Positions 1 to 64,000 of a DNA stretch of 64,000 nt are shown here, piece after piece. The first letter of the stretch is position 1. Each line of letters begins with the position of its first letter. The position numbers and the translations under genes are program-made. This stretch comes from Auriscalpium vulgare (lineage: Eukaryota > Basidiomycota > Agaricomycetes > Russulales > Auriscalpiaceae): positions 372,001 through 436,000 of the forward strand of contig JAHBBC010000025.1 of NCBI GenBank assembly GCA_019915015.1, given 5' to 3'. Below the pieces are notes generated by a model, which did no database searches, was not told the DNA's origin, and saw nothing but the letters and a program-made list of their open reading frames with translations.

Positions 1-157
1 CCCTAATTCACAGGTCCAGGTATACATTCATATCATAGTATCGCTCTGTACACTTTGCTAGGATATCTAAGACTAGGTTTGTCGTTCACCGTGTCTGCCC
101 GTGTCTGGTGCGCTCATCCAAGGCGCAGCAGGCCGGCGATCTCAACTTCACCACCTT

Positions 158-1278
158 ATGGCGGCAATCCCTTTCGATGTCCAAGTGGTTATCATCGACT
201 GGGTGTACCGGTCCTCGCAACAACATTCCATTGACTACGAGACCCTCCATGCATGCGCGCTGGTATGTCAAAGTTGGACACCTGTCGCACAGCGGCTCCT
301 CTACCGCCGGATATCAGTCTTCCTACTTTCGTACTTCAAGCATGGGGCAGACTCTATCGTCTTCCTCCTTCGCACTCTTCGCGCGGCGCCGCACCTGGCC
401 GCACATATCCGCTCGATCACTCTCGACGTCAAACCATTCCACAGGGACCCTGCTTTCGAAATCAACACCATCTCCCTGCTCGAGCTGTGTACCAACATCG
501 AGGGCATGGAATTAGAGCCCGACATCGGTTTAAACGCAGGGCAAGACGTCTTCGTCGCACGGTTGCTCGCCGTGCCTGTGCGTCCCGTCTTCCTCAGAGT
601 AGCCGGCGACGCTGCGCTCGTCGACAGGGTTATCAATAATTGGCCCACCGTCCGCGTCATTCAAGTGCGCATATGGGCCACGAATGAGGCAGTGCACATC
701 CCCAGCTCACTGCACGCGCTCACGACACCCGTGTCCCAGCGTTGGAAGACACCTCGCGCCATGTTACCCGCGCTGCGCGCCCTCGAGTTGCTGAACATCA
801 AATGGTCGGATACCGCGCAATGCACGGCGCTGGTCGCACCAGGCGTACTCCCACAGCTCCGCACTCTCAGCGTGCTAGGTGGTCCATACGCGCCGCCGCG
901 CGTATTCACCGACGCGCTCGCGGGCCTCGAGACACTCATCATTTCGGCGCTACCGGAGAAGGCGTGCGTGCTCCCCCCGGGGATCTGGCATCTTGGGTAC
1001 CACTCCCATGACTTGGGGCGCACTGATCAGGTCGCGGGCGCTCAGCTGCTCTTGGACGCCGCGCGCGCTCTTCCCAACCTGCGACTCGTCACCGTGACCC
1101 GCCAGTCGTCCGTGGAGGTGTTGGAGGCCTTTGAAAGGGTGTGTCGGGATTGTGGGGTTGATTTTGCAGTGTATTGGAGGCCGGAGTGCTTTCCGGTCAG
1201 TGACAATTCCGTATGCACATGTGTGTGAGGTGGGACTGACAAATGCGACAGCTCCCGAGGCACGTCGACTGGATCTGA
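158..1278 (+). CDS. F-box-like protein, subtype A2 (copy 1)
   Basis: Two exons, 158-1195 and 1252-1278, giving 354 residues. The ATG at 158 was chosen because every family member begins M-x-x-x-P-x-D; the longer open frame upstream starts only at a GTG. Residues 1-51 carry the family N terminus: WVYRSSQ, then ALVCQSW and a basic LLYRR helix, which resembles the second half of a degenerate F-box. The rest is leucine-rich and repeat-like, so the protein is probably a substrate receptor of an SCF ubiquitin ligase (inference). The frame appears to run on to 1228, but GTCAGT at 1196 and ACAG at 1248-1251 bound a 56-bp phase-0 intron, and the last exon encodes L-P-R-H-V-D-W-I-stop, as in its paralogues. 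The donor is GTCAGT rather than GTGAGT and may be weak. Confidence 0.75.
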
Positions 1279-1701
1279 TGCAAGCACGGCCTCGAAGCAA
1301 TATGACGGCGCCCTCGGCCAAAGGCGTGTTTCTGGAGCCCAGCGTCTAGTGATTGAACTGTTCCGACTCGGAGTCGAGGAGACCTTCTTCAATGCCGTAG
1401 CGATGTTTAGTAATTTGCTCGGTTACAACAGCCGCTACGTCTTCTCACTGACCGCGACCTACCAAGCCCAAGGTCGCCACCATCACGCCTTCAATCACGC
1501 GGAAGCTTTCTGCGCGTGATGTGGAACAACTGTATCGCCCAGAAGTCAATCCGGTCTTACTAAGCCCTCTGATCTACTCCGTGCTCGTCTGGTACGTAGC
1601 GATCACCTGTTTTTGGAAAATACGTGCTCAATCGCTTTACAGCCACAACGGTGATTAACTCATCTTTACTTTACCGCAAAAAGAATTTCGGAGGCCCCAT
1701 C
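1279..1701. other. Intergenic, no feature seen
   Basis: No convincing open frame, RNA gene or repeat. It holds the 3' flank of copy 1 and the 5' flank of copy 2. Confidence 0.5.
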
Positions 1702-2471
1702 ATGACGAAGATCCCTTTGGATATTTAAGTCATCGTCCTCGAGTGGGTGTACCGGTCCTCGCAGCACAATAGCATTGACTACCGTACTCTCCTCGCAAGC
1801 GCCGTCGTATGCCGAGCGTGGACACACCTCACGCATTGCCTCCTCTTCCGTAGAGCTACCTATGCCAGCATCGATTTAAGTGACCCAAACAATGCAGCAA
1901 GAACCGTCCTCTTCCTCCGGACGCTCCGCGCGGCGTCGGCGATAACAACACCTTCGAGGTGCTCGAGCTGTGCAAGAATCTCAACGGCATATATGTCAAC
2001 GGCATGTCCGATATCGGGTTTCTTGCCGAGCCATCCTTTCGCGCCTGGAGGCCATCCCCATGCACCCCATCTTTCCCAGCGTCGCCGGCGACCTGCAATC
2101 ATCAACCGTGTCATCGATATAAGGCCGAGCGTCCGCGCTCTCGACGTGCTTGTGGTCGTCAGGATCCTTGGAGCAGCCGACGGTGCGCAAGTCGCCACCC
2201 GCAGTGTCGAAATGCTGGCGACGCTGGAGAGCTTCGTGCTCGACATTCTCCCGACGGAGGTGCCCGGTCTCCTGCGAAACCTGCGTCACCTTGGGTACCA
2301 CTTCAACGGCATCGGCCTCCAGCGCAGCGAGAAGTTGCAGATCCTGGAAGCCGCGCACGCGCTGCCGTGTTCACCGCGACGCGCCAATTGTTGCAGGCGG
2401 TGCTGGACGAGACAGAGAGGTGGTGTCGAGAGGGCGGGGTTGAGTTTGTGGTATACCTGGAGGCTCGCTAG
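1702..2471 (+). pseudogene. F-box-like copy 2, broken
   Basis: The family start is recognisable at ATG 1702 (M-T-K-I-P-L-D-I) but the next codon is TAA (1726-1728), just before the EWVYRSSQ motif. Downstream the homology jumps between frames: YRSSQH through LFRR in one, LELCKNL in another, VRALDVL through SEKLQIL back in the first, then FTATRQ through VVYLEA in a third. Internal segments are missing, so this is an old frameshifted and deleted copy. It is the only copy in which I cannot find the terminal D-W-I exon. Confidence 0.8.
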
Positions 2472-2585
2472 TTGAAGTCAGTTCACGACGTGAGCGCGTT
2501 TGTGGCGTGTGACTTTTGTATTGTCCGATATTTCGCCTGAGTGACGAGTCGCCAGGTCGCCAGCGGCTTGCAATTGCCCTGAGGG

Positions 2586-2873
2586 ACTTCAGTAGCGTGC
2601 CAGACCAGTCGGGGCTGGTATGTGCAGCCCGACCGGTCCTGGCGGGATCCCGCCCGTACCGCGCGGACTCAGCGCGCCCAGCGATGCTGGAGCAGCTGGA
2701 GCCCGTGCGCAGCGAGGGAGACCGCCAGGACCGGGCGGACCCTCGCTGCGCACGGGCTCCAGCTGCTCCAGCATCGCTGGGCGCGCTGAGTCCGCGCGGT
2801 ACGGGCGGGATCCGCGCCATGACCGGGCGGGCTGCACATACGAGCCCCGCCCGGTCCGGGACGCAACTGAAGT
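2586..2873. repeat. Long imperfect palindrome with a perfect 74-bp inverted repeat
   Basis: Positions 2645-2718 and 2740-2813 are exact reverse complements (74 nt each) around a 21-bp spacer. The inverted homology continues imperfectly outward to ACTTCAGT at 2586 and ACTGAAGT at 2866-2873. The element is very GC-rich. The 5' truncated F-box-like copy 3 begins directly after it. I see no clear target-site duplication. It may be a foldback element or a rearrangement scar; the open frames inside it are artefacts of the symmetry. Confidence 0.85.
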
Positions 2874-2880
2874 AGTACCC

Positions 2881-3534
2881 CAGCGTCCGCGTCATCCAGA
2901 TGCGCTTACTGCCAAACAATGACGCGGCACTAGTGCGCATGCCCCACGCACTGCAGGCGCTGGTGGTGCATGAGTATCGCGCGCGCCGGGACAAGTATTG
3001 GAATACACCTAGCGCTGCCCTGTTACCCGCGCTGCGCGACCTCGAGGTGCAAAACATCAAATGGACGAATACTGCGCAATTCGCGGCGCTGGTCGAGTCA
3101 GGCGTACTCCCACAGCTCTGCAGTCTCAGTATGCTTCCACGCGGTCCGTACGCTCCGCCGCGCGCATTCACCGACGCGCTCGCGGGCCTCGAGGCACTCA
3201 TAATCTCGACGCTACCCGAGGAGGCGTGTGTGCTCCCACCGGGGCTCCGGCATCTTGGGTACCACCGCTATTGGCCCACGCCCAAAGAGTACGTCGAATT
3301 TGCGCAGCCACTCCTGGACGCTGCGCACGCTCTTCCCAAGCTGCAACTGGTCACTGCGACACGTATGTCGTCTAGGGAGTTACTGGATGCCTTTGAAGGG
3401 ATGTGTCGGGATTGTGGGGCAGAGTTTGCGGTGTATCAGGAGACGGAATGCTTTCCGATTAGTCGCAATTCGGTATGTGTGGGAGGCGGGACTGAAAGAT
3501 ACAACAGCGCCCGTGGCACGTCGGCTGGATTTGA
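2881..3534 (+). pseudogene. F-box-like copy 3, 5' truncated (subtype A2)
   Basis: Only the C-terminal two thirds of the family protein is present, beginning in the equivalent of the V-R-V-I-Q strand of copy 1, right at the palindrome edge. The frame is otherwise open and closely similar to copy 1 (LEVQNIKW, GVLPQL, GLRHLGYH, LLDAAHALPKLQLVTATR). The usual donor after F-P has become ATTAGT (GT lost), while the terminal exon survives at 3508-3534 as R-P-W-H-V-G-W-I-stop. The nearest alternative donor, GTATGT, would leave an intron of only 35 bp. No N terminus or start codon remains. Confidence 0.75.
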
Positions 3535-3793
3535 CCGACCCGAAAACCAAAGAATGCTGTGACAATACAAGGACAGCGTCTATTCAGTTACTTACTGAAA
3601 GGAATAAATGTGTATTTGTCGATGCATGACAAGGCTCTGAGCAGGCATAGACGATTTGATTTACTGAGGAGGGCGTTGGCTTTGGCACTTCATGCAGGCG
3701 GCGAGAGTGATTGTATCAGTCGTTTATGGCACCCTGGTCATATCATATGGTCATTTACACAGCGGCACTCTGACGTCGTTTACAATCTGGTAA

Positions 3794-4918
3794 TTAGATC
3801 CAATCAACGTGCCGCGGGCGCTGTCGCCATTGTCAGCCCCGCATAGAATACTCGCCAAGTTTGCCACTCACACGAAAGTACCCTGGCTCCGGGTATACAA
3901 CAAACTCAACCCCGACCTCTAGACACCACCTCTCTATCTCCTCCAACACCGTCTGCGACGAGTGGCGCGTCGCCGTGAACAGATTGAGCTTCGGCAGCGC
4001 GCGCGCGGCGTCCAGGAGGATCGGTAATCTCCCGCTCCGCTCTTGGCTAATGCCGTGGAAGTGGTACCCGAGATGGCGCAGGTTTTGTGGGAGTCCCAAC
4101 GCCTCCGTCGGCAGGCGGTCAATGACGAAGCTCTCCAGCGCCGCCAGCTTTTCGATCATTGCGGATGGCGGCACCTCAGCACCGTAGTTGAAGAGACAAA
4201 GGGAGCGTAGCTGCGCGGCCACGCCAGAAGAGACGAGCGCGGCGGACGTTGGGCTGAACATCCCCTCGTGACAATTCAGATCGAGGTCTTGCAAGGCGGC
4301 AGGCGCCAAAGTGGTGGGCGCGCAGCAATGCGTCCTCATATCCAGGGTGCCGGCAGAGAGCGCTTGCAGCTCGCGGGGCATGCGCACATGATGAATGTCT
4401 GCGCTGAGCACACTCGCCATGTCCAGTACGCGAACGCTTGGCCAGAGCTGGATGACATGGTCGACTGTCGAGTCCCGACCGGACACGCTCAGGAAGGAGG
4501 GGCGCAGGGGGAGCGTGTCCAAGCGTGCCATGAACGCAGCAGTGGCGCCGAAAAGGCTGATGGTGATGCCGTCGACGTTCGTGCACTGCGCGAGCGCTTT
4601 CAGGGCATCATCCGAAGCTTTGGGCTTGGCCTTGAAGCTTGCCAGCTCAAAATTGAAGGAACGGACGTGCGCGGCGAGGTGCGGTGCGCGGCGGAGTGCG
4701 CGAACAAAGCGGGCCATGACGTTGGAGTCCGAACTTGTCTGAAGTTGGCGTTTGGGGATGGGGACGCGGCGGAAGAGGAGGCGCTGTGCGATGGGTTTCC
4801 ACGCTTGACATACGAGGGCGCACGCCCTCAGGGTGGCGTAATCTATGGCCGCGTGCTGCGAAGACCGGTAAACCCATTCAATGATGGCATTTTGGATGTC
4901 AAGAGGGGTCGTCGCCAT
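3794..4918 (-). CDS. F-box-like protein, subtype A1 (copy 4)
   Basis: Minus-strand exons 4918-3872 and 3820-3794, 357 residues. It starts M-A-T-T-P-L-D-I and has the EWVYRSSQHAAID block, ALVCQAW and RLLFRRV helix of the family at residues 1-51, followed by leucine-rich repeat-like sequence. A 51-bp phase-0 intron (3821-3871) starts GTGAGT and ends GACAG. The last exon encodes R-P-R-H-V-D-W-I and stops TAA. Without splicing the frame would end at 3833 with an unrelated tail. Role as an SCF substrate receptor is inferred from family features only. Confidence 0.8.
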
Positions 4919-5463
4919 TATGGCACCGATGCTTGGGGAACAGGATCAGTCGTAGTGTGAATGGCGCTGTGAAACAATTCAAGATCTGTTCATCTGACAA
5001 AAGAAAACTGCACACCAATCTTGTTTATTCCCTGACTCCCTCACCGGAGGGCTGCTCATACGTGTGAGCAGAGCCCGGGAAATCGAATGGGCGAGGAGAA
5101 ACTTTGACAACAATCCCGGCAAGATTTCTTCTCGAGAGCCTATGTGGACTTCTAGAGCATGCTGGGCTGCGTGCAGCGATGGCGCGGCGTCGCGGGGCGG
5201 AAGGTAGAGTGTGGGAAGTATACTGCGCGTATGTGTCTTATATGCAGCAACGCTGGGCGCTCGTCCCCGACTTCGCTGATATCAATATACGATGAGTGTG
5301 TTATGTAATGGTTGGTATTACCTGAGATTTCCAAAGGCTTTCATCTCAAGGAGTAACCGTAAAAGGAGCAGACAGATCTGAATGACGAACAAGCAAATTC
5401 TATTGCGAGCGTCTCGGAGAATGAGATGAGAGTGCACCGCTATTGGAGTATGTGACCCACATG
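4919..5463. other. Intergenic between copy 4 and the RBR gene
   Basis: Contains the promoter side of copy 4 and the 3' flank of the RBR ligase gene, which ends at 5464. Short open frames here have no recognisable content. Confidence 0.4.
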
Positions 5464-8086
5464 TCATACACCGATGCCTCCATGAGCTATGCGCATATGT
5501 TCATACACATCGTGCCCGACCTCGAACATCTTCATGCACGCCCAGCACATATGCGTCTTGCACGCCGCGCACGTCATATGATTGCACCCCGCGCTCTTCT
5601 GGATGTCCACGCCACAGCGTGGGCACGGCTTCACCGCGTTGTCGCGCTTCCACTTGCGATACGCGCGCTCAGCGGGGTCCGCTTCCGCGCGACGCTCCGC
5701 ACACGTGAAGCCGGGGTGCGCGGAGACGTGGCACGCGCCACACGTGTCCGCGAGGCAGCCGCCGCAGCGCAGCACCGCGCCCTCGGGCGCCGTGCGGTAG
5801 ACGTGGGCGCAGCCGGGCGTCGGGCAGAACTTGTACTCTCCGGGCCGCTGGGAGATGTGCGCTGCGCCGGCGCGGTCAAGCAGTGCATCCAACGCCGGCG
5901 GTGTCAGGCGCGTCTGGAGAAGCGCAAGCGCAAGAGGCTCCTGGCAGGCGTCGTAGATGCAGGTGATCGGGAAGGTGGACGCGCTGGTGATGAGAAGATC
6001 GAGGCATGGCCCGCAGAGCTGGTGCGCGCATGTGAGCATGATGGCGTCGGTGACGTCGCACAAGCACACGGGGCACTCGATGCCGATGGCGGCCGGGAGC
6101 GCGGGCGCGCTCTCCATCTGCGCGAGATATGCCCGGACCGCCGCGAGCTGGCCGTGCTCGAGGCGTGTGGTGAGGCACCGCCGCAGAACGTCGAGGCCGA
6201 CGCGGTCCGCACCATACTGGTCTTGGAGCGCGCGCAGTCCGTGGTGCACGAGGCGGCGGAAGCTGTTTGCATCGAGGGCAATGTCGCGGCGCCGCAGGCG
6301 CATCTGCGTGATGATCCCCGCCACCAGCCCGTGGAGCGATGCCTCTGACTGTGCTTCCGGGGCGTAGACTGCGACGTGGTGACGGCCGGTTTCACAGCGC
6401 GCGTAGCCTCCGACGGCTTCGGCAACCTTCTCCACTGCCTCCCGACCCTCCTCTGTGGTGAGCTGACCGTCCCATGCTGTCTCATCGTCCACCTTCACGA
6501 TGCGCCCGAGCAGGATCGCCTCCATCTTGACCTTCCTGCGCCCGAGAGCCTGCGTGTCGTCGCCCGAGATGCGGATGGTCACGACGGGTGACTCCGCACC
6601 GTCGGTGGTCCGGTCAAAGACCGACCAGCGGAGATCGCCCTCCTCTGCCTCCTGCAAGGACGCGATGCGCGGGGCGAGCGCTACGTACTGGGCGCGTGGA
6701 AGCGCAAACTTCACGGCCTGGAGGTGCGAAAGCCAGACGGGGCTGCCGTTGAGGTACGGCATCTTCTCCCCGTGGAGGCTGTCGACGGCGGCGCGTGCGT
6801 TGGCGGTCGAGGTATACCGCGCGATCGCTTTGAGCTTCGCATCGCCGGGCCCGGCGGGAAGAACGTCGAAAGCTTCCAGACAGCCCTCCTCGACATCCAG
6901 TGATTCCCTCAGCTTCTTGATTCCAGAGGCTACATTGAAGCGGGGCCGCGTAATGGACACGGTGTTGCACTTCATGAAAGTGGAGAGCTTGCCAGGGAGT
7001 ACCTCCGCCGAAAGACCGCTCACAACAACCGTGAACGAGGTCGTCTGCCTGAGTGTTGGTGCCTGGAACGTGGTCGAGATTTTGCGGCCGTCGAACTCGC
7101 GACAATGTGTCCTGCTCTGCTCGCGCTTCGCCCGCGCGGCAGTGCCGTAGTGCGCATACGCGACGCAAGACGGTGCAAACCACGCGACCTTCACCGCCGT
7201 GTCGCGCAGCACCCCCGCGTCGCGGTCCGGAGCGCGGGGCTCGAGCCGTGCGGCGAGCACGCGTCCGCGGTACGTCGCACGGTCGAGCGCATCGGCGGCT
7301 GCCCGGGCCGCGCTGGCTTCCGCGAAGTCCGCAAGCGCCATGGGCCGCACAGACGACGCAAGGATGTGCGCGTCCGCGGCGCCGAAAACGGCGACGAGCT
7401 CCTCGACTTCGGCGGAGAGGATGTCCGCGGGGAGGTTGTTAAGAATGAGCCGTGTTGACTCAAGGTCGGTAGAGAGACGCTCGACAGCGAGGCCCGGGCC
7501 GAAGGTTACGGAGCAGGCATAGATGGTTCTGGTTATTCGCGGTGTGTCGTTGTGTGTGTCCACGGGATGAGGGATTAGAGAGGCACCGAGGTTGGTGGCT
7601 GGTTGAACATCCTACATGCGGCCGACGGAGCGTTAGATTGGGGTATTAAAAGGATTATGCGGCACTCACAGGCGGCGGGACAGCCGATCGTGGAGTTGTA
7701 GCTCGAGTCGAAATTGAGGCAGGTAGGGGTCTCGCTTGCGCAGTAATCTCTGAGATCGGGTGGTAGAACAAACATTGATCACCAAAGCGACAGTAGCCTT
7801 GGGCGTAGAAGGCGCAGGAGTTCGGAGGAGGCGGTGCTTTTGCGGCTACGGTAGATGCTTTGCTGGGGTCAGAATGTGCAAACGGGCAGCGAGGGTTCGT
7901 GCACGCCCCGCGGAGGAAGTACTTGCACGGTGTCTTGATTATGCTGCTCGCTGTCGGCGCCACATGGCCAGGTGGACCAGCCCGGGGGTGCTCATACGTA
8001 CATGCGTCTCCCCGAGTGCATTTCCCTTGCAGATAGAATGTGCAGGGACGCGGTGTCGAGAACTTCCGCAGGGCGTAGGACGACAT
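5464..8086 (-). CDS. CCCH zinc-finger / RBR (RING-IBR-RING) E3 ubiquitin ligase
   Basis: Two minus-strand exons, 8086-7670 and 7611-5464, joined across a 58-bp phase-0 intron (GTGAGT...GTAG), give 854 residues. Residues about 15-33, 54-71 and 91-109 are three CCCH fingers (C-x7-C-x4/5-C-x3-H), usually RNA-binding. The C terminus is a full RBR module: RING1 from about residue 652 (CPVCLC...CAHQLCGPC), IBR about 725-780, RING2 about 802-831 with SAGCNHMTC, whose Cys (about 815) is the expected ubiquitin-accepting catalytic residue. The long middle region has no domain I can name with certainty; parts look RRM-like. RBR enzymes take ubiquitin from an E2 onto the RING2 Cys before transfer. The ATG at 8086 is favoured over the longer upstream open frame because the fingers start right after it. 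The domain order suggests RNA-linked ubiquitination (inference). Confidence 0.85.
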
Positions 8087-9596
8087 GGAGGGAGGTCGTG
8101 GGCAGCGGGCATGGGGCACACGATAGGGTGGGGTGGCAGCGCCTCGAGGCTTGTGAGACGCGCACGTCGATGCGCGTGATGACCTTCTGCAGAGATAGAA
8201 ACAACCTAGACCAGACCTCTGCTCAAAATGGCAGAAATGAAGAATTAGCGGGTCCACCCACTAATTCGTTTAAAGAAACGTGTTCAACAGAGTTTGCCCT
8301 GCCGTCAGTGCCATAGGCACAAGCATGTCCGTCATATGACTCTAGTGCACGACGTCGGAGCACGGGGCACAACGGGCGGACATAACAGGCCCCGGGGGTG
8401 TACTTGAAACGATCCATCGATGGGATGGACGGATTAAACATAGAGGTCGCAGTGAATTGCAAGCCGACAAGTGCGATACACACGTGTGAGCGACAGCTAA
8501 ATTTGTTCGACAAGACCAAGAGATAACATCGATGGCGTACCATTCGAATGATACCACAGGGACGAGTTCAGCAAGCGCAATGCCGGGTGAGCTGTGATCA
8601 AGAGGTCGGTTGGTCAGCTGAATCAGAACTGATAGCGCACATTTTGACGCACCCAGCTGCTCCTCCGTGTATGGGATGCACGCGCAAGAGCACTAAGTCA
8701 TGCTAGACTCTTTAATTTCAAGGTTGGGGGGCCGAGTCGCTGTGAGAGCGGAGGCGAACTTGAAGGACTGATTGTTCTCAAGCCACAACCTCCAGTATGC
8801 CTTCATATTTCATCCAGTGGGCGCATGCTGTATATCAAGTAGATGGGCCCATTCGTGGAGTGAAGCAAAAGTAAATGGGAGAAGGGAGAACCGAACCAAG
8901 GCGACGGGCGATATCTCCGATAAGTTATGTAACTATCCCACGCTGCCACCGCCCAGGCCCCAGACGCCGAGTCGGACGAGGTGAGCGACCTTGTCGACAC
9001 CGTCATGCATCAGAATATTCACCACCCTCATCTGCTCTCCTGAACTTCATTGGTGTGACGCTCTCCTGGGCTGCAGTTGGCCTATCTGTCAACGAGTGCA
9101 CCTCTACGCCAACATGTCGCCACGCCTCCACGAGCCGCACTGCGGAACAGACCAGTAATCCGTGCCAGCAGGTAGCTGTGCTGCGCGACAGGATGGCAGG
9201 CGCAAGCTCGCTGCATCGTGATCCTGTCCTCGTTCGTGGATCGCGGCGTCTCCTCTGCGTCCCTAACCGAGCAAAAGATCCGGCGGTGCGATTTGGCACG
9301 TGTCATTTGAAGTTCTGGATTAGTGGGCGGTCGCTTCGCTTTCGCACAATTCAACCCTCTCGACTGTCGTGGAAGGTCTGCCCATCCATCCCATTCGTAG
9401 GCGTAGCTCTTACACACGAAGCAGCTCTTCGGTGACTCTTTCTGACGGAGCTGAGTGCCCCGACACCATTCGATCTTGATCGGCCACCCGCGCCATCCTG
9501 GTGCGTAGTTTGTCTTTTATCAGATGCGCGGGTACTCATGACATTCTACAGCACTATACAACACTTCAATCGATCTCACAGCATCCGTGCCATATC
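8087..9596. other. Intergenic region, 1.5 kb
   Basis: Lies between divergently transcribed genes (RBR ligase minus, copy 5 plus), so it should hold both promoters. A 186-codon open frame at 8875-9435 has no recognisable domain or splice pattern, and I do not call it a gene. No repeat or RNA gene seen. Confidence 0.4.
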
Positions 9597-10759
9597 ATGG
9601 CGACGACCCCTCTCGACATCCACGTCTTCGTCCTCGAATGGGTCTACCGATCATCGCAACACGCCGCCATCGATTACCCCACCCTGCGTGCATGCGCGCT
9701 CGTATGTCGAGCGTGGGCCCCTATCGCGCAGCGGCTTCTCTTCCGCCGTGTCCCCGTCCCCAAAGCCAAAATCGTGAAAAACTACTCCAATATAACGGCT
9801 CGCTTCGTCCGCACACTTCGCACCGCACCGCACCTCGCTGCACACGTCCGCTCCTTCATTTTGGAGCTGGAGGGCATCAAATCCAAGCCCGAAGTTTTGG
9901 ATGCTGCCATGGAGGCGCTCGCACTGTGTACGAACGTCGATGGCATCACCATCGGCCCTTTCGATTACGACGCTGCGTTCATGGCACGCGTGGACACGCT
10001 CCCCATTCTCCCCTCCTTCCTCAGCTTGTCCGGTTGGGGCTCGGTCGTCGAGCACGTCATCCAGATATGGCCAAGCGTCCGCATACTGGACATAGAAGCC
10101 GTTAGGAACGTTGCCGTAAACATGCATCTGCGCATGCCCCGCGAGCTGCAAGCGCTCTCCACCTCTACTTGGACGACCTGGTCCGCGCCGCCGGACACCG
10201 CAGCGCCCGTGCTGCGGGACCTCGAGCTCCGATGCCACGACGGCTCAGCATTTGAAATGCTCGCCCTCTTTGGCATGGCCGCGCAGCTACGCTCGCTTTG
10301 TCTCGTCGGCTCCGGGGGCGAGCTCAAGGCGCCGCCGCCCGCAGTGCTCGAACAGTTAGTGGCACTCGAGAGCCTCGTGCTCGACATACTCCCGAGCACG
10401 GCGTATGTGCTCCCGATAAACCTACGTCATCTTGGATACCACTTCCACGGCACCTACCATGATGGAGAGGAGGCCCTGCGTCGTCTTATGTACGCCCTCC
10501 TCCGCACTCATGAGCGGACCGAGAATTTGCCGACCCTCCTGGACGCCGCGCGCGCGCTGCCGAAGCTCAACCTGTTCACGGCGACGCGGTCCTCGTCGCA
10601 GGAAGTACTAGAGGAGATAGAGAGGTGGTGTAGAGAGCGCGGGGCTGAGTTTGTGGTATACCCAGAGCCAGGGTGCTTTCGTGTGAGTGGCAACTCGGCG
10701 AGCATTCAATGCGGGGCTGACGATGGCGACAGCGCCCACGGCATGTTGATTGGATCTGA
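9597..10759 (+). CDS. F-box-like protein, subtype A1 (copy 5)
   Basis: Exons 9597-10682 and 10733-10759, 370 residues. The start M-A-T-T-P-L-D-I-H at 9597 matches the paralogues; the open frame reaches further upstream but without family similarity. Family motifs EWVYRSSQHAAID, ALVCRAW and RLLFRRV lie in the first 50 residues. It is a little longer than copy 4 because of an insertion after HLGYHFHG. A 50-bp intron (GTGAGT...GACAG) leads to the terminal exon R-P-R-H-V-D-W-I-stop. Reading through the intron would add about 80 spurious residues up to 10967. Confidence 0.8.
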
Positions 10760-11197
10760 CGCAAACAATCTTCCGTTCAGGTTGCAGCAGGACATGACAG
10801 TATACCACCTATGCGTACTTCGCATACCGCGAACACACGTTATATTCTGTCTCAATCAAAGTGTCGAAATAAAATCGAGGCCAGACCTGGCCTGGCTATT
10901 AGGGCCGATTACAATTCACGGTGCAAACAAATCATCAAATTTTGTCATGCCCGCGGTTCGTCCTTGAGAAAATTTCGACCTTGTGGTGGCCAGCCATGAC
11001 GCACCTCCAAAGGTGACTGCCCAAGTTCCGCACCCGCGTGGAAGCGTAGGCCGGCACGAGCGTCGCCCGGCCTGGGACACAGTGAGCACCGCAGAATCGA
11101 AGGAGAAAGCTAAGTTATCCCCCACAGTACGATGTTGTGGCCGGTGACAATTGCAAGGCACTCTGGTTGTGTCAGGAGAAAAGGGGCAGATCCATTT
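10760..11197. other. Intergenic between convergent copies 5 and 6
   Basis: 3' flanks of two convergent genes. Nothing further recognised. Confidence 0.4.
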
Positions 11198-12322
11198 TCA
11201 GATCCAGTCGACGTTCCCCGGGCGCTGTTGCCCCCGTCAGCCCGCATCACACATACCGATTTCTTGACTCACCGGAAAATACCGCGGCTCCTCATACACT
11301 ACAAGCTCAACCCCAGCGTCTCGGCACCCTATCTCAAACTTCTTCAGCACCTCCGTCGACGAGCGGCGCGTCGCAGTCACGAGCCTCAGCTCGGACAACG
11401 CGCGCACGGCATCCATGAGCAGCCGCGCGCCCTCGATCCGCTCCTCGCCGAGGCCGTAGAAGTGGTACCCCAGATGGCGCAGCGCTCGCGGGAGCGGCAT
11501 CGCCTCCTGCGGCAGTGCCGAGAGAACGAGGCTCTCGACAGGCGCGAGCTGCTCGAGCACCGCACGCGGCACGGGTGTGGCGTAGCTCCCTGTGATGCAT
11601 AGAGAGCGCAGACGCGGGAGCACGCCTGACGCGAGGAGATGCCCACAGAGAACGTCATTTGACCACTCGATGTGCTGCAGCTCGAGGTCGCGGACCGTAC
11701 GCAGGCCGCCAATGGGCACAGCCCAGGGCAGGGTAGTATTCGCGAGGATTGACAAGGCTTCCACAGTAGGGTGTATGCGCATGGCAGCGGGCTCCGCATC
11801 GGTATTATCAAAGCGCGCGTGAACTTCCAGCGCGCGTGCGCTCGGCCAGATCGGCAGGAGGGCATTGGCGACCGTGAATGGGCCGGATACGCTAAGAAAA
11901 ACAGGGCGAATGCGCATGCTGCGCAGGCGCGCTACGAGCGCAGAAAGTGAGGCAGAGCGGGCGTTGCCGCCCACAATGAAGAGGCCCTCGACTTGTGAGC
12001 AGAGCCCGAGCAGCTCGAGGTCCTCAGCCATCCTGTTTTTGGCCTGCCCGATAATGATGGTGATGGAGCGAATATTCGAGGCGAGGTGGGGTGCTGCGCG
12101 GAGTGTGCGGAGGAGGCGGGTGTATTTGGATTTATTGTGATGGATGAGCTTGGGCTTGGAGACGGGCACGCGACGGAAGAGCAGACGCTGCGCGACGGGT
12201 GTCCACGCTTGACATACGAGGGCGCACGCACAGAGGGTGCGATAGTCGATGGCCTCGTGTTGACAGGTCATGTAAACCCAATCGACAACGAGGATTTGAA
12301 TGTCCAAGGGGACCCTCGCCAT
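11198..12322 (-). CDS. F-box-like protein, subtype A3 (copy 6)
   Basis: Minus-strand exons 12322-11273 and 11224-11198, 358 residues. It begins M-A-R-V-P-L-D-I and has WVYMTCQH in place of the usual WVYRSSQH, then ALVCQAW and RLLFRRV. Leucine-rich strands follow (VRDLELQHIEW, LPRLRSLCI, LRHLGYHFYG). A 48-bp intron (GTGAGT...AACAG) precedes the last exon, R-P-G-N-V-D-W-I-stop. It is the intact sister of broken copy 9 and is divergent from copy 7, with which it forms a duplicated block. Confidence 0.8.
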
Positions 12323-13112
12323 GAGATCGGAAAAAAGTGGCGGATGAGGAATTCAGGTCGCTACCATGAGCTTCAGAGTTTGATACAACGGCAATGAATG
12401 TATAGAACGCACCAAGAAGTCCAGTGCAAAGGATATATAATGGTCCTATGAATCGATCAGAGACCTCAACTGAACGACAAACGGGGGCCCGCACCGGGAT
12501 ACTAGTATGCTCTCTGAGAAAAATCAACACTCTTTTGATTCAGAGTCTCCCAAGGGTTGATTGTAAAGTATATCGCGGGGGACTGAAACTTGCTAGAAAC
12601 CAGCTGCGAGCGCGTAAGATGACGTGTGTATGAGTATTCTGGAAGTACGAGCCTACCTGCGAGCAGCGCAGAAGAGACGACGTGAGGTGCGCGTAGCCAC
12701 TCGCGGGCTTATATGAGTACGCGAGAAGAAAGCAAGACAAAAAGAAAGGGACCAAAGGGAGACGATGATAAAGGGAGAATGGAACTCGGAGATTAGATAA
12801 CTACGCGGCCGCCGTGCCGTAGTTGGGTTCCCACGCTCCGCCTTCCCCACTGCTGCCATCATCTCTCTAGAGTCCTAAGACTAGAGTCTACAGCCCATAT
12901 CGCTGCGACTGCAGTCTAAGGTCTACTCGCCCCTTCGATTCCTAGGCTTAGATCACAGGTATCAAGCAGCCCTCTGGTGGAAAGAACCAAGTAATAGGCA
13001 ACATTGGTGTGTATTCATTTCGTTTGCGCATGCTACATGCGCAGGTCTTCAATAGTTTTACAGCCATTCCACACTGCCGTTGACTCAGATCCCCAAGTAC
13101 CCGTACTATAGC
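12323..13112. repeat. Divergent promoter region, duplicated at 16912-17636
   Basis: The DNA between A3 copy 6 (minus) and A1 copy 7 (plus) aligns by eye with that between copies 9 and 10. Shared landmarks include ACGCACC(A/C)AGAA, an AAGTATATCGC segment, GAGACGATG(A/T) tracts and the leader ATGCGCAGGTCTTCAATAG just before the A1 start. It belongs to a block duplication and should contain both promoters. Confidence 0.65.
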
Positions 13113-14256
13113 ATGGCGAAGACTCCTCTCGACATCCACGTCGTCGTCATCGAGTGGGTCTACCGGTCCTCGCAACACGCAGCCATCGATTACCCCACCC
13201 TGCGTGCGTGCGCCCTCGTATGTCGAGCGTGGACACCCATCGCGCAGCGCCTCCTCTTCCGCCGCGTCCCCGTCCCCAAACGCCAACTTCTGACAAGCGG
13301 CTCCAACGTCATGCCCCGCTTGGTCCGCACACTTCGCACCGCAGCGCACCTGGCTGCACACGGCCGGTCCTTCAATATTGAGCTCGCGACCGTGACCTTC
13401 AAGGTCAGGCCTGAAGCTTCCGGTGATGCCCTGGAGGCGCTCGCGCTGTGCACGAACGTCGATGGCATCACCATCGACCTTTTCGGCGCCACTGCTGCGT
13501 TCATCGCATACTTGGACACGCTCCCTGTGCGCCCCTCCTACCTGAGCGTGTCCGGTCGGGACCGGGAAGTCGACCACGTCATCCAGCTCTGGCCAAGCGT
13601 CCACGTACTGGACATGGCGAGCTTTCTTACTGAAGACATTCATGTGCGCATGCCCCAGCAGCTGCAAGCGCTCGCCACCAGCACCCTGAATATGAGGAAG
13701 TACTGCTGCCTCCCTAACACCGTGGTGCCCGCTGGACTCCAAGACCTCGAGCTGAATTGCCACGGGGGATTGTTCCGCCCAACATTCGCCGCACTCGTCG
13801 CCTCTGGCCTGGCCGCGCAGCTGCGCTCGCTTTATCTTTTCGGCCATGGGGCCGAGGTGCTGCCACCCGCAGTCCTCGAAAAGCTGGCGGTGCTCGAGAG
13901 CCTTGTGCTCGACTGCCTCCCTACGGAGGTGTCCGGGATTTCATCCGGGCTCCCGGAAAACCTGCGTCATCTTGGCTACCACTTCCAAGTTCCACGGCAT
14001 CGGCCACGAGCGCAGCGAGAAGTTGCAGATCCTCCTGGATGCCGCGCGCACGCTGCCGAAGCTCGATCTGTTCACGGCGACGCGCTACTCGTCGCAGGAA
14101 ATACTAGAGGAGATAGAGAGGTGGTGTCGAGAGTGCGGGGTTGAGCTTGTGGTATACCCGGAGCCGGGGTGCTTTCGTGTGAGTGGCAAAATTGGCGAGC
14201 ATCCAATGCGAGGCTGACGATGGCGACAGCTCCCGCGGCACGTTGATTGGATATAA
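13113..14256 (+). pseudogene. F-box-like copy 7 (A1), frameshifted by a 7-bp insertion
   Basis: Starts M-A-K-T-P-L-D-I and is open and typical of A1 for about 290 codons. At about 13984-13992 the sequence reads TTCCAAGTTCCACGG where the paralogues read TTCCACGG: a 7-bp near-tandem duplication that shifts the frame. The correct continuation (HGIGHERSEKLQ through PGCFR) lies in the next frame, followed by a normal GTGAGT intron (14179-14229) and terminal exon 14230-14256 (L-P-R-H-V-D-W-I, stop TAA). A further 12-bp in-frame insertion lies near 13931-13950. The rest is so well kept that the break looks recent; a sequencing error is possible. Confidence 0.75.
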
Positions 14257-14610
14257 CACAAGTCACCGGACTGTGAGCGTCGTCATAGATGACCATAGGA
14301 TTCGATGTCACAATGAGGGTGCCACGAACGAATAATCGTCTTGCACCTCCGTTGAAGACTTGACAGGACTTGACGCAAGCGAGAGCACGTGATCCACACA
14401 TGCTGTGCTGGCACTGTCGAGTCTCGACCGTGTCGACTCTCTCTTGGTCAACTTCCTGCCTCTGAGTCTCCAAATCAACCAGCTTCTGCCCTTCCCTTGG
14501 GCTCCCTGGGATCCCGATTCTGAATCGTCAATTCCCTACGCAAACACATCAACACCGTACGTTTCCTTCACTGAAGTACTGCAAGCGCCTTACGCCTCGT
14601 GTTCCTCAGC
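14257..14610. other. Intergenic, 354 bp
   Basis: 3' flank of copy 7 and 5' flank of copy 8. No separate feature seen. Confidence 0.4.
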
Positions 14611-15693
14611 ATGGTCCCTTTCCCGCACGATATTCACGTCGATATCATCGACTGGGTGTACCGCAACTCGCAGCACGCAGGCATCGATCACCAGACGCTC
14701 TGCGCGTGCGTCCTCGTCTGCAAACTCTGGACCCATCGCAGCGACTTCTCTTCCGCCGCACTCAAATTGTAAACCACTTGCAAACCCGCAATTGGCTCCT
14801 CATAATTCTGCAAGACAACCCGCTTCCTAGGACGTACATTCGATCAATCCATTATGTGTTCCATCCCAGTTTCAAGATGAATTCAGACTTCCTCACCCTG
14901 CTCTTGCTCTGTTCGAGCGTTACCAGCCTCTCCCTAGGCTTCCCCATCGGCCGACCAGCCGAAATCCGCGACTTGATGGAACAGATTCGCGCGAAGGATG
15001 TGTGGATCACATCCCTTCAAATATTTGGCGGTCCGGGCGTTGTTTCCAGGTTTGCCAGCCTCTGGCCCGGCCTGCGGTGTCTCGCGCTAGGGCAAGCGAT
15101 CTTTGTGTTCCCCGAAATGGATATCTCGACCGTGCCGTTCTCGACACCGCGCAGTATGCTTGTGGATTCCCGGAGCAAAGGGGGCGCCTTGCTGATGATG
15201 GAGAGCACCGATGTGTCTTCGCTGCGCGAGCTCGAAGTGATTGGCAGCGAGTGGGATCCTAGATTGCACACCAGTGTTCAGCAACTTCACGGCACTCATT
15301 CTCGACGGCGCACTTCCCCCGCAAGCCGTCCTGGACCGCTGCACGTGCTTGAGGACCCTCGTCTTCGCCGGCTGCCCCACAGGTGCGGTCAAGCTGCCAG
15401 CAACTCTGAGGTACGTTGGGTACCACGTCGTCCTCTCGGAGATGGCGGCACCCAGCGCGGACGTGCAGTTCTTGATGCGCGCCCTGCGCCCGCTGCGGGA
15501 TTTGTCCATGGTGAGGACGACTCGAGCTCTATCCCCATCCGCCGTGAATGAGCTCCGGCTTGGGTGTGAGGAGATGCATGTGGAGTTCGCGCTCTACTGC
15601 ACCGCGGATGCGTTCAGAGTACGTGCCTTGCTCCTAGCTCGCATACCTTTGTACTCACACGTCTGTCCGCAGGGCGTCATGGACCTGGACTGA
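14611..15693 (+). pseudogene. F-box-like copy 8 (subtype B), two frameshifts
   Basis: Start M-V-P-F-P-H-D-I-H-V-D-I-I-D-W-V-Y is typical of subtype B. At about 14738 one base is missing inside the helix expected to read AQRLLFRR, and a second shift falls at about 15260-15285, after which LILDGALPPQAVLDRC continues in another frame. The last intron (15619-15672, GTACGT...CGCAG) is intact, but the terminal exon reads G-V-M-D-L-D-stop: the expected TGG (Trp) is TGA, so the D-W-I end is lost by one base change. Confidence 0.7.
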
Positions 15694-15777
15694 ATCTAGG
15701 TTACCACTCTGCGAGCTGTCCTAGAACGATAACAACCTATGACGAATTATACACATGGTCAAAAAGGCAGATAAATT

Positions 15778-16911
15778 TCAGATCCAGTCGACGTTCCCCG
15801 GGCGCTGTCGATCCCGTCAGCCCACATCGCACACAAAATACCGAACTCTTGACTCACCGGAAAACACCACGGCTTCTCATACACAACAAGCTCAACCCCA
15901 GCGTCCTCACACGCTATCTCAAACTCCTTCAGCACCTCCGGCGACGAGCGGCGTGTGACAGTCACGAGCCTCAACTCGGACAACACGCGCGCGGAAATCA
16001 TGAGCAGCTGCGCGCCTTCGATCTGCTCCTCGCCGAGGCCGTAGAAGTGGTACCCCAGATGGTGTAGCGTCCGCGGGAGCGGCATCGCCTCCTGTGGTAG
16101 CGTCGAGAGGACAAGGCGCTCGAGGCGCTCGAGCTGCTCGAGCACCGCACACGGCACGGGTGTGGTGTAGCCCCCGTGATGCAAAGAGAGCGCAGACGAG
16201 GGAGCACGCTGGAGGCGAGGATATGCCCGCATAGCACATCGTTTGACCACTGGATGTGCTGCAGCTCGAGGTCGCGGACGGTAAGCAGGCCGACAATGGG
16301 CGCAGCCCAGGACAAGGTGTCCGCGGAAATTGAGAAAGCCTCCACAGCAGGGTGTATTTGCATCGCCGTGGGCTCCGCGCCCGTTCTGTCATCGAACCAT
16401 GCGTTTACTTCCAGCGCGTGTGCGTAAGGCCAGATTTGCAGGAGGTCGTTGACAACCGTGGTTGGGCCGTGCACGCTAAGGAAACAGGGCGAATGTGCAT
16501 GGTACGTAGGCGCGCGAGCACAGGAAGGGAGGCAAAGCGAGCATTGCCGCCCACTGTGACTATGAAGATGCCCTCGACGTGCGAGCAGCGCCCAAGCAGC
16601 TCGAGGCCCTTAGACGTGCTGTGCTTGTCCCGCCCAAGAATGATGGTGACGGAGCGAACGTGCGAGGCGAGATGGGGTGTTGCGCTGAGAGTGCGGAGGA
16701 GGCGGGCGCATTTGGATTTGTTGTGATGGAAGACTTTGGGCTTGGAGGCGGGCCCGCGGCGGAAGAGCAGACGCTGCGCGACGGGTGTCCACGCTTGGCA
16801 TACGAGGGCGCATGCACAAAGGGTGCGTTAGTCAATGGCCTTGTGTTGACAGGTCATGTAAACCAATTGGACAACGAGGATTTAGATGTCGTCGAAGGGG
16901 ACCCTCGCCAT
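15778..16911 (-). pseudogene. F-box-like copy 9 (A3), stops and frameshifts
   Basis: Close relative of copy 6. The ATG at 16911 gives M-A-R-V-P-F-D-D-I and then TAA, where copy 6 has CAA, and a second stop falls near the IDY motif. Homology then passes through at least three frames: ALVCQAW and RLLFRRG; VVNDLLQIWPYAHALEV; and PVPCAVLEQL through VVYEKPWCFP. The final intron (GTGAGT...GACAG) and exon 15804-15778, R-P-G-N-V-D-W-I-stop, are still perfect, which suggests recent decay. Confidence 0.85.
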
Positions 16912-17636
16912 GAGTCTATGTTGCGGGGAGGGTTGATGATGATGTATGAAACTGCCATGACTTTGAGAATGCGATAACCTGGCAAGCGAAATATAACGCA
17001 CCCAGAATCCAGCCACGCACCGGAATACGCTCGTCGAGAAGAATTGATGCTCTTTTAATTCAAAAATTGAAGTATATCGCCGGCAAAATATCGACCCGGT
17101 GAGCAATGCAGGTGTGGAACGAGGTCGAGCTCCGGGCGATCGTGCCAAAAGTGAACCTGCGAGAGACAGGAGACAGAAAAGAGACGATGTGTGAATATAT
17201 GAGACTAGAGAAGAACGGGAGACGATGAGAAAGAGAGAACAAAATTAGATCAGAGTACCGTGACTACGCGGAGATGGTTCACACGCTTTGCTACGTCCCG
17301 TCACCCCATCACTGTTGCACAGCGCAGCCCGACATGCTCTAGAGACTGAGACTACGCCCACGCTCCCGTAAATCCAGCAGTAGGTTAACTAGATCAATAT
17401 CCGTTGCGTGCTTGCATCGCACTGAACACATTTTGCTACGACTGCAGTCCAAGGTCTGCTTGCCCCATTCTTGCCCCATTCTTGCCCCATTCTTGCCCCA
17501 TTCTTGCCCCATTCAATTTCCCAGGTTGAGCTCACACGGATGAAGCGGCCCTTTGGTAAAAGGAGCAAGGAATAGACAACAGCGCAAGCGTATTCGGCAA
17601 TCTGTGTTATTCTCGTGTGTAGTCTTATTTTCTTAG
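16912..17636. repeat. Second copy of the duplicated divergent promoter
   Basis: Counterpart of 12323-13112 between A3 copy 9 (minus) and A1 copy 10 (plus). It differs mainly by small indels and by amplification of an 11-bp unit at 17460-17514. Confidence 0.6.
17460..17514. repeat. 11-bp minisatellite, five units
   Basis: Five consecutive TTGCCCCATTC-like units. The matching place in the sister promoter (near 12925) has a single related unit, so the array expanded after the block duplication. Confidence 0.85.
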
Positions 17637-18837
17637 ATGCGCAGGTCTTCAATAGTTTCACAGCACCATTCCACGCTGCCGTTGACTCCGATCCCCAAGC
17701 ATCCGAGCCATAGCACGGCGGCGACCCCTCTTGACATCCACATCATCGTCATCGAATGGGTCTACCGGTCTTCGCAACACGCGGCTATCGATTACCCCAC
17801 CCTGCGTGCGGCCGCCCTCGTATGTCGAGCGTGGGCACCCGTCGCGCAGCGCCTCCTCTTCCGCCGCGTGCCCGTCCCCAGACCCAGCTCTTTGAAACCC
17901 GACTCTTATACAATGGCCCGCTTCGTCCGCACGCTTCGCACCGCACCCCATCTCGCTGGACACCTCCGCTCATTCTATTGTGAGCTGGGGAGCTTCAAGC
18001 ACAAGCCTGAAGATTCAGGTGATGCCATTGAGGCGCTCTCGCTGTGCACGAACGTCGATGGCATTACCATTCGCCTTTTCGGTGCCACTGCGGCGTTGCT
18101 CGCACACCTGGATACGCTCCCCGTGCGCCCTTCCTTCCTCAGCGTCGCCGGTCTGGCGTCGACCGTCGACCACGTCATCCAGCTCTGGCCACGTATCCGC
18201 GTGCTGGAATTGGGGACTGTGCTGAACTCCTCAGACACCCATGTGCGCATGCCCCGCGAGCTGCAAGCGCTCTCTTCAGGCACCCAGGATCTGAGGACGT
18301 ATTGCTGCGCGCCCGCCACCGTGGCGCCGGCCGGACTACAAGATCTTGAGTTGATCTGCCACGAGACGCTGTTCAGGCCAACATTGGCGGCGCTCGTATC
18401 GTCTGGCATAGCCGCGCAGCTACGCTCGCTTTATCTTTTCGGCGACTGGGCCAGGGTGCCACCACCGGCAGTCCTCGAAAAGCTCGCGGTGCTCGACAGC
18501 TTCGTGCTCGACAGCCTCCCGACGGAGGCCCCCGGACTCCCGCAAAACCTGTGTCATCTTGGGTACCACTTCTACGGCATCGGCCACGAGCCCAGCGAGA
18601 AGTTGCAAATCCTCCTGGACGCCGCGCGCGCGCTGCCGAAGCTCAACCTGTTCACGGCGACGCGGTACTCGTCGCAGGCAGTACTGGAGGAGATAGAGAG
18701 ATGGTGTAGAGAGCACGGGACTGAGTTTGTGGTATACCCGGAGCCAGGGTCCTTTCGTGTGAGTGGCCAAATTTGGGCAGTATACGATGTCGGGTTGACG
18801 ATGGCAACAGCGCCCGCGGCACGTTGATTGGATCTGA
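17637..18837 (+). CDS. F-box-like protein, subtype A1 (copy 10), shifted start
   Basis: Exons 17637-18758 and 18811-18837. The family start M-A-x-x-P-L-D is changed: the codon aligned with ATG is ACG (S-T-A-A-T-P-L-D-I). The only in-frame ATG upstream is at 17637, giving a 382-residue product with about 28 extra N-terminal residues drawn from what is leader sequence in copy 7. The body is intact and close to copy 4 (EWVYRSSQHAAID, ALVCRAW, RLLFRRV, NVDGITIRLFGA). A 52-bp intron (GTGAGT...AACAG) leads to R-P-R-H-V-D-W-I-stop. It could be functional with the new start or be an early pseudogene. Confidence 0.65.
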
Positions 18838-19264
18838 CGTGCGTCGCCGGCCTCTCAGGAACGTCGCCGGCATGCAAACTATTTGCGCTAGGATGTGTTG
18901 CGGTCGTTGCTGAGGAAGGTCATCCACATTCCACCGCTCTACGGGATAGGCATATAACCGGAATTTAAAGTTGCGGCGTATATGGATACAAGTACATGCA
19001 CTATTCACGGACTCAGTTCTGAGAACTATGATGTTGTCGGCCTGACCAGGGCTGAAACATCCTGTCGTCGCATGGTATGGAGGTGTAGATGGGGAAATGG
19101 CCTGTACGAGCAGGATTTTGACGGCGTTGAGAAACGGTGCTCACGCTGAAGAGGGCCAGGTGGTTGATTATTGAAGGTAAAGTCACCGAGGCGGACACTG
19201 AACGCGTAGGAAATATAGTCCTTGTGACTCGATGACACGAGCCCTACGAGATCGATCGCAGTCT
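18838..19264. repeat. 3' flank duplicated at 21095-21381
   Basis: Sequence after copy 10 (CATGCAAACTATTTGCG, then GTTGCTGAGGAAGG, CCACATTCCA, ATAACCGGAAT) recurs with small changes after the fragment ending at 21094. Both stretches lie between an A1 3' end on plus and a subtype B gene on minus, so they mark another block duplication. Confidence 0.65.
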
Positions 19265-20341
19265 TCAAATCCAGTCCTGGTCCATGATTCCCTGAACAGA
19301 AAAGTCAGTTAATGGTAGCACACATATAATGTCCTGACTTACACCCAACTCGACATCCAACGCCTCACACACGCGTCTCAGCTCCCCCAGGGCCGACGCA
19401 GAAAGCGCGGACGTCGCCGTCACCAGGCGCAGGCCCGGCAGCGCACGCAGCGCGTCCACGAGGGGTTCCATCGGCGCGCCCTCGTCCTCCATCTTCGCAT
19501 GAAAGCCAACATGCTGCAGGGTTCGCGGCAGCACCACCGCCACCCGGGGCCGATCCGCAAATACGAGCTTCTCCAGCGCACAGCAGCGGTCGAGTATGAC
19601 CTGCGGAGGCAGCCCACCATCGAGGGCGAGCGACGTGATCAGCGCAAGGGCAGGAAATTGCGCGAGAAGGCGCAGATGTTCTTGACTGCCCGACCAAATG
19701 CCGGAGATATCGAGCGAGCGCACGTCTGCGCACGTCTGAAACCACCGTCCTCTCGAGCATCCAGTGCGCACTGACAGGGTTGTGCCAATCGACCTTGAGA
19801 CACCGCGGAGCCTTGATCGGGCGCTTGATATCCCCAGTTGCGTCCCAATCGATGTTAATCTCAAGGCCTTGAAGATGGGGCCAGAGGTTGTTGCCCAGCG
19901 CAATGCCATCCAAAGCGCCGCTGATTCTCAGGAATACGGGGAGCAAATCCAGCGCGCGCAGCCTCTCCATCTGCTGGAAAGTGGGCATGAACATGTGCAG
20001 CGCGCGCACGTTCGGGCAGTGGGGGAGCAGGCCGAGGACGTCATCGTCGGGCAGGGCGTCGCGGGAGGAAGGGGTAGGCGATGCTGTGCACGTACTTGCC
20101 CAGGACAGGATTCCTGCGCACTCGCGTCGATATACTGCGCGCTCCGGGTGCGGCTGAGGCCCTCTTGCGGATGACTGGCCCAGGTCCGGCGAAGTAGGAG
20201 GCGCTGCGCGTGGACCGACCATGCTCTGCATACAAGGGCATATGAGAGGAGTGTAGGGCGGTCTATCGTGGCGTGTTGCGAGGTGCGGTAAACCCAGTCG
20301 ATGATGTCGACGTGGACGTCGTATGGGAGAGAGATCATCAT
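19265..20341 (-). pseudogene. F-box-like copy 11 (subtype B), several frame breaks
   Basis: Starts near 20341 with M-M-I-S-L-P-Y-D-V-H-V-D-I-I-D-W-V-Y, ALVCRAW and RLLLRRTW. Homology then changes frame near 20170, 20080 and 19740. The last break is a 10-bp tandem duplication (CAGACGTGCG twice) where paralogues read ADVSALRELEV. The C-terminal frame is good (LPPQVILDRC through VCEALDVELG), with a GTAAGT intron (19342-19292) and terminal exon 19291-19265, G-I-M-D-Q-D-W-I-stop. Confidence 0.8.
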
Positions 20342-20544
20342 CCTAAGGATCGTGAAGGTGTTGGCATCGGCCAGAAAAATGATTTCTGACACGATACGGG
20401 AAAGCAAGTCACCCTTGTGCTGAAAAACAACGCGAAGCTTCAACGTTCAACGACGTCGACGTGAGTTGGCAGCGGACTGAAAATCCGACGGGCCGCGCCG
20501 GTCCGCGCCTGCCCACTCCGCCCCGGGCCGGTCTCTCTGAGTCT

Positions 20545-21094
20545 GGGATCGGAGCGAGAAGGTCCAGATCCTCCTGAACGCCGTGTGCGCGCTTTCAAAG
20601 CTCAATCTGTTCACAGCGACCCGCCGCTCGTATTTGGAGGTTCTGGAGGAGATAGAGAGGTTTTTTTTTTCTTTTTTTCTTTTTTGGAATCATATTTATT
20701 GTCAACTTGGGGCACGCGGCCCCATGCGTGACATCGCTACACGTGGGCCCCCCGCCCTGCGCTCGCCCGGGACGAGACGAGGCTGGGACGGGGGCGCCTT
20801 GACTCGAGGGTGAGGGATAACTAACACCGGATGAACGAAGCATGGAGGGGGCGACGTGATGTGAGGGAGGCGTGAAGGTGGGGTGACGGAAGTGAGTGGC
20901 GAGTGGAGGCGATGGGGCAAAGCGGACGGGGAAGTGTGGAGGGGAGGCAGATAGAGAGGTTATATAGGGACGGTGGGGTGGATTTTGCGGTATACCCAGA
21001 GCCCGGGCACTTTTGGGTGAGTGACGAACTTGGCGAGCATTCGATGCGGGGCTAACGATGGCGACAGCGTCCGCAGCACGTTGATTGGATCTGA
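20545..21094 (+). pseudogene. C-terminal fragment of an A1 F-box-like gene, split by an insertion
   Basis: Only the last part of an A1 copy remains: LLNAVCALSKLNLFTATRRS up to EEIER, then an inserted element (20663-20948), then L-Y-R-D-G-G-V-D-F-A-V-Y-P-E-P-G. The final intron begins GTGAGT after F-W, and the last exon 21068-21094 reads R-P-Q-H-V-D-W-I-stop. Its 3' flank matches that of copy 10. Confidence 0.8.
20663..20948 (-). mobile_element. Retroposed transcript with poly(A) and target-site duplication
   Basis: The insert is flanked by a 13-bp direct repeat AGATAGAGAGGTT (20650-20662 and 20949-20961), of which one copy belongs to the disrupted gene. On the minus strand the insert ends in an A-rich tail (interrupted A runs, 20663-20686) preceded by AATAAA about 15 bases upstream. 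This is the signature of LINE-type target-primed reverse transcription of a polyadenylated RNA. The 260-bp body is C-rich and has no open frame I recognise, so it may be a SINE-like element or a retrocopy of a non-coding or 3' UTR sequence. Confidence 0.8.
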
Positions 21095-21381
21095 CGGACG
21101 TCTCCGGATTCAAAGTCACAGGAATGTCGTCGGCATGCAAGCTAGATGCGGTAGGATGTGGCGCGGTTGTTGCTGAGGAGGATATCCACATTCCAGCGCA
21201 CGACGTTGCGGCAGGTCTACGGGCAGGCATAGAACCGGAATATAAAGATGCGGCGCATACAATACATGATACGCACATTATTGACGAATACAATGCTGAT
21301 AAAGGTATTCTGATGTCGCGCGTGGACCCCAGCTGACCGGGGTTGGAATATCCTTCGTAGACGGCAGCTAGGCGGCGACGT
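21095..21381. repeat. Duplicate of the 18838-19264 flank
   Basis: Matches the 3' flank of copy 10 (GGCATGCAAGCTAGATGCGG, GTTGTTGCTGAGGAGG, ATCCACATTCCAG, GAACCGGAATATAAAG). It separates the fragment from copy 12. Confidence 0.65.
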
Positions 21382-22511
21382 CTAAATCCAATCCACATCC
21401 GTGACGCGCTGAACAGAAGTCAGATCATACCCTCACAACGGAAACGCAACATGCAGCTCACCCTGTATCTGCGCTGTCCATGATAGATCCCAAAATCCAC
21501 CCGGCCGATGTGCTTGCACACGCCCGCGAGCTTCTTCAAGGCAGTCTTCGACAGGGCCCGAGTCGCCGTAACCAGGCGCAAGGCCGGGAGCCCTTGCAGG
21601 AGTTGTACAATATACCGCACATCTGCGTCGTGCCACGTTATCTCTGCCAGCGAATGGCACCCAACATGCGTCAGGCAGCGCGGGAACAAAATCTCCTCCG
21701 TGTAGATCGGGAAGCTGGCGAAGACGAGGCTCTGCAGCCGAATGCAGCGGCCGAGCACGGACTGCGGGGGCAGCGGACCGTCGAGCACCAGCGACGTGAG
21801 GTGCGCGAGCGGATACATGCTCTGGAGCGTGCACGCGCAGTGCGGGCTCATCCAATACGCGCCGGACACTTCGAGCTCCCGCACCGCGGACACGTCGGCG
21901 CCGGTAAGCGACCACGCTCCGGCGGAGTAGCAATCCACCGTCGCACGCGGTAATTTGAGCAAAGCGCGGGACGCGGGGGTTGAAGCTGCGGTTTGATACT
22001 GTTCGAGCACGTTGCAGCACTGCAGGTCGGGCCACAAATCGATGAGGGCTTTGGCGGTGCTGGGGCGGCCGCCGTGCACTCCGAGGTACGTGAGCCGCAG
22101 GCCGAGGGCGCGGAGCCGCTCCACCAGGGAGTCCTCGTCGTATGCAGTGGATTTGAAAGTAATGTCCAGGGCGGAGACGTTTGGACATCCCTTAAGGAGG
22201 GTGAGGAAATCGTCTGCGGCCGCGGGCTTGGGCTTCGTGTCCAGAACGATGTTGACCCAGTAGATGAAGGATCCAAGGCGCGGATTTGCGCGCACGGCTT
22301 GAAGGAGCAGTTCGCGACGCTTGGGGCTGAGGGAAGTGTACTCGTCGAAGATGCGGCGGAAGAGAAGCCGCTGGGCGGGCTGTGTCCATGCTTTGCAGAC
22401 GAGAGCGCATGATGAGAGCGTTCGGCGGTCGAGCCTGGCGTGCTGGGAGTCGCGGTAAACCCAGCCAATGACTTCGGCGTTCACTTCAGGTGTTACAGAG
22501 ACTGGATCCAT
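21382..22511 (-). CDS. F-box-like protein, subtype B (copy 12)
   Basis: Minus-strand exons 22511-21462 and 21408-21382, 358 residues. The start M-D-P-V-S-V-T-P-E-V-N at 22511 sits just before GWVYRDSQHARLD, ALVCKAW and RLLFRRI; the open frame extends 24 codons upstream without family similarity. Subtype B landmarks follow: LTSLVLDGPLPPQSVLGRC, HVGCH, LRLVTATRALS. A 53-bp intron (GTGAGC...TTCAG) leads to R-V-T-D-V-D-W-I-stop. Intact. Confidence 0.8.
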
Positions 22512-22820
22512 GCTGAGGTGGAAGTGGACGGTGAGCACTGAGCAAACAGGGGTCACGGTAAACCGCGAGCCAAAACACGCCAAACAGTGACCAACAAGTC
22601 TCTGTCACGCGCGGCCCGGCCCGGGCCTATCTACGCCAGCGGCCCCCAATGGGACGCTAAAAGACGGCATCGTGCAGCAAGACATTTCTGGAGTTACGAA
22701 GCAAATTTTCTTGCATTGACGGAATTATTTTACGCGTAGCAAATGCAAATACTACACGTTAAACATTAATGTTAGACGAGGGTCTGCGATGCGATGCACA
22801 CACCATGGAGTTCGTGGTCT
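22512..22820. other. Intergenic between tandem copies 12 and 13
   Basis: Promoter side of copy 12 and 3' flank of copy 13. No separate feature. Confidence 0.4.
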
Positions 22821-23925
22821 CTAAATCCAGTCTTGGTTTTTGATGCGCTACACAGAAATCAGTCCACCCATCTGAAAGCACACACAGAATGCCGTGACTT
22901 ACAGGGAAAAAACACGCGCCACTGAAGAAGCCGAACTCGATGTTCATCTCCCCACAAAAATGCGTCAGATTTTCCAGGGCCGACCCGGACAGTGCGCGCG
23001 ACGTCGTCACCAGGCGCAGACTCTTCAGCGCCCGCAGCGCGGCCATTAGGTACGCCAGTTGTCCGCACCCGCCCTTCGTCTCCGCGTGGAAACCCACATG
23101 CCGTAGTGTCCGCGGCAGCACGGCCGCCTCCTCCAAGGGCTCCGTGTATACAATTGTCTCCAGCGCCGAGCAGCGGTCCAGGACAGCCTGTGGAGGCAGC
23201 GCGCCATCAAGGATAAGCGACGTGATATGCACGAGCGCCGGCGTGCGCAGAAATGTGTCCAGACAGTATTTGTCGTCCCACACGGCGCGCGACACCTCAA
23301 GCTCGCGCAGCGCGGAAACGTCCGCCTTTGCCAGGATCCAGTGCGCGTTCGCCGCGTGGTCCCAGTCAACAACTGCGCTGCGCGGGGTCCTGATCGGCAA
23401 GTGGTGTCCGGGGGCTTCAAACGCGTACGCGCGGACGTCGAGGCCGTGCAGGCCGGGCCAGAGCTGGACGATGAGCGCGACGCTCGCGAGGGTGCCTCGG
23501 ACGCGCAGGAATGCAGGGCGGAGGTGCAGCGCGCGCAGGCACGCGGCGACATTGGCCGCGGTGTCGCCGAGCACGGTGATGTGCAGCGCGTGCACGTTGG
23601 GGCAGAGCGCAAGGAGCGCGAGCCCGTCAGCATCGAGCGTCGCGGCGGCGTAGGTGGCGGGCACAACAATGTTGCGCACGTGTGTGCCGAGGAGCGGGTT
23701 GGTGCGTACTGCGCGGAGGAGCTGGGCGCGCTGGACGGGGCCGAAGGGCTCTTGGGGATGCGCTGCCCAGGTGCGACGGAAAAGGAGGCGCTGCGCGGGG
23801 AATGTCCAGGCTTTGCAGACGAGGGCGCATGTGCGCAGGGTGCGACGGTCGAGCGTGGCGTGCTGCGAGGCGCGGTAGACCCAGTCGATGATCTCGACGT
23901 GGACATCGTAAGGGAGGGTGGCCAT
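22821..23925 (-). CDS. F-box-like protein, subtype B (copy 13)
   Basis: Minus-strand exons 23925-22903 and 22847-22821, 349 residues. It starts M-A-T-L-P-Y-D-V-H-V-E-I-I-D-W-V-Y, then ALVCKAW and RLLFRRTW. Further landmarks are LALCPNVHALHITV, LPPQAVLDRC, LPRTLRHVGFHAE and LRLVTTSRALS. A 55-bp phase-0 intron (GTAAGT...TGTAG) leads to R-I-K-N-Q-D-W-I-stop. The ORF extends about 340 bases upstream of the family start with no similarity; that extension is unlikely to be coding. Confidence 0.8.
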
Positions 23926-24661
23926 GCTGGGCTGGGGGGGAATAAGCTCACCAGGGTGAGAGGGATTGCATACCAGACGCACTATTTCATGACGAGTACT
24001 TGATGGGACTGATGAGCGTCGAAAATTGAGCGCTAGGTTGCTGGGCTGAGGACGACCGCATCGCCGACATGCTGATATGTATCGTCCGAGAGGTGCGCGG
24101 GAAGCGGCTGAGGCGGCTAGAACCAACGAGGCCGCACCGCCTGGACAATCCGACCGCCAAATGGACCGTCGGAGTCGACATAGCTCTCGATGGCCCGTCA
24201 CTGACAGTGACAAGAAGCAAGCGTTGACTAGGCGCTCGCTGACCAAGGCCGACACAAACGCCGACACCTAGTGTTCCCACGCGCGTTCGCCCGGCACCCA
24301 CTGCTCGCGACTTCAAGTTGTCTCCTACATCCTCCCCCCATTTACTACGCCGTCCGAGTCACGGTCTGCGTCCATCTATGACCACCTATTCAAGTCATTC
24401 CGTGCGCTGAGCTGCTCCCACTACCAAGTAAAAAGTGCTGATCTCACGCTTTGAAATGCAGCGCAGTCGATGTCCTCTTCCTCAACTTTTCAGCAATTTA
24501 TTTGCGGCATCCCGCCGCATCACACCGCCACATAGTTTTCCCAGCGTGCCATCTGCTCCGCTTTGTATACATCAGAGAGGTGACCCCGACCCGTTGCCTG
24601 GCAGGTATGTCGCCCGAATCCCGATCTGCAGGCTCGTGCTCGCGAAGTTCTGTCGCTTCCC

Positions 24662-24692
<31 letters not shown>

Positions 24693-25743
24693 AAACTTCC
24701 GTCACATTGCGCGACTCGAGGGCAGCCCTGAAGTTGCGGTAGAGACTAGCATCCTGGACTCTGGAGGGTGGAGCCCTTCGGACGGAAGACGAAACCCCAA
24801 CCTTAGCGACACGCTCCGGCTAGCTTCCAGTGCATAGATCTTAGCTCAACACTGCAACAGCGCATCTCTCTCGATACTCAACTCTCCTCGATGCTCGTTT
24901 CCTACCCGCACCCGACGCCCGCAAGCTCATATAAGTAGACCTTGGATCCACGGCGCGCCACTTCCTTCGCATAGATTGAACATCCATCTGCCATCGTCCA
25001 GGCTCGCGCGCAGCCTCGCCCCCAACGCTCCGAAACGCAATCTGCGTTATTCTTGTGGAGCAAGGAATCACCGGCGCAGCGAGGCTACCATCACATACGA
25101 CTTGCGCACCAGTATGTGACACGCAAAACGCAGCGCGACGGCCGCATCTGCGCCTGTGTGCACTACGTGGACACCGTCGAGTCCTCTCGGCCGAGCACCC
25201 GCCCAGCTGCAGGCACTGTACGGGCCTGAACGACGCCTCGGATGCCCATGACTGGTATAGCAATAGGGCCCGGGAGCGTGGGTGTATCAGCAACGCATAC
25301 GATGCAAAGTACGTCTCAGCCTTCCCCCGCGCGCATGCATCTCAACCATCCGCGTCTGCAGGGTGTACCGTGAATCATCAGCTACATGGGGTCGGTGGCG
25401 GCTGTACGGACAAATGCATCACGGCGTCCTATATAGAGAAGTTTTTGTATGAATAAAACGGTGTCCTTTCGTCAATTTAACGCTATCTCGTTCGTGACGC
25501 GTGTGATATCTAGGACTGTCACCTCCGCCTCTGACATTTGATGATCAGACCCACACGAGCCGTAGAGCTTCGCTAGGGCCAAACTTCCCGCCGCGGTCGC
25601 CACTCGTATCGCGTGGACGCAGGTCGTGGACGAGTCATGAAAAACGTATGCCTGTGTTTTCTTTGCGTCAGCTTGCCACTAGAGCGAAGATCAAGTCCAC
25701 ATACCTTCAAGTTGAGCGTCTGTGGAGTGGATCTCGGTGAGGC
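23926..25743. other. Intergenic region, 1.8 kb
   Basis: Upstream of copy 13 and downstream of copy 14. Short open frames at 24435-24837 are created by a homopolymer tract, and the 130-150 codon frames at 24841-25456 look random. No RNA gene or mobile element recognised. Confidence 0.4.
24659..24695. repeat. Homopolymer junction, C24 followed by A13
   Basis: A run of 24 C is followed directly by 13 A. Length is likely to vary between individuals or to be an assembly estimate. Confidence 0.9.
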
Positions 25744-26952
25744 CTAAATCAAATGCGCCTCCGAGATAGTCTGCGGATGATTCAGTATAGAGTTTTGAGC
25801 GTACTTAACAGCGCTTTCACTCACGCTAAAAGTGCTCCAGTGGTAGACCGCAAATTCGACACGCATATATTGACATTCGTGCAGGAGCACATCACAGACT
25901 GGAGAAGGCGTGTCCCGTGTTACCGTCACCAAGCGCAGCGCCTGCAGCGCACGCAGAGCATGCACTAGATTTCGCACAGACACGCGTGCGTGCGTCCTCA
26001 TCTCTGCATGGTAGCCGACATGGTGGAGAGTCCGCGGCAGCGTGAGCGCTCCGTCCAGCCACTCCGAGAAAATGAGCGTCTCGAGCTGCGCGCAGCGGTC
26101 GAGGACGTGCTGCGGGGGAGGGGCGCCGGTGACCTTCAATATCGTGAGACCGCCGAGTGCGGAGGCCAGCGCGTGCAGACCATGAGGGCGCACAGGAGCA
26201 TAACCGTAGAGCAGGTGCAGCTCGCGCAGTCCGGATAAATCGGATCCCCGTAGCATCCAATCGGCGTATGCGATCGTGTCGTCGTGGAGGGACATTCTGA
26301 GCCTTTGTAGGGACTTCAGCTGCACGGGAGGGACGGCTTGATCGAACTTGGCGTCGTCCGGACAGAGAAATTCGAGGCTCTGCAGGTCGGGCCAGAGACG
26401 GATGAAAGGAGCAATGGCCCCGAGGACGCCTTGAACGTGCAGGCATGGAAGCCGTAGATCCAGCGCACGCAGTCCAACCACGACGCCGTGTAACAAGGAC
26501 AGATCGCAATCGTCATCGATGGAGATTTGGAGAATGGTGACGTGCGGACAGAGCGCAAGGATGGAGAGGAAGTCTGGGACCTTGGTAGCGAGGAGTTCGG
26601 GGTCGTTGTATATGGACAGGCTGACTTTGCGCACGTATGTATTGAGAAGTGGGTTTGTGCGCATGACGGAAAGGAGCCGGTCAAAGGGAGGGTTAATTAT
26701 GGTGGGAGTTTTCCGGAAGAGGAATCGCTGGGAAGGTCTTGTCCAGGCTTTACAGACGAGGGAACACGCCCGGAGCGTGCGGAAATCGACCAAGCCGTGC
26801 TGGAAATAGAGGTATACCCAGTCGATGATCTTCATCTGGATGTCATATGGGACGGGCGGCTGCGCGGACTTCAACCGGCGCGAGTGAAGAAGCGCGAGGG
26901 CGAGTCTCGTCGGCACGTGGATGATAGAACGCGGTGTGAATGGTAACGACAT
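25744..26952 (-). CDS. F-box-like protein, subtype B (copy 14), divergent
   Basis: Minus-strand exons 26952-25825 and 25770-25744, 384 residues. ATG at 26952 gives M-S-L-P-F-T-P and an N-terminal extension of about 35 residues before the family block PYDIQMKIIDWVYLYFQHG, SLVCKAW and RFLFRKT. LRR-like strands and PPPQHVLDRCAQLETLIF follow. The last intron (54 bp, GTGAGT...CGCAG) has no stop and is a multiple of three, so it could be retained or spliced. The terminal exon is T-I-S-E-A-H-L-I-stop: the tryptophan codon TGG is TTG and Asp is His, so this copy has lost the D-W-I end while keeping the architecture. Confidence 0.75.
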   Translation of the reverse strand: MSLPFTPRSIIHVPTRLALALLHSRRLKSAQPPVPYDIQMKIIDWVYLYFQHGLVDFRTLRACSLVCKAWTRPSQRFLFRKTPTIINPPFDRLLSVMRTNPLLNTYVRKVSLSIYNDPELLATKVPDFLSILALCPHVTILQISIDDDCDLSLLHGVVVGLRALDLRLPCLHVQGVLGAIAPFIRLWPDLQSLEFLCPDDAKFDQAVPPVQLKSLQRLRMSLHDDTIAYADWMLRGSDLSGLRELHLLYGYAPVRPHGLHALASALGGLTILKVTGAPPPQHVLDRCAQLETLIFSEWLDGALTLPRTLHHVGYHAEMRTHARVSVRNLVHALRALQALRLVTVTRDTPSPVCDVLLHECQYMRVEFAVYHWSTFSVSESAVKYAQNSILNHPQTISEAHLI

Positions 26953-28084
26953 AGGCTGGGAAAGGACGCGACGGGACGTGAGGAAGGAGTCGAGTTCCGC
27001 GCGCAGGCGGTTACTGTACTGCAGTATGAGAGGGCAATATGAGGGAGCGCACAGGTCACCAGGGATGAGGCTGACACTCAGAAGCACATAATGAGGGAGG
27101 TCGTGGCTAATTAAGATCCACGTCAAGCGCATTAGCCGCGACTTCGCTGCGGTTTCAACTTTTGTTAGCCGATTAGCTCCGGATGTTTCTATATAGGATA
27201 GGATGGGAGTGCATATGTTACCGTTACCGCACTCGCCGCTCAAGCCCGGCATAGGTTCGTGCTGAGAGAGTCATATGGTGTATCCTGCAGGTCCGGATGG
27301 CTTGCGCGGATGCAAATGAGTTGCTGGCACTCTCCCGCGACATCCACCTGCAACCTTCAGTACGCCTCACGATGTGGAACCGATGAGCAGGGACAAGGTG
27401 AGTTTGGATACCAAAATGGCGTAAAATGGCGAGCGGGGTAGTGACTGGCACTGGCTGCGGTGTTCGGGCCCGCGTATGGCCTTCGCCAGCTCCCGTGCGT
27501 CTGGGCCTTTGAGCCTAAAAGTGTACTTCACGAGCTTGCACTGCCTTGCAGGACCTTGGTTCTCGCCTACCCCGACATCTCCGATGCCGCGGGTCTTCGT
27601 GTACCAGGCCGAACCGAACTTTGCGCAACACTCTGCGTGACTGGAGCGGGCCTAGTTCGACTCCGTGATCATCAGCAAGCCAATGGGCGACAAGTCGACA
27701 AAGCCAAGTTACCTATCGCGCGCGCGGGGTATAATTTGTGAGATGACACAAATGTTGATATTCGGGGATTACGGTGTGCGTCGACGATGGAGCTGGATGT
27801 GTCGGGGGACGGGCGAAATGGGAAACAAGAAGGACCTGTCAGCAGTGAGTACTTTTCGCGGCGGTAGTGCACGAACCCGGTGCTCTTAGTCTGAAACGCG
27901 GTCACGCACCGCAGATGACCAACTCACGCAGCACCGCCATTTTGCACGACTCAGAACAGACGTTACGGTACCATGTGTACCATTCCCAGACGCGCTTGTT
28001 ATAGGTGATACAGTAGGCCACCCCAAAGTACGCGAACAGGATGCTGTGCGTAGTCTTCGCGGGGGAGCGTATTCAAACCCCACC
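26953..28084. other. Intergenic region, 1.1 kb
   Basis: Promoter side of copy 14 and 3' flank of copy 15. Only short, unconvincing open frames. Confidence 0.4.
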
Positions 28085-29185
28085 CTAAATCCAATCCACA
28101 TTCGACATGCGCTAGAAGAAAGGTCAGAGCGTCCATCGAAGGCATATGATTTTGTCCTGACTCACCCGAAACATACGCCGATCATCGTATAGCACAAACT
28201 CGACCCCCAGCTCTTTGCACTTGGTCCTCAACAGCGCCAAGGACAGCGTAGAAGACTCCCCCGTCGCGGACACCAGGCTCAGTATCGGCAGCGGCTGCAG
28301 GGCGTCTGCCACATACCGCAGATCGACGTCGGCCGTGAGCCTGTCGCGTGTCGACACCTCGTGGTATCCCACATATCGGAGGGTGCGCGGCAGCACGACC
28401 GGGATCACGGGGTCCTCGGCGAACACAAGCTGCTCCAGGCGTGTGCAGCGGTCGAGGATAGACTGCGGAGGCAGCGGGCCATCGAGGACGAGCGATGTGA
28501 GATTGTCGAGCGCCCGTGTGTTGGGATTGTCCCATCGAGCGCATGCCAATTCGAGCTCACGCAGCACGGACACATCGGCGTCTTCCAGTACCCACGCATT
28601 CTCCATTTTGGAACAGTCCAACCTGGCGCTGCGTGGGATCGTCAACTGCATGGGAGGGCCAACCGCAGGAACATCGGGTCCGGTCCGGCCGAGCACGTCG
28701 AGGCACTGCAGGCCGGGCCAGAGGCTGGCAAATTGTGAAACAATGCTTCGTCCGCCGTTCATCCGCAGGTAGGTGAGAGGAAGGTGCATCGCGCGCAGCT
28801 GCTCCAGCAAGACGTCGAAGGAGGACGATACGCCGATGACGAGGGCGGAGAGGGCGGTCACGCCCGGACAGAGCGCGAGGAGGGACAGGTAGTCTGGGGC
28901 CACGGAGAAATCCCCATCAACGTCAATCACGATGCAGATGCTCCGCACGTATGTCCCGAGAAGCGGATTTGCTTTCAGCGTGGGGAGGAGCCGGTCGAGT
29001 TTGACGAAGTTTACGATGGGGTGGCGTGTCCAGGTACGGCGGAAGATGAGCCGCTGGGCAGGCGCCGTCCATGCCTTGCATACGAGCGAGCACGCAGAGA
29101 GTGTGCGGTGGTCGATTGCTGCGTGCTGTGAGCCACGATAGACCCAGTCGATGATGGCGACATGGACATCATATGGGAGAGACAT
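28085..29185 (-). CDS. F-box-like protein, subtype B (copy 15)
   Basis: Minus-strand exons 29185-28166 and 28111-28085, 348 residues. It starts M-S-L-P-Y-D-V-H-V-A-I-I-D-W-V-Y, then SLVCKAW and RLIFRRTW. Landmarks: LALCPGVTALSALV, LPLTYLRMNGG, LTSLVLDGPLPPQSILDRC, LPRTLRYVGYHE. A 54-bp intron (GTGAGT...TCTAG) leads to R-M-S-N-V-D-W-I-stop. Intact; last family member on the right. Confidence 0.8.
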
Positions 29186-30838
29186 CGTGTCTGAACTTAA
29201 GGTGTAAGATGCCTGTATCGAACTACCGCAGAAAACGTACCCGAAGAGAGTGTAGCTCTGAGATTTGATAGTGCGCGCTCGTCGTGGTTGGGCAGCGGGC
29301 AGCAAGGCGAGGGCATCGCTACTACCATCAGCCTAAGTATTGCACAGCCCGATGATTTAGGGCAGGCGGTATTGAGTCGGTCTTCTCGGCATCAGACGCC
29401 CGAACAAGAGAGATATTGAGGCTAAGTTATGTTCGGCTCCGAAGACCTGCGTAGATGCAGTTTTGTAATGCCGAGGATGCTGTGACGAGGCGTACGACGT
29501 GTCTGGGCGCCCGAGGAGTCGACACAAAGTCGACACGTACAAGGAACGTACATGACGAGCTGGACAGAGTTTGAAACCTCGGTGTTGACTACTTTATAGA
29601 TCTGTCGGATGGGTATAATATCTTCGTACGATGTCGGACTGAAAGTCAGTTGTTAGAAGGATATAGGAGGCTGGTGAAGAAGTTGTCGCCCGGGTCAGCG
29701 GCAATTCATCGGGGTCTCGGAGAGCCGGCCCGGTGTTGATATTGGTGTTGCCAACATTTTACGGCTCAGTGAGTCCAAGCCTTTCTTTCCCCTCCGTCAC
29801 ATCCTTAGGCCTCGACGTTCAAGCTCAGGACCAGCACTTCAATGCCCTTCACCCCTTCACTGTTTCGTCGACTACGGCCAGGTAATATAAGAGCCACAGA
29901 CGAGGCGCGATCCCAACACGACGTGTTTGACGATGGCGCCAGGCCGTGCACGTACGCATAACTCTCTTTACATGCACCCAACATCCTCTTACGCGTGCCA
30001 CTATGCAGGCTCGTCCGCGATTGTGTCGTGACGCACGCTGGTCGTTGCCCGCAGTGACACTCTCATGCATTTCTCCGAGCCGCAGACGACCCGTCGGCCA
30101 AGCAGCCGGCCGAATATGGATTTGATCGCATGGCCGACAAACTACTACGCGCGGTACTGTTTGCAAACCACGTGGCGACGCATTTGCTGGAGGGCCACAC
30201 AGCGGGGTCTCTGCGTGACAGGCGCGCTGCAGAGGAGGCGGATCCGATAGATGGAGGGTGCGTGCATTGTCTGGAGTTTCTTTTTGTTTACAGAGAGCTT
30301 ACCCTGTCTGTATTTGCCCAGGTAGTATCAAGCAGGCGCCGGCGCATGAGGTGCTGGGCGAGATGAGCAAACGACTCGTGCGCGCGTTGGGGTGCGTGCA
30401 GCTGGCGAGTGTGTTCACTGTCGCGCTCAATATTTTGGGATTGGCCTGCAGCCGATGTCTATTGAAACAATACATTTTTGGCTACACTACTGCGTCTCCG
30501 TGGAACTCCAGGGGTGATCACGATTGTCTTGTTGGAGGGCGAGCTCTCTCGGTGTCCGAAATTCATTCTGGTCAAATTCTGGTTGAAACTGCGGAGGGTT
30601 GTGAGGCAAATGCTTCTGCCACTTTCGGTATGTTGTCGTAATGTTGTCGAATGCTGATTGGAATTGGTCTGGTCACGGGTCCGATTGTGAGTTGGGCTCG
30701 CGGGGCCGCTCACCACGGTCGCTGTCATCCTCCATCTCAGCTCGCGTCCACTCGAGGATTCGACTCAGTCTCGAAACCAATCGCCATGAAACCCGTCCTC
30801 ATACCTGTCAGCGAGAGGTACCTAAATCCCCCGCCTAG
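29186..30838. other. Intergenic region with a doubtful small spliced gene
   Basis: The right edge of the F-box-like cluster. Between about 30080 and 30640 on the plus strand a frame (ADDPSAKQPAEYGFDRMADK) can be joined over an intron GTGCGT(30259)...GCCCAG to a second frame ending at 30641, but no start exon could be fixed and no domain is recognised. I leave it as a possible small gene only. Confidence 0.2.
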
Positions 30839-32683
30839 ATGCAGAAGTCTGCTGACACCTCGAGCAGCGAGGACACGATCTGGCTTGAAGCTGCGCGATC
30901 CAGGATCGCCCAGCTTGAAAAGGTCCCCGACTTTCCCTCAAGCACCAACTACACGAATCTCGACAGCATCGCGGCGGCACAGCGCGCTCTCATCGATGCA
31001 AGGGCCGCGTACTGCCAACGGCTCAGGGCAGAGGAAGACGCTATAGAGGACGCAAAGCAGGAGCTTCGCGCTGCGTATGCTGTTGGAGAGGAAGTCATGA
31101 ACAGAGCGCTGCTTGGGCTTCACCAGCAGCACAATGCCCATATCCCCATCGCTCGTCTTCCCAACGAGATCCTCCGTAAGATCTTCAGCTTCGTCTCAAA
31201 AATCGATCCTGCGATGGATTTGCGCGGCCGCGGCCGATCGGGAGATGGCGACAAGGAAACGAGATCCCATGCGGGGTGGGTTGCAGTGACACATGTCTGC
31301 CAGGGCTGGCGGGACGTCGCCGTCAACCAACCGTCTCTGTGGGCCGATATACCCCTCGCCTTGGGGCCCGAATGGGTGAAAACATTTGCGGCGCGGGCAC
31401 AGGACGTGTCTCTTTATCTCGACTTAGATGATTGCCACGATGCCTATCCGGGCCTCCCACCCCTGACATCCTGGCAGGTCGCGTTCGTGGCCCAAAATAT
31501 GCATCGGACGAGAGTTCTGGCCGCACACATCGACGGCGCAAGCGATGCCGCCGTGCGTACACTGACCATGGACGCACCACTTCTGTATTTGCTCACTTTG
31601 GTTGTCTCCAATTTCGGGCCGCTGCCAGCCAACTTTCTGGGAGGAAATGCGCCCAACCTACGGCTCCTCCGGTTTTCGTCGACTGGCGCAGCATCCATGC
31701 CGTGGACGATTCCGGTATTCGCACACCTCACCTACCTGAAAGTCGTAAACGACTACACCTTCAATCACTATCCTGTTGACAACTTGCTCGATGGTCTGGA
31801 GCGCATGCGCGAACTACAAACGCTCGATATAATGCTCAATGAAACCTCTCCACAACCCGCCCCGGACGCCGAGGAGCATGCGGCCACCGCACAGTCCCGC
31901 GTAGTTGCCCTTAATAAAATGCAATTTCTAGCACTCCAGGGCTCCCCCCAAACCGTCATGATGCTTATTTCCCACCTGTCGCTACCGGCGGAGGCCGTCG
32001 CTGCCTACACCTTTCTGGCCCCCTTCCGAGGTAACAACTGGGATTTGGACGTCATGTTCCGCGTCGCGCTCGAATCCGTCCACTGGCACACCGACTCTAC
32101 GGCCCCCCCGCACAATGCCGTCACCAGTGTTCGCATCAAGAAAGCGTGGTCACTAGATTCCATACGATTTTTCGAGGAAATCTACGATCTCATCATCATC
32201 GCGAACAAGGACGGGCAAACGGCGGCTGACGAAACGCTAATCCTGAACATGCTCGGCTTTGGGAAGTTGGACACCCTGGGTGCCTTCGCGTCTGCGTATC
32301 TGCAAGAGCTGGTCCTCGACAACGTGCTCCCCGTGCAGTGGCCGGACTTGCCCGGGCTGCGGCGCCTCACCGTGGCACGCAAGGCTGTCGACGCGCTCAG
32401 CACGATCGGGGTCCTGCCCGTCCTCCCCTCGCTCGCGGTCCTAGTCCTTAATGACGTGCGCATCGCGGCCGGGGCCCAAGGGGCGATGTGGCGGCTGCCG
32501 CAAAAGATCGCGAAGGCGGGGTGGTGCCTGCAGGAGCTCGACGTAGCACAGTGCGATGTCGACGGCGCATGGGTAGCGCACGCGCGCGAGGCGCTGCCTG
32601 GGACGCGGGTGACGTGGGATGAGGGCGCGCGCGAGAGGGCGAGGAATCAGAGGATGGCAGAGGCAAGTAACGAGGCAGTGTGA
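30839..32683 (+). CDS. F-box protein with N-terminal coiled coil (canonical Agaricomycete type)
   Basis: One open frame of 614 residues, no intron needed. Residues about 45-95 are rich in A, E, R and Q and likely form a coiled coil. A typical fungal F-box follows at about 105-171: IARLPNEILRKIFSFV, then THVCQGWRDVAV and PSLWADI. The rest is leucine-rich and probably an LRR-like substrate-binding region (LRLLRFSSTG, LTYLKVV, LQTLDIML, LRRLTVARKAV, LQELDVAQC). Expected role: substrate adaptor of an SCF (Skp1-cullin-F-box) ubiquitin ligase. It is a different family from the cluster to the left. Its stop lies 2 bp before the left end of the Harbinger-like element. Confidence 0.85.
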   Translation: MQKSADTSSSEDTIWLEAARSRIAQLEKVPDFPSSTNYTNLDSIAAAQRALIDARAAYCQRLRAEEDAIEDAKQELRAAYAVGEEVMNRALLGLHQQHNAHIPIARLPNEILRKIFSFVSKIDPAMDLRGRGRSGDGDKETRSHAGWVAVTHVCQGWRDVAVNQPSLWADIPLALGPEWVKTFAARAQDVSLYLDLDDCHDAYPGLPPLTSWQVAFVAQNMHRTRVLAAHIDGASDAAVRTLTMDAPLLYLLTLVVSNFGPLPANFLGGNAPNLRLLRFSSTGAASMPWTIPVFAHLTYLKVVNDYTFNHYPVDNLLDGLERMRELQTLDIMLNETSPQPAPDAEEHAATAQSRVVALNKMQFLALQGSPQTVMMLISHLSLPAEAVAAYTFLAPFRGNNWDLDVMFRVALESVHWHTDSTAPPHNAVTSVRIKKAWSLDSIRFFEEIYDLIIIANKDGQTAADETLILNMLGFGKLDTLGAFASAYLQELVLDNVLPVQWPDLPGLRRLTVARKAVDALSTIGVLPVLPSLAVLVLNDVRIAAGAQGAMWRLPQKIAKAGWCLQELDVAQCDVDGAWVAHAREALPGTRVTWDEGARERARNQRMAEASNEAV

Positions 32684-32685
32684 GA

Positions 32686-32755
32686 ATAGGGGAGCTCAGA
32701 GTAGACCGTTTTCGTTTCCGTTTCGTTTTCAAACGCCTTTCGTTTTCGATTCGGC
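32686..32755 (+). repeat. Left terminal inverted repeat of the Harbinger-like element
   Basis: 70 bp, exact reverse complement of 36005-36074 by eye. It contains several GTTTTCGTTT-like words. Confidence 0.9.
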
Positions 32756-32840
32756 GCCCCGGCGTGATATTACATAATGTCACTCAATCTACGCCGCTGC
32801 GCGACACCGCCGCCATTGCTTTCGAGCTCTTCCACCAGCC

Positions 32841-34163
32841 ATGGCCCGTGCTACCTACCACGATGAGATTATCGACGCATACATCACATATATGGCTATC
32901 CAGATGGCACTCATGCCTCCATCTTCAGCCACAGCTATGATGGAGCAGCTCCAACGCGATAGCTCAATCCTTCACACCATCCTATCCTCCCGCTACATCA
33001 ACCCCCGTCCTCCCGTCGTTAAAGCCGGCAATCTCCAGCTTGCATGGGAGTATGCACAGGATCCTGCCCATCACCACCGCTTTATCAACATGCTCCGTGT
33101 CTCTCCCCACGTCTTCGACACTATCCTTGGCCTCATCGAGGGTCATCCCGTATTCCAGAACAACTCGAACACCCCGCAGGAGGATATCCGAACGCAATTA
33201 GCGGTGACCCTGTACCGTATGGGTCGCTATGGCAATGGCGCATCTCTCGAGGATATCAGCCGTGCAGCGGGCTGTTCAGAGGGCGCTGTGGAGCTATACA
33301 CGGAGAGATGTCAGGAGGCGCTGATGTCCTTGCATGGGATGTTTGTACGGCCGCTAACAGAGGAGGAGAAAGAGGTCGAGAAAAGGTGGATTGATGAGCA
33401 GCTTGGTTTCACGGGATCCACCTGGAGGGAGGGATGGGTGATGTACGACGGGACAATTGTTGTCCTGTACAGTCGCCCCGGCCTCGACGGTGACGCGTAC
33501 TACACAAGGAAGTGCAACTATGGGTTCAACGTCCAGGTATGCTGGATATCTTCTAATAGCTCCTGACTGACATATCTGTACACAGATTGGCAATACACCG
33601 TCGAATCTACGAATCGTTGACTATTCGCTTGGCATGACCGGTTCTGCTCATGATGCATCTGCATTTGAGCATACTGCAGCTGTCAAGCATACCGACTGGT
33701 TCTTCAGAGGTGACGAGTTTGCATGGGGTGACTCTGCGTACCCTGTCAGCTCGCGGACCATCCCAGTTCACAAGAAACCAGCGTCGTTAGACCGCTCAAA
33801 TGCCTTATTCGACAAACACGTAGCTCGCCTACGCGTTCGCTCTGAACACACCATGGGTGCACTCAAGGCCGATGGCAATCCCTTCGTGGCTTACGGCTCA
33901 ATATCCGTTACAATCGGGACCATATACGAGCGTGTCGGTGGATTTCATGTTGCATCATCTTGCACAACGCAGTGCTCGACATCGAAGGATGGGCGAGTGG
34001 GACAAGCTTTGCGACTTGGCACTCACGTGCTCAGGAAGAGGACGATAGGGGGGAGCCAGATGATCCTATAGATGATGATATCACAGAGGATGATGATTGC
34101 GAGGCTAGGAGACGTGGCCTTGTGGCAGAAATAGTAGCCGCTCAACGAGCAGGACTTGTATAA
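32841..34163 (+). pseudogene. Harbinger-like transposase, one-base frameshift
   Basis: Exon 1 is 32841-33536 (232 codons, ATG start); a 49-bp intron (GTATGC...CACAG) leads to exon 2 at 33586. Landmarks of the HARBI1/DDE_4 family are visible: RMGRYGNGASLEDISR and AAGCSEGAVELYTERC helix-turn-helix-like segments, WVMYDGTIV (first catalytic Asp), MTGSAHDASAFE and WGDSAYP (second Asp), and VRSEHTMGALK (Glu). At about 33868 the frame is lost by one base: the expected continuation (G-R-W-Q-S-L-R-G-L-R through IILHNAVLDIEGW and an acidic tail, stop 34163) is in another frame. The catalytic core lies before the break. Confidence 0.75.
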
Positions 34164-34278
34164 ATGAACAAGATTAAATCTGAGATTGTAAAGAGTAAGA
34201 GAGATATAATCAGAAAGAAGAAAGGACTGTGTAGCATTAAATGAGAGGCTGCAGTTAGAAAGGACAAAAGCAAAATGA

Positions 34279-35873
34279 TCAGACTAAGCCTCGCTCCAAC
34301 TCGTCTGGAACCACAGATGATCCTCGTCCAAGATCTCTGTCCAACTGGCTCTCATCCCAGGGAGGACTATTTTCTCTCTGGCTTGTCATCTCGCTCTCGG
34401 GCTCATCATCCGGAGGTGTCGATGCGCGCGGCAGAGATGAAGGCGTCGATGCAGCGGTTGACATAGAGCCCGTGCGTGAGATGGAACGAGCGGGCGTAGC
34501 GGCGGCGACAACCAGAGGAGGATTCTGAAGGCGCGATATATTTTCACGGAGATCTTGAAGCTGCAGCTGAAGGTCATCGTCAAGTGCTTCCGACTTGCGG
34601 CGATACTCATCGTTCGTCCACAAGCCAATCTGCAGCTCACGAAAGAGGCGGTCGTGGCGATCGCGAGCGTCTTGGCGAAGACTATTCATGTCATCGCGCA
34701 GCCTGTCGACAGCTTTGCGGATGTTCTCTTCCTTTGACACCGCAAAGCTACGCCTGCCACATGAATTAGTCCACGTGCATTACCAACAACTAGTATTACT
34801 TACTCGATGGACTCCTTCAGTATGTCTTGAATGCCGGTGCGTGACGTGGGCTTGAAGCGACCCTTCAAGCTCTCCAGCTTCTCTTCCGACAGGTGTGCGG
34901 GAGTCTTCTTCGCACTTGCTTGCGACGAGGGCGGCACGCGGTTCTCTTTGGGAGTGTGTGGCGTCTGCGGTGGCGATCCCGGCCGGGTGCGGTCGCAGAA
35001 GAGTCTTGCGCGAGAGGCGCCGGGCCATCGTGAACGCGTAGGACGGGGTCTATGTCCTCTTCGCGCGGTTGCCGCACAGGTGGCGCGTCGTCGGGAGGCT
35101 GATAGTGCACTGTGCGGTGACCGTCCGGACCAACCCCAGTCGTGATGATGATCGGGTTTTCATTTGGGCGGGTGGCAAGGATCGCGTGAATTCGGGGGAA
35201 GACAGCGAACTCGGCCTCGATCTCCTCTGCACAGGATGTGTTAGCCTCCAGCGTGCTCATCGGAGATCACAAAATGAACTTACGCCAGATATTCTTGTGG
35301 CGTGCATCGGTATCCTCGGATGGGCCATCTGGCCCTATGTAGCAGACCAAATACTCATCTGGACCATCGTCGGCATCACCTGTGTCGACGATGGCCTCAT
35401 TCCCAGTGAGGACACCTCCACCCGTGCACTTAATGCGCCGAACCTTGGAGTGATAGGTGATGCGTAGCCTACACAAGCCTGTGAGCACGTATGAGGCATC
35501 CAATAAGGGTATGGACATACTGATTTATTTTCCCGAGCACCTTTGCTCCCAGACTGACGAAATCCGAGTCCGGAGCATCCTTCCAGAGGATGCGAGCAAG
35601 CCGCTGACCCGCTGCGACCTTACTTTCTCCGCTTTTCTTCTGGAAAGATGTCAGTAACAAAGCCAGATGATGCGTGGGCCACCTGCATACCTCACCACGC
35701 TTGTTACCAAACATAACCTTGCGATTTTGCGGCTGTTCGAGCTCCGTGATGAGCTGCAGGAGCAGCTCATTTGGCTTCTTATTTGTGCCCCAGCTGATGT
35801 TCTCCTCACGGGATTTCTTGCCCGGAGCTGTCTCAGGCTGGTCGGAGTCCGAGCGGCCGCGTTTCCGGGGCAT
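34279..35873 (-). CDS. Partner protein of the Harbinger-like element, probably Myb/SANT-like
   Basis: Five minus-strand exons fit by splice signals: 35873-35691, 35639-35521, 35468-35284, 35226-34804 and 34747-34279. The N terminus (M-P-R-K-R-G-R-S) is basic. The next section (NKKPNELLLQLITELE then AAGQRLARILW and LGAKVLGKINQ) has the spacing of a Myb/SANT-like DNA-binding module, which is the usual partner in this superfamily (inference). The C terminus contains a coiled coil (KEENIRKAVDRLRDDMNSL). Exon 4 does not keep frame: its start (EAEFAVFPRIHAI) and end (EEKLESLKGRFKPTS) are in different frames, so there is either a one-base loss or an unrecognised intron near 34970-35050. Confidence 0.55.
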
Positions 35874-36004
35874 TAAGAGAGTAGGAGAGTGTAGATTAAG
35901 GAGGTATCGCGAGGGAATGAGTGTGTGAGACACGAAGACGCCGCACAACGCGAGCGTCACCTAAAGTCACACGATTGTCACACATCGGGTCACTTATGCC
36001 GCGG

Positions 36005-36074
36005 GCCGAATCGAAAACGAAAGGCGTTTGAAAACGAAACGGAAACGAAAACGGTCTACTCTGAGCTCCCCTAT
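36005..36074 (-). repeat. Right terminal inverted repeat of the Harbinger-like element
   Basis: 70 bp, perfect partner of 32686-32755. Confidence 0.9.
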
Positions 36075-36700
36075 CGTAAACACATCTAGTATGTGATTTA
36101 ATATAGGAATTGGATATCCTGCAGATATTCTGCACCGGAACATTTTGTATGAACAAAAGATATTCCTCGAGTTATGTTGCCCTGGCTTATACAAATTGTG
36201 ATTCAGCATATGTCTGTACAACATAAGAGAAACAGATTAAGAATAAGTTGGCCTAACGTAATGATAACACAAGATAAGCTCAATTAGGATAAGCACTGCA
36301 TATTTTGGGCCGGCACATTGCTTGATTAATCAAAATGTGCTCGCAAATGAGTTTGAGGGTCATTTTTTGAAACACATCTGGAATGTCTTTACAGCATGTC
36401 ACTTAGTCATAAGCTGATTTCAATCCGATTGTGCCTTGCATTGTACCTAGCCGACTTCTTTTGTATGTGATTTGCATGTGCTGACCTAGCACAATGAAAA
36501 TCATATCTGTCACACATTTTAAAGGTGATATAAGTGGGCTATTGATTAATCCTACGGAGCATATCATAACAGTTGACTGCTAACAGTCAACATTCACAGT
36601 CAACAGTCAACAGCTAGCGGTTTACGCTCAATTGTCAGCAGTAAACAGTTGACAGTCGACGCTTAAACAGTTGACAGTCGACGCTCAGCGCTCAACACTC
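36075..36700. other. AT-rich spacer ending in a GTTGAC/GTCAAC cluster
   Basis: No gene. From about 36568 to 36690 the words GTTGAC and GTCAAC recur many times in both orientations, including a tandem pair AAACAGTTGACAGTCGACGCT at 36644-36690. Confidence 0.7.
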
Positions 36701-36761
36701 AAGACGGCCACATAATCAACGCAACATCTTCGCCAAGCGTCAGCCCGGTCGAGCACACAAA
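36701..36761. repeat. 61-bp direct repeat, first copy (second at 37227-37287)
   Basis: The two copies differ at one base (GGCCACATAATC against GGCCATATAATC). They enclose 465 bp. Confidence 0.9.
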
Positions 36762-37897
36762 GTAGGCCGTGGTAGGAGGCGCAGTGAGCGGCGTGTAGGG
36801 GGACGAAATTGGAGGCGTGAGCACGTCGCCCGAGGTCTTAGATTGTGAATGGGACTGCGAATGATAGGAAGGCGCCTGATATGATTCGTATGTGTTCGTC
36901 GTAGGGCTTGGCAAGGTCCGCAAATGTGACCGTGGTGCTCGAGCGGACGAGCAGAGACGGGCACGCACGTATGTTTTGATGAGGTCGTCGCGATTGCAGT
37001 TGCTGTTGATGACGGGACTATAACGCGGCGCGGACCTGCGGCGGGTTGTTTGGGTAAGTTGGGGGGCAAATGCTCCGCATGTCCCGCGCTGAGCTGAGAC
37101 ATTCAAAGCACATCGTGTTCCCCACGTCGAGGGTGGACATGATGGTGCAAACAAATCCATCGATCGCGAATTAGATATGCCTCGGCCACGCCGGTGTCAA
37201 TCCTCCAAGAGCTTACATTGCACGTAAAGACGGCCATATAATCAACGCAACATCTTCGCCAAGCGTCAGCCCGGTCGAGCACACAAACTGCTAAAGGGCG
37301 CACCTTCGTTCAGGAAGCGATGGAACGTGTTCAGCGCGGTGTGGTCCTGAGCGTGAACAACACGATATTCTCGGATACGACATGGTGCGCACTGCTGGAA
37401 CACATTTTAATCTTGAAACGTCGAACGAGCTGATGACGGTGGATGAGAGGTTGGATCTCAGAGCTGGGTGCGTGGGGATGGGGTGTCTTGTGGGGCAGAT
37501 GAGATGCGCGCCGCCGGAGGTCTCTCGAAGTTCCTATCATCACGCTGAACGCTGCGACAAGAAAGGTGTTGTCTCCTGGTCTATCCGCCGATTACGACCC
37601 GCTGACATGGAATGTCGACATCTTGCGCCGCGCGTCTGTGTGAATCTGTGCTGGGAGGAAGAGCCTGGAGATGGAGTGAGGCCGGGAGACCAACGCGCGC
37701 CCCCACGCGCAGCACGGGCCCCATGCATTCGGAAGTCAGCGTGCCTTACGTCTTCGCTTCCCGCTGACAGGACATCGCACCGCGGTTTGGCGAGTGGATG
37801 CGCCCCCCTCTCTTCCTCTCGCACCCCAGCATCGCCAGCTCCACGGTGCGCAGAACGGCACAGATGGAGGCGGCGCTGTTTCGTCCGTCCTTCGCCA
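36762..37897. other. Region without a supported gene
   Basis: Holds the second 61-bp repeat (37227-37287). Minus-strand frames near 36699-37160 and 37540-38412 are open but compositionally biased. One minus frame at 37746-37880 (SAASICAVLRTVELAMLG) may be the C-terminal end of the interrupted gene to the right. Not resolved. Confidence 0.3.
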
Positions 37898-38659
37898 TCA
37901 TCGCGGGTCCGAGGCGACAAGTGCAGGTGGCGGAGAATGGTCTGGGCCTGAGTATGCAGACCGGAGAGGAAGCGATGGCATAAGATGAGTCGCACAAGTA
38001 GGGGATCCGGAGCTATCAGGCTCTCCAGCTCCTGTGGACAGGGACGAGTCGTGCGCGGACCGACGAGGTGGCAAGGTGTGCGAACGGGATCGGTATGAGT
38101 GGCACGCGGCGGCGATGACGGGCGTTGGGATGACGGTGGGCGAGGGGTGCGCGTCCGAGCGCGGGGTGCGCAATCTGTTTTAAAAACAGTACTTGAGCAA
38201 TAGGCAGACGACGGAGGCGGTGCACCCGAACTCGCGCTGCACGATGCGCTCCCATTTGAGCTTGAGGTCGCGCAGCTTCGCCTCGTGCACGGCGAGCTCC
38301 GAGCACAGGTCGAGGCAGCGCGAATCCTTCTGCACGATGAACTGCAGGAGATTTGCGGCCTGTGGGCGCCAGTCAGCACGTACAAAATTGAGGTGAGGTG
38401 AGGAAGGCTCACTTCTCCGCAAGTGTGAGCACTGCGGGCTCCACCGGCCGTTCTCTCGCCTCTTTCAGAGCTCTCGGTCTGCTTCAGCGGCGACGAGATA
38501 AGTAGATGCGCGCTGCGGCCGGGCGCCCATGAGAGCGGGCTGCCGGGCGGGAGATACGAGATGGGCGTCTGGCGGCGCTGTGCGCGGGGCGCAGGTGAGG
38601 GTATGTTGGCGATCGAGGCTAGCGGGACGCTGGCGGGCGCGGGGAGGTGCAGCGCAGGG
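37898..38659 (-). pseudogene. 3' part of a host-type gene, cut by the KDZ element
   Basis: Minus-strand coding sequence runs from the element edge: exon 38659-38413 (TPISYLPPGSPLSWAPGRSA, then LISSPLKQTESSERGER), a 53-bp intron (GTGAGC...CACAG), exon 38359-38226 (AANLLQFIVQKDSRCLDL through LKWERIVQREFG, likely coiled coil), a 51-bp intron (GTGCAC...AACAG) and a third exon from 38174 (RTPRSDAHPSPTVIPTPV). Frames agree across both introns, so this looks like a real protein. There is no start; the open frame reaches the inverted repeat at 38660, so the 5' part should lie beyond 59582. I cannot name the family. Confidence 0.5.
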
Positions 38660-39372
38660 CATCAGGAAATTTTACCCATCCTATGTAGATCTATGACACC
38701 TGCATAGCACATATAGTAATATAGGAAGGTCAAGTTCTATGTGGTCCTATGTAGCCACCCCTCCCCACTACACAGCGCTATATAGTGCACAGACCATGCT
38801 ACATTGTGCTACCACCACTACATAGCGCAGCCTGCCATCTGTGGTGCTACAGTAGTCACTGTAGTCAACTGTAGCCAACACAGCATGGATTGACTGCATT
38901 GCCACCTGTGCCATCATATTCAGTGTAGGAGGTGTTGGCTACGATGCCACCATAGTAGACATATGCAGTGTTGCTGCTTTACTATGCTATGTGCACACAG
39001 TAGGCTGTGTATGCACCAGTGGCTACACATGCACTTGCTAACAGCTATGTTCACTATCTTGGCAGCACAAGCTATAATGCTTGCACCAGAAGCTCTGTTG
39101 ACCATACAGCCTAGGGCACTAGCATAGGACCATTCAATATGATCATCCAAATGCAATAGACATTAAAACCATCTGGCATTGAGTCTATCATAATGAGCCT
39201 GTACCTGTACTACTTGGCTGGAGAAAGAGAAAAGACTGGGATATCAAATGATGGAAGGATAGCCTGGATATGCGACAATATAGGGAATATTAATGGACGA
39301 GAGATCACTTAATGAAATAGGAAGCACGTAGTGAATGTATCTGGAACATTGAAGAATTAGTCAGGCAAAAAG
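38660..39372. repeat. Left subterminal repeat region of the KDZ element
   Basis: No gene. Many short words built on CTATGTAG, CTACATAG, CATAGTAG, GTAGCC and GGCTAC occur in both orientations, densest from 38680 to 39000, and they also occur at 59320-59570. They are probable transposase-binding sites. Confidence 0.65.
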
Positions 39373-41432
39373 CTACCTGAGGAAGAGGGACAGACTTGGA
39401 GGATCGACGAATGGACGCTCTATCTTAGGATGATCGAGGCATATTTGATGGGCCAGCCTCTGCGTTGGGAACCGGGGCTGGCTGGCACCATGATCGGACG
39501 AGTCCTTGACATACTCCAACCCATCTTCAGTCACGCGTGGCGCGGTCCCGTCGTCTAGGAAGTCATCATCAGAGTCTAAGTCCGCGTTGGTCTGCAACCC
39601 AACGGTGGTGCTCAGCCCCGAGATGGTCCTGCCCAGCCGTTCAGTAAGCGGCAGTCAAATCAACGGAAGACGTACAGGGCCTCCGACCATATGCGTCGCT
39701 GTAATGACGCCAGTGCACCTGGCTGCATCTTCTTGAACTTCTCGAGAGACGTGAGATGTCGGATGTATACGGTCTGGTAGCTGTCGTGGTTGAATTCGTT
39801 GCCCTTGGTGGTTTTGACCCCGGTCTTCCAGTCGCACAGAGCGCATTCAATCTGCCAGATAGACGGTGAGAGAAGCCTAACGACACAAAGCGCATGATGA
39901 AGACAACGCACGGATGTCACCAGGAGTGCAATGAGATTCAACGACACTGGGTTGAAGCGTGCGGAATAAAGACCAGCTGCATCGGCCTTGCTGTTAGCAA
40001 GCCACTGCGCTGCGAATAGGGCGGGGATGATGGTGTTTCCAAATGGCCCACGTCGCTGGGCTGTAGCTTCAGCAGAGCATGGGATGGTGGAACAATCAGG
40101 GCCGCACCTGGTCGAGATTCCGAAAGTGAAACAAACTCTTCTTCAACAGCTGCTGCACAGCATCCTGCGCGTCGTACTTGGCGTCGACCTGGATGAGGCG
40201 GTAGTGCGAGGGAACCAAACTTTGCGCCTTCGTCTTGACCTGCCCACGAAGCTGCCAGGTGCGCTGGCCGATCTAGAGGGAGACAGCGTTGGACAGCGAG
40301 GTGAAAAGGAGAGAAAAACTCGCACTATGGACAGCATTGTTTCCCGATACAGCTGGTCCTTATCAAAGCGCGCCCGCCGACGTGGCGCTGAGAGCTCCCG
40401 ACAGGCCTCGAGGTAGCTAGCCTTACTCATCTGCACCGTCTCTGCGTCCTCGGGAAAGCCTTGCTCGTTGGCGACCTTGATCCTCATGTGAATGTTTGCG
40501 ACCCTGAGGAGGCCTTTCGTTGCCGGTGACTGCTTTTTCTGCAGCGCCCGAGCAGCGCGTGCTGGATCGTATGGCGTGAAGGGCACTTCCTTCGAAGCTT
40601 GCTGGCGGCTTGCGCGAGGCGGCGTTGACGGCGTTGACATCGGACCAGGGCTGGATGTGCGCGGTGGGCTGGACGACGGCGGCAGGTTGACGTTGCCCGA
40701 TGGGCTGAGCGAATGCGATGAGTTGCTCTTGTTCTTGAGGCGCGCGGGAAGCTTGCTGGCGACCGGCTTTGGGGTGCTGAAGCGGATCTACGGAACAAGT
40801 TAAGGGCATACTGGGCTGCTGGCAAGTATGACTGACCTCAGGAATCCTAGCGTCGCGCGGCAGAGGGTCCTTCCTCGCCTTCTTGCTGGCGGCCTGGCGC
40901 GAGGGTTGCTCGGCAGCTTCCTCCTCGTTGTCTCCTGAGTGCTCTGAGCCCGCTACCTACTGGTCAATATTCAACACAGCGTACCAGCGAGAACGGCTTA
41001 CAATATTCCTTCCTCTTGCGACGCGCCCGGTATTCCTCGTCCTCAACGACGCTAAAGTCATCCTCGCCTATATCTGCCTGAGCGTCGCGCTGCTCCATGC
41101 TTTCAGGCATATCTGCGTCAGCATCCTCGTCGTCGTCTTCCTCTTGAGCTTCTGCCGCCTGAAATGCTGCCTCGGCCTCGTTCGATTCCTGTTCGTCCTG
41201 CAGCCGATCTTGCTGGCGTTCTAACGTTGCAGTTGAAGATGGGCTTGGCGGGACATGCAAGCAACGACGTACGTTTTTTTTTGGCTGCCTTGGCCGCCTT
41301 TTGAGCCTTCGCCAACAGATTCCTGAGTGTCGCTTCGTCCAGCCGGCTGACATCAACCCTGCCGCTCGGCGACGGCGGTTGCTGGTTGCTACGAGTGTTC
41401 ATGGCGCGTGCAGGCGCAGGGTTGCGAGCCAT
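39373..41432 (-). CDS. DUF6532-like protein encoded within the KDZ element
   Basis: Eight minus-strand exons keep frame throughout: 41432-41273, 41220-41002, 40952-40837, 40787-40326, 40272-40108, 40055-39912, 39851-39676 and 39628-39373, giving 565 residues. The N-terminal half is disordered and charged (NEAEAAFQAAEAQEEDDD, then RARRKRKEY) and suggests a nuclear protein. The C-terminal half resembles fungal DUF6532: ARFDKDQLYRETMLSI, IGQRTWQLRGQVKTKAQ, GPFGNTIIPALFAAQW, LNLIALLVTS joined to IECALCDWKTG, then TSLEKF. The function of DUF6532 is unknown. Start could be ATG 41432 or 41402. Confidence 0.65.
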
Positions 41433-41811
41433 GGCGCATGTAGGCGCAGGGTGAAGGACGGCTTGACGTGGCACGGGAGAGAGAAGGGGCGGACGAAGCG
41501 GAGGCCAAGCGGGCTCGCGGCAGGTAAATATGACAGGTCGGGTAACGGTCACATTCAAGACCAGCGATTCAGATTACATACTACGTACAGACAGCAATCA
41601 CTTGCATCCTCCGACTGCCTTTGAGGAGACCTGTGACCAAAATGGCACCAAGAAACACGCACGTACGATAACACAGAATTTTTTCACCTCGGGCCAACGC
41701 AGCTGAGAGAACCGACATGGAGCGTTGATGAAGGAGCTAGTGTGCACTGAGTTAGTACACAGGAGCAGAAGACGACTGGGAGGCGTCAGCATGCACGCAC
41801 CTACGTCTCTA
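41433..41811. other. Spacer inside the KDZ element
   Basis: Between the DUF6532-like gene start and the end of the next minus-strand gene; probably the DUF6532 promoter. No other feature. Confidence 0.4.
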
Positions 41812-42387
41812 TCACTCCTCGGAGGACTCCTCCTCATTGATGTCCATCAGCTGGGGGCGTCCCACGCAGTTCAATTCGACTCGATAGCGGGGGCTGTAAT
41901 TCAAAGTAAGATTAGATGCGGCGTGTTCGTGTTCACAACTCAAGGCACAAGTTACCCAAGAACAAGCCCACTAAGACGGTCGCCCTTGTCGACAGCCCAC
42001 TTCAGCTGCCCGGCCGCGTCCGTTGTGACCTGGAACTTGATCGTCAACTGCTGGGGGCCTGAAGTGCTTGACAGCTTTTTGAGCGTGGTCGGAATGGCTG
42101 TGAGGATCTCCAAAACCTCGGCGGCAATGGACCCGCCGCGGATTTTAGGCTGGCCTGTCGGAGCACAGACGCGGGTGGGGCCTTGGATGACTGGTCGCGC
42201 CCAGGATGTTGGTCCAATTGTAGTGAATGCGAGAACCCCGGACGCATGCAGATCAAGATGAGCCACCTGAAGCGGTGCAAGGCATAAGCAGGCTGCTCAG
42301 TTATCAATGGGACCGCCGACGTACAAATTGACCTGATCGAGGTATCGTTGCGTAGAAGATTACTTGAGCCTGGGTAACGGTGACTCG
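41812..42387 (-). CDS. Small protein, second of two tandem paralogues (unknown function)
   Basis: Minus-strand exons: an incomplete first exon ending 42325 (V-T-V-T-Q-A-Q-V-I-F-Y-A-T-I-P), 42266-41956 and 41893-41812. It matches the neighbour at 42493-43063 in sequence (HLDLHASGVLAFTTI, GQLKWAVD, YRVELNCVGRPQL) and in both intron positions and phases (0, then 2). The tail is acidic (DINEEESSEE). No in-frame ATG exists upstream before the stop codon of the neighbour, which is in the same frame. So either an unseen first exon supplies the start, or the copy is 5' broken or made as part of a joint transcript. Confidence 0.5.
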
Positions 42388-42492
42388 CGGTGCCCCCAAG
42401 CGGTCTGCGGTGGTGGCGGGGTAAGGGGAGAGATGACGACGTGCCAGATGCGGGGTTGGGGCTCTAGATGCAGATGAGCAAAGGAGTGCGAG

Positions 42493-43063
42493 TCAGAGAG
42501 AATCTTGGTCGCACTCTGCCCCCATCTGCGGCTGCTGAACAACCTTCAGCTGCAGCCTTCCCACCGCATCCAAACCCACTTCGTAATTCGAACTATGATG
42601 CAGTGTTCCAGTCAGTAGTGCTGGCTCACCGTGCAGGACGAGAACGTACCCAAACTTCAAGCCCTCCAGGCCGCCCTCTTCCAGACTGAATTCGATATTC
42701 CCATCCGCATCCGCGGTGGCTCGCACATTGATCTTGAAATGGTCCTGGTATCCTTGAGCGCTGTCGGAGTTGGGCGGCAGCATCTTGGGGACAGTTGCGA
42801 GCATGCGCGCTATCTCTGCTGTGGCGGAGTGGAAGGTCGCACGGTTGGTGGCCAGGTCTTCAACAATCTCGGGAGGCCAGGCATTCGGCGAGATAGTCGT
42901 AAAGCATAAGGCCCCCGACTTGTCGATGTCGAGGTGCACGACCTTGAGCGATAAGTATCGGGGTTAAGTCAGCGCGCGCCGTGATCGACAGAGATCGGCG
43001 ACGTACGAAACGCCCAGAACCAGGCACCGTCATATAGAAGAGAACCCGCGATTGCGAATGCAT
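42493..43063 (-). CDS. Small protein, first of two tandem paralogues (unknown function)
   Basis: Three minus-strand exons, 43063-43007, 42942-42650 and 42592-42493, introns of 64 and 57 bp at phases 0 and 2, total 149 residues. Visible: MHSQSRVLFYMTVPGSGRF, HLDIDKSGALCFTTISPNAW, a helix EIARMLATVPKML, then FKINVRATADADGNIEF and NYEVGLDAVGRLQLKVV. Alternating strands suggest a small beta-rich domain. I do not recognise the family. It lies back-to-back with the plus-strand gene at 43591 and is part of the KDZ cargo. Confidence 0.6.
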
Positions 43064-43590
43064 TGTGCTGTCGACGACACGCAGATGGGCGGATGGGACT
43101 CAAGGGTTGGGATGCAAAGCGATGATGGGGGATGGGGGGCAGGGGGCAGCAAGAAGCGGTCTCCGTTGCTGCGTCTTAAGTACAGGGCCCTAGAAATAGA
43201 ATAAGTAATGGACCTGCCCCCTTAGAGAGCTAAGGTTCAACGAGGCGCTGGGGACTCTGAGGTAACGCGGAGCTGAGGGAGCGGGCGGCGATGAGAGAGC
43301 CGGCAGCGATGAGAGAGCGCGCCGACGACGCGAGACAATCTAACATTGTAAGTACTGTATACTGGGCTCTCTGTTTGCGCTACCAGCGACTTTGCTGCGG
43401 AAGACGGTGAGCATTGTGCTGATTTACTGAGCACGAGGCGCACGAGGCAGCCAGCAGGCAGGCTGCAGGCAGGGCAGCGAGCAAACACGCGACACTGCGC
43501 AAGAATCAGATAAGAGGCGCAGCACCTCGGCTCACCCTCCCCAGCTTCCTCACCTCTCCCACACCTCTTCAATCAGCGCGTTCGTGCACA
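43064..43590. promoter_or_regulatory. Divergent promoter region between two cargo genes
   Basis: 527 bp between a minus-strand start (43063) and a plus-strand start (43591). Contains a short repeat GGC(G/A)GCGATGAGAGAGC (43285-43320). No core promoter element identified with confidence. Confidence 0.4.
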
Positions 43591-44488
43591 ATGGCAACTG
43601 GGGTAAGCTATTGACCTCAGCGCCGTTGTTGCGACTGCTGATCGGCGCTCTACAGGATACCTTGCAAGACGTGAATGTTGTCGTTGCAGGACACGGCACG
43701 GTGGACGTCGTTTTTAGGCCGGCAGACTTGGGAGCGGGCACGGTGCGTCCTTGCAGCTTCTTAGCATCCACGAGCTCTCGCTGATAGACGTCGTTGCTGC
43801 TTGTAGCACATCAGATTCCTTTCGATTCCTCACGATGGTCCCAACCCCGCGCCCGCGCGCGATGGCCAACCCGCCATGCGTGCTATGCCCACTGAAGTGC
43901 GCGAAATCACCTCCAGCCGCCACACACTCGCTCCTGCTGCAGACCCTCCTCCTGCCGCCAGCGGCAGCCCTGCGCTGCTGGGCCAACCTATCGTGAACGC
44001 CCCGGCTCCCATCATCCACTGCGCCCCGCCGTCTCTGCGAGTCGCCAGCCCTGGGCACTCTCCCATAGACGTCGATCGTGCCGACTCCCCTGGATTGCAG
44101 GCGCACCATGAGGGCCAAGAGTCAGACAAAGCAGAAGCCTCGGAGCACGACAATTCGGGGCACGACAGCGACATCCCTCTTGACGACGACCCCAGCATGA
44201 TGTTGCTCACGATGTCGCAGATGGCGCAGATGGGGGTGCACGGCTTGTCGGACAGCGAGGTGGCCAGGTTGGGGCTCCCGCCCGGGATCTACGTGGATTT
44301 CTCGGAACAGCCTAACTTTGACGGCGGCGAGTCTAGCGCCAGGTAAGTGCCGTGCGTTTGCTTAGGAATTCACTAATGCAATCCAATCTAGCGACGCCCA
44401 TCTGCCGCCGTCGCAAGCGAACGCTGCGCGTGCGTCCCCCGTCAAAAAGCGGGCTGGTCGCAGGGTCCGCAATCCGAGGGGGGTCTGA
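43591..44488 (+). CDS. Small acidic protein with basic tail, KDZ cargo (unknown function)
   Basis: Four exons fit in frame: 43591-43602, 43656-43742, 43807-44342 and 44392-44488, 243 residues. The first coding exon is only M-A-T-G. Then DTLQDVNVVVAGHGTVDVVF, a proline-rich stretch, an acidic centre (ESDKAEASEHDNSGHDSD, IPLDDDPSMM), LSDSEVARLGLPPGIYVDF and a basic end (VKKRAGRRVRNPRGV). The charge layout suggests a nuclear or chromatin-associated protein; this is inference. Alternative start or splice choices at the 5' end are possible. Confidence 0.5.
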
Positions 44489-45157
44489 GGAGCGGGGGAA
44501 GCGGCCCTCATAGCTAGGCACTTTTGCGACTCTGTGTAGATAACAATGCTTGAATTACTTGTCTTTGAATCGTCAACGCGGGTGCAGAGATCTCAGGGCA
44601 ACATGGTCACCAAGCGCCCAAGTTGACGTTTGATGCGTTGAACGCAAAGTCCGCGCCCGCCACACTCTCTTTCTTCGCCGCCGCCGCACACTCTCTTTCT
44701 TCGCCGCCTCCCACCACAGTTGGAGCCCTCCCGCCGCAAATTCGACGCGTTGCACGCCTTGCTTGTTGCGTTTAGCGCGTCGCTTTGCTTCCCTGCGAGC
44801 TTTTGGTGAGCTTCTTCATTTGCCTGCGCGTCTTGCACGGAATCGCTCCCGGCTCCTCTCGATGCAAAGGCACCCTCAGTGTTCCCAATGCTGACGAGCC
44901 TTATTGCCAGCTTCTTTGCGCGTCACTTGATTTGCCTATTCGGTGAGCTTCTTCATTTGCCCGCGCGTCTTGCACGGAATCGCTCCCGGCTCCTCTCGAT
45001 GCAAAGGCCTCCTCGCTGTTCCCAATGCTGACGAGCCTCATTCCTAGCTTGGTGCAATAGCAGTCAGTGCCTCCGATCCTATCCTGGTGAGTCTTCTATT
45101 GTGCGCCTGCTTGACAGCACACTCATGCTTTCTACCGCTTGTGCCAGCTGGCGTGCC
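44489..45157. repeat. Upstream region of the dioxygenase gene with a tandem repeat
   Basis: A unit of about 95 bp starting GGTGAGCTTCTTCATTTGCC occurs at 44815 and again at 44942 (period 127). A smaller repeat around CACACTCTCTTTCTTCGCCG lies at 44658-44707. No gene seen; it probably includes the dioxygenase promoter and leader. Confidence 0.7.
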
Positions 45158-47010
45158 ATGCCTCCGCTCTTCAAAACGGTGAGCACTGATCGATGCATTT
45201 GTATTCCCGCGCTGACTGTCTGCTCATGTCTGCCCGTAGCTCCGCTCTCAGAAGCGGTATTCGCCGTACGCCCGCAGCCTGCTCAAGGATGCACTCGCTG
45301 CATACTCGGAGGCCGACTTCGACCTGGAAGCTGCCCTGCGGGCATCCATGGATGACTTCAACGCTGCTCTCCAGCAAGAACAGCAAGATGCTGCTCCATT
45401 GCCTGCGAATGCACCCGCCAGGCCCCCTTCCCCTTCGTTCAAGCAAGGCCAGCAAGGCGCTCATGCCAGCGCGCCGCCCGCCCACGCACCCGCCAGCGGC
45501 GCTTCCTGCCCTCAGCAGCCTCCAGCCCCCGACAACCATGCACCCCGAGCCCTGCCTCGCCCTTCCCCTGCAGAACGATGGCCGGGAGAGCGCACCCAGC
45601 ATGCCCGCGATCGAATCCGCCGCCTCAACAAACGGCGCAAGGCGGCGGCTGACGCTCCGCACGGGCTGCCGCCTGTCACTCCTCGAATTCAGGAGGCGTT
45701 CAAGAAGCAGCCCACTCTGTCCACTCCGTATAACGCCCTCAACTTTCCAGTGGCACGCGGAGCTCATATTGTGCAACGGGGCGTTCATCCCTCCGCTGAA
45801 CCGTTCGTCAACAAGAAGAAGCCATGGCTAAGCAAGGAGATCCCACTAGCAACATTTGTGGACGACCTCCGCTTTCAAGTCAAAAAATGGGACGGCAGGT
45901 GCGTGCATAGTGAGCTCGGCGAGCCCAGTGCGCTGATATCCCCTTGCTGTAGCCATTGCGAGTCCGTCTTGGATAGAAAGGGCCGCGTGCTGGCACAACT
46001 AGCTGCCCCGCCCCGCCGCGATGCATCTTGGGAGAGCGTCCCCCAGTCTGTGAGCGCAGAGATGCAGGATGTCGCCAAGGCCTGCCCCTTCTCCCCGGGA
46101 CAGCAAGCACACACCCGCGGGCGGTACCCCTTGCTGTCTGCAGGCTACATGCACGGCGGAGGACCAAAGGTGCGTGCGCAATCTACTCTTGTGGCATTGC
46201 TGGGCTCATTTATTCCACAGATGCCTTATAACATCTCGTACGACAACAGCGAGCAGGCGGCAGCAGCGCAGAGGCTTTTGAGCCACGAAGGGGTGCGGAG
46301 GCTCGCAGGGCTGGGCAGCGGTGCGTCGTTTGGTCGCCATCTTGTCTTCCACATAGCTAATTTTGCCCATGCCAGGCGTCTACCACACCTTCTCCAACAG
46401 CGCTTTTGAGCGCTGCGCGGGGGCGCTCGACGACGTTGTGGCTCACCAGCCATTCCTGAGGAAGCCCTTCGTCAACAGCATCTTTCCCGCAGTCACATTC
46501 AACTTTGGGCCGCGCGCACTCACCGTCCCTCACCGCGACTCCCAAAACGTGCCGTATGGCTGGTGCGCTGTGACCGCACTCGGCGACTTTGACTACCATC
46601 TCGGAGGACACCTTGTGCTGTGGGACCTGGCGCTGGTTATCGAGTTTCCGCCCGGCTCCACCATCCTCATCCCTTCCGCCCTCATAACCCACAGCAACGT
46701 GGCTATCCAGCCTGGCGAAACTCGGCAGTCCATGACGCAATGGTGTGCTGGGGCCCTGATGCGATGGCAGGTCTACGGCTGTCGCACCGAGAAGACTATG
46801 CGGAAGGAGGATCGCTCCCTCGCGGAATCGTTTGACGCCGCTGCTTCAACCAGCTGGGACACCGCTGCGGCTTATTTGCCCACCTGGAGCGGCGAGCTGC
46901 CGGAGTTTGTGCAGGGTTCGTCTTCCGATGGTGGGCCTTCGTCAGATGCACAGGAGGGCTCGAATGTCAACAACGAGGCCTCCGAGTCACCAGCTGGATC
47001 CTGTGCATAG
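45158..47010 (+). CDS. TET/JBP-family 2-oxoglutarate/Fe(II) dioxygenase
   Basis: Five exons, 45158-45178, 45240-45898, 45953-46169, 46221-46320 and 46376-47010, keep frame and give 543 residues. The C-terminal domain has the fungal TET/JBP signature: FNFGPRALTVPHRDSQN with the iron-binding H-x-D (about H385, D387), YGWCAVTALGDFDYHLGGHL, FPPGSTILIPSALITHSN with the distal His (about 438), and GETRQSMTQW with the Arg (about 449) that should bind 2-oxoglutarate. All four key residues are present. TET/JBP enzymes oxidise 5-methylcytosine or thymine in DNA. The N-terminal 200 residues are proline/glutamine-rich and disordered. The first exon encodes only M-P-P-L-F-K-T. The gene lies in a KDZ element, the known genomic partner of these genes in mushrooms, so it may protect the element from methylation-based silencing (inference). 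Confidence 0.85.
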
Positions 47011-47025
47011 GGATAGGGCGAGCGC

Positions 47026-48182
47026 TGATACGCCCCCAGCGCGGGTGGCTTCTGTTTTCGCATTTTTGGCACGTTCTATCGCCTCAACATCGACTATCGC
47101 AACACATCGCGCTCGCAGTTCCAGCCAAGACGCTAGCACACTTGTAGCAACACGGGCCTATACTCCTTGACGTCTCCATCGATTCTCTACCATCCAGGCC
47201 ACGCAGGATGATTGCACAAGTCCCCAAGTCATGTGTACACGCCCACCAAGTCACCAAGACGTTCTGAGCCAGCCATTAGCATTCTGTGCGCACGTCGCAA
47301 TGTCTCGCGCATACATCCACATGTTGCCCTCGCCTCCCACCTCGTTCCCAGAGCGTCCTAGCGTTGCGCAGCCCCTCGACACGTCACCCACAGGTCCCAG
47401 GGTCCGGTCTAGATGCAGTGTCTCAGAGCAATGTTCCGGTTTGATGGTTTCCGATACGTCGCGATCCGCATATCTCGGAGTTTCACATGGAGATAGCACA
47501 GCCTTGCTGTTCCGATACGTCGCGATGCTTGTTTCTGATTGGATACGCCTTCTAGAATGTCTCACTATCCCCATACTTACCAGATGACTCACAGTAGCCA
47601 CAGAGACATGTTTCCCGTGTATATCTGTTGGTAGCTAGGTCACTGAATATCAGACAACTTCTCCCCTCCAGAGTCAACGTCTCAAACCTTTGCAACATCG
47701 TTTTATCGCGTTCAACATCGACCTCGACCTTCAACTTCGCAGCGCCCAAGATTATAGCCTTCACCTTCGCAGAGCCCACGTTTACAAGCCTTCAACTTCG
47801 CAGAGCACATTGTTTTCACCTCGTCCAGCGTTATCGCGTTACGTCGCGACCTTCGTATCACCTTGTCCCCTTGTCCCCTCATCCTCGCCTTTGCTCCCCC
47901 ATCGTCTCAGCCCTCCAGCAAGGTATTCTCAAGCTCGCTACACATCGCAACGTCCTGTTCCGCACCAGCAGTGTCGACTTCCATCCCAGATCACCTTGTC
48001 CATCGTCCTATCGCCCTCCAAGTCACCTAGCGACTTCCCCCCAGCGTTCACGCCTCTCCCCGAGTCATCTGTAGGTCCTGGGACGCGCCCCCAACCTGTT
48101 ACTAGCACCGCTCGAGCCAGCAGGAGTTGGTTTTGTGGTTTGTTTTGCCATCTGACCGCCTGTGCGCCGAGATAGGTCATCA
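47026..48182 (+). repeat. 5' LTR (1157 bp)
   Basis: Begins TGATACGCCCCC, ends TAGGTCATCA. Same as 54741-55896 except for one extra C in the run near 48037-48044. It starts 15 bp after the dioxygenase stop codon. Confidence 0.95.
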
Positions 48183-48186
48183 TTTG

Positions 48187-48204
48187 TGGAGCCCACCGCG
48201 AGGG
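48187..48204 (+). promoter_or_regulatory. Probable primer-binding site
   Basis: TGGAGCCCACCGCGAGG starts a few bases after the LTR with the TGG expected opposite a tRNA CCA end. The tRNA was not identified. Confidence 0.5.
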
Positions 48205-48644
48205 GCACTACCAGGATTGCTTCAGATCACTCTCGTTCATCTTCCACACCCCCTACACATCGACATCGCTATCCTACTCGAGTCTCCTCCCTAGCCGCAG
48301 AACTTCGCGAATCGTTTGTCGTTTGGCCCCCCAGTCCAGGAGAACTCTTTTCCTCAGTCCCTAGTCCATTTGCGACACACAACAACCTTCCTTCCGACCT
48401 TCTCAGTGATATCAACCTCCTAGATCCATTAGAAGACTCTCCACCGTTTCCAGGAAGCTTCCCATCGTCGCCTCGCCCCTTGTTACATCCCGTCACATCG
48501 CGCACTCCGCCTTCGCCATCGCCCCAGCCTATTTCCACACCTCCAGCCATCACCAGTCGTCTTCCATCGCCCGCCGTTTATATCGCGAACCGTCGCACAC
48601 ACACCGTTCAAGTCCCTATCACCAATCCCCAACCTTTTATCGCG

Positions 48645-50843
48645 ATGACTACGCTTATGCCAGCTCGTGGTGATCGCACCGCCCCTATATTTACCCCAGA
48701 ACAGCCTCGTTCAATCCGCAGGTTCTTTGCAGACCTTGAAATCCTATTCCTTCGTTGCTCAATCACCAAGGATGAAGAGAAGAAGACTTGGGCACAGAGT
48801 TATGTCCCTATCGAAGTAGCCGATCTTTTCGACGCCATGACAGAGTTCACCGACGCCTCCAAGTCATACAAAGAGTTCAAGGAAGCTGTCGCGAAGCTCT
48901 ACCCAGGTGCTAGCGAAGACAAAGCATATTCAGTTGCAGACCTTGAGCACCTCGTCGCGGAACGTCGCGCCAACGGAATCTCGACACTGGAAGAGTTCGC
49001 AACATTCCATCGCGACTTCTTGACGCTCTCCAGCTATCTTATCAAGCACAAGCGCCTCTCAGACCTCCAGCAACAACGAGAATTTGTTCGAGGCATCCCA
49101 GCTGAGCTTTGGCAGCGTGTCCATGCTCGCCTTCAGATCAAATTGCCAGACCAGGAGCCAGAAGACCCCTATCTTGTTTCTGACGTCAAGGACGCAACGA
49201 AATATGTTCTACATGGCACAGCAGCCTCTTCCTTTCGCAACGACGCCGCTTTAGCACCCAGCTCATCGTTAACGCCAGCCCCAGCGATCAAGACAGAAGA
49301 ACTCCTTGTCACCCTCGTTCGTTCGCTCACCCAAGCAATTCAAGGCAATAGCGCAGTCCCAGCAGCCTTGTCCACGCCCACACCTGCTCCAGTTGACACC
49401 ATTCGCTCAGAGAATCGTTGCCTATATGATGGCGCTCCAGATCATCACATCGCGAACTGTCCTGCAGTCGAAGAAGACATCCGCACTGGCTACGTCAAGC
49501 GAAACCATGAAGGACGAGTCATACTACCTGGTGGAGGATTTGTTCCTCGCTTTATTACAGGCAACACCCTTCGTGATCGCATGATGGAGTGGCATCGACG
49601 CAACCCAGGCCAGCGCGCACAAGCCCAGATGATGCTCGCAGTTGAGCCGCTCTCGACGTTCACGCTTTCCGCGACAGATCGCATCGCCGCACTTGAAGCT
49701 GAGCTAGCAGCACTGAAAGGCCCACAGGCTCGCGATTCGTTCAAGTTGGTCTTCGACGGCGTAGAAGTGCCCCCTCGTCGAACCGCGAACGTGAAGCCGA
49801 CTCAAGATGCCCCACCAGTTCAAGCTCCAGCTCCAGCGCAAGCTCCCGCTCCTAGTCCAGCACAGTCATCAGCACCTCGCACACCTTCGCACCCCTTCGC
49901 CAAAGCTCGTGACGCTACTTCCGCCCCAGTCAAGCAGACACGCTTTGTCCCTGCAGACCCGCCCAGGCCTTTGAATGCGCGAGACACCGCTTACAAGACA
50001 AATGCTCCAGTCCACAAGACAGAGATAGCAGACACAGTGTTTGCTCGCTCGATGAAAGCGAACTCGATCACGCTCACACCTGAGGAACTCCTTTCACTCT
50101 CGCCAGAGGTCCGCGCGAAGTATCGCGATGTTGTCACACCTCGTCGTGCAGTCAATGAGCAAGTCATTTCCAGTTTCCCCACTGTCGAAGAGGTCCCAGA
50201 AGACATAGTCTCGCCCGCCGCGGCAATTGCCGAAGCTGAAGCCAAGACGTTTGCAAACTATGTCCCTGCCCCTCGTGTTATCGCGCCAGATCGCAATAAC
50301 CCTCCGCCCGGCGTCCTAGTCATTGATGATCCATATGAGACGTACCTGATGGACTTAGCCCCTGAAGAAGAGCCTAAAGTCTTGACTGTCGCCCGCGAAT
50401 CACATGCGCTCCGCTCCATCGACGCTATCATTGACAACAAAGACACAGTTGAATGCCTTTTGGATCCCGGGTCACAGATTATCTCGATGTCAGAAGAGAT
50501 TTGTCACCATCTTGGCCTTGCATACGACCCTTCGATCCGCATTCGTGTTCAGAGTGCCAACACACACTATGACAGCTCGCTTGGATTAGCTCGCAACGTC
50601 CCCGTCAAGATCGCGAATATTACCATCTACTTGCAGATCCACGTCATTCGCAACGTCGCGTACGACATTCTACTTGGACGCCCCTTCGACGTTATCACAG
50701 AGAGTGTTGTGCGCAACTTCAAGAACGAAGACCAGACTGTTACGCTTCGCAATCCCAACTCGACAGCTGTTGTCACAGTGCCTACGTTCCCTAGAGGGCA
50801 TCATCGGTTTCGAGTCTCACAGGAGACAACTTTCGCTGCTTGA
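48645..50843 (+). CDS. Gag-protease polyprotein of the gypsy element
   Basis: The frame is open from inside the LTR; the first ATG in it is at 48645 (M-T-T-L-M-P-A-R-G), 732 residues. A retroviral-type gag region is followed by a reduced zinc knuckle (RCLYDGAPDHHIANC, lacking the second Cys of C-x2-C) and a protease domain with ECLLDPGSQ, where the active site reads D-P-G-S instead of D-S/T-G, and the closing motif ILLGRPF. Pol follows in the +1 frame, overlapping the end. Confidence 0.85.
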   Translation: MTTLMPARGDRTAPIFTPEQPRSIRRFFADLEILFLRCSITKDEEKKTWAQSYVPIEVADLFDAMTEFTDASKSYKEFKEAVAKLYPGASEDKAYSVADLEHLVAERRANGISTLEEFATFHRDFLTLSSYLIKHKRLSDLQQQREFVRGIPAELWQRVHARLQIKLPDQEPEDPYLVSDVKDATKYVLHGTAASSFRNDAALAPSSSLTPAPAIKTEELLVTLVRSLTQAIQGNSAVPAALSTPTPAPVDTIRSENRCLYDGAPDHHIANCPAVEEDIRTGYVKRNHEGRVILPGGGFVPRFITGNTLRDRMMEWHRRNPGQRAQAQMMLAVEPLSTFTLSATDRIAALEAELAALKGPQARDSFKLVFDGVEVPPRRTANVKPTQDAPPVQAPAPAQAPAPSPAQSSAPRTPSHPFAKARDATSAPVKQTRFVPADPPRPLNARDTAYKTNAPVHKTEIADTVFARSMKANSITLTPEELLSLSPEVRAKYRDVVTPRRAVNEQVISSFPTVEEVPEDIVSPAAAIAEAEAKTFANYVPAPRVIAPDRNNPPPGVLVIDDPYETYLMDLAPEEEPKVLTVARESHALRSIDAIIDNKDTVECLLDPGSQIISMSEEICHHLGLAYDPSIRIRVQSANTHYDSSLGLARNVPVKIANITIYLQIHVIRNVAYDILLGRPFDVITESVVRNFKNEDQTVTLRNPNSTAVVTVPTFPRGHHRFRVSQETTFAA

Positions 50844-53800
50844 TTATCTAGAAGATGGTGAAGAAGTCGCCCTCATCTTGGAAGGCGACGGCGCGAGTGT
50901 TCGCGCACTTGCTTATACCCCTCTTGACCCTTCAGACGAATCCTCGCTCCAGTTTGCTTATTTAACCGCCTCCGACGCTCGTTCTTTGCTTCCCAACCAC
51001 GCCGCTCCAGCAGCTTTTACAGTTTTGACTTCAACGTTCGCTCCAAATCCCGCCTCAACGCAATCCACACTCTTTTCTACCTTTGCCTCAGACCTTCGTC
51101 CATTGCCTTTGCCAGAGAATCAGATACCCCCAGTTCGCGAAACGTTTGCGAAGCGCAAGTACAAGCCCGTTGCCCAGAAAGTCAAGCCTGTGCTAGGCTC
51201 AGTCCCAGAACAGTTCCGCATAGTTCGCAACATACAGGGAGATCCCCTTGCATCGCTCCCTATGCTCCCTACGCATCCCCCGCCCTTTGTACCCACCGGA
51301 CGCTACACGCAAGAACGCAAAGACACTGTTGATAGCCAAGAGTGCTACAATTTCCTTCAGCCAGCCGAACGAGACCTATTGCACCACGTCATTTCAGTTC
51401 ACAACGACGCTTTCGCTTGGAATGACTCAGAGCGAGGCAGTTTCAAGCGCGAGTTCTTTCCTCCAGTCCAAATCCCTGTCGTTCCGCATACACCTTGGGT
51501 ACAGCGCAATATTCCGATCCCACCAGGTCTTTACAAAGAAGTCACAGACCTCATTCGTCGCAAGATTCATGCAGGCACATATGAAGACTCGAATTCATCG
51601 TATCGTTCGCGTTGGTTCTGCGTCGCGAAGAAAGATGGCAAGTCGCTACGCATTGTTCACAGTCTTGAGCCCCTCAACGCCGTCACTATCGCACATTCCG
51701 GAGTCACACCCACGCCAGAGCACCTTGCAGAACAGTTCGGAGGCCGCGCATGCGGTGGAATACTCGATCTCTACGTTGGCTATGACGAACGCCTCATTGA
51801 CGAACACTCGCGAGATCTCACTACGTTCCAGACGCCCTTTGGAGCCAAGCGCCTTGTCACCCTACCCATGGGATGGACGAACTCAGTTCCTATCTTCCAT
51901 GACGACGTCACGTACATCCTCCAGCCTGAGATACCAGCGATTACAGTCCCCTACATCGACGATGTCCCACTCAAAGGTCCCGCATCCGAGTATCTTGACG
52001 AATATGGCAAGCCCGAGCACATCGCGAACAATCGCAACATCCGCCGTTTTGTCTGGGAGCACTTCCAGAATGTCAACCGTATCTTGCAGCGCATGAAGTA
52101 TTGTGGTGGCACATTCTCTGGCACCAAGTCTATCATTATCAGTCGCGAGTTCACCGTTCTTGGCCATCGTTGCACCCCAGAAGGTCGACGTCCTGACGAG
52201 TCCACTGTCTCAGTTATCCGCAACTGGGGCCCCTGCAAAGATGTCTCTGACGTTCGTGCATTCCTTGGTACCATTGGAGTCTGCCGCATTTTCATCGACT
52301 CGTTCGCGAAACGTGCCCACGTCTTGACACAGCTTACTCGCAAAGGTGTCCCATTCGAGTTCGGACCAGAACATATTGCCGCTCAAGAAGACCTTAAAGT
52401 AGCCTTGCTCGCCTCGCCAGCGCTCCGTGCCATCAACTATGAATCACCCGACCCAGTTGTCTTAGCTGTTGACTCCTCGTACATTGCAATAGGCTATATC
52501 TTAGCGCAAGACGTCGCGACCCCCAAGAAGACGCTCCGCTATATCAATCGCTTTGGTTCTATCACGCTCAACGACCGCGAACGACGCTTCTCCCAGCCTA
52601 AGCTTGAGATTTACGGCCTTTTCCGTGCACTACGCACACTCCGCATCTATCTACTTGGCGTTCGCAACCTAGTTGTTGAAGTAGACGCTAGCGCTATCAA
52701 AGGAATGCTCAAGAACCCGGATCTCGTCCCTAGTGCAAGTATCAATCGATGGATTCTAGGCATCCTCATCTTCCATTTCAAGCTTCGCCACGTTCCAGGG
52801 GTTCGCCATGGACCAGACGGGCTTTCGCGACATAGACAAGAAGGTGAAGATACCCCAGCAGAGACAGAACAAGATGACAGTTATGACGATTGGCTTGATA
52901 ACATGCATGGATTCCTTCACATTGTCTACCCTTCGCCTTCTGCGTTTCGTTCCCACATCCTAGCTGTGCCCACCCACCCTCCCTGCTTCGCGACCTATGC
53001 CCTGACCGAGGACGGTCAAGACTTCAGTAAGGAGGAGGAGGAGCCCAAGCTCTGTTATGACGATGTGCCACGTTCCGACTCAGCTAGAACCCACGACCTT
53101 CGCATTCAAGCAGTCCACAATTGGTTAAGGAAACCAGAACGCCCAGAAGACTTGTCAGATTCTGAGTTCGCGACCTTTGTCCGCTATGCGACGCGCTTCT
53201 TTATCGACAAGACAAGACTTTGGCGACGCAGTCTTGATGGCGCACACAAGCTTGTGATACAACCAGCTCAACGACTTCAAGTTCTTGCAGAATGTCATGA
53301 TCGTGTTGGACATCGCGGAGTTTTTGCTACAAGATCGCTTATTCAAGAACGTTTTTGGTGGCCAGCTTCCGAAGCGGATGCCATGTGGTATGTCCGCAGC
53401 TGTCTCATCTGTCAGCAGCGTCAGAAGCGTCAAGTTCTCATCCCCCCGGTTGTTGCGACACCCGCTGCGCTCTTCGCGAAGATCTACGTTGACACAATGC
53501 ATATGCCAGTCTCTAACGGCTTTCGCTATATTGTTCAAGGACGCTGTTCACTCACCCAGTACCCCGAGTTTCGACTCCTACGCCGTGAGACAGCCAAGGC
53601 CATTGCAGATTGGGTCTTTGAAGATATCCTTTGTCGTTGGGGTTCATTAAGCGAAATCGTCACAGACAACGGAGGCCCATTTGTCAAGGCACTTGACTAT
53701 CTGTCCAAGAAGTACAACATTCGCCATATTCGCATCAGTGGTTACAATTCGCGAGCCAACGGCATCGTTGAGCGTGCACACTTTGACGTTCGTCAAGCAT

Positions 53801-54492
53801 TGTTCAAGGCCTGCGATGGAGAACAGAGTCGCTGGTCTATGTCTGCGCACACAGTCTTTTGGTCCGAGCGCCTTACTACAAGACGCCGCATGGGTTGCTC
53901 GCCCTACTTTGCAGTCACAGGTTGTCATCCGCTCATTCCCCTTGACATATCCGAAGCAACGTACCTCTTGCCGCCGCCCACGTCCATTCTTTCGACCACA
54001 GACCTCATTGCACGACGCGCCATAGCCCTCCAGAAGCGACACGAGCACATTTCACACCTGCGTTCCAAGGTTTTTGCACATCGTCTAGCAGCAGCAGAGC
54101 GCTTTGAGCGTGACCACGCAGCGACCATTCGCGACTTTGATTTCAAGCGTGGAGACCTTGTATTGATCCGCCACACCGCTATCGAGAAGTCGCTAAACCG
54201 CAAGATGCGCCCTCGCTATCTAGGCCCCCTTGTTGTTGTATCGCGAAACCGCGGAGGCGCCTACCTTGTTGCAGAACTAGATGGTTCCGTCTTTGATCGA
54301 CCCATTGCCGCCTTCAGAGTCATCCCCTTCTTTGCGCGAAAGCGAATTGAAGTGGACTTAGATGCCATTGATATTGACACTACTCGACTTCGCGAACTAG
54401 AAGCTTCCCAGTCCTTAGGAGACGATGACAGCTTAGAAGACATGCCAATAGCCGATGAAGACGACATGGATGGTCCCCCAGATGGCTCCTGA
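50674..54492 (+). CDS. Pol polyprotein: reverse transcriptase, RNase H, integrase
   Basis: Open frame of 1272 codons in +1 relative to gag, with no ATG near its start, so expression by +1 frameshifting in the overlap 50674-50843 is likely. RT: FCVAKKDGKSLRIV, FQTPFGAKRLVTLPMGWTN, catalytic PYIDDV. RNase H: VLAVDSSYIAIGY, LVVEVDASAIKG. Integrase: zinc site H-x3-H with CLICQQ, then DDE residues in KIYVDTMHM, VTDNGGPF and NGIVERAHF, and a C-terminal GPY-like module (RYLGPLVVV). No stop or frameshift, so the element may be active. Confidence 0.9.
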   Translation: MDAPSTLSQRVLCATSRTKTRLLRFAIPTRQLLSQCLRSLEGIIGFESHRRQLSLLDYLEDGEEVALILEGDGASVRALAYTPLDPSDESSLQFAYLTASDARSLLPNHAAPAAFTVLTSTFAPNPASTQSTLFSTFASDLRPLPLPENQIPPVRETFAKRKYKPVAQKVKPVLGSVPEQFRIVRNIQGDPLASLPMLPTHPPPFVPTGRYTQERKDTVDSQECYNFLQPAERDLLHHVISVHNDAFAWNDSERGSFKREFFPPVQIPVVPHTPWVQRNIPIPPGLYKEVTDLIRRKIHAGTYEDSNSSYRSRWFCVAKKDGKSLRIVHSLEPLNAVTIAHSGVTPTPEHLAEQFGGRACGGILDLYVGYDERLIDEHSRDLTTFQTPFGAKRLVTLPMGWTNSVPIFHDDVTYILQPEIPAITVPYIDDVPLKGPASEYLDEYGKPEHIANNRNIRRFVWEHFQNVNRILQRMKYCGGTFSGTKSIIISREFTVLGHRCTPEGRRPDESTVSVIRNWGPCKDVSDVRAFLGTIGVCRIFIDSFAKRAHVLTQLTRKGVPFEFGPEHIAAQEDLKVALLASPALRAINYESPDPVVLAVDSSYIAIGYILAQDVATPKKTLRYINRFGSITLNDRERRFSQPKLEIYGLFRALRTLRIYLLGVRNLVVEVDASAIKGMLKNPDLVPSASINRWILGILIFHFKLRHVPGVRHGPDGLSRHRQEGEDTPAETEQDDSYDDWLDNMHGFLHIVYPSPSAFRSHILAVPTHPPCFATYALTEDGQDFSKEEEEPKLCYDDVPRSDSARTHDLRIQAVHNWLRKPERPEDLSDSEFATFVRYATRFFIDKTRLWRRSLDGAHKLVIQPAQRLQVLAECHDRVGHRGVFATRSLIQERFWWPASEADAMWYVRSCLICQQRQKRQVLIPPVVATPAALFAKIYVDTMHMPVSNGFRYIVQGRCSLTQYPEFRLLRRETAKAIADWVFEDILCRWGSLSEIVTDNGGPFVKALDYLSKKYNIRHIRISGYNSRANGIVERAHFDVRQALFKACDGEQSRWSMSAHTVFWSERLTTRRRMGCSPYFAVTGCHPLIPLDISEATYLLPPPTSILSTTDLIARRAIALQKRHEHISHLRSKVFAHRLAAAERFERDHAATIRDFDFKRGDLVLIRHTAIEKSLNRKMRPRYLGPLVVVSRNRGGAYLVAELDGSVFDRPIAAFRVIPFFARKRIEVDLDAIDIDTTRLRELEASQSLGDDDSLEDMPIADEDDMDGPPDGS

Positions 54493-54727
54493 CTCCTTTG
54501 TTTTGTTTCTCTTTCCAGCATGCTACGCATGGTTTCCCTTGTGTTTGTTTAAGTTTTGTTTCCCTTTTGCCCATGCCATTTACAGAGACCAAGAAGGGAC
54601 ATTCAAGTTCGCTATATGCTTCACTCTTCCATTTCTGTATCCTTCCGTTCCCACCCACCGCAGCCCCCAGCACTCCTTTGCCGACCCGTATTCAACGCAC
54701 GCGCTGACCGAGGACGGTCAGATCTTC

Positions 54728-54740
54728 AGTAAGGAGGAGG
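54728..54740 (+). promoter_or_regulatory. Polypurine tract
   Basis: AGTAAGGAGGAGG ends exactly at the TG of the 3' LTR, the expected plus-strand primer site. Confidence 0.85.
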
Positions 54741-55896
54741 TGATACGCCCCCAGCGCGGGTGGCTTCTGTTTTCGCATTTTTGGCACGTTCTATCGCCTC
54801 AACATCGACTATCGCAACACATCGCGCTCGCAGTTCCAGCCAAGACGCTAGCACACTTGTAGCAACACGGGCCTATACTCCTTGACGTCTCCATCGATTC
54901 TCTACCATCCAGGCCACGCAGGATGATTGCACAAGTCCCCAAGTCATGTGTACACGCCCACCAAGTCACCAAGACGTTCTGAGCCAGCCATTAGCATTCT
55001 GTGCGCACGTCGCAATGTCTCGCGCATACATCCACATGTTGCCCTCGCCTCCCACCTCGTTCCCAGAGCGTCCTAGCGTTGCGCAGCCCCTCGACACGTC
55101 ACCCACAGGTCCCAGGGTCCGGTCTAGATGCAGTGTCTCAGAGCAATGTTCCGGTTTGATGGTTTCCGATACGTCGCGATCCGCATATCTCGGAGTTTCA
55201 CATGGAGATAGCACAGCCTTGCTGTTCCGATACGTCGCGATGCTTGTTTCTGATTGGATACGCCTTCTAGAATGTCTCACTATCCCCATACTTACCAGAT
55301 GACTCACAGTAGCCACAGAGACATGTTTCCCGTGTATATCTGTTGGTAGCTAGGTCACTGAATATCAGACAACTTCTCCCCTCCAGAGTCAACGTCTCAA
55401 ACCTTTGCAACATCGTTTTATCGCGTTCAACATCGACCTCGACCTTCAACTTCGCAGCGCCCAAGATTATAGCCTTCACCTTCGCAGAGCCCACGTTTAC
55501 AAGCCTTCAACTTCGCAGAGCACATTGTTTTCACCTCGTCCAGCGTTATCGCGTTACGTCGCGACCTTCGTATCACCTTGTCCCCTTGTCCCCTCATCCT
55601 CGCCTTTGCTCCCCCATCGTCTCAGCCCTCCAGCAAGGTATTCTCAAGCTCGCTACACATCGCAACGTCCTGTTCCGCACCAGCAGTGTCGACTTCCATC
55701 CCAGATCACCTTGTCCATCGTCCTATCGCCCTCCAAGTCACCTAGCGACTTCCCCCAGCGTTCACGCCTCTCCCCGAGTCATCTGTAGGTCCTGGGACGC
55801 GCCCCCAACCTGTTACTAGCACCGCTCGAGCCAGCAGGAGTTGGTTTTGTGGTTTGTTTTGCCATCTGACCGCCTGTGCGCCGAGATAGGTCATCA
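54741..55896 (+). repeat. 3' LTR (1156 bp)
   Basis: Partner of 47026-48182; followed by GCGC, which matches the four bases before the 5' LTR. Confidence 0.95.
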
Positions 55897-56098
55897 GCGC
55901 AGTGCATATCAATTAGCTACCTGCTATTTAGTTTATACCCCAAATTGCAAAATGGAACGGCCAACGCTTTGTCGAGCAAGATGGGATACGATACTTTTTG
56001 CCTGAGACACCAAACAGAGACGGGCCGCGTCGCCGAGCCCGCGACGCACTACTTGCTGCCTCCTACGCTTTCCGTCATTCCTACACTTTGTTTCCGTT

Positions 56099-59000
56099 AT
56101 GATCTTTCCATGCAAAAGCTGCGGGGCTAGTTTTGGTAGCAGCGGGGCTCGCAAAAGCCATGTCAAGCAGTCAAAACAGTGCAATTGGATGGTCAACGAG
56201 CTACAGAGTCTGCCTGCGTCAAGGCAGGTTGATTACATGGATCCAAGCGATGGCGAGTCGGACCCCGAGCAGGAAGACGATAGCAATGTCTTTCAAGAAC
56301 TTGACGACTTCGACAACACCGGGGCTAGCAGTCGCCCTGCCTCACCACCATCCCCTCCTCGAACCCCATCCCCAACTCCGACTCAGCCCGGCTCATCCAG
56401 TGCCTCTCAGCGAGCGCAGGCTGAGGACGATCTCGAGACAGAGCCAGCTGTTGTGGACGTGTATCCTGGAGCGGGTCGAGTGCTCTCTGTCGATGCCAAG
56501 AAGGAGGACGAGTATCGAAGACGCGTGGCAGCTGCAGATGCCAACGCCAATCCCTACCATCCCTTCCGCAGCCGCTTGGACTGGGAGGTGGCAAAGTGGG
56601 CTAAAAGCCAGGGCCCGACGCAAACCGCGTTTTCAAAACTCCTCGACATCGACGGGGTGCGTCACATCATCTCTTCTCCTTTGCTCTTGTCTGAAATCCT
56701 ATGCACCAGGTCCATGAGCGACTTGAACTCTCCTACAAGGATTCTCGCTCATTGAATCAGCTCATTGATAGCATTCCCGCCCCTGCAAAATGGCACAAGA
56801 CGGAGCTGAAAATTGGCGAAGACGACGAGGCCTATTCCCTGGTATATCGGGACCCGCTTGAATGCATCCGCTCACTCTATGGCAACGTCGCGTTCGTGGA
56901 CAGCATGTCATACGCACCTCGGCGGGAGTATTCAGGCGCGACTCGCGAGGAGGAGGAGAGGCTGTACAACGAGATGTGTACGGGCGACTGGTGGCATGAG
57001 ACGCAGGTGCGTCCTTGGTGCATTTCATCCCGGCCCATAACTAATTGTATCAATCAGGCGAAGCTCCCGGGCGGCGCGACTGTGGTTCCGGTGGTCTTCA
57101 GCTCAGACAAGACGCTGCTGACAAACTTCAGTGGTGATGGCTCGGCATATCCGCTGTACCTCACCATTGGCAACATTGACAAGGACGTCCGTCGCAAGCC
57201 TTCGAATCACGCCCACATGCTCGTTGGCTACCTCCCTACACCCGACCTCAGCCACCTCTCCAAGATCGTCGCAAGCACAGTTCGCGCAAGGATCTACCAC
57301 GCGGCAATGAAGATGATTGTGCAGAGCCTGGAGGCCGCCGGCCGAACGGGGGTTCAGCTCGTCGGGGGCGATGGAGCCATCCGACTCTGCTTCCCCATCC
57401 TTGCCTGCTATGTGGCCGACTTTCCAGAGCAGGCCCTCGTTGCATGCACCCGGGGCAGTCGATGCCCAAAGTGCGAGCTGCGTCGCGGTGGCTTTGGCGA
57501 CCATAAACATGGATCGCCAGCGCGGCAGCAAGGGTCAACCATTCGCATTATCCGACGCGCTGCGAATGAGCCCACAGCCGCGAAGCAAGAGGATATGCTG
57601 AAGGAGGCTGGTCTCATCAACGTCACCCATCCTTTCTGGGCCAACCTTCCTCACTGCAACATACACGACACGATCACCCCCGACATCCTGCACCAGCTTT
57701 ACCAAGGCATGATCAAGCATCTGCTGGGCTGGCTCTCCAACCTGATGGGCGAGGCCGAGCTCGACGCCCGGTTTCGAAGGCTTCCTGAGGCACACGGCAT
57801 ACGCAGGTTCCTGAACGGGATCAGCGGACTCTCGCGCGTCACCGGTGGTGAGCATAAAGAGATCTGCAAGCAGATCTTGGGGTGTTTGTTGGGGAAGGCG
57901 CCTGCGGGGGCAATTCGCGCGGCGCGTGGCCTGCTCGACTTCCTCTACATTGCCCGCTATCGCAGTCACACCGGGCAAACCATCGGGTACTTGCGAGACG
58001 CCCTGGACCTGTTCCACAGAAACAAGAAAATATTCCTGAAGATGTCCGCCAGAGTGGGCGCGGGTGCGTTGCTCTCTATGCTATCAAGTATCCCTTTACT
58101 GATTCTGGCACACACGATAGGCGACGGCTTCGACATCCCCAAGCTGGAGTCCCTGCAGCACTATATTCCTTCGATCTGCGCGATAGGCACGACAGACAAT
58201 TGCGACACAGAAACGACGGAGCGCCTGCACATTGACTTCGCAAAGGTAGCTTATCGGGCTTCAAACAAGCGGGAGTACCTCGACCAGATGATACTCTGGC
58301 TGGAACGCAAGGAGAAGGTGGTTGCGCTGGCTGCGCAAATAGCGTGGCGATCTGGAGAGCGCCAGTCCAAGACGGCACGACGTGCTCGGGTAGCACCCTC
58401 ATTGTCTTTCCCATCTGCTGCATCGACATCAAATACAGCCGCGGCCACCCCATCCCTATATACGACGGCATCCAAAACTGATGGTCGCATCAAACTGGCC
58501 AAAACACCCGCTGTCGCATCGGTGCCCTTCGTCCAGCTCGAACAGGCGTATGGTGCGCGGGATTTCATCCCTGCCTTGCAAGCCTTTCTCAGCGAACACA
58601 TCGGTGATCGCCCCAGGCGGAGCGATCGCGCACTGCCCCTGCTATTCAACTCAGTGGACGTCTGGCACAAGATCAAATTCGTCCTTCCAAATCTGCAGCT
58701 TGACGAGCTTGCCGACACAACCAACACTGTGACAGCCAAGCCACCGACAGGAGATAACCCCGGGAGATTCGACACTGTCATCATCGATGAGGACGATAGC
58801 GTGGTCGAGCGAACGGGGGTAAAAGGTGAGCATAACGTGATCAACGTGGCAGCAATGACGCGCTAACAATACAGTAGGCCAGCGCATCGGCCGTCTGCGA
58901 GTCATATTCAAGCTACCGTGGTCCGTCAACGAAGAGCTATTCAAATCCAAGGGCGTCGATCCTCCAGGCCATCTGGTGTTTGTCGAATGGTTCTCAAGGC

Positions 59001-59239
59001 CCACAGAAAAGGACGGCGATACCGATATGTTCAAAATTTCCAAGAGCAAGAAGTCAAATGGAAAAGGATTGGTCTCGTCTGTTATCGAGGTAGAGTCCGT
59101 TCGTCGTGGATGTCATCTGATCCCTAGGTTTGGAGCTCATGCAGATAGAGCTTGGAAGTCTTCAAATGTGCTTGATCGATGTGACACATTTTTGTTGAAT
59201 AACTATGCAGATCAGCATTCATTTCAATCTATTTGGTAG
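56099..59239 (+). CDS. KDZ/Plavaka-type transposase
   Basis: Five exons, 56099-56656, 56710-57006, 57058-58063, 58121-58825 and 58878-59239, keep frame and give 975 residues. The N terminus is a zinc-finger-like segment (FPCKSCGASFG...KQC) and a long disordered acidic region. The core shows segments typical of the fungal Plavaka branch: VVFSSDKTLLTNFSGDG with YLTIGNIDKDVRRKP (from about residue 286), a CPKC zinc insertion (about 421), TPDILHQLYQGMIKHLLGW (about 490), and TDNCDTETTERLHIDFAK (about 645). The C-terminal EWFSRP and RRGCHLIPRFG also fit. No stop or frameshift, so it may be active. The third intron is 57 bp and has no stop, so unspliced reading is also open; the last acceptor is CAGTAG, two tandem choices in the same frame. 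Confidence 0.85.
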
Positions 59240-59582
59240 CAGCTTGGTCAATCAAATATATTTGCTGTACTGTCCATCTTATTTCTGAGGGTCACAAAGG
59301 GCTGTGATATCTAAGTATCAGCTGGACTCTGTAGGGGGTTGTAGTATACATAGCAGAGTATGTTGGCTGTGTAGATAACATAGCTCATGTAGCAGAGTAT
59401 GTGGGCTGTGTAGCTGCTGTAGCAAACTTATGCTGCTCTATAGGACTACCATAGTGGGCTGTGGAGGCTGCATAGTACACATTGCAGATGTTGACATAGT
59501 GGCACTACATAGATAGGCCTTCATGCACTATAGCCTACACATATTTGTGCTGGAGCTATGTAGGAAAAGATTTTTCCTGATG
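59240..59582. repeat. Right subterminal repeat region and end of the KDZ element
   Basis: Dense short words (GGCTGTGTAG, CATAGCAGAGTATGT twice, CTATGTAG) like those at the left end, then the inverted end CTATGTAGGA...TTTTTCCTGATG. Confidence 0.7.
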
Positions 59583-60940
59583 TCTCCCTGTCCCGCTCTC
59601 CTCGTCTGGCCGCGACGATGCAACCGACGGTGAAGAAGCTGAGCAGCAAGGCGAAGCCGTGCGGACTGCCATAAGTAGCTGGATAATGGGCTCTCTGAGC
59701 CTGCACTGGTGTCGGTCTGATGGTTGCAGAGCCGATAGCCCATCGCGCACCCACTCCGCGTGCTGCGACCGCGGAGTCGGCCGCCGCGTCCGGAGAGGAC
59801 ATCTGGGTGCCCTGAACACGGGATTGCGGGTACATCGTAGGCAGGGCTGGACGCGCCGCTCCCGTCAGCCCGTGGTCGACGCTCTGGCCACAGACCAGAA
59901 GCGGTGGGGCGACAGCGGCGCGCGCGGACGCGGATGGCATGACGAGCACCGCGGAGGCCTGAGGATGTTGATCTGGCATGAATGTCAGCAGACCACCAAG
60001 GACGCACAGCGCCGCGCTGCGGACACACCTTATAGTGCCCGGTCTCGGCAGCTCGAGCGCGTGGATGCTGCCCTCGGCCTACTCGCTGGCGCGGTTTATT
60101 CTGTGCGGGCTGCTGCGAATTTGCGGCCGTGAACAACAGGCAGGATCCACCGTCCGAATGCGGTGCCAGCGTAGCAACGCGTGCGTGGGCCGGGTTGGAC
60201 GAGCCGCTCCAGGCCGCTCCTTGTGTCGCAGAGCCAGAGGCATCTTCAGCGCGGTTAGAGGGGGTATGCTGATGGCGATGTTGTGTGCGCGGACGCGCGA
60301 CCGCTTTTCGAGCTTTGGCTGGTTCTAATAGAGCGCTGATATCAGCAGGGTGTTGACACGTGGGATTCAAGCCATGAACACACCTCAGTGCCGTCACGCC
60401 CGGTCAACTACGCGCATTGTGGACCCCGGCGTGGGATGCATCCGTCAGAGGTCAGCGACTCCCTACCCCGAACGCCGGACTTCTCGTGGCCGATGTTGTT
60501 GCAGCAGAAGGTGGAGGACATGCATGTGAATGGAGTAGCGGCTACAAGACGCGACTTTCAGTGACAAGGGCGACAACGATGTTGTTCACGACACACCTCA
60601 TTCTCGAGTCTTCGCAATCTTTCCTCCGGCTGGGTTCAAACTGGGTTCAAGCTGTTGGGCGTTGGCGCGCGTGGGAGACGTCCAACGGAGGGCAGCAGCG
60701 CGAGTTGCTGTTGAGTTGCTGCGATCAACTCTGAGAGTGCGCCGGGAGAGGAAGTTGAAAGGCACGAGTGCAGCGGAACAGGAGCTTTGGATGTGCAGAA
60801 AGCGAGTAAAAGGTAGCAGCGGCAGCATATCAGACGGGCGTGAGGGACTTTGCGTGGGACGCTCGCCGGGCGGGCTGTATGCGCCTGACTCTGACGCGTC
60901 GCATCGCGCTTTCAAAGTCCGCTCCTCACCCCCGTATACT
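59583..60940. other. Right flank of the KDZ element; possible 5' part of the interrupted gene
   Basis: Minus-strand frames are open for up to 289 codons here, which would suit the missing 5' part of the gene at 37898-38659, but I could not choose a frame or find consistent introns. No other feature. Confidence 0.3.
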
Positions 60941-60973
60941 TATATAGCACCGTGGAGCGCATACACTCTTTCG

Positions 60974-61251
60974 ATGCTCCTTCCATCCCTCCTTCATCCT
61001 GCCAGTACCCGTCTGCCCGCCTGCGTGCATCCCTCGCTGCCGCCAAGTCTCTTCAATTGCATAATCCTGCCGGTAAGTGCTCTTGCGCTCACATTATCCG
61101 TGTGCCGACTGACAATGTGTTATCCAAGGTTCTTTCACTGCATCGAAGAGTCGGATCTCTAGGTAAGCGCATATATATGCGCCGTCATTCAGCGCTGATG
61201 GCTTCTGCAGTTTCTCGGCTCTTGGTCGCTGGAACCTGCGCGGCTCCCTAG
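60974..61251 (+). CDS. Possible short spliced ORF with very small exons
   Basis: A TATATAG box lies at 60941, 33 bp before ATG 60974. Strong splice pairs define exons 60974-61072, 61129-61162 (34 nt) and 61211-61251 (41 nt), which join into a 57-residue ORF (MLLPSLLHPASTR...GTCAAP). Further GT-AG pairs downstream (exon 61301-61335, then 61369 on) would continue the transcript beyond the stop. It may be a small protein gene, a leader of a longer gene or a non-coding RNA. No homology recognised. Confidence 0.3.
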
Positions 61252-61369
61252 GTATGTGACATATCCTTCTCGACTTCCCGCTCTGACAGCACATCTGCAG
61301 CATCACGTTGGCGACGACTTTCACGAGGTCATAAGGTACGCTCGTTCCTTACGACTCACTTTTTTCAGT

Positions 61370-62279
61370 GGTCTAACATCCGTTCCAGTGCCTCCAACAT
61401 TCATCAACACTTACCACCCTTCCTCGTAGTATCGGCTATAATATAATTGCCCCCTAGTACCGGAAACCAGCGCATTACAGCGAAAGGTCGGGTTATAGCC
61501 ATTAATAGTGGTGTTCAGAGTTGATGATTCTCGCCGCTTATGACATCGATTTTCGACTCGATTGTACCGTAGATTATGCACAATAATCTTCCCTTAATCT
61601 GACGATAATCGTTTGCAACTCTGAATGACCCAATCGGACGAGCACGTCTGGCTAGATTCTGAGTAATTTCTGACCATCGGACATGGACATGCATCACATA
61701 CTGATACAGCCGGTCCGCTCATCTTGAACTGCATTTACTACACTACACTAAGTACTAGAGTCGTGCCCCCATGTGCCTCATCGCGGCGAATGCAGCGCCT
61801 GCCAAGCAATCAGAGTCATTGAAGGACTCATTCCTCAACGCCTCTTGGTCTCAGCGACGTTTGCATGCCACAGCGGACTTTAAATAATTCCGACTCCGAT
61901 ATAAGACGCGCGAAGCCTGAAGGGCGCGCCGCCGTGTCTCTCATTTGAAGCTTGACCACCACCACCATCCAACCCGTGTCCTGGACGTGAGCTCTGTGGG
62001 TCGCGCTGTGCTCCCGTAGCCGGGTCTGCACGCGTGGGACCATAGAGTCTCGGTGCTTGCACATGGTTGATGAGTAAGAGGTGCCTAGGCAGTGGTACGC
62101 CGGTACAGATCGCGGCGAGCGTCTGGCGGGAAGCCCAGATGCCTTGAGACTGCATGGAGAGCACGGAGAGCTGCATGCTGCGCAGCAGCGCGAGCAGGTC
62201 CGTGTCGAGCCCGTCGCCCACGGGCGCGCAGTCCGCGCTGGCGTCTGCGTCCGTGCCCGCGCCTGTATCATCACCGCGC
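61370..62279. other. Region without a firm gene
   Basis: A minus-strand frame about 62362-61880 (DTDLLALLRSMQLSVLSM, then RQTLAAICTG) looks coding-like but has no ATG in a sensible place, and its 5' end falls in the tandem duplication. The rest is unremarkable. Confidence 0.25.
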
Positions 62280-62770
62280 GAGCGATGCCTTGTCAGCGAC
62301 GACGTGCGCGTTGCACGGCCCAACCCACCCGTCGTGCAAGCAGCCTGCTGGTCCGCGCTCAAGAAATTCTGAAAATGTCGTGGCCGTGGCGCGCCTCCAT
62401 GGGTGAGGCCCCAACTTGCGGTTGGACGATACGCTCAGACGCGCACAGCTCGAACAGCCGTGCGCAAGACAGACCGACACGCGCGCAGCCCGAACAGCCG
62501 CGCTCAAGACAACGGTCGCGCTGAATGACTCTGCATGCGGCCACCGCGTGGACGAGCCCGGCGAGTCGCAGGCTATGGACGAGGGCGACACCGGGGATGC
62601 TCGCTCACTTTCAACGCGTGCAAGCAGCCAGCTGGGCGCGCGTCGCTCGCCTTCAAGAAGATCTGACAATGTCACGGCCGTTGCGCGCGCCCATGGGCGA
62701 GGCACCAACTAACTCCTCCAGGACGGCGCGGACGCGCGCAGCTCGAAAAGCCGTGGTCAATACACGTCTG
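62280..62770. repeat. Degenerate tandem duplication, unit about 290 bp
   Basis: Two related segments, about 62280-62470 and 62570-62760, share GTGCAAGCAGCC(T/A)GCTG, CTGA(A/C)AATGTC(G/A)(T/C)GGCCGT and CCATGGG(T/C)GAGGC(C/A)CC. Divergence suggests an old duplication. Confidence 0.6.
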
Positions 62771-63153
62771 AAGCACCGTCGCGCTGGAGCCCTACGCTCG
62801 TAACTTAGTATATTGTTGGTTTCGCCGGGCAATATAGTCTTTCTTTGAAGCGCGCAGTAGGGTTTGTTTGATTTCGACATAGGTGGAATTTACACGCCCT
62901 GTTGGCAGCGCCCCGTCCTAACATAGGGTATGTTCTTCGGAGTGGAAGGCAGCAGACCGGTGTTCCTCGGGGGAACTCGCGCCACGGAATGTCCGCACGC
63001 GATAGGTCGATAGTGCAGGCAAAAGAAGCCATGCCCGCGATTTCACCAAGCACACTCACACAGATCCGTGTGAACCCCTCGAAGAGCTCAAGTCTTCAAC
63101 GTCCCGAGCGTTACTCCCCCCAACACTTGCCTTTCTCCCTCTCCCATCTCGAT

Positions 63154-63737
63154 ATGGAGGGGCTCACATTTCAGGAACTGCTCGATACGATAGATGTAGA
63201 ATTGGGGAGGTTCAACCCGCGTTGGCCGTTGCAGGCCCAGCTCACTTGGCTCAAGGACATAGTGGATGCGATTGTGAGTAGTGAATGGCTTTCACACCAG
63301 CTATGTTATTGACTCAGAATCAACTCTAGAAAACAGCGATTTCAGATGACCCTGCTGGTGGGCCGTCGGTCATAACCATCCGCGTCCAGCAGCTCAGACA
63401 CCTAGCAAAGCTGCACGGCAGTCCACGATGGGTGGAGGCCGCCGGAGGGCTATTCTCGGTGTGCGTGGCTTGACCCACATCCGAGCACAAACTAACGGGT
63501 GCCTTGTAGTGGCCCGTCGATGATTACCCAGTGGTAGAAGTAGGCGAGGTGCTCCACGAAGCAAGTCAGAGTCAACCGCCGCCGTCCTTTCATGCGTACT
63601 TTGATTCGCCGGACCATCGCCGGTGGTACGTTGCACAAGAGGCACACCGGGCAGTCGAGGCCCAGGAGCGAGAAGAGGAGTTGGCGCGTTCCATCGACGA
63701 GATTCAATGGCGGAGGATGCACGCGGGGGGCCCTTAG
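63154..63737 (+). CDS. Three-exon gene of unknown function
   Basis: Exons 63154-63273, 63330-63458 and 63510-63737 with 56- and 51-bp introns at phase 0, giving 158 residues. Visible: MEGLTFQELLDTIDVELGRF, WPLQAQLTWLKDIVDAI, SVITIRVQQLRHLAKLHG, WPVDDYPVVEVGEVLHEA, then a charged helix AVEAQEREEELARSIDEIQW. Upstream in-frame ATGs at 63031 and 62989 would add 41 or 55 residues. Soluble, with a probable C-terminal coiled coil. Family not recognised. Confidence 0.6.
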
Positions 63738-64000
63738 GGCAGTGACTAGGAAGGCGACCCCTCGCGTCCCTGTCGCCCCTATTACCTGCCTTTGTCGTAT
63801 CGTTTACTATATGTATATACAAAGAACTAAGGGATGTGAAGGAGCGGTCAGAGAGAGGTATGTGGTCGTATGTAGGAGGTGGGGGCCGTACGTGGAGAGC
63901 CGACGTTGCTGGCCTACTTCCGCATCAACTAGCGCAGCGCGGCCGCATGCTGCGCTGCACTTCTTCGTCCAGATTGGCGTAGGCCCGAAGTCCTGGGGTG

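Follow-up and report, generated by a model that had tools for sequence, protein, structure and literature searches.

A 12-kb PlavakaB-type (CACTA-like) DNA transposon with defined borders, short target duplications and several insertion sites was identified in the window, i.e., the whole analysed stretch of 64,000 nucleotides of Auriscalpium vulgare DNA. Between its ends lie the transposase gene, a DUF6532 gene divergent from it and the gene for a TET-like enzyme predicted to oxidise the element's own 5-methylcytosine, and we consider it reasonably probable that host silencing is countered in this way. It is a complete element that was mobile recently, and transposase, partner gene and predicted methylcytosine-modifying enzyme travel together in it.

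Borders, copies and gene content

The window copy (copy A, 38660..59582, plus strand, 20,923 bp with a nested retrotransposon inside it) has homology borders common to three other copies, and the four copies in this genome are ~99.9% identical apart from indels. At the left border, homology begins at precisely base 38660 in the copies at C26:544675 and C8:126878, and the copy at C25:593468(-) has its left flank in common with copy A; the right border lies at the identical base (59582 in the window) in all four. The inverted ends reported in a preliminary description of this DNA were borne out as an exact 10-bp terminal inverted repeat, CATCAGGAAA, read directly at 38660..38669 (plus strand) and 59573..59582 (minus strand). 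All four copies have the termini CATCAGGAAA..TTTCCTGATG, which agree with the CATCA..TGATG ends of PlavakaB, and a 202-base query from the left end matched 4 places in the genome at E <= 1 and no further one, giving three copies with the same ends besides that in the window.

Copy B measures 12,048 bp and carries a 2-bp target duplication (GG), read against two empty sites (C26 and C13), where the match extends only 48 bp past the right junction before the flank of copy B diverges. Duplications of 3 bp (TCT) and 2 bp (GT) were found at copies C and D, respectively, the 2 or 3 bp of all three being those of PlavakaB. Copy A was found to lie between the left flank of B and the right flank of C, and no target duplication was found there because its two flanks derive from two different insertions; its left flank (36073..38659) is a dispersed repeat that matches the left flank of copy B and is uninterrupted at C26 and C13. 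The four copies and the empty sites rule out that a transposon simply has a row of unrelated genes next to it, and the mobile unit proposed earlier is supported insofar as transposase, dioxygenase and other genes lie within one set of ends, at several sites and with short target duplications.

The interval of the preliminary description does correspond to the element, but it also contains an unmentioned 8.9-kb LTR retrotransposon (47026..55895, plus strand), which begins 15 bp past the TET stop codon and has swollen the window copy to 20.9 kb, so the element proper is 12.05 kb. Its Gag/Pol was recognised by eye, and its LTRs (47026-48182 and 54741-55895) are 99.9% identical. As it is absent from copies B and D, it was ruled out as a component of the mobile unit.

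The transposase gene (56099..59239, plus strand, 5 exons, 975 aa) encodes a Plavaka transposase with the PF18759 domain characteristic of PlavakaB (E 5.2e-110; 368 bits against a cut-off of 26.3) and DUF6830 (1.1e-08). The earlier label "KDZ/Plavaka" therefore holds for Plavaka and fails for KDZ: the KDZ transposase domain PF18758 had no Pfam match in this protein, and the target duplications are of 2-3 bp, not the 7 or 8 bp given for KDZ in the available text of PMC12730594, which together rule out a KDZ element. No KDZ transposase was present among the matches listed within 200 kb of the element on C25. A CPKC sequence is visible in the unaligned transposase protein, the PlavakaB criterion being C(2)C and H(3-4)H between the second D and the last E.

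The transposase, TET-like and DUF6532 gene models are all open in the window copy, in agreement with the intact appearance noted before for the transposase. In copy D the TET gene lacks one base, and the DUF6532 gene of copy B differs by one base. Two tandem paralogues, which had been recognised previously, are ORFs on the minus strand (paralogue 1, 42493..42963; paralogue 2, 41952..42296) that are 34% identical to each other, have no Pfam match and are fused in frame by a deletion in copy D. A further block (43509..44585, plus strand), found at 7 other places in the genome, contains a small charged gene with a provisional model (ORF pieces 43431-43784 and 43807-44346), whose N-terminal piece has a counterpart in the related family F4. 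Within this one genome, the left genes were not found at a fixed host locus lacking the transposase; a diverged tandem paralogue pair at C4:377-378 kb was, besides distant DUF6532 places, the only left-gene place found without a nearby transposase.

The TET-like dioxygenase

The TET-like gene (45158..47010, plus strand, 5 exons, 543 aa) encodes the motif HRD..N.....C together with the distal H and R, which supports the earlier identification of an intact-looking TET/JBP-type dioxygenase. Among 53 aligned proteins, HxD was present in 52 (one gap; HRD in the window protein), Asn at H+5 and Cys at H+11 in 53/53, the distal H in 52/53 and the R in 53/53, and the window exon has all of these catalytic residues. 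The HRD..N.....C-type motif was kept at all 30 TET loci fetched, and dN/dS of the core between elements was 0.03-0.12 in 13 of the 16 pairs listed, the remaining 3 being saturated and dS of 1.2-3.0 being itself close to saturation. As judged from these sequence comparisons, the catalytic core is under purifying selection.

Pfam Tet_JBP scored 12.1-14.1 bits on the focal protein, under the curated cut-off of 34.9, and matched 18 of the 53 aligned proteins at E <= 0.01 (best 3.7e-5); sequence and profile searches of the focal protein against solved structures matched no TET chain. A modelled fold was obtained for the Auriscalpium protein P0001, a 65% identical relative (pLDDT 89, pTM 0.85), whose top 22 solved chains were CcTet, NgTET1, CMD1 and TET2, with moderate matches (query TM 0.36-0.54, 12-16% identity). 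On the basis of this model, the TET fold is present in this close relative. The invariant Asn occupies the position of TET2 N1387 (Gly331 in CcTet), and the dioxygenase is predicted to oxidise methylated DNA (5-methylcytosine).

DUF6532 and related Plavaka families

The DUF6532 gene (39660..41432, minus strand, 7 exons, ~485 aa), divergent from the transposase, matches PF20149 with E 4.7e-42, which secures the identity proposed earlier. Its exons 4-7 align to P0064 of Auriscalpium vulgare; homologue searching gave one single protein, and the modelled structure (pLDDT 35) offered no usable fold. A Plavaka transposase lies within 10 kb of DUF6532 at 34/48 places against a uniform chance of 3.0%, and KDZ at no fewer than 2/48 against 4.0%; uniform chance disregards the clustering of transposons, for which the KDZ comparison is the control, and the pairing counts overstate certainty (Fisher) because members of one family are not independent observations. 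At 35 of the 41 places with a Plavaka match within 20 kb, DUF6532 is located 5' and divergent, an arrangement also found in TET-less 6.5-kb elements, and 7/48 DUF6532 places are more than 20 kb from any Plavaka match. DUF6532 is hence a core partner of Plavaka transposases rather than the incidental cargo it had been taken for, which suggests a transposon role for this domain of unknown function; the literature passage found in a limited search gives it no role. These place counts used 80/106 TET, 82/127 Plavaka and 49/77 DUF6532 rows, those omitted being neighbouring exon matches of places already retained. For KDZ, 109 rows were used among the matches listed, of 168 existing, so that KDZ neighbour counts are lower bounds, as are TET counts (80 of 183 candidates scored).

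TET-carrying and TET-less relatives coexist in this genome. The ends of family F4, whose transposase is 40% identical, enclose DUF6532, transposase and TET. On C1-C5, 11 convergent CATCWGGAAA pairs were detected (among the first 100 of 376 matches listed), two of which (6.48 kb) hold transposase and DUF6532 without TET and one (13.3 kb) all three genes; the C4 pair and one of the two C2 pairs showed 2-bp duplications. That TET and transposase have ends of their own was ruled out, since the focal element and those of F4 and C4 each enclose both genes. Neither DUF6532 nor TET occurs within 10 kb of 34/80 Plavaka places, and 44/75 TET places have no Plavaka within that distance. Of TET places with at least 50% identity, 27 had Plavaka and at least 2 had KDZ within 10 kb, whereas below 50% identity these numbers were 4 and at least 18.

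The existence of TET-less PlavakaB elements bears on whether TET might be a mere passenger, or a captured host gene, with no effect on element fitness. Equal-scoring transposase matches at C2:2702176, C11:1031503 and C11:1054329 suggest that TET-less elements multiplied, so TET would not be needed to transpose, and the position of TET differs among families. However, such a gene would hardly be expected to show core dN/dS values of 0.03-0.12 between elements (dS 1.2-3.0, near saturation) or a motif retained at 30/30 loci, and this explanation appears very improbable.

CpG-poor ends, proposed action and known systems

Both subterminal regions of the focal element are poor in CpG, with 3 CpG in the left 600 bp (38660..39259) and 0 in the last 400 bp (59183..59582); CpG o/e is 0.16 and 0.00 at the ends versus 0.97 inside (background windows overlap one another), and low CpG is restricted to the ends. 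The matching subterminal words mentioned previously were recovered as CTACATAG, which occurs three times in the left 620 bp, twice in the right 340 bp and nowhere inside the element, about 0.1 per end being expected from Markov sequences. CpG loss with TpG/CpA excess was observed at most TET-carrying ends sampled, two of which (F4 left, 0.76; C10, 0.65) were mildly depleted, and no CpG depletion was seen at either end of the single TET-less family sampled.

This distribution would also fit a dioxygenase that makes a lasting modified base marking or protecting the ends, with CpG loss as a by-product rather than demethylation as the outcome, and the fold matches include CMD1, a TET relative whose chemistry differs. 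Such a role is nevertheless improbable, as the Asn at the TET2 N1387 position, invariant in 53/53 proteins, fits ordinary 5mC recognition, and Pfam recognised no glycosyltransferase among the ORFs given.

In the favoured reading, i.e., that the element uses its TET-like enzyme against silencing, the transposase would cut at the CATCAGG ends, jointly with DUF6532, which may attach to the CpG-poor subterminal repeats in the way of TnpA in En/Spm; the host would methylate the copies, and oxidation of this methylcytosine by the TET product would keep the element expressed or capable of moving. Matches to C5-methyltransferases are present at 3 loci in the genome. All 12 substitutions between copies are transitions and 9/12 lie at CpG, the pattern expected if the copies are methylated; the same predominance argues against full protection by TET, under which such changes should be rare. 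The earlier suggestion that the unit alters DNA methylation to its own advantage is indirectly supported by CpG footprints, catalytic residues and purifying selection, and TET may act on its own element, with DUF6532 possibly aiming it. A more specific version, in which the two form a self-liberating pair, a TnpA-like DUF6532 bringing TET to its own subterminal repeats and the CpG-to-TpG scar at TET-carrying ends recording targeted methylation and oxidation, is doubtful.

Alternatively, an active TET product might work genome-wide and untargeted, the element being one beneficiary among many, which would be compatible with the favoured reading. In other mushrooms, maps in the available part of PMC12730594 place oxidised methylcytosine on retrotransposons too, which argues against self-targeting; moreover, products of ~75 TET places (a lower bound) could be shared, and Pfam recognised no DNA-targeting domain in the focal protein. 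Still, TET lineages track their own transposase superfamily, as expected if each serves its element, and CpG is low at the ends only, so untargeted action is considered unlikely. With TET-carrying and TET-less relatives side by side, it becomes testable whether transposons use a self-aimed TET against silencing.

The association of TET with mushroom DNA transposons, stated for KDZ in the preliminary description, is already known: TET-carrying PlavakaB transposons of Agaricus bisporus and Gymnopus confluens were published in December 2025 (Kojima 2025, PMC12730594), and the present element resembles them, as far as the available text describes them, in its Plavaka transposase, CATCA..TGATG ends, 2-3 bp duplications and TET/JBP gene within the ends. 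The TET-carrying Plavaka elements in that text belong to Agaricales and are of the PE type with HxE, whereas the nearest proteins to the focal dioxygenase are from Russulales, and HRD was found in place of HxE; HxD with Asn at +5 thus appears new within the literature searched. The available text of PMC12730594 says nothing of DUF6532, CpG or subterminal repeats. Gly/Ser at +5 with Asp at +11, the AG signature given in the accessible parts of PMC12730594 and PMC11040006, is absent from the focal TET. TET-carrying KDZ elements (Kyakuja, Dileera, Zisupton) likewise combine a DNA transposon with a TET/JBP gene, but differ in transposase superfamily and target duplications, and the KDZ-linked TETs of this genome are more distant.

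The element resembles plant CACTA En/Spm (TnpD and TnpA) in having a second protein, short target duplications and repeats close to its ends. En/Spm is not known to carry a TET gene, and DUF6532 is likened to TnpA by genomic pairing, its binding being putative. In the sources as available, Plavaka and CACTA En/Spm transposases are of related clades (PMC12730594), and for TnpA both binding to subterminal repeats (PMC2613891) and a correlation with demethylation (PMC10398659) are reported. Arabidopsis VANDAL/VANC offers another parallel, in that a transposon encodes the means to remove silencing marks and acts at noncoding repeats of its own; VANC, however, is described in the accessible text of PMC10398659 as a sequence-specific binding protein, whereas the present element encodes an enzyme whose targeting is putative.

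Copies and insertion sites of the element

Besides the copy in the window (C25:372001-436000; copy A at window 38660-59582, 20,923 bp), the 51.6-Mb Auriscalpium vulgare assembly (96 contigs, designated C1, C2 and so on) contains three copies with the same ends, in keeping with the mobile unit proposed in the preliminary description: copy B (C25:581421-593468, minus strand, 12,048 bp), copy C (C26:544675-565599, 20,925 bp), and copy D (C8:126878-138426, 11,549 bp). In the own-genome comparison, similarity begins sharply after window 38659 at C26:544675 and C8:126878, the third further copy lies on the minus strand of C25, and the right border of every copy falls at the same base. The left 196 bp with 6 bp of flank, used as an own-genome query, recovered the four known copies and no fifth place. 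The element has a defined anatomy and has inserted several times.

Copy B is bounded by GCAGGG on the left and GGGTGCTG on the right, and uninterrupted versions of its flanking repeat at C26 and C13 read GCAGGGGTGCTG, from which a 2-bp target duplication (GG) is deduced. The match to these empty sites extends over ~2-2.7 kb on the left and 48 bp on the right, where the flank of B then diverges. Copies C and D have TCT and GT, respectively, at both sides. Copy A, with GGG to its left and TCT to its right, shows no target duplication. It shares the left flank with B (36073-38659, with gaps and zero mismatches) and the right flank with C (59583 to the window end, 64000), so that A represents either a join introduced by the assembly or a product of ectopic recombination between copies. 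A nested LTR retrotransposon (window 47026-55895; LTRs 99.9% identical, 4-5 bp duplication, empty site in B) is young, starts 15 bp past the stop codon of the TET-like dioxygenase gene (TET), and is common to A and C only.

Gene content and the DUF6532 partner

Spliced models were obtained for a transposase of 975 aa with Plavaka and DUF6830 domains, a dioxygenase of 543 aa (window 45158-47010), and a DUF6532 protein of ~485 aa, in which exon 6 was extended by three codons from comparison with the related A. vulgare protein P0064. All three models are open in A and C; the dioxygenase of D has a one-base deletion and the DUF6532 gene of B a one-base difference, either of which could be an assembly error. 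The focal family also contains two tandem paralogues (34% identical to each other), which a ~494 bp deletion in copy D (C8:130.4 kb) joins in frame. Elsewhere, the own-genome search found this paralogue family only as a diverged tandem pair at C4:377-378 kb. This pair (C4:377455-378416; 68% and 35% identity) has adjoining sequence 71% similar to that of the element, and CATCAGGAAA lies ~6.5 kb from it. The small charged gene is located inside a ~1,077 bp block (window 43509-44585), which is 99% identical at seven more places: C56 (two), C51, C2:3193416, C26:19276, C13:1656669, and C42. Five of these are whole, C13 has 1,027 bp, and C42 is split in two pieces. Since the sequence next to it in the 2.1-kb query is missing from these places, the block has a separate history. 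At five of the seven places, the same contig carries a TET 59-64% identical at a distance of ~14-30 kb.

DUF6532 is a recurrent neighbour of the transposase. Own-genome searches yielded 48 DUF6532, 80 Plavaka, and at least 75 TET places; a Plavaka transposase lies within 10 kb of DUF6532 at 34 of the 48 (uniform chance 3.0%), and a KDZ transposase at two or more, among the KDZ matches listed (uniform chance 4.0%). DUF6532 is 5' of and divergent from the transposase at 35 of 41 places within 20 kb, and seven places are more than 20 kb from Plavaka. Within 10 kb of the 80 Plavaka places, remnants included, both DUF6532 and TET were found at 20, DUF6532 only at 16, TET only at 10, and neither at 34. 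Among the matches listed on C1-C5, 11 convergent CATCWGGAAA pairs were detected, of which two (6.48 kb) enclose transposase and DUF6532 only, one (13.3 kb) encloses transposase, DUF6532 and TET, and eight lack all three. Two-bp duplications were seen at the C4 pair (AT) and the C2:2698783 pair (TC). Short convergent CATCAGGAAA pairs (1.2-2.4 kb) free of Plavaka, DUF6532, and TET matches are possible non-autonomous relatives (C1:1168608-1171018, C1:1238048-1239838, C2:758674-761043, C3:1758709-1759860, C4:1357115-1358926, and C4:1371570-1373381).

Another TET-bearing family, F4, spans 15.9 kb at C22:729432-745310 and was compared with C51; its CATCTGGAAACC ends enclose DUF6532, transposase, TET, and a counterpart of the small gene. 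The F4 transposase is 40% identical to the focal one, its TET 45% over 309 columns (core 63%), and its counterpart of the small gene's N-terminal piece 54% over 54 columns. No DUF6532 match between the two families was found by tblastn, implying either that this gene changes more quickly than the transposase gene or that its F4 version has partly decayed. A TnpA-like role for DUF6532 is suggested by its divergent pairing, its fast change, and the subterminal repeats, by analogy with CACTA elements, whose transposases are described as conserved and whose repeat-binding proteins show little similarity (PMC2613891).

TET lineages and CpG traces

Among the matches listed, TET places with an identity of 50% or more to the focal gene have 27 Plavaka versus at least two KDZ neighbours within 10 kb, the 29 places below 50% have four versus at least 18, and 26 of 75 places have neither; each TET lineage tends to follow its own transposase superfamily. 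The second, more distant lineage is tied to KDZ transposases. The focal family has TET on the 5' side of the transposase, but elsewhere it is usually found on the 3' side (26 of the 33 cases within 20 kb), indicating that their order changed at least once.

In an alignment of 53 rows (the window exon and 52 relatives from 63 matches), HxD is present in 52 with one gap and the distal His in 52, while all 53 have the Arg, with Asn and Cys at H+5 and H+11, respectively. The catalytic motif is also retained in 30 of 30 TET loci (the best 30 of 106 matches, eight being pieces of the four focal copies). Over 86 core codons, dN/dS was 0.03-0.12 at dS 1.2-3.0 in 13 of 16 listed pairs, the other three being saturated. 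Mapped by spacing from the HxD motif, H+5 corresponds to Gly331 of CcTet and Asn1387 of human TET2, whose N1387G mutant is reported to acquire 6mA activity (PMC11040006). The focal protein scores under the Pfam Tet_JBP cut-off. The AlphaFold model of P0001, an Auriscalpium protein 65% identical to it, has a mean pLDDT of 89, and its best solved-structure matches are CcTet, NgTET1, CMD1, and human TET2, with moderate TM-scores.

CpG observed/expected ratios over the outermost 341-342 bp are 0.16 and 0.00 at the focal ends, 0.76 and 0.23 in F4, and 0.18, 0.18, 0.65, 0.18, 0.26, and 0.12 at six more TET-side ends (TpG+CpA 1.17-1.72); the ends of the TET-less C2 family have 1.00 and 1.25 (TpG+CpA 1.05 and 0.86). 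None of the 1,184 background windows, which overlap, is at or below 0.2 and 1.0% are at or below 0.4; the background has a median of 1.09 and the element interior one of 0.97. A recognisable end was found at eight of the 30 TET loci taken from the best of 106 matches, with ratios over 400 bp of 0.40 or less in seven and 0.69 in one. All 12 distinct substitutions between focal copies are transitions, nine being CpG<->TpG/CpA changes, with 26% of C/G positions in CpG (P ~5e-4); the flanking repeat has 2/7 CpG changes. The signal is mixed in the other comparisons of TET-locus copies: 30/59 in four pairs, 1/10, 2/3, 2/6, 0/1, and 0/4 in five more, and zero substitutions in two further pairs. Host C5-methyltransferase matches occur at three loci. 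The CpG and substitution traces are consistent with methylation and deamination, and indicate that any TET protection has been incomplete, or else that oxidation is mutagenic at the element.

Proposed mechanism and relation to published Plavaka elements

Most likely, the transposase moves the element, with DUF6532 assisting by presumed binding at the subterminal repeats. The host would methylate the element, and TET would oxidise its methylcytosine, keeping it active; a bold version would have TET target its own element.

According to Kojima 2025 (PMC12730594), Plavaka is grouped with CACTA/EnSpm rather than KDZ and divided in two, PlavakaB having CATCA..TGATG ends and 2-3 bp duplications, and every TET-bearing Plavaka is a PlavakaB. 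The focal element shows the three PlavakaB structural features tested. The same source reconstructs TET-bearing Plavaka from just two Agaricales, and notes an earlier report implying the association in five fungi including A. bisporus. Those elements carry an HxE, PE-type dioxygenase, whereas the focal one has HRD, and it also lacks Gly/Ser at +5 and Asp at +11, the signature of the AG type; its nearest proteins are from A. vulgare and Artomyces pyxidatus, both Russulales. In the literature searched, one paper mentions DUF6532, in a list with Plavaka and with no connection drawn. As TET-bearing Plavaka have already been published, the focal element is a variant, set apart by a different dioxygenase type, the recurrent DUF6532 partner, the CpG-poor ends, and a host that is likely from a different order.
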